IMG/VR virus record: IMGVR_UViG_3300032116_001150
Location: 1-26,316 of that record
DNA from: a virus
Direction: 5' to 3' (one strand)
DNA: 26,316 nt
The translations under genes and the position numbers were made by a program. The notes beneath the pieces are model-generated. The model worked only from the letters and a program-made list of their open reading frames with translations, was not told the DNA's origin and searched no databases. Positions 1-26,316 of the stretch are shown here, one piece after another (the stretch's first letter is position 1; every line of letters starts with the position of its first letter).

Positions 1-462
1 TTGTACGCTGGGGGCCTGCGCGCGGCGCTCGGTCCAGGTAGCGGCGTGTGGTCGCTACCGATCGGGCTCGCTGCCGGATACGCCACCCAGCGCGCGCTGC
101 GAAAGCAGTTTCGCCCCCATCGATACAATCGCTACGTCACGGATCAGGGCCTACCCGTTTCAGGCGGTACCGAATTCGTGAAGGTCTCAGGGTACGACCG
201 CCCCTCTCGGGCCGACGTCGTGCACAAGGCGGCGTTCGATCTGATCGAGCGCGTCGGCGCCCCCGACTACAACGCCCTGCTCAAAAAGGTCGCGCGCGAA
301 AACGGCGCAGCGTATGCACAGTGGCTGGAGACAACGCCGCTGCATCAAAAGGTCGCCACGCTCGTGTCGGGCGCGGAGATCGAGGCTCACGACGTCCAAG
401 AAGCCCCTGGCTTGAACGTCGCGCGCCTCGTCGAAAACATCAGCCGCCTCGTTTGGCGCTGA
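1..462 (+). CDS. Unknown protein, 5'-truncated by window edge
   Basis: The reading frame is open from base 1 to a TGA at 460-462, so the true start is probably upstream and the TTG at base 1 need not be the start. I do not recognise the family. The visible 153 residues begin with a hydrophobic Gly/Ala-rich stretch (about residues 15-32) followed by a basic segment and a mostly helical remainder. A hydrophobic segment followed by Arg/Lys could be a membrane anchor. It lies directly upstream of a series of small helical genes that lead to the capsid genes, so a role in head assembly is possible but unproven. Codon use is GC-rich at third positions like its neighbours. Confidence 0.7.
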   Translation: MYAGGLRAALGPGSGVWSLPIGLAAGYATQRALRKQFRPHRYNRYVTDQGLPVSGGTEFVKVSGYDRPSRADVVHKAAFDLIERVGAPDYNALLKKVARENGAAYAQWLETTPLHQKVATLVSGAEIEAHDVQEAPGLNVARLVENISRLVWR

Positions 463-463
463 C

Positions 464-469
464 TAACCT
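464..469 (+). promoter_or_regulatory. -10-like TAACCT before gene at 488
   Basis: TAACCT starts just after the preceding stop codon. An 18-nt stretch containing GGAG (476-479) separates it from the ATG at 488. The same TANNNT box recurs before most transcription units here. No clear -35 hexamer is visible. Confidence 0.45.
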
Positions 470-487
470 ACAGCTGGAGAGCCCACC

Positions 488-1054
488 ATGAACCTCGACG
501 ATATGCTCAACAAGCAGATGCCGAAGACCGCCAGCACCCAGGCCCAGCCCTCGGGAGCCAAGCCCTCGACCAAGGCGGCGAGCGCCGTCGCCGACGCCGT
601 CGCGGCGGTCACGCAGACCAAGACGGCGAGCGCCGCGTCCCCCGCTGGCGCTGCGGCGCCCATCTTCGACAAGCTCGCCTCGGACCTCGCGGCGCAGGAT
701 CAGGAGGGCTCCCTGAAGATGGCGAACCTCTACGGCGCAGCCATCGCCGACGGCTTCATGGCGCAGCTCGGGATGTACGAGAAGGTCGCGGAGAAGCTCG
801 CGGCGCAGGTCGGCGAGAAGACGGCCGGCGCGGGAGACCTGGACCCCGAGATGGTCGCGCTCGTCAAGGAGGCGCAGGAGAACCCCCGCGCGTTCCTGGC
901 GCGCGTCGAGCGCGCGGCCCAGTCGGAAGACATGCAGCTCAAGGAAGCGGAAGACCGCGAAGCCGCCGAGCTGGAGCAGGCCGTCCAGGTCAAGGCCGCC
1001 GAGCACTACGCCCACGGCTACGAGATCGGCAAGCTCTTGGTGAGCGCGGGATGA
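488..1054 (+). CDS. Ala-rich helical protein, possible head-assembly/scaffold-like
   Basis: ATG at 488 is preceded by GGAG eight nt upstream. The 188-residue product has a disordered Ala/Thr/Lys-rich N-terminus (about 1-55) containing KTAS twice, then a helical region rich in Ala, Glu and Lys with coiled-coil character (about 130-175). I do not recognise the family. A charged helical protein encoded shortly upstream of the decoration and major capsid genes is the usual place and composition of a scaffold or internal head protein, but there is no motif to prove it. Its stop overlaps the next start as ATGA (1051-1054), so the next gene is translationally coupled. Confidence 0.8.
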   Translation: MNLDDMLNKQMPKTASTQAQPSGAKPSTKAASAVADAVAAVTQTKTASAASPAGAAAPIFDKLASDLAAQDQEGSLKMANLYGAAIADGFMAQLGMYEKVAEKLAAQVGEKTAGAGDLDPEMVALVKEAQENPRAFLARVERAAQSEDMQLKEAEDREAAELEQAVQVKAAEHYAHGYEIGKLLVSAG

Positions 1055-1239
1055 ACGACGACCGCCGCCGAGCGCTGATCGAGGCGCATCGCGACCTGCG
1101 CAAGGCGGCGTTCGATGCCGTCTCCCCGAAGGTCGCGGAGTACTTTCGCGACGCCAGGGAGTGCCTCGGAGCAGCGAAGCATGCCTCCGAAGCCTCTGCC
1201 TTCGACCCCGTCCTTCGCCGTCACCTCGTGGAGCCGTAG
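1051..1239 (+). CDS. Small helical protein, unknown
   Basis: The gene encodes 62 residues and starts at the ATG of an ATGA overlap with the preceding gene. It ends at TAG 1237-1239, directly abutting the next ATG. The product is charged and predicted helical, with an RKAAFDAVS stretch that resembles HKAAFDLIE in the truncated protein at 1-462. That hints that these small proteins share a short amphipathic motif. The function is unknown. The gene is supported by tight coupling on both sides and by GC-rich third codon positions. Confidence 0.7.
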   Translation: MNDDRRRALIEAHRDLRKAAFDAVSPKVAEYFRDARECLGAAKHASEASAFDPVLRRHLVEP

Positions 1240-1620
1240 ATGCCGACGCTCGATGAAGTCTTGCGCACCCTCCCTCGGGCGCCCGAGCAGACGACCAAGA
1301 CCGCCTCTGCCTTGCCGGACTCCGTTTCCGGGCAAGTCCGAGCAGTGGCGGGAGCGCTGCGCGCGCTGCCGGACCCGGAGATTTCGTGGGCCAGCCTGAA
1401 CGCCGTAAAGACGGCAGGCTTTCGCTCCGCGCCGCCGAGCCTCCCGGACTCGGTGTTTCCCGAAGACGACGAGAGGCCCGGAGCGCCCCTGCGCAAGCTC
1501 GCGCACGCGGTGCGTTGTGTCGAAAACACGCGCGCTGTCCAGCTTTTCGAGAAGTCCGCCCTCGCGCTACGCGCCGTGCGGGGCCTTACACTCCTTCACG
1601 AACGGATCTCGTCGCCATGA
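1240..1620 (+). CDS. Small unknown protein in pre-capsid operon
   Basis: ATG at 1240 follows the preceding TAG with no gap, and the TGA at 1618-1620 overlaps the next ATG at 1617. The product has 126 residues, is Ala/Leu/Pro-rich and mostly helical, and contains KTAS near residue 20 and AVKTA near residue 56. One copy of the repeated 10-mer CGCCGTAAAG lies within it (1401-1410) and encodes part of NAVKT. There is no recognisable enzymatic motif. The coupled position between other small helical genes suggests a shared head-related role, as inference only. Confidence 0.75.
   Translation: MPTLDEVLRTLPRAPEQTTKTASALPDSVSGQVRAVAGALRALPDPEISWASLNAVKTAGFRSAPPSLPDSVFPEDDERPGAPLRKLAHAVRCVENTRAVQLFEKSALALRAVRGLTLLHERISSP
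1401..1410 (+). repeat. CGCCGTAAAG motif, copy 1
   Basis: Coding, read as part of NAVKT. Followed by ACGGC, so GCCGT-AAAG-ACGGC can form a 5-bp stem. Confidence 0.6.
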
Positions 1621-2003
1621 CCACCGCGCTCAACAAGATCGCCTCCGCTCTCGAACTGCTCGCCGAAGACTTCGACGCGCGCCCCGCCGCGACGCCCTCG
1701 CCGACGGTGCCCGAAGAGAAGCGCGCCAGCAGCGCGGAGATGCTGCGGGAGCTGTATCACCAGCAGACCGGAGAGGATCTCCCTGCTGCGGTGCAGGAGA
1801 AGCTCTCGGCGGCCGATGACCAAGAGCTGCAGACGGTGTTCGGCCGGATGCTCAAGACCGCCGCGCCCGAGCGGCCTACGCCGCTCGGTTCGCCCAGCGG
1901 CACGCGCACTCCCGGCGCCGCGCCCACGGACTCGGCAGAGGCCACGAAGCTCGCCTGGGACGCGTTCGAGGACACGATCCTCAACGGGACCTACAACGAC
2001 TGA
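1617..2003 (+). CDS. Helical protein, unknown, last of pre-capsid operon
   Basis: The start is the ATG at 1617, which overlaps the previous stop as ATGA; an in-frame extension upstream would only read through the previous gene. The 128-residue product has an amphipathic N-terminal helix (KIASALELLAEDF), a Pro-rich linker, a helical middle, MLKTAAPE near residue 80 and a Pro/Thr-rich segment before a short acidic C-terminus. I cannot assign a family. A strong GC hairpin (2015-2036) follows the stop, which fits the end of a transcription unit. Confidence 0.75.
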   Translation: MTTALNKIASALELLAEDFDARPAATPSPTVPEEKRASSAEMLRELYHQQTGEDLPAAVQEKLSAADDQELQTVFGRMLKTAAPERPTPLGSPSGTRTPGAAPTDSAEATKLAWDAFEDTILNGTYND

Positions 2004-2014
2004 CGCGCTGTCCC

Positions 2015-2036
2015 GCGCCGCAGCGTTGTGCGGCGC
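2015..2036 (+). terminator. GC-rich hairpin between helical-gene operon and decoration gene
   Basis: Perfect 8-bp arms GCGCCGCA (2015-2022) and TGCGGCGC (2029-2036) enclose a 6-nt loop. Only TT follows, so it is not a classical U-tract terminator. It could terminate upstream transcription, protect mRNA ends, or sit over the upstream part of the promoter whose TAACAT box begins at 2038. Confidence 0.45.
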
Positions 2037-2037
2037 T

Positions 2038-2043
2038 TAACAT
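2038..2043 (+). promoter_or_regulatory. -10-like TAACAT before decoration protein gene
   Basis: TAACAT immediately follows the hairpin and is followed by an 18-nt stretch with GAGG (2051-2054) seven nt before the ATG at 2062. It matches the TANNNT box class seen before other virion genes. Confidence 0.45.
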
Positions 2044-2061
2044 CCCCAACGAGGTAGTGAC

Positions 2062-2574
2062 ATGAAGCTCAACTCGAACTACGACCTGATCTCCGCCCAG
2101 CCGAACCCGGGCGCCTACGCCGCGCTCTGGATCTCGGACGTTCTGGCGCAGGAGGCGGCCACCGCGATCGACGCCGGAACCGGCGTGACCACGCCGGACA
2201 GCCAGGGCACCCCGCAGCCCGGCACCATCGTTCCGGGCATGGTGGTGACCCTCAACGCCAACGGGTACTGGGGTCTCGCGACGTCCCCGGACCTCGCTGC
2301 GGCCCTTCCGATCCCGACGGGCCTCGTGCACGGCGGCGACGACGACTTCGACGGCGCGTACCTGGGCAAGCTCGTCGTGCTGGCGGGCGTCCTGGAGTGC
2401 CTGACGGACCAGTTCAACGGGGTCACGTTCCCGCCGGGCGCGCCGCTCGTGGTGAACGCGGGCAAGTTCGAGGCGAAGACCAACCCCGTGAGCGCGCTTC
2501 AGGTGGTCGGCTACGTGGGGAACCGTGGCCTCCAGAACGGCATCCTGCACGTGATGTTCGGTCTCCGAGGCTGA
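2062..2574 (+). CDS. Probable capsid decoration/stabilisation protein
   Basis: ATG at 2062 is preceded by GAGG with seven-nt spacing. The 170-residue product is beta-rich, with many Gly, Val and Pro residues and no signal peptide. Phage head decoration proteins are typically small, beta-rich and encoded immediately upstream of the major capsid gene, which is the arrangement here. Phrases such as PGTIVPGMVVTL, and the alternating hydrophobic strands at the C-terminus, suit that fold. Codon use is strongly GC3-biased like the capsid gene, which suggests high expression. The call rests on position, size and composition, not on a diagnostic motif; a minor head protein is the alternative. Confidence 0.65.
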   Translation: MKLNSNYDLISAQPNPGAYAALWISDVLAQEAATAIDAGTGVTTPDSQGTPQPGTIVPGMVVTLNANGYWGLATSPDLAAALPIPTGLVHGGDDDFDGAYLGKLVVLAGVLECLTDQFNGVTFPPGAPLVVNAGKFEAKTNPVSALQVVGYVGNRGLQNGILHVMFGLRG

Positions 2575-2586
2575 TCTCACTACCAC

Positions 2587-2592
2587 TAACCT
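2587..2592 (+). promoter_or_regulatory. -10-like TAACCT before major capsid gene
   Basis: TAACCT is identical to the box before the gene at 488. It is followed by a 27-nt stretch with GGGAG (2606-2610) nine nt before the ATG at 2620. No -35 element is evident. Confidence 0.45.
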
Positions 2593-2619
2593 CTTCACCG
2601 AGATCGGGAGACGACGACG

Positions 2620-3543
2620 ATGTACAACACGGAAACCGTTCAGCAGAACGCGAGTGCTTTGAACCAGAAGTTCGTGAGCATGCTCGGCTCTGGCAACACC
2701 AAGCTCGCGGAAGAAGCCGGCACGGCGTTCATCCGCAGCATCGTCCGCCAGGAAGCGGCCGTGCGCATGGTGCTGCCGCCGCAGCCGCTCCAGGACGACG
2801 AGATCGATCGGGACGTCGACAGCGACGAGCCCCGCAAGATCGTCGAGAAGGAGCCGGACAGCGCGGCGACGTACGTGCAGTTCGACGGCACGCCGCGCGC
2901 GCGCTGGTTCCGAGGCAAGCGCTACGTGGTCTACTTCGGCAAGACCCAGAGCGACCTCTTCACGAAGTCGAAGTTCAAGCTGATGTCGTATCAGAACGAC
3001 ATCCGCAAGATCCTCGCGGACAACAGCGTGAAGGACCTCGCCGATCAGGAGGACCTGTACTTCCGCCGCACGTGCCTGACCCTGGTGAACCGCAACGCGG
3101 CCAACCAGCGCTCGAACGTCAGCGCGTTCACGCCGGGCGCGTTCGTGAAGGGCTTCCAGGCGATGGACGGCCGCCGCCGCCCCATCGGCAAGATGCTCAT
3201 GACCAACAGCCTCTACCGCGAGGCCATGAACCTCCCGGCGACGCTGGTCGGCGACTCCATCGCGCGCGCCCACTACCAGGACGGCATCGACAAGGAAGAG
3301 CGCCTCTGGGGCATCCCGGTCATCACGACCGCGAAGACCGACATCTACAACCCGCGCGAGTGCTGGATCTTCAGCCCGCAGAACTTCCTGGGGAACTTCT
3401 TCCTCCTCCAGGACGCCACGCTCTTCATCGAGCAGCGCGCCGACATCATCACGTTCTTCTCGTACGCGGCGCCCGGCATCGGCATCGGCAACTCCGAGTC
3501 GATGCAGCAGCTGGTGTTCGACACCCCGCCGTCCTCGATCTGA
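2620..3543 (+). CDS. Major capsid protein (HK97-fold candidate)
   Basis: The gene encodes 307 residues from an ATG with an upstream GGGAG. The product has the layout of HK97-fold capsid proteins: a charged helical N-terminal part, a middle with many aromatic/basic residues (RARWFRGKRYVVYFGK, about 90-105), a long helix region, and a C-terminal A-domain-like section with WGIPVITTAKTDIY (about 229-242) leading to hydrophobic strands. The length is usual for this family. There is no obvious long delta domain, so scaffolding may come from a separate upstream gene. Codons are heavily optimised, as expected for the most abundant virion protein. It sits between the decoration gene and the neck/tail genes, in canonical order. 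Confidence is high for capsid, lower for the exact subfamily. Confidence 0.85.
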   Translation: MYNTETVQQNASALNQKFVSMLGSGNTKLAEEAGTAFIRSIVRQEAAVRMVLPPQPLQDDEIDRDVDSDEPRKIVEKEPDSAATYVQFDGTPRARWFRGKRYVVYFGKTQSDLFTKSKFKLMSYQNDIRKILADNSVKDLADQEDLYFRRTCLTLVNRNAANQRSNVSAFTPGAFVKGFQAMDGRRRPIGKMLMTNSLYREAMNLPATLVGDSIARAHYQDGIDKEERLWGIPVITTAKTDIYNPRECWIFSPQNFLGNFFLLQDATLFIEQRADIITFFSYAAPGIGIGNSESMQQLVFDTPPSSI

Positions 3544-3569
3544 TCGCTGAGCAGCGGGGGCGGTAGGGC

Positions 3570-3575
3570 TATCCT
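3570..3575 (+). promoter_or_regulatory. Leaderless-type -10 TATCCT for gene at 3582
   Basis: TATCCT lies exactly 6 nt before the ATG at 3582, and no Shine-Dalgarno sequence is present. This is the geometry of a leaderless promoter with transcription starting at or next to the A of ATG. The following TCGGGT spacer resembles that of the gene at 10831 (TCGGGC). Confidence 0.6.
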
Positions 3576-3581
3576 TCGGGT

Positions 3582-3968
3582 ATGCCCTTCGTCTCCGACC
3601 GCCAGCGGCGCTTCTTCCACACGGAGTCCGCGCGCAAGCACGGCATCACCCCTGCCATGGTGCGGGAGTATGACGACGCGTCGCGTGACCAGCGCATCCC
3701 GGAGCGTGCTGAAAAGCACGCAGCAACCGGCGTTGGCGCAACGAGCGGCGCGACAAGCGGTGTATCCACTGCTGTGTCAGCGCCGAAGCCGCCGTCCATG
3801 GGCTCGCCCAAGTACAAGAGCGAGGGCGCACAACATGGGCCTCTGCGCCAACCCTCGCCCGGGGACTACAAGCAGAACTTCTTGGAGTCTTCGGCCTCTG
3901 CCGCTCAGCGCTCGACCGCTGACAAATTCGAAGCGGGAGAGCAAGCCACGTTGCCGGTGACCCGATGA
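3582..3968 (+). CDS. Small conserved phage protein (MPFVS-Q-R-R N-terminal domain)
   Basis: The 128-residue product starts MPFVSDRQRRFFHTESARK and continues to MVREYDDAS and RIPERAEKH. Short phage proteins beginning MPF.S..QRR followed by an E(W/Y)...(A/T)(T/S)...(L/I)PE pattern are widespread in structural regions, though their role is not established. Only about the first 50 residues match this pattern. The rest is Ser/Ala/Pro-rich and probably disordered. There is no Shine-Dalgarno site; a TATCCT box six nt upstream indicates a leaderless start. The stop overlaps the next ATG (ATGA at 3965), so it begins a coupled four-gene operon running to the tail terminator candidate. Confidence 0.75.
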   Translation: MPFVSDRQRRFFHTESARKHGITPAMVREYDDASRDQRIPERAEKHAATGVGATSGATSGVSTAVSAPKPPSMGSPKYKSEGAQHGPLRQPSPGDYKQNFLESSASAAQRSTADKFEAGEQATLPVTR

Positions 3969-4642
3969 GGACAACGGAGCAACGCCTTCAACATGTTGTG
4001 CCTGTCACCGAAGGCACGGGTGTCGCCTCTCCCGCGAGTCGATCCGGTGAAGCCTCGCGAAAGGAAGAGGTTCCGCTCGGAGTCAGCGGCTCCTTCAACG
4101 CGAACGACTTCTTCAACTGGTACGATCGGCCTGTCGACGAGGGGCCCCCATACGCCGTAAAGGGCGCGGCCCACGCACACGACCGCATGGAGGAGCGCAC
4201 GCCCTTCGCGCGTAGCAACGTGGCCCCTTTGCAGCGGGCCATCGACGCGATGGGCCTCCCGCCCGGGCGCTACCACCTGCCTCTACGTGGTCGCGATGGA
4301 CGTGTCTTGGGCTACGCGCAGTTCAAGAGCGTGCCGGGCCGCGCCAGCCCCGTGCTGGCTACCGTGCTGGGGCGCGAAATGCAGCCCAGCGGCATGGACC
4401 TTGGGACCTTCGTCAAAGGCGCGGGCCTCTCTCCCGAAACAAACGTGACTCCCGTCGCTGAGGGCAAGTTCGACACCGACAATCTCGACCCCCGACTCCC
4501 AGAGTCGAAGGCCTGGAACCTCGCGCACACGCTGGCCGGGAGCCAAGAGACCAAGCACTACGCCATGCGGCGCGCGTTCAATCACATGTCGGAGCCGACG
4601 GGTGAAGCCCAAGAATCCGCCGGGAGCCCCCCGCAGCCATGA
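3965..4642 (+). CDS. Phage protein with DUF4258-like HxxxRMxER segment
   Basis: The gene encodes 225 residues and starts inside the preceding stop (ATGA). After a disordered first 50 residues, a compact domain at about 65-140 contains AHAHDRMEER, then a helix, GLPPGRYHLPL, and GYAQF...LATVLGREM. The H..(x)R(M)xER opening followed by a strand ending in TVL resembles the DUF4258 / RelE-like small fold found in toxins and in phage proteins. I infer a fold relation only, with no evidence of RNase activity. The C-terminus is charged and helical. Its position in the neck operon favours a virion or assembly role. One copy of the repeated CGCCGTAAAG lies in it (4153-4162). The stop overlaps the next ATG. 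Confidence 0.7.
   Translation: MRTTEQRLQHVVPVTEGTGVASPASRSGEASRKEEVPLGVSGSFNANDFFNWYDRPVDEGPPYAVKGAAHAHDRMEERTPFARSNVAPLQRAIDAMGLPPGRYHLPLRGRDGRVLGYAQFKSVPGRASPVLATVLGREMQPSGMDLGTFVKGAGLSPETNVTPVAEGKFDTDNLDPRLPESKAWNLAHTLAGSQETKHYAMRRAFNHMSEPTGEAQESAGSPPQP
4153..4162 (+). repeat. CGCCGTAAAG motif, copy 2
   Basis: Coding, read as part of YAVKG in the DUF4258-like gene. Confidence 0.6.
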
Positions 4643-5463
4643 ACCTGAAGATCACACGCCTCAGCGCGCTCTTCCCGTACGGCTACTTCGTGCAGTGGAC
4701 GATCGACAGCGTTTCTCCCACAGAGAGCGGTGTCTTCCTCTTTACGCTGTATCGAAGCGGCGGCCCGGAAGGTCCATGGGAACAGATCTTCTCTGGAACG
4801 GACCAGTACGCGTTTAAGGACGCCTTCAACTCCATCGCGTCGACGCTCGACAACCTTCAACCCAACTCCCTGCGCCTCTTTCAAGAGGTTCACTACCGCG
4901 TCGTTTGCCTCTTGCCATCCGGCGCGCAACTGGAGTGTCGAGAAGAAACGGGCCCCGCGTTTACCGACCGCAAGATGTCTCAGTACTTGCGAAAGACGCA
5001 GCGCGACTTCCGTTTGACGCTCAAGTTCAACGGCACACGCGTCGTCGTTCTGAAGCGTCGCAGATGGGGGGAGCGCTGCTTGAAGTGCACCGACAAGCGC
5101 ACCAAAGAAGTCGTACGCCCCAACTGCGTCACGTGCTGGGGCACCGGCTTCGTTGGGGGCTACTGGACGCCCTTCGTGACCTACGCACGCAGCAACGTGA
5201 CGTCCAACACCTCGAATGTGGGGCCCAACCAAAAGAGCGACGCCAATGACGGCTCGTTCTGGCTCCCCGACTATCCGACCCTTGAGCGAGACGACGTGCT
5301 CGTGCGCCTGTCCGACAATCGGCGTTTCCGGCTGGATCAACAGGTCGAGACGCAGATTCAGCTGAATTCCGCGCACCAAGAGGTGTCGGGCCAAGAGCTC
5401 CCACACGACAACGTACTCTATCGGTACGCTCTCAACCCGAACGCGATCGAGCCGTTGTACTGA
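4639..5463 (+). CDS. Neck/head-completion candidate: Fn3-like domain plus Cys4 knuckle
   Basis: The gene encodes 274 residues and is coupled to the previous gene by an ATGA overlap. The N-terminal ~100 residues look like a fibronectin-III-like beta sandwich (YFVQWTIDS, FTLYRSGGPEGPW, VHYRVVCLLPSG). A basic segment (VVVLKRRRWGERC) leads into a zinc-binding knuckle with C147, C150, C163 and C166, the last pair in CVTCWGTGFVGGYW. The C-terminal half contains beta strands and a second compact domain. To my recollection similar proteins with this order occur in other large myoviruses, uncharacterised. Between capsid and sheath genes, the expected jobs are head completion, neck or head-tail joining. 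The domain description is fairly secure; the exact role is inference. Confidence 0.75.
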   Translation: MNLKITRLSALFPYGYFVQWTIDSVSPTESGVFLFTLYRSGGPEGPWEQIFSGTDQYAFKDAFNSIASTLDNLQPNSLRLFQEVHYRVVCLLPSGAQLECREETGPAFTDRKMSQYLRKTQRDFRLTLKFNGTRVVVLKRRRWGERCLKCTDKRTKEVVRPNCVTCWGTGFVGGYWTPFVTYARSNVTSNTSNVGPNQKSDANDGSFWLPDYPTLERDDVLVRLSDNRRFRLDQQVETQIQLNSAHQEVSGQELPHDNVLYRYALNPNAIEPLY

Positions 5464-5465
5464 AC

Positions 5466-6167
5466 ATGACCAACGTCCGCCCGTTCTTTGGAACAGCCCG
5501 AGTCGATGACCAGCACTCGGACATTTTCCCCGGCTCCCCGATGGCCCTCGTCGCGGTGCTCACCAACTGCCTTCAAGCGCGGTTCAGCGGAAGCAACGCC
5601 CTAGACAACCCCTACATCTGGGCCGCTGACGCGCAGCCACTGAACCCCGAGACGGGACAGACTCGAATCTACATCGAGAGCCAGTACACCGACGAGCCCG
5701 ACGCACGCGATCGAACGCCATCCCTCTTGGTAGAAAAGGGCGTAACGCAGCCGCAACAAGTAGCCGTCGGTCATCGCGCCGACATCGACTTGCCCTCGAT
5801 GACAGAGCTGTTCATCGCGTGGGCCAATGTGCCCCTGTCCGTGCTCTGTATCGGGAGGACGCGCGGAGTCAGCGCCACGCTCGCCGACGTGGTGTTCGCG
5901 TTTTTGCTCGGCTCCCGCAACCACATTCGGGAAGCGTTCAGCATTCACGACATCACGGCTCCAACGCTGAGCGACACGCAGCCCTACCGACCGACGAGCT
6001 CCAACGTCGAGTCCTGGGTCACGACCGTGACCCTGACGACGATGATCAAGTTCGCGTGGCGTACGCGCCCCATCGCCCCGCTCCTCAAGGAGATCGCGGC
6101 AAAAATGAACTTCGGAAACGAAGATGCACTCGAACTGCGCGCGCTCGACCTTCGCAACGCGCGATGA
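5466..6167 (+). CDS. Probable tail terminator/completion protein
   Basis: ATG at 5466 lies two nt after the previous stop. The 233-residue product contains an alpha/beta layout typical of tail terminators: TRIYIESQYTDEPDARDRTPSLLVEKG (strands and a TPSLLVEKG turn, about 61-87 in all), a middle strand PLSVLCIGRTRG, a helix LADVVFAFLLGSRNHIRE, and a C-terminal strand pair with W (SWVTTVTLTTMIKFAW). In myovirus maps a protein of this size lies immediately before the sheath gene and caps the tail, like T4 gp15. No catalytic motif is present. Its coupling to the neck candidate upstream supports the assignment. The call is by architecture and position; a different minor tail protein is possible. 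Confidence 0.65.
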   Translation: MTNVRPFFGTARVDDQHSDIFPGSPMALVAVLTNCLQARFSGSNALDNPYIWAADAQPLNPETGQTRIYIESQYTDEPDARDRTPSLLVEKGVTQPQQVAVGHRADIDLPSMTELFIAWANVPLSVLCIGRTRGVSATLADVVFAFLLGSRNHIREAFSIHDITAPTLSDTQPYRPTSSNVESWVTTVTLTTMIKFAWRTRPIAPLLKEIAAKMNFGNEDALELRALDLRNAR

Positions 6168-6173
6168 GCGCAA

Positions 6174-6183
6174 CGCCGTAAAG
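6174..6183 (+). repeat. CGCCGTAAAG motif, copy 3 (intergenic)
   Basis: Lies between the tail terminator and sheath genes, just upstream of the TATCTT box. Confidence 0.6.
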
Positions 6184-6189
6184 AACTCC

Positions 6190-6195
6190 TATCTT
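6190..6195 (+). promoter_or_regulatory. -10-like TATCTT before tail sheath gene
   Basis: TATCTT is followed by a 25-nt stretch containing GGAGAGG (6208 onwards) just before the ATG at 6221. A copy of CGCCGTAAAG (6174-6183) lies seven nt upstream of the box, the only intergenic copy of that repeat. Confidence 0.5.
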
Positions 6196-6220
6196 TCAGC
6201 CGACAGCGGAGAGGAACACC

Positions 6221-9200
6221 ATGGCACGCCCCCTCGTTCTCATCTTTCAAGAGCTGGCGCAGCCGCAGGCGACGCCGAACACGCCCGATCTCAACACCGT
6301 CGTGTTGGGTCCGGCGTACGACCTGTTCGACTACCCCGATGATGCGAGCACCATCCTGCTCACGTCGGCGTACGGACAGCTGGAGTCCCGCGCGGGCAAC
6401 GGCACGTACACGGGCTATCAGCCGCCCGCGTCCGGGAGCGCAGCCGTCACCGTGCTCGACGGGGGATACCCCGGCCAGAGCGCAGGATCGAAGGTCGATC
6501 ACGACTCCGTCAAGGCCGTGCTGCGCCTGCCGCACGTCGTCCTCGGCTCCACCTACCTGAACGCGCTGATCGCTCCGGTGTTCGGGGGCAGCGTCACGAC
6601 GACCTCGGCGGATCGCACGCTCGTGTCGATCACGGGCGGCGTCACGACAGACTTCGTCGCGGCGGGGATCCAGCCGGGCGACAAGATCATCCTCACGTCG
6701 TCGCAGGCGGGAGTCGAACAGACCGTCGTGCGCGTCGTTCAGAGCGTGGGCGAGCCCAACGGCTCGGGCCTCGTGGCGCCGGGCAACGAGAACAAGCTCC
6801 GTCTGACGCAGCAGCTCCCCGACTCCGGCGTGGGCCTGGGCCAGTGGACCTACGACGCGAACGGCGAGATCCGCATCGAGCGCACGCTGGCGTCGCAGGA
6901 CCTGCTCGACCCCACGGACACGATCGTGACGTTCCCGGAGCCCGGATCCGACAAGCTCGTGATCAAGGGCGGCATCACGCTGTCGGTGCAGCTGACGCCC
7001 GTCGCCACGGTCGCAGTGCCCGCCCCGGCCACCACGACCGCGTCGCGCGCGCTGTCCTACGCCGAGCTGTATCTGGCGTACCGAGCGCTTCGTCAGGACC
7101 TTCAGGAAGTGGGGTCCGTGACGGCCGATGACGTGCGCGTCGTCGGTGGTGTCTCGACCCTCTTGGGCCTCGGCAAGATCGACAGCCGAAACCCCCTCGC
7201 GGTCGGCGTCTACCTCGCCCTGCAGAACGGCGGCGCAGTGCCGATCTACTTCTACGGCGTCGCCACCGACGACGCAGCGGGCCACACGGCTGCGCGCGGC
7301 GCGCTGTCCCCCAGGCGTGATCTGTACTGCTTCATCCCGCTCACGCAGGACATCAACATCCACGCCGCGTACAAGGCGGAGTTCGACCAGCTCGCGGACC
7401 CCAACTTCGCGCAGACGAACGGGGTGATCCAGAAGTTCCGCATCGTGCTCGGTTCGATTCCGCTGCCCACGACGGAAGCGATCTACTCGGGCTCGATCTC
7501 GGGCGTGTCGCAGCAGCCCTCGGGCGTCAACACGGCGAAGTACCGCACCGTCTCGCTCGCAGCAGCTTCCACGGGCTCGATCAGCGTGCAATCCGTGCTG
7601 CCGGGCGACTCCGTCACGATCGGCCTGACGCCCAGCTCCTCGGACTGGCAGAACAGGCGTGGAACGCACACGCTCGGACACGTCAACAGCTCGAAGAACT
7701 ACCCGAACCCCGGTGACCCGAGCGCTTTCGAAGTGGTGCCCGGCTCGTCGCGTTGGGACGACGCGGCGGGAGCCGTCGCGGGGGACATCGAAGTCCTGAT
7801 CCGCGCGCCCGACGGCACGGTCAAGGTGTCGAACCTCGCGCAGGTCGACATCTCCACCGGCGCCGGTGGAACGCTCGGAACCGCGCGTTACACCATGAAG
7901 AACCCCACGACCGTGGGCGGCCCGTACACCATCACGTACGTCGCCAGCCCCGGTCTGCCCGCCGTCACGGTCTCGATTGCGGGCTTCGCGATCACCGTCA
8001 CGGTCGACGGCACCACGCACACGCACACGCAGGTCGTGAACGCCGTAAACGCCCATTCGGTCGTCTCGGCGCTGTTGCTCGCGGGCGTGCAGGCAGGTGG
8101 CGCGCAGGTCGTCGACCCCGCGACCCAGGCGACGCGCGACGCGCTCACCGGGCAAACCGGCGCGGCGGCGAGCATCGTCGCTGGCGCAGGCGGCGGCCAG
8201 ATGCGAATCACGGGCGTGTCCGGCATGTCAGCGCTGAGCGTTGGCCGCTACCTGACCATCACGGGAGCAGCGAGCCCCGCGAACAACGGAACGTTCCTGA
8301 TCTCCGCGTTCGGCGGCGCCACCCAGGTAGACGTCGTCAACGCGGGCGCGGTGATCCCGGACGCCAACAACGGCGCGCTCGGCTGGACCGAGCGCTACGC
8401 GTACACCTCCGTCGTGCCCGTGACCGGATCGTGCACGGCGACCGTCGCGCTCAACGACGATCTGTTCAACCGACTGGAGGACGCGAGCGCGTCGTTCCTG
8501 ACGGCGGGAGTCCTTCCGGGAGACACCATCGAGTTCCCGCTCGATCCGAACAACTACGGACCGACGGCGTACGACGGGCGCGTGCTCAGCTACAAGGTGA
8601 GCACCGTCCAGAACGAGAACAGGCTGCTGATCGCCAACGGAGAGGATGACTCGGGCTCCGTCGCCAAGGAGCTCCCGCACTTCTTCGCGCGCGATCTTCA
8701 GGACCGCTTCATCGACAACACCACGCCGAACGCGCAGAACTACCGGATCCTGCGCGCCCTTTCGCTGGAAGATCAGCTGCTCGCCCTCGTGACGATCGCA
8801 CAGTCGGTGCGATCGAAGCGCCTGACGGTGATGTGGCCCGATCAAGTTGAAGTCGCGGATCTCCGCGACGGCGCTCTCGCTCGCGCGGTGCCCACGACCC
8901 GAACCCTCGCCGGACTTCAGCCGAGCTTCTACCTCGCCTGCGCCGTCGGCGGCGTGATCGCAGGAATTCCCCCGCAGGCGGGTCTCACGAACGGAACCTT
9001 CATCGGGTTCACGAAGCTGGTCCACTCGCAGGGCTACTTCAGCGAGCCCCAGCTGTCTCGCCTCTCCGACGGCGGGCTGTTCGTGTGCGTGCAGCGCACG
9101 CCCAGCGCGCTGCCCGAGTGCATCCACCAGCTGACGACGGACCCGACGGCCATCGAGACGGGTGAGCTCTCGGTAGTCAAGAACGTGGACTTCATCTCCA

Positions 9201-9460
9201 TGTTCATGCAGGACATCCTGGAGACGTTTATTGGTCAGTACAACGTGCTGCCCGAGACGGTGAACGAACTGGCGCGCGCGGTGTCGGATGGCGCCGAGCA
9301 GCTCAAGGGCCGGCGCGTCGCGCGCTTCGGTCCCCCCCTTCTCGAAGGGTCAATCAGCTCGATCGGCGTCAGCGAATTCGCTGCCGATCGCATCGAGCTC
9401 TTCTTCAACGGTCGCGTGGCTCGCCCGTTGAACACGGTGGCCTTCCACCTCGTGGTGTGA
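6221..9460 (+). CDS. Tail sheath protein, unusually large
   Basis: The gene encodes 1079 residues from an ATG with GGAGAGG upstream. The C-terminal ~190 residues carry the sheath core pattern: VPTTRTLAGLQPSFYLACAVG..., GIPPQAGLTN, a KLV.S.GYFSE.QL..L.DGGLFV region, then FIGQYNVLPETVN and a final beta strand ending in FHLVV. The N-terminus (VLIFQELAQPQATPNTPDL) and the strand-rich region around 230-420 suit the outer domains. Contractile sheaths are usually 350-700 residues; the excess is a large insertion at about 470-830. It includes a module (about 567-640) shared with the proteins at 12334 and 25190. The sheath assembles around the tube and contracts during infection. A GTGA overlap couples it to the next gene. 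Confidence 0.88.
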   Translation: MARPLVLIFQELAQPQATPNTPDLNTVVLGPAYDLFDYPDDASTILLTSAYGQLESRAGNGTYTGYQPPASGSAAVTVLDGGYPGQSAGSKVDHDSVKAVLRLPHVVLGSTYLNALIAPVFGGSVTTTSADRTLVSITGGVTTDFVAAGIQPGDKIILTSSQAGVEQTVVRVVQSVGEPNGSGLVAPGNENKLRLTQQLPDSGVGLGQWTYDANGEIRIERTLASQDLLDPTDTIVTFPEPGSDKLVIKGGITLSVQLTPVATVAVPAPATTTASRALSYAELYLAYRALRQDLQEVGSVTADDVRVVGGVSTLLGLGKIDSRNPLAVGVYLALQNGGAVPIYFYGVATDDAAGHTAARGALSPRRDLYCFIPLTQDINIHAAYKAEFDQLADPNFAQTNGVIQKFRIVLGSIPLPTTEAIYSGSISGVSQQPSGVNTAKYRTVSLAAASTGSISVQSVLPGDSVTIGLTPSSSDWQNRRGTHTLGHVNSSKNYPNPGDPSAFEVVPGSSRWDDAAGAVAGDIEVLIRAPDGTVKVSNLAQVDISTGAGGTLGTARYTMKNPTTVGGPYTITYVASPGLPAVTVSIAGFAITVTVDGTTHTHTQVVNAVNAHSVVSALLLAGVQAGGAQVVDPATQATRDALTGQTGAAASIVAGAGGGQMRITGVSGMSALSVGRYLTITGAASPANNGTFLISAFGGATQVDVVNAGAVIPDANNGALGWTERYAYTSVVPVTGSCTATVALNDDLFNRLEDASASFLTAGVLPGDTIEFPLDPNNYGPTAYDGRVLSYKVSTVQNENRLLIANGEDDSGSVAKELPHFFARDLQDRFIDNTTPNAQNYRILRALSLEDQLLALVTIAQSVRSKRLTVMWPDQVEVADLRDGALARAVPTTRTLAGLQPSFYLACAVGGVIAGIPPQAGLTNGTFIGFTKLVHSQGYFSEPQLSRLSDGGLFVCVQRTPSALPECIHQLTTDPTAIETGELSVVKNVDFISMFMQDILETFIGQYNVLPETVNELARAVSDGAEQLKGRRVARFGPPLLEGSISSIGVSEFAADRIELFFNGRVARPLNTVAFHLVV

Positions 9461-9999
9461 CCCTGATGGACGCGAAACAAAAAATCGCGTTCTGGGGCGC
9501 CATCGCGCGAGGCGCAGGAAGCGCCATGCGTGGTGCCGGCAACTTCGGAAAGGGGTTGTTCGGAGCGGGCGCTCTTGCCTCTGCAGGTCGCGGAGGAAAA
9601 GCCCTGAACATGGCCGGCAAAGCGACGGGCGTGATCGCGCCCGTGGCGGGCGCCATGGCTGCCGGACAGGGCGCGTCCGTCATGGGTATCGGCGGTCAAC
9701 CCAAGACGGGGTCTCTCGTCCTCGACGCTGTCGGCCTGAAGGTGGCGAACTTGGGAGCCAGCGATCTCGCTGACATCGCGAGCTACGGCTCCTTCATCGG
9801 AGCCAAGCTCGTGGACCCTCACACCCACCCCAAGCTGCACGCGGCGCTCGACGCGGCGGGGCTCCTTGGTCTTGGCGCTACGACCGCGCACAGCCTCGCA
9901 ACGAACCCGGCTGATCGAGGACCCTCCGCAAAAGACCTCGCCGGTCTCGCCCTCATGGGCTCAGCGCTCTATGACCGCGCGAAGGCGCACGGGCACTGA
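9457..9999 (+). CDS. Gly/Ala-rich hydrophobic protein, unknown
   Basis: The likely start is the GTG at 9457, overlapping the sheath stop as GTGA; an ATG three codons later (9466) is the alternative. The 180-residue product is very rich in Gly and Ala with several glycine-zipper hydrophobic stretches (about 15-75, 128-145, 157-170), so it may associate with membrane or form a flexible assembly. I do not recognise a family. Placed between sheath and tube genes it is probably a virion or tail-assembly protein. Glycine-zipper segments also occur in injected phage proteins that insert in the host membrane, but nothing proves that here. Confidence 0.7.
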   Translation: MTLMDAKQKIAFWGAIARGAGSAMRGAGNFGKGLFGAGALASAGRGGKALNMAGKATGVIAPVAGAMAAGQGASVMGIGGQPKTGSLVLDAVGLKVANLGASDLADIASYGSFIGAKLVDPHTHPKLHAALDAAGLLGLGATTAHSLATNPADRGPSAKDLAGLALMGSALYDRAKAHGH

Positions 10000-10009
10000 A
10001 CCCAGATCC

Positions 10010-10015
10010 TATCCT
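10010..10015 (+). promoter_or_regulatory. -10-like TATCCT before tube-candidate gene
   Basis: TATCCT lies just after the preceding stop and 15 nt before the ATG at 10031, with GGAG at 10018-10021. The same hexamer is used, without a leader, before the gene at 3582. Confidence 0.4.
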
Positions 10016-10030
10016 ACGGAGTAGAGAGCC

Positions 10031-10816
10031 ATGCCTACGTACCCGATCGGCGTCACCAAGTCCCTGGCCACGTGGTCCCTTCAGCGGAACCACGTGGAAC
10101 GCGTCCTCGACAACGCCACGTACGACGCGGCGCACCCGGACGACACGCTGCTGCTCGCCGGTCCGGCGCGGCGCTCCGTCGCGCGCCCCGAGCGCAACAC
10201 CCCCCGCACCCTCATGGCGCTGGGGATGTTTACGGCGTTCGGAGTGCAGACCCAAGCGCCCGTGACGCCGATGATGGCGATCGGATCGGGCCGCTCTTAC
10301 TTCCTTCGAGGCAAGAGCCAGTCGTCTTGGAACGTGCAGCGCGTCATGATGAACGGCCGCAATCTCCTGCGGGCGCTCTATCACAACGCTGTCGAAGTGG
10401 GCGGGCTGAACCCTGACAAGTTCGACGACCCGGCCGCGTTCGAAGGCGCGCCGACCTCGCAGTTCTTCATCAACCTGGACTCGGAGCTCTTCTACATCCC
10501 CTTCGGCATGGCGGTCATCATGCGCACCAAGAGCCGGACGCTCGTCGCGTCCTGCTACCTGGAGCTCTGCATGATCAACTCCTGGGGCATGCAGATCGGC
10601 GCGGGTCAGGCGATGGTCATGGAGCAGGTCTCTGGCTTCTGCGACCGAATCCTGCCCTACCAAGCGTCGGACGCGATGGAAGTCCCCTCGGTGGGCCGCG
10701 CGCTCATGGACGCCGTCCTCGGGCTGGCGCCCAACGTCTTCCCCGAGCCCACGTACAACCGCATGGGAACGTTCGGGGATTCGGGCCTCGGCGACTCCAC
10801 CGTGAACGCTCTGTAG
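10031..10816 (+). CDS. Probable tail tube protein
   Basis: The gene encodes 261 residues from an ATG preceded by GGAG. The protein is strand-rich with strong codon optimisation, which matches an abundant virion component. A central stretch with ELFYIPFGMAVIMRT, then LVASCYLELCMINSWGMQIGAGQ, shows the alternating hydrophobic strands of a tube-type beta barrel. The tube gene normally follows the sheath gene, and only one small gene intervenes here. There is no diagnostic motif, so the call rests on position, expression class and predicted secondary structure. Another major structural protein is the alternative. Confidence 0.6.
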   Translation: MPTYPIGVTKSLATWSLQRNHVERVLDNATYDAAHPDDTLLLAGPARRSVARPERNTPRTLMALGMFTAFGVQTQAPVTPMMAIGSGRSYFLRGKSQSSWNVQRVMMNGRNLLRALYHNAVEVGGLNPDKFDDPAAFEGAPTSQFFINLDSELFYIPFGMAVIMRTKSRTLVASCYLELCMINSWGMQIGAGQAMVMEQVSGFCDRILPYQASDAMEVPSVGRALMDAVLGLAPNVFPEPTYNRMGTFGDSGLGDSTVNAL

Positions 10817-10824
10817 CGTACGCT
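10815..10824 (+). promoter_or_regulatory. 10-bp perfect palindrome overlapping a -10 box
   Basis: AGCGTACGCT is self-complementary and contains the TACGCT box (10819-10824) for the spike gene. It overlaps the stop codon of the tube-candidate gene. It could be an operator half-site pair, or may simply reflect the box sequence. Confidence 0.3.
10819..10824 (+). promoter_or_regulatory. Leaderless-type -10 TACGCT for spike gene
   Basis: TACGCT lies exactly 6 nt before the ATG at 10831 and no Shine-Dalgarno sequence is present. The downstream spacer TCGGGC is nearly the same as that of the gene at 3582. Confidence 0.6.
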
Positions 10825-10830
10825 TCGGGC

Positions 10831-12285
10831 ATGGCCCGTCGCTCCGCTCCGCGTCCCTCTGGGCGCCTGAACAACACGCCTGACCCGCTCATCCCTGAAG
10901 GAATGGCCGATCCGCGAGGAGCCGGCCCTCTCGCAGGTGCCACGAGCGCAGGCACACCCCACATTGAGCGGGGAACCATCCTCAGCTGCGACGCGCGCGG
11001 GCAAGCGTACCGCGTACAGCTGAACTCCGGGCGCACCATGCAGATGGGCCGCATCCGCAGCCATCCGGGGGACATGACGCTGCTGCCGCCGCGTACAGCT
11101 GTTGTGGTCACGTGGGCCCTGGGGTTGCCGTACATCATGGGCGTCCTGCCAGCGGAGGTAGCGACGACGAGCAACGAGACGCCGCAATCGGTCACCGACG
11201 TCACGGGGCACGGGGGAGATGACCCCGTTCTTCAACGAAATCTGGGCGCGAGTTCGAGAGCCCCGAACGAGCCCCGAGACATCATGCCCGGCGACTTCGT
11301 CGGCACAAGCCCAGATGGCGCCTCCGTGGCCGCGCTACACGGCAAGATCGCGCAGATCCGAGGCGGCGCCCTCGCCAAAGTCCAAGCGTTTGGTGAGGGC
11401 GATCTCGTGAAGATCGTGACCGGCCTGTACCAAATGGTCTCTTGGATGGGCGAATCGAAGATCATCAACGAGGACGGCAAGACCTCATTCGTCTGGCGTG
11501 GCGGAAGCGATCAGATCACGCAGACCGGTGGAGACGAAGAGAACTACACCATTCGACTCGACGTGGGGCACACAGGCGACGTCGTGAAGCTCGAAGTCAC
11601 GAACCGCGAGGGCCAGGCTCTGTTCCGCTTTCATGTTGGTGCCACCGGAGCGTGCGAGATCTTCGCGGCGGGCGGAATCAATCAGCACGGAGGCGGCGCT
11701 GATAGCGACGTCAACCCTGTTCGATTCTACGGGCAGCGAGTGACCGAAGTCGAAGGCCAAAGCACTGAGCGCGTCAGCGGCAACGCCAACGTTCAATACG
11801 AAGCCAACGTACGTCGCGACGTGAGCAACAACGAAGAAGTGTTCGTCGGCGGTTCCAGCACTACCTCCGTAACGCAAGACCACAACGTGCGAGTAGGTGG
11901 AAACGCTAACGAAATCGTCGCGGGGCGTCGAACAACGATCTCTAGCGGGCAAATGCGCTTCGAAGTTCGGGAGGGGCAGCTTTACGCGGTACAGGCGCTC
12001 GGTGGCAACATTGAGTTCACTCCGCAAGGCTCAGTGTTCAAGGTGAACACCACCCGCCCAGACTCGATTCAGTTGGGGCCAGCGGACAGTCACGCGACGA
12101 AGTTTGAGGCGCTCAGCGTCGCGCTCAACGCGCTGAAAACGCAGCTCGACGCTCAATTTCTGTTGATCTCGTCGCACTTGCATCCGCCTGGGCTCCCAGC
12201 GCCCGCTCCAACCCTCGCGCCGCTAGCTGTACCCCTTGTTCTAGACCTTTCCCCTGCGCGCTGCACCGTCACAAAGGTCGGCTGA
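10831..12285 (+). CDS. Baseplate/tail spike protein, OB fold plus beta-helix (gpV/gp45-like)
   Basis: The gene encodes 484 residues with a leaderless-type start. After a disordered N-terminus, residues ~48-107 form an OB-fold-like domain (GTILSCDARGQAYRVQL ... GLPYIMGVLP). The middle (~170-410) is a run of short repeated beta strands (SGNANVQYEANVRRDVSNN, VGGNANEIVAGRRTT) typical of the triple-stranded beta-helix of membrane-puncturing spikes. Near the C-terminus SSHLHPPGLPAPAP (~446-459) resembles the conserved HxHP segment found in gp45-like baseplate spike proteins. Such proteins form the trimeric tip below the tube that pierces the envelope. Codon use is less optimised than that of the sheath or tube, in keeping with low copy number. 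Confidence 0.8.
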   Translation: MARRSAPRPSGRLNNTPDPLIPEGMADPRGAGPLAGATSAGTPHIERGTILSCDARGQAYRVQLNSGRTMQMGRIRSHPGDMTLLPPRTAVVVTWALGLPYIMGVLPAEVATTSNETPQSVTDVTGHGGDDPVLQRNLGASSRAPNEPRDIMPGDFVGTSPDGASVAALHGKIAQIRGGALAKVQAFGEGDLVKIVTGLYQMVSWMGESKIINEDGKTSFVWRGGSDQITQTGGDEENYTIRLDVGHTGDVVKLEVTNREGQALFRFHVGATGACEIFAAGGINQHGGGADSDVNPVRFYGQRVTEVEGQSTERVSGNANVQYEANVRRDVSNNEEVFVGGSSTTSVTQDHNVRVGGNANEIVAGRRTTISSGQMRFEVREGQLYAVQALGGNIEFTPQGSVFKVNTTRPDSIQLGPADSHATKFEALSVALNALKTQLDAQFLLISSHLHPPGLPAPAPTLAPLAVPLVLDLSPARCTVTKVG

Positions 12286-12287
12286 GC

Positions 12288-12293
12288 TATACT
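12288..12293 (+). promoter_or_regulatory. -10-like TATACT before gene at 12334
   Basis: TATACT begins two nt after the preceding stop. The leader that follows carries a 7-bp hairpin (12302-12321) and AAGGAG before the ATG at 12334. No TTGACA-like -35 is visible at the usual distance. Confidence 0.5.
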
Positions 12294-12301
12294 CCTCCCG
12301 C

Positions 12302-12321
12302 GAGCCCTACTTACAGGGCTC
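12302..12321 (+). promoter_or_regulatory. Leader hairpin directly before Shine-Dalgarno site
   Basis: Arms GAGCCCT (12302-12308) and AGGGCTC (12315-12321) enclose a 6-nt loop. AAGGAG begins one nt after the stem and the ATG lies at 12334. The hairpin lies within the presumed transcript leader, so it may stabilise the mRNA 5' end. Confidence 0.45.
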
Positions 12322-12333
12322 AAGGAGAAGCTC

Positions 12334-13614
12334 ATGTACGTCGAATTGACCCTGGTGGCGAACTCGTCGGCCGTCGTCGCTGACATCCTCGGCCTGGAGA
12401 CCACGGCGCCCGAAGCGACCTTCACGCGCGCTTCCGCCGACGGCGGCGAGACCGTCGTGATCCGCTGCCCCGGCTCCGTCTGGGACCGCCTGAAGCCGCA
12501 GTTGCGCAAGCTCTCGCAGCGGCGCATCCCTGCTGTCGACGGCACGGGCGCAGTCATCCCGCTGCGCACCCGTCCCGCACTGACCTACTCGATCGCATGG
12601 ATTCCTGGCGGTCGGCCTCGTATCCATCAGGTCGAAGGTTCGGTCTCGGTGGGAGGCGGCGCCGCTCTCACCGTTCGCGGTGAGAACCTGATCCCGGGCC
12701 TCCAGTCCACGCTCGACATCTACCGTGAGCGAGTCACGGCGGTTTCGTACGGCGCGGCAGGAAAGACGCCGCTCTACAACAAGCCCGAGAAGTTGCTGAC
12801 CTTCACCGCTGTCCAGAAGGGCCCCGGCGGGAACAACATCGCGGTCTGGATCAAGGCCGCGTCCGGCGGCGGCTCCGTCTCGGTCGAAGAGTACGCAGAC
12901 GGCAAGGTCTTGATCACGATCGTGCCCGCCGCCGCTGCGTCGACCACGACGGCCATCGCCGCGCAGGTGGCAGGCTCGGCCCTCGCCTCAGTGTGGATCA
13001 CGGCGACCGCCGTGATCGCCGCGCAGGAAGTGGCGCCCTTCGCCGACAAGCAGAGCATCGTCGGTCCGAACGCGGTCGCGACGCGCCCGTTCCGCTTCCT
13101 CGATGGCGGCGACGGAACCGGCGTCGCGTTCGCGGACTTCCTGATCAGCGGAACGGACCCCACCAACCGCCTGCGTCTCCAAGCGCAGCGCGCGGGAAAT
13201 CAGGGCAACCTGATCAGCGTGAAGCTCCTCGCGAGCCAGGGCGCCGACGCGGTGACCGTGACGGGCAACGACATCGTGGTGACGCGCATCGCCGCGACGA
13301 CCACCATGGCGAACCTCGCAGCGGCGATCAACGGCAACGCCAACGCGAACGCGCTCGTGCAGGCCACTGCCGTGGGCGCGGGCAGCCTCGGAAGCGTCGA
13401 GAAGACGCATCTCGCGTGCGGAGCCGGCGAGCAAGCCGTGGCCCAGGTGGGCGGCGCCCCGGCGACGATCACGCTGCACACGGACACGTCGATGGTCGTG
13501 ACCGCCGCTCCGGCCGCGCTGGTCGCGGCGGGCGTCGCCATCGGAGATGTCGTGCACACCAACGTCCTGCTCGACTACCAGCGCCTTCAGAGCGAACAGC
13601 TCGCGGTGGCCTGA
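12334..13614 (+). CDS. Virion protein with two copies of a sheath-type beta module
   Basis: The gene encodes 426 residues, with AAGGAG upstream of its ATG and strongly biased codons, so it is probably abundant. Residues ~163-230 (GGNNIAVWIKAASGGGSVSV...) and ~286-350 (GNLISVKLLASQGADAVTV...) are two versions of one module: a GN-I-V strand, a Gly-rich turn, a V-V strand, a Thr-rich turn, then an Ala/Asn-rich helix. A related module lies in the sheath insertion and in the protein at 25190. The N-terminal ~110 residues form a separate domain, followed by an Ig/IPT-like segment (VRGENLIPG). It is probably a tail or capsid surface protein; the exact role is unknown. Confidence 0.75.
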   Translation: MYVELTLVANSSAVVADILGLETTAPEATFTRASADGGETVVIRCPGSVWDRLKPQLRKLSQRRIPAVDGTGAVIPLRTRPALTYSIAWIPGGRPRIHQVEGSVSVGGGAALTVRGENLIPGLQSTLDIYRERVTAVSYGAAGKTPLYNKPEKLLTFTAVQKGPGGNNIAVWIKAASGGGSVSVEEYADGKVLITIVPAAAASTTTAIAAQVAGSALASVWITATAVIAAQEVAPFADKQSIVGPNAVATRPFRFLDGGDGTGVAFADFLISGTDPTNRLRLQAQRAGNQGNLISVKLLASQGADAVTVTGNDIVVTRIAATTTMANLAAAINGNANANALVQATAVGAGSLGSVEKTHLACGAGEQAVAQVGGAPATITLHTDTSMVVTAAPAALVAAGVAIGDVVHTNVLLDYQRLQSEQLAVA

Positions 13615-13622
13615 TCCCCCGA

Positions 13623-13650
13623 GGCTGCGTCAACGGAGGGTGACGCCGCC
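13623..13650. terminator. Hairpin at the convergence of two genes
   Basis: Arms GGCTGCGTCA (13623-13632) and TGACGCCGCC (13641-13650) pair at 9 of 10 positions around an 8-nt loop. The stem lies between the plus gene ending at 13614 and the minus gene ending at 13630, and includes the latter's stop codon. No T-tract follows on either strand, so termination activity is unproven. Confidence 0.4.
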
Positions 13651-14508
13651 CTTGCCGCCCTTGCCTCCCTTGCCGCCCTTGCTGCTCTCCGAGCCCTTCG
13701 GGGCTTCCGGCGAGGCGGGCGCAGGGGCATCGTCGATGTAGTCGGGGAGCATCTCACCCGATGCCGGGGCGCCGTCCTCGCTTCGATCACGAAGCGCCGC
13801 CGCGTCCTGCTGCAGGGCCTCGACTTCGTCATCCGTCATCGGATGCTCGTCGAGCTGATGCAGGTCCACGTCGCCCTCGACGAGTGGCTCCAGCGCGCCC
13901 ATCTGACCGCCGCCCGCCAACTGGGAGTTCTTCTGGCGCTGAAGCGCGACCTCCGTGCGCAGCACACCGAGCTCCTCGTCCGACATGACGGGCTCCTGCT
14001 TCTCGCGCTCGATCTCCGACTCGACCGCCGCGCGCTGAGCCTCTTGCTGAGCCCTCGCCGCCGTCGTCTGCGGCTTGACGCCATCGACGCGCGCGGCCTC
14101 CATCGCTGCCCGCGTACGATCCTCCGGCCGCAGCACCGTCGCCGGATGGGGCGTATTCGGACGCGCCTCCGAAGATGGCTTGATGGGATTGGCCCGCGCG
14201 CCCTCGACCCCCGCGCGAGTGCGATCCTCCGGCTTGAGCACCGTCGCCGGGTGCGGCGCGGCGGAGCGAACGGGCGGCGCGTCCGAAGGCGCCGCTGGAA
14301 CGCGGAGCGAAGCCACCACGTCGTCTTCGTCGCTGGTCTCGATCCGAGTCAGGCGAAGATGCGCGACGTACTGCTTCCCGTTCATGAGCACCCGCAGAGC
14401 GTGATGCGTCTGTCCCGGATGAAACGTGACGTCCAAGTACATGCCCGTCGAGGGATCGACGATCTGAATGACTGTCCCCGACGTACCGATGATTGCGCTG
14501 TGCTGCAT
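13630..14508 (-). CDS. Low-complexity protein with internal duplication and GGK tail
   Basis: The chosen start is the ATG at 14508, preceded by CAGGAG nine nt upstream; an in-frame TTG further upstream lacks support. The 292-residue product has a small beta-rich N-terminal domain (~1-70, with DPSTGMYLDVTFHPGQTHH). A disordered region follows with a duplicated motif PHPATVL[K/R]PEDRTRA, then a charged helical segment (~150-200) and an acidic Pro/Ala-rich part ending in GGKGGKGGKGG. I do not know the family. It interrupts the plus-strand structural block. The disordered, repetitive nature suggests a scaffold-like or chaperone-like job, without proof. Confidence 0.7.
   Translation of the reverse strand: MQHSAIIGTSGTVIQIVDPSTGMYLDVTFHPGQTHHALRVLMNGKQYVAHLRLTRIETSDEDDVVASLRVPAAPSDAPPVRSAAPHPATVLKPEDRTRAGVEGARANPIKPSSEARPNTPHPATVLRPEDRTRAAMEAARVDGVKPQTTAARAQQEAQRAAVESEIEREKQEPVMSDEELGVLRTEVALQRQKNSQLAGGGQMGALEPLVEGDVDLHQLDEHPMTDDEVEALQQDAAALRDRSEDGAPASGEMLPDYIDDAPAPASPEAPKGSESSKGGKGGKGGKGGVTLR
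13651..13677. repeat. 9-nt tandem repeat (three units)
   Basis: Three units of cttgccgcc / cttgcctcc / cttgccgcc encode the GGK repeats at the C-terminus of the minus-strand protein. It is a short coding minisatellite that could vary in copy number. Confidence 0.7.
14114..14258. repeat. Imperfect direct repeat, two ~40-nt units
   Basis: Units at about 14114-14153 and 14219-14258 share CGATCCTCCGGC and AGCACCGTCGCCGG and encode PHPATVL[K/R]PEDRTRA on the minus strand. The intervening segment is not repeated. It indicates an intragenic duplication. Confidence 0.7.
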
Positions 14509-14513
14509 GGTGG

Positions 14514-14519
14514 TAGACT
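14514..14519 (+). promoter_or_regulatory. Leaderless-type -10 TAGACT for small GTG gene
   Basis: TAGACT lies exactly 6 nt before the GTG at 14526, and no Shine-Dalgarno sequence is present. The same hexamer with the same spacing stands before the minus-strand gene at 20771. Confidence 0.5.
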
Positions 14520-14525
14520 CCTGAT

Positions 14526-14747
14526 GTGTGGACAAAACGGCCGAAGGTCATCGCGCGAGCGCGCGACGTAGGGCTGCTCCTAAGCACCCTACTGCGTATC
14601 CAGACCTTGGACAAGCTCACAAAAGCGCAACGCTTGCTGGCGATGCAGTCGCCGCCGAAGGACTCAACCGATGAACTGGCAGAGCTTGAATCTGACCCTT
14701 CCGCCCGCAGTGGCGACGATCACGCAGACGATCGGAACGGGGCTTGA
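14526..14747 (+). CDS. Small basic protein, possible leaderless gene
   Basis: This 73-residue frame starts with GTG six nt after TAGACT, the same layout as the other leaderless starts, and that is the main support. The first ~50 residues (MWTKRPKVIARARDVGLLL...) are basic and helical and read like a real protein. The last 25 overlap the start of the following gene by 77 nt in another frame. No family is recognised. The alternative is that the region is only the promoter/leader of the 594-aa gene and the open frame is accidental. Confidence 0.4.
   Translation: MWTKRPKVIARARDVGLLLSTLLRIQTLDKLTKAQRLLAMQSPPKDSTDELAELESDPSARSGDDHADDRNGA
14551..14566. promoter_or_regulatory. Inverted repeat in divergent region
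   Basis: TCGCGCG-AG-CGCGCGA forms 7-bp arms around two bases. It lies between the divergent starts at 14508 and 14671, inside the small GTG frame. It could be a protein-binding site, but alternating CG is common in GC-rich DNA. Confidence 0.2.
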
Positions 14748-16455
14748 CGCCGTAAAGACGGCGCTGTCCATCGTGCAGACCCAAGCGCGCGCGGCGCAAG
14801 CGGTCGTTCAAACAGAAGAGGGCGAACGCGTACAGCTCGTCAACAGCGCCATTCAAACCGCGCTTGGGACGCTCACGACCTTCGTGAATGAGCTGCTTGA
14901 CTCCGCAGGTGTCTACGTCCTTGTCGTGCCCTTGCCGAAGAAGGGCCTCGTCTCGCTCGCCAGTAGACCGAACAACCCCGACGAGCCCGGCTCGAACTTC
15001 GTGCAGATTCCACAGCAGAACATCCTCAACAGCTTGTCGACGGCGACCGCCGCTCGCGTTCGACAGAGCCCGTCGTTCACGCAGATCTTCAACCCCGACG
15101 ATCTCTTCCTCGGCGGTAATGCCTACTTCGTGAAGACGCTCGCTGAGGCCCTCTACGATCCGGGGGATAGAAACCGGCCGAAGTTCGATCCTGCCAGCTA
15201 CTGGACGTACACCCTGTTGCTGGCAGGAGCCTCAGACGTCACCAGCTTGCTGAGCGCCGCCACGTTCTTCGATCGACTCTTCGCGACGACGCGCAGCGCG
15301 AATCGCGTGAGCGCGAGTCGCGGGGTTTCGGACTTCGTGCCGCGTGGAATCCGCATCAGCCCCTCGGGGCGCGGGTACTTCCCTGTCTTGGAATGGGAGC
15401 GCGTGCCTCAATCCACCGCGCTCTTGAGCTACGACGGGGCGCGCGTAGTGCCCACCGAATACGCCGTAATTCGCTCGACGGATTTTCGCGCGAAGACGGT
15501 GACCCTCGTTCAAGACCTGTTCGACGACGTCAATCTTCGAGAAGGTCAAACGGGGCGTTTTGGCGCGCGCGTGCTCAAGGTGGCGCCGTACGACGGAATC
15601 GTTAACCGCTTCATCGACACCAGCGATCAAGCAACCGGCCAGCCGTACTTCTACCACGTCGCCTTCAAGTCCCGAATCGAGAGCACCGCTGGATCCGAAA
15701 GCGCCGCGCCCTCACCTCCTCGTACGCGCCCCAACGGCTCGCCTCGCACAGAGCCTCCAACGACCGTCGAGAACCCCTACAGCCTGCTCTCCTCGTGTGC
15801 GGAGTGGCGCCGTCCCGCCAACCGCACGCAGCTGACCGACGCACGCTTGAGCGTCGCCCCTGACTGGGCGCGCTCCCCGTCTATCGCAACGCTGCTACCA
15901 GGGCTCGATCGACTCTTGGACAAGGCCCTTGAAAACCTCCAAACCCTCGGAGGCGCATCACGCAACATCAACGAGACCAACAACGCCTACCTCGATTTCT
16001 TGGGGCGCGAAGTCGACCGCCTGTCCCGACAGGTCGCGGAAATCAACGGGTACCTCTCCCAGATGCAGGCGATCTTCGCGACGCCCGACGCCGACGTGTT
16101 CACGACCATTCGACAAGGACAAGGCAGCGTAGGGACGTTCTTGTCCGACGTGGTCCTCACCGTGGACGACACCAGTGATCCGAATCGGCCCTCCTTTGAC
16201 ACAGGAGATGAGTACGTAACGGGCGTGGTTCTGCTCTGTGTTGGCCCGGATCCTGCCCCCATCGCTGCCGCGTTCGCGATGCTTCAAGGCCTGTTCGGGC
16301 CCCCGACGACCGACGACGCCCTGGCCGGCATCGAATCGATTCAGACGACGCTGGCTCAGGCAGAAGCCGCCGTTGCCACCGAACTAGCCCCCGTCGCGTT
16401 TGGCGAAGACATGCGTCCTCGACCTATCGGCGAACCTGATGCAAGCTGCTCGTAA
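14671..16455 (+). CDS. Large virion/tail-associated protein with Fn3-like domain
   Basis: ATG at 14671 is preceded by AAGGA with about eight-nt spacing. The 594-residue product begins with a helical region (~1-80) and then a hydrophobic strand VYVLVVPLPKKGL. A beta-rich middle at ~230-350 resembles a fibronectin-III domain (FPVLEWERVPQ, YAVIRSTDF, YFYHVAFKSRI). A Pro/Ser/Thr-rich linker (~350-375) is followed by a helical section with coiled-coil character (~440-480) and a C-terminal alpha/beta part. I do not recognise a specific family. Size and domain mix suggest a baseplate, fibre-attachment or other tail protein. One CGCCGTAAAG copy lies near its start (14748-14757, encoding AVK). Confidence 0.75.
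   Translation: MNWQSLNLTLPPAVATITQTIGTGLDAVKTALSIVQTQARAAQAVVQTEEGERVQLVNSAIQTALGTLTTFVNELLDSAGVYVLVVPLPKKGLVSLASRPNNPDEPGSNFVQIPQQNILNSLSTATAARVRQSPSFTQIFNPDDLFLGGNAYFVKTLAEALYDPGDRNRPKFDPASYWTYTLLLAGASDVTSLLSAATFFDRLFATTRSANRVSASRGVSDFVPRGIRISPSGRGYFPVLEWERVPQSTALLSYDGARVVPTEYAVIRSTDFRAKTVTLVQDLFDDVNLREGQTGRFGARVLKVAPYDGIVNRFIDTSDQATGQPYFYHVAFKSRIESTAGSESAAPSPPRTRPNGSPRTEPPTTVENPYSLLSSCAEWRRPANRTQLTDARLSVAPDWARSPSIATLLPGLDRLLDKALENLQTLGGASRNINETNNAYLDFLGREVDRLSRQVAEINGYLSQMQAIFATPDADVFTTIRQGQGSVGTFLSDVVLTVDDTSDPNRPSFDTGDEYVTGVVLLCVGPDPAPIAAAFAMLQGLFGPPTTDDALAGIESIQTTLAQAEAAVATELAPVAFGEDMRPRPIGEPDASCS
14748..14757 (+). repeat. CGCCGTAAAG motif, copy 4
   Basis: Coding, read as DAVKT. Followed by ACGGCG, so CGCCGT-AAAG-ACGGCG can form a 6-bp stem. 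Confidence 0.6.
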
Positions 16456-16459
16456 GCCC

Positions 16460-16786
16460 ATGCCGACCTACGACTACGCGTGCAAGAACAACCACAGCAT
16501 CGAGCACTTCTGCTCCATCTCGGCTCGACCGGAAACAATCCCCTGCCCGAGCTGCGCCGAGCCGATGCAGCAGGTGATCATCTCCGCGCCCCACCAATGG
16601 AAAGGGCTCTATGTCTTGGACTACCCCGGGTCCAAAGCCCTGAAAGCGGGCTACGTGCACTCGCACGGAGACATGAGCGTGCGCAACGTCAGCGTGGGCT
16701 TTGGGGGTTCGCTGAATCCGAAGACAGCGCCCCTGCATCCACTTGCGAAAAGTGTGATCCCGGACCCCCCGAAGCGTTCTGAATGA
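16460..16786 (+). CDS. FmdB-type zinc ribbon protein
   Basis: The start is the ATG at 16460, four nt after the previous stop, giving the family-typical opening MPTYDYAC; longer in-frame versions would overlap the previous gene. The 108-residue product has the FmdB/CxxC regulatory-protein pattern: MPTYDYxC with ligands C8 and H12 (CKNNH instead of the usual CxxC), then C29PSC32 and VIISAP. The rest (~45-108) is unlike standard FmdB proteins. FmdB-type ribbons are often annotated as putative regulators, and their function is unclear. Its 3' end overlaps a convergent minus-strand gene by 98 nt. Confidence 0.75.
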   Translation: MPTYDYACKNNHSIEHFCSISARPETIPCPSCAEPMQQVIISAPHQWKGLYVLDYPGSKALKAGYVHSHGDMSVRNVSVGFGGSLNPKTAPLHPLAKSVIPDPPKRSE

Positions 16787-17147
16787 TCTGGAGCTGCTCA
16801 TCGAGCCCCAGCAGCTTCAGCACGTAGACCAGGAAGCCTTGGCGCTTCTTCATGTCGTCATCCGCCGGAAGCCCGGTGATGTGCGCGGTGAGGCGAAGCC
16901 ACGCCGCGAAGAGCGCTTCCACCCCGAGGCTCTGCTGCGTCGCGCCGTTCTGCGCATGAAGGTGCATCGCGAGGCTGTCGCCGTCTGCGATGTAGCGGAT
17001 GATGAGCAGCGCATCGGCTGAGTAACGTCCAAGACGATTGGCGTCAGCTTCGCTGATGCCTCCGTCGTCTTTCATGTCGCGCACGCGAAACTCCAGCGGA
17101 CGCTTCTGCTGCCGATCGAACACGGGGGTCTGAGGTTCCTGAGACAT
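16689..17147 (-). CDS. Unknown helical protein, leaderless start
   Basis: The ATG at 17147 is chosen because a TACGTT box lies exactly six nt upstream; a TTG start 12 codons earlier has no support. The 152-residue product has a charged N-terminus (QTPVFDRQQKRPLEFRVRDM), a long helical hydrophobic region (~45-125), and a Ser/Gly-rich tail. I do not recognise the family; a domain with several amphipathic helices like this is common in small phage adaptor proteins. Both ends overlap other genes: 98 nt antiparallel with the FmdB gene and 104 nt in another frame with the minus gene ending at 17044. Confidence 0.6.
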   Translation of the reverse strand: MSQEPQTPVFDRQQKRPLEFRVRDMKDDGGISEADANRLGRYSADALLIIRYIADGDSLAMHLHAQNGATQQSLGVEALFAAWLRLTAHITGLPADDDMKKRQGFLVYVLKLLGLDEQLQIIQNASGGPGSHFSQVDAGALSSDSANPQSPR

Positions 17148-17613
17148 CCCCTGAACGTACCAGTTCTTGCGCGACCAAGCCAAGCAGCGGGCGCCACTTG
17201 CTCAGCCGACCTGAATAGGATCGCTCGATCTCAGCTGCGCTCCATGCGGCCTCAAACGCCTCAGGCCATCGCCCAGCGAGAGCCAAGTCGTGCGCCATGT
17301 ACCCGAAGAGCGTGGCGCGACGCGCATCGACGCGCAGCGCCAACAACTGAGCGAGCGCCTCACTCCAAAGAGGCACGTACGGCGTAAAGTCATCGAGCGT
17401 CGCGCGAGCCCTCGACGCAAGGAGCTGCGCCGCGTGAAGGCGGGTCAGTTCGCCGCGCTCTACGGCCTGCACGATGCGCTGCGGAACCGCTGCGACGAGA
17501 ACCTCTCGCTCGTCCATTCGTACGGACGCGTGCCAATACACCCAATTCCACTGCATGCCGCGCGAAAGCGCTCTCGCAAGGCGTACAGACAGGGGTAGGG
17601 AACGAGGAGCCAC
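17044..17613 (-). CDS. Unknown helical protein
   Basis: This frame encodes up to 189 residues. The start is uncertain: GTG at 17613, ATG at 17556 or ATG at 17517; none has a clear Shine-Dalgarno site or a well-spaced TANNNT box. The core (~35-150) is helical and Ala/Leu/Arg-rich with the run RMDEREVLVAAVPQRIVQA and a Trp-rich stretch (QWNWVYWH, PLWSEALAQLL). The last ~35 residues overlap the start of the next minus gene in another frame and are low-complexity. No family is recognised. It is divergent from the amidase gene, with only 54 bases between start codons if GTG is used. Confidence 0.55.
   Translation of the reverse strand: MAPRSLPLSVRLARALSRGMQWNWVYWHASVRMDEREVLVAAVPQRIVQAVERGELTRLHAAQLLASRARATLDDFTPYVPLWSEALAQLLALRVDARRATLFGYMAHDLALAGRWPEAFEAAWSAAEIERSYSGRLSKWRPLLGLVAQELVRSGDVSGTSDPRVRSAAEASAGVSRARHERRRRHQRS
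17154..17159 (-). promoter_or_regulatory. Leaderless-type -10 TACGTT for minus gene at 17147
   Basis: Read on the minus strand, TACGTT stands exactly 6 nt before the ATG at 17147. It is intragenic, within the preceding minus gene. Confidence 0.5.
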
Positions 17614-17656
17614 CCCTAAAAGGTGCTCTACTTTCGCGGAAAAGCAACGATTGACT

Positions 17657-17662
17657 TACGCT
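17657..17662 (+). promoter_or_regulatory. Leaderless-type -10 TACGCT for amidase gene
   Basis: TACGCT lies 5 nt before the ATG at 17668, and no Shine-Dalgarno site is present there. This favours the ATG over a GTG 15 codons upstream as the translation start. Confidence 0.5.
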
Positions 17663-17667
17663 TTGGC

Positions 17668-18588
17668 ATGAGCCTCGTCGTATACGGCCACCGCATCGAA
17701 GTGCCGAACAGCGCATGTTTCCTGGATCCCCCTGACGTCGTACGAACCGCGACCAGGGGGCAGGGGACGAAGATTCCAAAGCTCTCCGAAGTCACGCGTC
17801 GAGACCCTGCGAGCGACTGGATTCGCGGACACGTGACGCACACGACGTCGGGCACCGTTCGACGGCTCGACTCCAAGAGCCTGATCGAATCCGTGCGTGA
17901 CTGGGCTTACGCCCGGTACAACGCGAACGTCGATCACAAGTCGTGGACGCTGACGAAGGACCTGGACGAGTCCACCCTTCAGAACTCGGACCCCGGCACC
18001 GGAGCATCGTGGCACGCCGCGCAAGTCAATCGCTACACGGACGGCTGGGAGCTAGCGCAGACCCAAGAAGGAACGCTGACGCAGATCCAACTCGACGGCT
18101 ACGTGCGGCTGTGCGACGAGTGGTCGTATCACTGCGGGATTCCGCGTGTCATCGCGTGGCGAGACGGTCGTCCCTTCGCGGGGATGTTGACGCGCGCGCT
18201 GAGCGCGCACGGAGCTGGCGCATCCCTGTGCTTGTTCTACGGACACCGCAACATCTGGAGCGCCAACAAGGACACCGGCCGCCTGTACGCACAACGTGGC
18301 GCAGGCGATCCTTCTGATCTGCCATTCTTGGCGCTCAAGGCCGCAGGGTACATGTGCCTGGACGTCGAAGCCGGTGACGACTTGAAGCTATGGAAAGAGC
18401 TGCAAGCCTCCTTCGGTCTCGACCCCGATGGCATTCCGGGCCCCATGACGCGCGCAGCCATGATTCGCGCCGGGCGCTACGGCACCGGAGGCATGCTCGT
18501 GGCAAGGCCCGGAGACGAGACGCGAGGAGAACCTGCGTGGCTCCGCGCGCGCCCCCTCGCCTGGAAGCAGCGCGCAGGTCTCGCCTAA
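17668..18588 (+). CDS. Endolysin: N-acetylmuramoyl-L-alanine amidase with C-terminal PG-binding domain
   Basis: Using the ATG at 17668 (TACGCT box five nt upstream) the product has 306 residues; a GTG start at 17623 would add 15. The catalytic region resembles the Amidase_2/PGRP fold: HVTHTTSG (H58 as probable zinc ligand), a middle SWHAAQVNRYTDGW, and YGHRNIWSANKDTG (H193 as second ligand, DTG near the third). Residues ~240-268 match a PG_binding_1 repeat (LWKELQASFGLDPDGIPGPMT). It would cleave the bond between MurNAc and L-Ala in host peptidoglycan, for lysis or local wall digestion during entry. It has no signal peptide, so release would need a holin or equivalent; none is obvious beside it. 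Its 3' end overlaps the next minus gene by 4 nt. Confidence 0.78.
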   Translation: MSLVVYGHRIEVPNSACFLDPPDVVRTATRGQGTKIPKLSEVTRRDPASDWIRGHVTHTTSGTVRRLDSKSLIESVRDWAYARYNANVDHKSWTLTKDLDESTLQNSDPGTGASWHAAQVNRYTDGWELAQTQEGTLTQIQLDGYVRLCDEWSYHCGIPRVIAWRDGRPFAGMLTRALSAHGAGASLCLFYGHRNIWSANKDTGRLYAQRGAGDPSDLPFLALKAAGYMCLDVEAGDDLKLWKELQASFGLDPDGIPGPMTRAAMIRAGRYGTGGMLVARPGDETRGEPAWLRARPLAWKQRAGLA

Positions 18589-18854
18589 CCGCGATCCGCT
18601 TTACGCCGTTCGCTGCGCGGGGGGTTGAACACGAGCGCGGGAAGAACTTCGATCGTACGCTCCGGCTCGGGAAGGGCCACAACCACCTGGGGCTCCGGCA
18701 ACGGAACCTCCTCCCAGGAACGAACGAACACGATCTTCGACGTGTCCCCTTCGACTTGCGCTACGCGAGCGTCGAAGCCTTGTTCCTGGGGCACTGCGAG
18801 TGCGCCAGGAACGTAGAAGAGTCGACCACCACGTGTCACTGCTTTGAACGACAT
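18585..18854 (-). CDS. Small unknown protein
   Basis: ATG at 18854 has an excellent GGAGG six nt upstream. The 89-residue product is beta-rich in its first half (MSFKAVTRGGRLFYVPGALAVP) and Pro/Glu-rich in the second half (EEVPLPEPQVVVALPEPE), ending in a basic tail. I do not recognise it. It is transcribed divergently from the gene at 18889, and the two appear to share an almost symmetric -10 region (18872-18878). The strong ribosome site suggests good expression. Confidence 0.7.
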   Translation of the reverse strand: MSFKAVTRGGRLFYVPGALAVPQEQGFDARVAQVEGDTSKIVFVRSWEEVPLPEPQVVVALPEPERTIEVLPALVFNPPRSERRKADRG

Positions 18855-18871
18855 GCAAAACCTCCGTCTCC

Positions 18872-18878
18872 TACACTA
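18872..18878. promoter_or_regulatory. Shared symmetric -10 (TACACTA / TAGTGTA) of a divergent pair
   Basis: On the plus strand TACACT (18872-18877) stands 11 nt before the ATG at 18889. On the minus strand the overlapping TAGTGT (18878-18873) stands 18 nt before the ATG at 18854, with GGAGG between. One sequence could therefore serve as -10 for both directions. Confidence 0.45.
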
Positions 18879-18888
18879 AGACAACACC

Positions 18889-19272
18889 ATGGCGAAACAG
18901 ATCAAGCTCACGGGAAATCTGCTGGTTCAGCTCGCGGAGGGCGCGCAACCGGCGCCGATCCCCCTCAGCTTCGACATGTCGGGCACGGAGCAGATCATCT
19001 ACGGCTTCAACCATTTGACGCCCGTCTCGAATCAGCTCGTGCCTGCGGGGTCCGTAACCAATCCCCGTTTCATCCTGGTCTTTCTGTACGAGGGCTCGAT
19101 CAGCCTCGCCTGGAACGTCGCAGGAGACGGCGCGACCGTGCTCTCGGCGAACCCGACGCCCCCGCCGTCGGATCGGCCCCTGCTGATGCTCTTCCGCTAC
19201 AACGCTCCCGCCAGCTCGCTGTACTTGACCGTGCCCTCGAACGCGCGCGGCGAGATCTGGATGTTCGAGTAG
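18889..19272 (+). CDS. Small beta-rich protein, possible virion component
   Basis: The gene encodes 127 residues, has no Shine-Dalgarno site, and has TACACT 11 nt before the ATG. The sequence alternates hydrophobic strands (RFILVFLYEGSISLAW, PLLMLFRYNAPASSLYLTV) with Gly/Pro turns, typical of a single beta-sandwich domain, and ends in GEIWMFE. I do not recognise the family. Single beta-sandwich proteins of this size occur as decoration or fibre-associated proteins in phages, which is the best guess. Its stop lies two nt from the stop of the convergent minus gene. Confidence 0.65.
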   Translation: MAKQIKLTGNLLVQLAEGAQPAPIPLSFDMSGTEQIIYGFNHLTPVSNQLVPAGSVTNPRFILVFLYEGSISLAWNVAGDGATVLSANPTPPPSDRPLLMLFRYNAPASSLYLTVPSNARGEIWMFE

Positions 19273-19274
19273 CC

Positions 19275-19547
19275 TCAGCGAATCTGTACGTGCCAAAACG
19301 CGAGCTCGGGGCCCTTCGGACAAACGAGCAATACGTCTCCTGGTAGCGCGCTCGGCGCCGAGGCGTCCAAAGGCAGCGCACAGCCCGCCAGCGCCTCCAA
19401 CCGGGGGCCCAGCCCTGGCGTCACCAGAAACGCCTTGCGGCACTCCTGGAGAGCCGCAATCGCAGCCTGCGGCCCGAGGGGGCGGTACATCACCAGCGCC
19501 AGATGCGGAGGCAAGCTGCGCGGGGGTAGCGCGTCGAGGAGAATCAT
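19275..19547 (-). CDS. DUF1874 / AcrIII-1-like small protein, key motifs missing (tentative)
   Basis: The ATG at 19547 overlaps the thymidine kinase stop (ATGA), giving 90 residues and translational coupling. The order of elements resembles the DUF1874 (STIV B116 / AcrIII-1) family: an opening MILLDALPPRSLP, a helix around residues 24-34, then a FLVTPGLGPRLEALAG helix where the family has GH-x-S-T, then LPGDVLLV and an aromatic C-terminal strand. AcrIII-1 proteins cleave cyclic tetra-adenylate to switch off type III CRISPR immunity. Here the catalytic His and the NR motif are absent, so it would be inactive, have another ligand, or be unrelated. The family link is inference. Confidence 0.55.
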   Translation of the reverse strand: MILLDALPPRSLPPHLALVMYRPLGPQAAIAALQECRKAFLVTPGLGPRLEALAGCALPLDASAPSALPGDVLLVCPKGPELAFWHVQIR

Positions 19548-20119
19548 CGCCCCGTCGCCTTGACCCAGCACGAGCGGCACAGCGGGGCGTACGCGTCCCG
19601 CGCGCCGACAAGGACCTGCGCGTCGTTGGCCACAAGTCGATGCGACATGGAGCCGTTCTCGCTCTTGCAGTACGCGCAGATGGACTTGAACTTCAAGATC
19701 TCATCCGCGTGGGCAAGGAGCGTCGGAATGATGCCGAAAGGCGCGCCTCGAAAATCACGATCGAGCCCTGACGCGAAGACGGAAACACCGCGTGTGTGGA
19801 GCAGATGCAGCACCTCCTCCACCGCTGTGGAGGAAAAGAACTGCGCCTCATCCAACGCGACGAAGCGGACGTTTGCACGCACACGGGCCGCGAACGGTTC
19901 TCCAGGGTCGATCACCGTGACCTGAAAAGGCACCTGCAGGTCCGCGAGGTCCGTACCCGCGTGCGAGATCAAGCGCCCTTCTCGCCGCGTGTCCGTCGAA
20001 GGAGAAAAGATCTGCACCCCCACGTCAGCGTGGTACGCAAGTCGAATACGACGAAGCAGCTCCTCTGTTTTCCCAGAAAACATCGGGCCGCACGCAACCG
20101 TCAGCTTGCCTGCACTCAT
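19544..20119 (-). CDS. tdk: Thymidine kinase (TK1 type)
   Basis: The gene encodes 191 residues, the usual length for bacterial and phage TK1-type enzymes, which phosphorylate thymidine to dTMP for DNA synthesis. The Walker A loop is GPMFSGKT (11-18); DEAQFF (90-95) supplies the Walker B Asp and catalytic Glu91. GLDRDFRG (118-125) is the conserved GLD..F.G segment. A zinc site is formed by C148, C151, C181 and C184, and DAYAPLC (~175-181) is the substrate lasso. All expected motifs are intact. No Shine-Dalgarno site precedes the ATG. Instead a perfect inverted repeat (20121-20141) containing a TACGCT box lies two nt upstream. The stop overlaps the start of the small downstream gene. Confidence 0.95.
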   Translation of the reverse strand: MSAGKLTVACGPMFSGKTEELLRRIRLAYHADVGVQIFSPSTDTRREGRLISHAGTDLADLQVPFQVTVIDPGEPFAARVRANVRFVALDEAQFFSSTAVEEVLHLLHTRGVSVFASGLDRDFRGAPFGIIPTLLAHADEILKFKSICAYCKSENGSMSHRLVANDAQVLVGARDAYAPLCRSCWVKATGR

Positions 20120-20120
20120 A

Positions 20121-20141
20121 CGCGGTACAAAGCGTACCGCG
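20121..20141. promoter_or_regulatory. Perfect 8-bp inverted repeat at thymidine kinase start
   Basis: CGCGGTAC (20121-20128) and GTACCGCG (20134-20141) flank five bases. The repeat ends one base from the start codon on the minus strand and includes the TACGCT box, so a protein bound here would block the promoter. Alternatively, in RNA it would be a 5' hairpin. Confidence 0.5.
20131..20136 (-). promoter_or_regulatory. -10-like TACGCT, 11 nt before thymidine kinase ATG
   Basis: TACGCT on the minus strand stands 11 nt before the ATG at 20119, the same spacing as for the genes starting at 18889 and 25987. No Shine-Dalgarno site is present. Confidence 0.45.
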
Positions 20142-20155
20142 CGGCTGTGAAGAGC

Positions 20156-20419
20156 TCAACCCACGTGATGGTGAACTACTCCAGGCTCGGGCGCATGCGA
20201 GGGCACTTCGCGATCCAGCGTCGCGTTCGTGGCAAAGGCGCTCGCGACACCCGCGCGCAGGTTCTGCCGATCACGAGAAGCATCCAACGCGCGCTCCGGG
20301 GCAGGAGAGCGCGAAACAGCTCCGATCGACGCCAACGCGTCGCCGTCGAGACCGTACTCAGCGGCGACTTTACGGATCGCGCGAAGTCGCGCCATCCAGG
20401 TCTGCGTCATCGTCGTCAT
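20156..20419 (-). CDS. Small unknown protein
   Basis: ATG at 20419 has GAGGA with about five-nt spacing; it lies inside the 3' end of the preceding minus gene (50-nt overlap). The 87-residue product has a helical N-terminal half (MARLRAIRKVAAEYGLDGD) and an Arg/Ala-rich, probably disordered C-terminal half ending in HHHVG. No family is recognised. The good ribosome site and the coupling to the upstream gene are the reasons to call it. Confidence 0.55.
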   Translation of the reverse strand: MTTMTQTWMARLRAIRKVAAEYGLDGDALASIGAVSRSPAPERALDASRDRQNLRAGVASAFATNATLDREVPSHAPEPGVVHHHVG

Positions 20420-20771
20420 CGGAGTCCTCGTCGGAAGTGAGCGCCCGCGCTGAGAGCAACCTCGAAAGCGCGGCGTTGCTCACGAGGCATGACAGAAAGA
20501 GCTTGGTGTTGCCTTCGAGCATGGCCATCGACGCGCTCGACGCGAAGTGCTGCATCCGAAGCAGCGTCTGCAGCGGATCTTCGTCTGCACATTCCGTCTC
20601 GAACGCGGCGTACGCATCGGCAACCGCCCGTTCGAAATCAACTTCTGCAGACGGATCAGCAGGCGCTGAATCGCTGCATCCGCAATGCGGCTTGACCGCC
20701 CCCGTGCTGAACGCAGGCACCACCCGCGTTTGGCGACAGCGGAGACAGACGTCAAACGGGACGTTGTGCAT
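20370..20771 (-). CDS. Small protein with N-terminal zinc ribbon-like Cys motif
   Basis: The ATG at 20771 is preceded by TAGACT exactly six nt upstream, a leaderless-type start. Of 133 residues, the first ~33 contain C9xxC12 and C30xC32, which could bind zinc. Residues ~43-110 are helical (FERAVADAYAAFETECADEDPLQTLL...), and the C-terminus is a run of Asp/Glu. The function is unknown; an adaptor or DNA-mimic-like acidic tail is speculation. Its -10 box overlaps the stop codon of the upstream zincin gene, so it has its own promoter. Confidence 0.65.
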   Translation of the reverse strand: MHNVPFDVCLRCRQTRVVPAFSTGAVKPHCGCSDSAPADPSAEVDFERAVADAYAAFETECADEDPLQTLLRMQHFASSASMAMLEGNTKLFLSCLVSNAALSRLLSARALTSDEDSDDDDDADLDGATSRDP

Positions 20772-20777
20772 ACCTAC

Positions 20778-20783
20778 AGTCTA
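20778..20783 (-). promoter_or_regulatory. Leaderless-type -10 TAGACT for gene at 20771
   Basis: On the minus strand TAGACT stands 6 nt before the ATG at 20771. Its first three bases are also the stop codon of the zincin gene ending at 20781. Confidence 0.55.
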
Positions 20784-21674
20784 ACCCGAATGATGCCGAT
20801 GCCGTCGATGATGGGGTTGCGCCGGCTGAGCGGGAAGTTGGCCAAGATTTCCTCCCATCGGCATACCGTTGTTGGACATCGTGTACTCGGCCGTGAGCCC
20901 TGGGTACAGCGTGAAGTTCCGCGCGAGCTGCGCTTGGCGCTCTTGCTCACGCACGGCGCTGTACGAATCGAAAGCCGCCGACAACGCAGGGAACGCGCGC
21001 TGAACCAACTCTGGGCTCGCGGTCTTCATGTAGAGCTCGACGACGCGGCGTGCGGCCCCGACCGAAGCGCGTTTAAAGAGGCGGCGCCCTGCAAGCGCAC
21101 CGGCCAACCCCGCGCCAAGGCCCAAAACGGGCTGAATAGAGTACGAGAGCATCGCGCCGCGCCGAAGATTATCCATGTCTTCCTGATTCCGCTCAGTGCC
21201 CCCCGCTTGCTGCAACAGACGCTTGCCCTCCTTCCATGCCGTGTGCTCTGAGAGCAACGTCGGCGCTGCCGAAAGCGCAAGCGCCACGGGCGCGGCCCCA
21301 TGGCGCAGCCAAGGCCGCTTCACAGAGGCGCCTGCCGCGCCTGCCGCCGCTGCGTAGAGCGGGGACAGCATGTGCGCGGCCCCCGCCATCCGATTTTGTA
21401 CAAGAGGCCCCCACCACTTTCGCTCTACCGCGTCATGGCCAAGCTCATGCGCAAGTAAGGGGACATGGTTCTTCAACTCCGGGTGCAATGTAACTTTGTG
21501 CTGCCCGAACGCAGGGCTACGATAGCCACCCAGCTCTTCTTGCTCGTCGTATTCCACCGGAACTTGCGCCTTCGCACGCAGACGCGCAAGAACGCGCTCG
21601 TCTCCGTCTTGAAATGGCGCCAGCTCATTCAGCTGCGCGCGGACTTTGGTCAGGCGCGCATCGGCAGAGCTCAC
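20781..21674 (-). CDS. Membrane-associated zincin (HELGH metallopeptidase-like)
   Basis: The ATG at 21674 overlaps the stop of the pyrophosphatase-like gene, so translation is coupled. The product has 297 residues. HELGH at 76-80 is an HExxH zinc site with Glu77 as base. LLSEHTAWKEG (~141-150) supplies E143 as a candidate third ligand, as in other phage zincins with an SE..A helix. Two or three hydrophobic Ala/Gly-rich stretches (~96-117, ~126-142, ~178-195) suggest membrane association. The C-terminus is Gln/Pro/His-rich (PHHRRHRHHSG). It probably cleaves a protein at or near the host membrane or in the virion; the substrate is unknown. YMKTASPELV lies near residue 216. Confidence 0.7.
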   Translation of the reverse strand: MSSADARLTKVRAQLNELAPFQDGDERVLARLRAKAQVPVEYDEQEELGGYRSPAFGQHKVTLHPELKNHVPLLAHELGHDAVERKWWGPLVQNRMAGAAHMLSPLYAAAAGAAGASVKRPWLRHGAAPVALALSAAPTLLSEHTAWKEGKRLLQQAGGTERNQEDMDNLRRGAMLSYSIQPVLGLGAGLAGALAGRRLFKRASVGAARRVVELYMKTASPELVQRAFPALSAAFDSYSAVREQERQAQLARNFTLYPGLTAEYTMSNNGMPMGGNLGQLPAQPAQPHHRRHRHHSG

Positions 21675-22429
21675 AGCGTCACGCTGCCTTCGAGGGGCAT
21701 TGACCCATTCGAAGACTCCGTCCCTGTGCTCGTCGTCTTCGCGTCGGCGCGATCAAAGACGCGCATGAGTCGGTCCTCGATCGACGCCTCTTCAGCGGGC
21801 GTCTGGCGATCGGGGTTGGGAGCGGCCACTACGTGGCCGCGAATCAGCTTGTCGATGTCCGCCTGCTTGAGGTCACTCAGCTTGTAGCGCGCGAGCACGG
21901 TCTTGAGCGCCGCTTCCTTTCGCGCAGCAGTGAGCAAACCCCGCTCAGCCGAAGCCGCGCGCTTCAAACGCGTGACGAAGTGCGCGGCCACGTCGCTGGA
22001 AGCCTTCATCTGTGCCGTCTTCACGTAGCGCTCCTTCTTCTTCAACTCGAACTTCTCCAGCGCTTCGCGCAGATGCTCCATGTCCCGAAAGACTCGACGC
22101 GCGTGGATCTCTTCGCCGTAAAGACGATAGATCGCCTCGCGCTCAGCGTCCGTGACGCCCACGAGGAACTTCGTTTCGTCGAGCTCCATTCCGCCTTCGG
22201 TGCGCGGCTTGAGCTTCTGGAAGGCTTCGTAGTGGCCCGTGGGTTCGTCGCCGACGAACGCATCGAGCCCCTCTCCATCCTCGCCCTTGAGCCCGGGAAA
22301 GTACCCGTAGTCGCACGGGTAGACGAAGCGCTTCTCTCCGCCATCTGGACGCGGCCAGACCTTGACCGTCCCCTTGGGTCGGTCAATGAAGAAATTCACG
22401 GTGGAGAATCGCTTACGCATCAGCGCCAT
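21671..22429 (-). CDS. Inorganic pyrophosphatase-like (phage InPase) protein with helical C-terminus
   Basis: The ATG at 22429 is six nt after a TATACT box; an ATG three codons later is an alternative. Of 252 residues, ~8-70 resemble the phage inorganic pyrophosphatase domain described in polyvalent proteins: FFIDRPKGTVKVWPRPDG, YPCDYGYFPGLKG and DGEGLDAFVGDEP. The last corresponds to the family I signature D-x-D-P-x-D, but here it is D51-G-E53-G-L-D56, with Glu for one Asp and Gly for Pro. The domain is shorter than cellular enzymes. Residues ~110-252 are charged and helical with VKTAQMKAS. It may hydrolyse PPi or a related phosphate compound, or be altered. The stop overlaps the zincin start. 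Confidence 0.72.
   Translation of the reverse strand: MALMRKRFSTVNFFIDRPKGTVKVWPRPDGGEKRFVYPCDYGYFPGLKGEDGEGLDAFVGDEPTGHYEAFQKLKPRTEGGMELDETKFLVGVTDAEREAIYRLYGEEIHARRVFRDMEHLREALEKFELKKKERYVKTAQMKASSDVAAHFVTRLKRAASAERGLLTAARKEAALKTVLARYKLSDLKQADIDKLIRGHVVAAPNPDRQTPAEEASIEDRLMRVFDRADAKTTSTGTESSNGSMPLEGSVTL
22114..22123 (+). repeat. CGCCGTAAAG motif, copy 5
   Basis: Lies antisense inside the minus-strand pyrophosphatase-like gene, so here it is not explained by the AVK codons. Confidence 0.6.
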
Positions 22430-22435
22430 ACGGAA

Positions 22436-22441
22436 AGTATA
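22436..22441 (-). promoter_or_regulatory. Leaderless-type -10 TATACT for pyrophosphatase-like gene
   Basis: TATACT on the minus strand stands exactly 6 nt before the ATG at 22429. It is 17 bp from the opposing TACACT box of the divergent gene. Confidence 0.6.
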
Positions 22442-22442
22442 C

Positions 22443-22469
22443 CTGCAAGTTCAAGAGCTACACTTGCAG
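22443..22469. promoter_or_regulatory. Inverted repeat between divergent -10 boxes
   Basis: CTGCAAG (22443-22449) and CTTGCAG (22463-22469) are perfect 7-bp arms 13 bp apart. The arms abut or overlap the two leaderless -10 boxes, so a dimeric repressor could control both genes. No regulator is identified. Confidence 0.4.
22459..22464 (+). promoter_or_regulatory. Leaderless-type -10 TACACT for gene at 22471
   Basis: TACACT lies exactly 6 nt before the ATG at 22471, and no Shine-Dalgarno site is present. Confidence 0.6.
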
Positions 22470-22470
22470 C

Positions 22471-23676
22471 ATGCCTTCTCCGGTTGCCCTCTCGAAGTTC
22501 GTGGCGGCCCTGAAAATTGCCGCTGATTCCGAAGAGGAATCATCCCACGTTGGTCGGAATCTCGCGATGGGGGGAGCCGCGATGGCTCCATTTCTAGGGG
22601 CTATCGGACAGCAATCCGTGAAGCACGATCCCCTCCTTAACGAGAGCATCCAGCGGCACAAGACGCTGGCGGAGCTAGCGCGCCGCGCGCGCACTGGCGA
22701 CGTCCTCGTCACCAGCAAGCCCTCCGGCTCGTTCTGGAAATCGTTCATCCGGCCGCTGACCGGGTCTGAGTTCTATCACGTACAACCCGTCGTGGGTCGC
22801 CGAGGCGGGCAGGGCACCACGACGTCAGCAGGATCCTTTTCGGATCCCTCTTACGCGCAGGACACCCGCCAACAGCTTCGGCAACAATCCAGCAAGATTC
22901 CTGCTGAGATGAAACATCTCGGCTACGAAGACGCCGTTCTACTTCGCCCCAACAAGAAGCTGACCCCCGAACAGAAGCGTGTCTTCATCAAGGACATGAT
23001 GGGGCGCGCGCAGGCACCGTACAACACGGGAAACGCCGTAAAGACATGGCTGCACGACCTATTCGTGCCTAAGCTCGAAAGCCTGCAAAAAGGGAAAGAC
23101 CTCCCTGTCTGTGAGGGAGGAGTGTGTTCGTCGGCCCCCGCCATGGCCTACAACAAAGCGGGCATCCAAGTCGCCAAGGGCAAAGCCCAACGGAATGCGT
23201 TCCCCGGCGACTTTCTTCGCTCTGACGCTCTTCGCCCCGTGGGCGCGGTGGTGAAGAGCCCGTACTCCAAGGCTGTTGCTTTGCGAAAAGCTACGCCCTG
23301 GTTGGCCCGGGGTGCGGTCGGTGCGGGCCTCGCAGGGGGGATCTACGCCACAAGCGAAGACCCCGCCCTTCTCGGCGCCGTCCCAGGCGTTGTGGCAGGA
23401 AGCGCGCTGGGGGGAAAGCTCGAACAAGTGCTGCGCGGCAAAAAGGCGCCGGTACAGTCTATCCACGGGGGACTCATCGCCACCCTGATGGAAGCACGAA
23501 AGGGAGCCCGAAGGCGCCTCCTTCATCGCGCGCTCACCGGCCGCATTCCCGGGGCCCTACTCGGCGGAGGACTGGCGTACGGGGCTAGCCGAGCGTTGCA
23601 GGGCGCCCTCCGCCGCCCGTCGCCTTCCGAGGGGACAGGCGCTCCGCCCGTCGCGCAGCCCGCTCGTACGGGTTAG
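22471..23676 (+). CDS. Permuted papain-like (YiiX/NlpC-P60 type) protein with membrane tail
   Basis: The gene encodes 401 residues with a leaderless-type start. GDVLVTS (76-82), FYHVQPVVG (101-109, H103) and GVCSSAPAMAYNKAG (217-231, C219) follow the order of circularly permuted NlpC/P60 enzymes of the YiiX/YaeF group, in which the His precedes the nucleophilic Cys. PGDFLRSD (245-252) is the typical closing segment. Such enzymes cut or form amide, ester or thioester bonds in lipids, peptides or cell wall; the substrate here is unknown. The C-terminal third has Gly/Ala-rich hydrophobic stretches (~279-292, ~302-315, ~360-375), suggesting membrane association. N-terminal LKIAADSEEES contains the recurrent K-x-A motif. 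Its end overlaps a convergent gene by 92 nt. Confidence 0.7.
   Translation: MPSPVALSKFVAALKIAADSEEESSHVGRNLAMGGAAMAPFLGAIGQQSVKHDPLLNESIQRHKTLAELARRARTGDVLVTSKPSGSFWKSFIRPLTGSEFYHVQPVVGRRGGQGTTTSAGSFSDPSYAQDTRQQLRQQSSKIPAEMKHLGYEDAVLLRPNKKLTPEQKRVFIKDMMGRAQAPYNTGNAVKTWLHDLFVPKLESLQKGKDLPVCEGGVCSSAPAMAYNKAGIQVAKGKAQRNAFPGDFLRSDALRPVGAVVKSPYSKAVALRKATPWLARGAVGAGLAGGIYATSEDPALLGAVPGVVAGSALGGKLEQVLRGKKAPVQSIHGGLIATLMEARKGARRRLLHRALTGRIPGALLGGGLAYGASRALQGALRRPSPSEGTGAPPVAQPARTG
23034..23043 (+). repeat. CGCCGTAAAG motif, copy 6
   Basis: Coding, read as NAVKT in the papain-like gene. Confidence 0.6.
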
Positions 23677-23974
23677 CCCAGTACCCTACTGCGTAATCGG
23701 CCCACCAATAACGCAGAAAGAACAACACACCCTCTCTACGAAACTGCTGCACGTGCTCCAGCTCGTGCCTACGCACAACCGCTGTGAACGCACGGGTCGA
23801 AACGACGTAAACATCGTTTCCAAGCGCAAAAGCGAGCGTGCCTTCGAATAGCTCTCGCGCCCTCCGATCTTGAGGTACATAGACGGCGACGCCCTCAACG
23901 TGCTTCAAGAGGCGAAAGGCGTAGCGCCGACGCAAGTTTGCGTTGAAGAGAGCCGAAAGAACCGCAGAAACCAC
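23585..23974 (-). CDS. Small zincin (HELEH...NPYE)
   Basis: The start is the GTG at 23974, with an ideal GGAGGAG five nt upstream; the TAG of the preceding gene lies within that site. Longer in-frame versions would only shadow the preceding gene. The product has 129 residues. After a hydrophobic N-terminus, HELEH at 70-74 gives the HExxH zinc site, and GYWANPYERAAR (97-108) provides E104 as the probable third ligand, a layout shared with DUF4157-like peptidase domains. FFLRYWWADYAVGY between them is aromatic-rich. It is a minimal one-domain metalloprotease with a Gly-rich tail. The last 30 codons overlap the convergent papain-like gene. The substrate is unknown; it may act on host or virion proteins. 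Confidence 0.72.
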   Translation of the reverse strand: MVSAVLSALFNANLRRRYAFRLLKHVEGVAVYVPQDRRARELFEGTLAFALGNDVYVVSTRAFTAVVRRHELEHVQQFRREGVLFFLRYWWADYAVGYWANPYERAARRAERLSPRKATGGGGRPATLG

Positions 23975-23976
23975 GG

Positions 23977-24201
23977 CTACTCCTCCGCCCGAACCGCCGT
24001 CGTCCGCCCGCACCGTGGGCACAGCGGGTGTAGGCGCTTCGTCTCGATGCAGAACACAACATCTTCCTCGGGCGCGCAGCACGCCGTGAAGACGTGAGAA
24101 CAGGCGCAACGCACCTGTTGGGACTCCCCATCATCCACGATAACGGTGAAGATGGGCTCTGATGAAGATGGGAGAATCATGCAATCGACGACAGGCGGCA
24201 T
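23977..24201 (-). CDS. Small Cys-rich zinc-binding protein
   Basis: The ATG at 24201 has TAAATT exactly six nt upstream and GAGG further up; an internal ATG at 24180 lacks both. The 74-residue product contains C32xC34xH36, C41C42, C50 and C61PRC64G, probably one or two zinc sites, after a short strand-forming N-terminus. No specific family is recognised; it could bind nucleic acid or protein like other small zinc ribbons. The stop codon sits inside the Shine-Dalgarno site of the following zincin gene, so both are coupled. Confidence 0.65.
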   Translation of the reverse strand: MPPVVDCMILPSSSEPIFTVIVDDGESQQVRCACSHVFTACCAPEEDVVFCIETKRLHPLCPRCGRTTAVRAEE

Positions 24202-24207
24202 GTGGTG

Positions 24208-24213
24208 AATTTA
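24208..24213 (-). promoter_or_regulatory. Leaderless-type -10 TAAATT for zinc protein gene
   Basis: TAAATT on the minus strand stands 6 nt before the ATG at 24201. GAGG directly upstream of it would be too far for normal ribosome binding. Confidence 0.45.
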
Positions 24214-24239
24214 CCTCAAACGGTAAACTCGCACAAGTT

Positions 24240-24728
24240 TCACCCATGGCTGCGCGTCGTGTTCAAGTACCCCGAGCTGAGGCCTCCCCAGGCCGATTCC
24301 ATGTTGCGCTGCGTCTTCACCGCGCGCGCCATGGTCATGAACTGGTTTCGCATCCAGTCGGCCCACTGCTGGTAGAGCGCCTGCTTGTCGTCGATCCCGA
24401 TCGGCTGCACGTTGCCGTCCTGAACGGTGGCTTGGTTGCGCAGCTGGCGCATGCCCTCAGAGAGCATCAGATGCGAGATCGCGCCGTAGAGCGTCAGGGC
24501 ACGCGGAATCGACGCCATCCCGAGGCTCGTGACAGGCGTCATGACGTTGTACAGGTCGACCGCATGCCCCAGAGCCGCGTCAATGTCCGCGTCCGAGAAC
24601 TCGACGTTGTCGAGCAGGACATTGAGCGTGCCCGTGTCCTTGACCGGACCCGGGTAGTCCCGCATGAAACGCCGCACTTCAGCGCGCGTCGGGAAAGCTG
24701 ACGTGACGGGGTAGCCTACGACGGTCAT
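24240..24728 (-). CDS. Structural protein, possible head-tail connector
   Basis: The ATG at 24728 lies five nt after a TATTCT box. The 162-residue product has a short N-terminal strand and turn, then helices: FPTRAEVRRFMRDYPG, VEFSDADIDAALGHAVDLYN, SIPRALTLYGAISHLMLSEGMRQLRN, and a C-terminal helical region with YQQWADWMRNQFMTMARAVK. The pattern of an acidic D-x-D-I helix followed by a long Ala/Leu helix resembles HK97 gp6-like connector proteins and adaptor proteins of myoviruses. This is a fold-level guess without a diagnostic motif. It belongs to a minus-strand set of structural-looking genes reading away from the right edge. Confidence 0.65.
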   Translation of the reverse strand: MTVVGYPVTSAFPTRAEVRRFMRDYPGPVKDTGTLNVLLDNVEFSDADIDAALGHAVDLYNVMTPVTSLGMASIPRALTLYGAISHLMLSEGMRQLRNQATVQDGNVQPIGIDDKQALYQQWADWMRNQFMTMARAVKTQRNMESAWGGLSSGYLNTTRSHG

Positions 24729-24733
24729 ACCCA

Positions 24734-24739
24734 AGAATA
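24734..24739 (-). promoter_or_regulatory. Leaderless-type -10 TATTCT for connector-like gene
   Basis: TATTCT on the minus strand stands 5 nt before the ATG at 24728 and directly follows the preceding gene's stop codon. Confidence 0.5.
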
Positions 24740-25183
24740 CTACCCGGAGGATCCTTCCGCGAAGTCCTCCGCTGACGGCTGAGCCGGGGCCTGCGGCGGC
24801 TGCATCTTATGAAGAAGATGCTTCCCCGCCGAGTAGGCCGCCAGCCCCCCAAGCCCAGCTCCGAGGCCGTGGAGACCCAAGCTCTTCAGCGCCGTGTTGC
24901 GCGCGGACCTGTAGCGATCCCCCGCCGAAGAAGCACCGGCGAGCGCCGCGCGCTCCGCTTCGTGCATCAGGCGACGGCGCATCAGCGCTTGCTCGACGTC
25001 GCCGAGCAGCCCTCCCAGCTTGGGCGACGGCGGAGGCGCTGACGTGGTCGGCGCGACAGAAGGCGCGGGCGGCAGTGCGGGCGCCCCAGGCGCTGCGCTG
25101 CTGGGCATCACCTTGGTGCGCGGCTGCGCGGAGTAGCCCATCTGCTCGTCCGCTGACTTCAGGAGGTACTCGTAGGAGTTCAT
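24740..25183 (-). CDS. Pro-rich protein with C-terminal hydrophobic segment
   Basis: The ATG at 25183 follows TTGAGG with four-nt spacing, and that site overlaps the stop of the upstream gene, so the pair is coupled. The 147-residue product opens with MNSYEYLLKSADEQMGY, an amphipathic helix, followed by a Pro/Ala/Ser linker (~27-54), a charged helix (~60-95), and a Gly-rich hydrophobic stretch HGLGAGLGGLAAYSAGKHLL (~104-123). The C-terminus is Pro/Gln-rich. No family is recognised. The short N-terminal helix recalls capsid-targeting peptides of some phages in character only. Membrane or glycine-zipper assembly is plausible for the hydrophobic part. Confidence 0.65.
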   Translation of the reverse strand: MNSYEYLLKSADEQMGYSAQPRTKVMPSSAAPGAPALPPAPSVAPTTSAPPPSPKLGGLLGDVEQALMRRRLMHEAERAALAGASSAGDRYRSARNTALKSLGLHGLGAGLGGLAAYSAGKHLLHKMQPPQAPAQPSAEDFAEGSSG

Positions 25184-25189
25184 TGCGCC

Positions 25190-25987
25190 TCAAGCGTACG
25201 GGAATTCCGCCGCACGCATCACGTCGATGTTGAAGAATCCGGTGAGAGGCGCGCTCGTCGTGATGAGGAGCCCCTGTCCCGGATGAACCAGCTGCTTCAC
25301 GTCGGTGTACGCGATGTCGACCGCGCTGGGGGTGAGCCCGCTGAAGACGAAGATACCGACCGCCTCTCCGAGCACGGGGGTCAGATCCGCTTCCAAGCGC
25401 ACGCGCTGCACGGTGACCGTGAACGGACCCGGAAGCAACACGTTGAAGCGCGCTGAGAAGCCCAAGATCCACATCGGGAAGGGGTTCTCCAGCTGCACGA
25501 AGCCTGCGTTGCCGTTGGTCGGCACCGTCCAGAGGTACTGTGAGCCCTCTCGAACGGGGTCCGCTCCGCCCGTAAACGCGAGCGGCCCAATCGCCGAAAC
25601 AACGGACAGGCCCGTTCCATTCGCCCGCGCGGCGATAGCGAACGCGGGGGAGCTATACGCGGTAAAGGCGTTGACCGCAGCGGCCACTTCCAGGGCTGTC
25701 GCGAGCACAGCAATCGCGCTGCGCCGCAGCAGCACACGAATCGCCGCGCCGACCTGGGTCACCGTCGTCGCGCTCACGACGACGCCCGCGCCCGCGTCGA
25801 CGTACTCGATGGTCAAGCCGTTGGACGCAGTGCCGTAGAGCTTCGAAGCGAAGTAGACGATCGCGTTCGGGCCCAAACCCGGATCGACCGTACGTCGCGC
25901 TCGCCCGTATTCGGTGCCGTCGAACCCGCCGGTTCCTGACACCGCGTACTGAATCATGAACTTGTGGCCGACCGCGCTCGGATACAT
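25190..25987 (-). CDS. Structural protein carrying the sheath-type beta module
   Basis: The gene encodes 265 residues. No strong Shine-Dalgarno site precedes the ATG at 25987, but TACTAT lies 11 nt upstream. Residues ~52-126 (SNGLTIEYVDAGAG..., ALEVAAAVNAF) match the module found twice in the protein at 12334 and once in the sheath insertion: strand with NG-L/I-T-I, Gly turn, second strands, then an Ala/Asn helix. The C-terminal half (~145-265) is beta-rich, with FTVTVQRVRLEADL and LLITTSAPLTGFFNIDVM. It is probably a virion surface, fibre or tail protein. Its stop lies within the ribosome site of the downstream gene. Confidence 0.7.
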   Translation of the reverse strand: MYPSAVGHKFMIQYAVSGTGGFDGTEYGRARRTVDPGLGPNAIVYFASKLYGTASNGLTIEYVDAGAGVVVSATTVTQVGAAIRVLLRRSAIAVLATALEVAAAVNAFTAYSSPAFAIAARANGTGLSVVSAIGPLAFTGGADPVREGSQYLWTVPTNGNAGFVQLENPFPMWILGFSARFNVLLPGPFTVTVQRVRLEADLTPVLGEAVGIFVFSGLTPSAVDIAYTDVKQLVHPGQGLLITTSAPLTGFFNIDVMRAAEFPYA

Positions 25988-25998
25988 CTCAAAAGGGA

Positions 25999-26004
25999 AT
26001 AGTA
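25999..26004 (-). promoter_or_regulatory. -10-like TACTAT, 11 nt before gene at 25987
   Basis: TACTAT on the minus strand stands 11 nt before the ATG, the same spacing as at the thymidine kinase gene and the gene at 18889. Confidence 0.4.
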
Positions 26005-26013
26005 GCTACGTCG

Positions 26014-26316
26014 TCAGTCCTCCGACGACGATCCGCCGGGCTTCGGCGGGCGCTGGGCCGGCAAGTTGGTGAAGCTCTCGGATGTCGACCCAAACTTCCG
26101 AGAGCTCATTGTCGCGAAGGCGCCCTCGATCCGCGCTAGCTTCGCTAGCACCTTGGAGGAGAACTCCCTGTTCTCCTGATCCCTGCGCTCCTGCGTCTCC
26201 TCGAACTTGTCGAACTTCTTCGCCACGCCGTCGATCATTTTGCCCAGCTCGACTTCCAGCTCCGTGACCTTGGTCGTGATGTCCTTGTGGATCACGCCGT
26301 CGTCGCGATGAACTTC
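26014..26316 (-). CDS. Coiled-coil protein, truncated by window edge
   Basis: The frame is open from the stop at 26014 to the last base, so the true start may be beyond the window; a GTG at 26295 is the only start seen inside. The visible ~100 residues include a long charged helix with heptad-like spacing (ITTKVTELEVELGKMIDGV, FDKFEETQERRDQENREF) and a disordered Ser/Pro-rich end (LPAQRPPKPGGSSSED). Coiled-coil of this type fits a fibre, tail or scaffold-like protein. No family can be named. Confidence 0.65.
   Translation of the reverse strand, partial: EVHRDDGVIHKDITTKVTELEVELGKMIDGVAKKFDKFEETQERRDQENREFSSKVLAKLARIEGAFATMSSRKFGSTSESFTNLPAQRPPKPGGSSSED

Follow-up and report, generated by a model that had tools for sequence, protein, structure and literature searches.

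The window analysed here is a 26-kb virus record (26,316 nucleotides) with roughly 34 genes, ten of which start directly downstream of a TANNNT hexamer. All ten boxes and start codons listed in the initial annotation were found in the sequence, with a spacer of six nucleotides between box and start codon in eight cases and of five in the other two. The absence of a usable Shine-Dalgarno (SD) site was also borne out, since GGAG, GAGG and AGGA are missing 4–11 nucleotides upstream in 10/10 starts; the least clean of the ten is the start at 24201, which has a GAGG 12 nucleotides upstream. These genes are a minority of the total and many of the others are SD-led, so the description of the box as near-universal did not hold. 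The ten starts are listed below by the position of the start codon, together with orthologous starts in two relatives, G002 and G003.

3570–3584, plus strand: TATCCT (3570–3575), N6, ATG at 3582; 128-aa gene that follows the major capsid gene; box and spacing identical in G002 (TATCCTTTTAGTATG), with 56% protein identity
10819–10833, plus strand: TACGCT (10819–10824), N6, ATG at 10831; baseplate-hub-like gene (phrog_430); TACGCT, N6, ATG in G002 and TACTAT, N5, ATG in G003
14514–14528, plus strand: TAGACT (14514–14519), N6, GTG at 14526; 73-aa gene whose substitutions are biased to the third position (9/9/25); TAAACT, N6, ATG in G002 despite a 3-nt indel at the coding start
17145–17159, minus strand: TACGTT (17154–17159), N6, ATG at 17147; 152-aa gene; TACGTT, N6, ATG in G002
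17657–17670, plus strand: TACGCT (17657–17662), N5, ATG at 17668; endolysin-like gene; TAACCT, N6, ATG in G002 and TACACT, N6, ATG in G003
20769–20783, minus strand: TAGACT (20778–20783), N6, ATG at 20771; 133-aa gene; TAAAAT, N6, ATG in G002
22427–22441, minus strand: TATACT (22436–22441), N6, ATG at 22429; inorganic-pyrophosphatase-like gene
22459–22473, plus strand: TACACT (22459–22464), N6, ATG at 22471; 401-aa gene, assigned on geometry only
24199–24213, minus strand: TAAATT (24208–24213), N6, ATG at 24201; 74-aa gene with CxC/CxxC pairs, assigned on geometry only
24726–24739, minus strand: TATTCT (24734–24739), N5, ATG at 24728; 162-aa gene; TATCGT, N6 in G002 and TACCCT, N7 in G003

Box-bearing orthologues were missing for three sites, 22429, 22471 and 24201; at 22429 this refers to an N-terminal orthologue with a box, and for the gene at 24201 no orthologue of any kind was found.

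The same hexamer also lies 15–40 nucleotides upstream of SD-led genes of the window (488, 2062, 2620, 6221, 10031 and 12334), and at one further gene it is found at an intermediate distance.

464–490, plus strand: TAACCT 18 nt before the SD-led ATG at 488; box kept in the G002 alignment
2038–2064, plus strand: TAACAT 18 nt before the ATG at 2062; leadered, in the G002 alignment
2587–2622, plus strand: TAACCT ahead of the major capsid gene, which is SD-led and has its ATG at 2620; in the G002 alignment
6190–6223, plus strand: TATCTT upstream of the SD-led ATG at 6221; present in G002 and G003 too
10010–10033, plus strand: TATCCT 15 nt before the ATG at 10031; TATCCT in G002, TAACAT in G003
12288–12336, plus strand: TATACT, a conserved hairpin and an SD, then the ATG at 12334
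25985–26004, minus strand: TACTAT 11 nt before the ATG at 25987 (short-leader class); at 11 nt in G002, and TAGTAT at 9 nt in G003

The hairpin of gene 12334 (GAGCCCT-ACTTAC-AGGGCTC, 12308–12333) follows the TATACT box and precedes the SD. Its counterpart in G002 has the stem CGGTCCT/AGGACCG and an unchanged loop, which amounts to three compensatory double changes.

A second record, G001 (L021), matches window positions 1–12148 at 99.99% identity and extends 19.6 kb upstream. The relatives are environmental phage contigs, 64–191 kb long among those analysed (G002–G008 and G010), and among cultured phages Salmonella phage Arash and Vibrio phages D69, D148 and D181 come closest. The window and G001 share homologous capsid, portal and RNA polymerase (RNAP) subunit genes with Arash, and the structural proteins of the window have few PHROGs matches. 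G002 is about 70% identical to the window in nucleotide sequence and differs in GC content (49% vs 65%).

We asked how often such boxes would be expected. The window contains seven copies of TANNNT-N6-ATG, vs 1.37 ± 1.18 in 100 dinucleotide shuffles, none of which reached seven. The enrichment predicted for the whole phage was seen in the window and did not continue beyond it, as the about 15 genes called in the 19.6 kb of G001 outside the window gave no further spacer-6 start; independent support therefore comes from the relatives. With gene starts taken from a simple home-made hexamer-score caller, the TANNNT-to-start spacing peaks at exactly six in the window phage and in seven relatives. 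Observed vs expected numbers at this spacing were 5 vs 0.2 for the window plus G001, 14 vs 1.8 for G002, 13 vs 0.9 for G003, 12 vs 1.0 for G007 and 7 vs 1.3 for G008, with 8 vs 1.5, 9 vs 1.4 and 10 vs 1.6 for G004, G005 and G010, which are close kin (capsid protein 96–97% identical) and do not count as three independent cases. The excess is weak in G006 (5 vs 3.1 expected), and the peak is absent from Arash (1 vs 3.0 expected) and D69 (4 vs 6.5 expected). As a guard against the choice of pattern, all 64 XYNNNZ patterns were scored at all spacings in the relatives, leaving out the window phage. TANNNT at spacer 6 ranked first of 4,672 pattern-spacing combinations in the seven relatives (73 vs 21 expected) and 3,965th in Arash plus D69. 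When TANNNT-N6-ATG was counted genome-wide, without gene calls, it was no more frequent than the reversed pattern in most relatives, because random ATGs swamp the signal; the restriction to called starts is needed.

The starts with a box at spacer 6 also differ from the rest in other ways. We compared 78 such starts with 1,137 others and found an SD core in 3% vs 49%, a pyrimidine at −1 in 86% vs 55%, and overlap with the upstream gene in 1/78 vs 293/1,137. Positional information is found at −12, −11 and −7, the consensus from −12 to −7 being TATACT or TANNNT, and 56% of the spacer-6 starts have C at −8, while 51% have T at −6. A fixed −35 element, which in sigma70-family promoters would lie about 17 nt upstream of the −10, is not visible in the position-wise information, and none was scored at the box-led genes in a consensus scan covering window positions 1–20000. 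However, TTG is concentrated at −36 to −33, where the beginning of a −35 element is expected if the start codon is +1: there are 19 occurrences over the 78 sites, most sites being without one, and the mean excess over shuffles is weak (3.09 vs 2.78 ± 0.09).

Comparison of orthologues gave a further line of evidence. G002 retains TANNNT at spacer 6 at seven orthologous starts, and in five ungapped window/G002 pairs T-12, A-11 and T-7 are all identical, with the spacer 50% and the upstream sequence 56% identical. Leaderless and leadered promoter boxes taken together are conserved in 13/14 cases, compared with 19/56 for other TANNNT hexamers in the alignment (Fisher p = 7e-5); the leaderless boxes taken by themselves gave p = 0.013. 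In distant pairs the boxes are kept in 7/7 (G005–G010), 6/7 (G005–G004) and 4/5 (G003–G002) cases, and they survive between orthologues that are 34–58% identical in protein and whose DNA similarity is largely gone. As judged from these alignments, the box layout is kept by natural selection across the environmental relatives.

The enrichment at one spacing, the exclusion of SD sites, the initiator base, the placement of the weak −35 signal and the deep conservation together lend good support to the leaderless class first proposed from the window, and the boxes very probably act as −10 elements in the promoters of leaderless genes. On these sequence data we regard it as highly likely that TANNNT is a sigma70-type −10 element, that about ten genes of the window are leaderless, and that its other transcription units are leadered and SD-led. 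A sigma70-family holoenzyme would read TANNNT at −12 to −7 as the −10 element. Because the promoter abuts the about ten genes, we infer that transcription would start at the first base (A or G) of the start codon, and that the resulting leaderless mRNAs would be translated without an SD, by direct 70S-type initiation. The other units would carry the same box 15–40 nucleotides upstream, followed by a short leader with an SD. Such a reproducible, conserved leaderless class in phages with their own RNA polymerase would make the start codons and promoters of uncultured phages predictable straight from sequence.

Which polymerase reads the boxes is a separate question. G001 encodes a 1,513-aa RNAP subunit (1602–6143), in which beta is fused to the N-terminal part of beta' and the NLDYDGD catalytic motif is near the C-terminus, and a separate 599-aa C-terminal part of beta' (7702–9501). 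Two sigma70-like proteins are found in each of G002, G003, G004, G010 and Arash, the corresponding gene region being outside the known part of the window phage, and the full-length class of these proteins aligns over region 2 with sigma factors of solved structure. With RNAP subunits in the phage and two sigma-like proteins in its relatives, phage-directed transcription is plausible. We slightly favour a phage-encoded RNAP with a phage sigma as the putative reader of the boxes, at least for the late (structural) genes. The fuller proposal, that this uncultured clade uses its own RNAP (beta-beta'N and beta'C) and two sigma70-like factors on −10-only promoters set against start codons, is tentative, and we hold it to be possible rather than probable. 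If true, for some of its genes the phage would bypass the host promoter code as well as the host SD system. The RNAP beta'C gene is itself box-led in G002 and G003; the window phage has TCTGGT at this place, without A-11, a point against the preferred reading. RNAP subunit genes appear leaderless in some relatives (G002 83514, G003 79901 and G007 175275, the last assigned to RNAP from its length and N-terminal sequence only), and that the large RNAP subunit ORF of G003 is about 1,990 aa long, with extra sequence inserted.

Alternatively, the boxes could be ordinary host sigma70/sigmaA promoters, with the phage mirroring a leaderless-rich host such as an actinomycete, Deinococcus, an acidobacterium, a myxobacterium or similar. 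We give this a substantial chance, though somewhat short of an even one. The consensus and spacing equal those of TA-led genes in leaderless-rich bacteria (PMC3160421, PMC12340547), about a quarter of the sites have the weak −35 TTG, and two cultured gammaproteobacterial relatives lack the class. Against this, the clade has a polymerase and sigma-like proteins of its own, and phages of leaderless-rich hosts reproduce the signal weakly at best: there is no spacer-6 peak in phiC31 (Streptomyces) or Mx8 (Myxococcus), and only a weak one (3 vs 1.0 expected, in the 50 kb tested) in Thermus phage P23-45. The middle and late genes of P23-45 are reportedly leaderless.

The proposal that leaderless genes point to a host in Actinomycetota or Deinococcota is not supported, given that the cultured relatives infect Gammaproteobacteria (Salmonella, Vibrio), that phiC31 and Mx8 lack the peak, and that leaderless genes are common in other phyla too: they make up 19% in Actinobacteria and 39% in Deinococcus-Thermus, and the TANNNT-led kind reaches 13.3% in Acidobacteria and 15.8% in delta-Proteobacteria (Zheng et al. 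2011, PMC3160421). A scan of genome contigs with the capsid alignment gave one match only, L061 (QMZE01000030.1), a phage contig with a 53% identical capsid protein binned in an Archaeoglobales MAG; this placement is probably a binning error and uninformative on the host. Since the Salmonella and Vibrio relatives are without the class, whether leaderlessness tracks the host or the phage transcription machinery is a testable question.

Known systems resemble the one described here in part. The TA-led leaderless genes of bacteria (Zheng et al. 2011, PMC3160421), including the Deinococcus −10-motif genes (PMC12340547), likewise have TANNNT some 12 bp ahead of the start and no SD, and are mixed with an SD-led class. 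Here, in contrast, the genes belong to a phage clade with its own RNAP subunits, the consensus leans to TATACT with a pyrimidine at −1, and the box-led share is about 3–13% of genes rather than about 20–40%. P23-45 similarly transcribes its middle and late genes from −10-type promoters with little −35 dependence (PMC7403470), but these are extended −10 promoters and the host RNAP is modified by phage proteins such as gp39. In Arash the capsid, portal, terminase, RNAP and sigma genes are homologous, and in D69 there are capsid and tail homologues plus a gene product annotated as a sigma factor; both nevertheless lack the leaderless class and have an SD use of 0.72 and 0.69, vs 0.27–0.53 in the environmental clade.

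A less likely variant of the leaderless reading is that the transcription start is displaced by a few bases in either direction, making the mRNAs near-leaderless rather than strictly leaderless. The relatives do show a second, lesser TANNNT peak at spacer 9, and spacers of 5–7 swap between orthologues. However, both the sharpness of the spacer-6 peak and the pyrimidine at −1 agree with a +1 at the start codon, and we consider the near-leaderless variant unlikely.

The non-virion RNAPs of AR9 and phiKZ also use short elements near the TSS for their late promoters and are phage-encoded and multisubunit (PMC5312081, PMC4666361). AR9 late promoters read AACA-N6-TA/G and have UTRs of 26–491 nt (PMC5312081), and we found no such AACA at −11 to −8 in combination with a TA/G at the TSS, the bases from −12 to −7 being TATACT or TANNNT. 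The phiKZ late promoters consist of TATG, its G being +1 (PMC4666361), and the real signal could in principle be a TATG that spans the start codon and is recognised by a phage polymerase without sigma. TATG does occur at several of the starts, yet of the 78 sites 63% have C at −1 and just 23% have T, on which ground we dropped this reading; the information at −12, −11 and −7 also argues against it, as do the recognisable sigma70-like proteins of the clade, since RNAP-encoding jumbo phages such as AR9 and phiKZ are reported to be without sigma homologues. We regard it as very improbable. Also tested and rejected for the class as a whole is an origin in upstream TAA/TAG stops that happen to lie close to a start codon, with a T added by chance: although the TAG of the box at 20771 doubles as the stop codon of the upstream gene, only 11/78 boxes across the clade coincide with an upstream stop and the enrichment and conservation are far above those of shuffled or unrelated patterns; single unsupported sites such as 24201 may still be due to chance.

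Several smaller features were also observed. The genes at 22429 (minus) and 22471 (plus) are divergent, with start codons 41 bp apart, and comparable leaderless pairs with starts 16 and 17 bp apart are found in G004 (69976–69993) and G003 (128765–128783). The G004 pair, CATGTCCTAAATTTAGGTCATG, is a near-palindrome with one box per strand, and one gene of such a pair may be spurious. Two further divergent leaderless genes of the window are separated by about 450 bp of extra sequence (17148–17667) compared with G002, where they are 74 bp apart. Finally, a KTAS/KTAG motif recurs in the window proteins encoded at 488–1054, 1240–1620 and 20781–21674 (QMPKTASTQ, TQTKTASAA, QTTKTASAL and LYMKTASPE), possibly as a processing or targeting signal.
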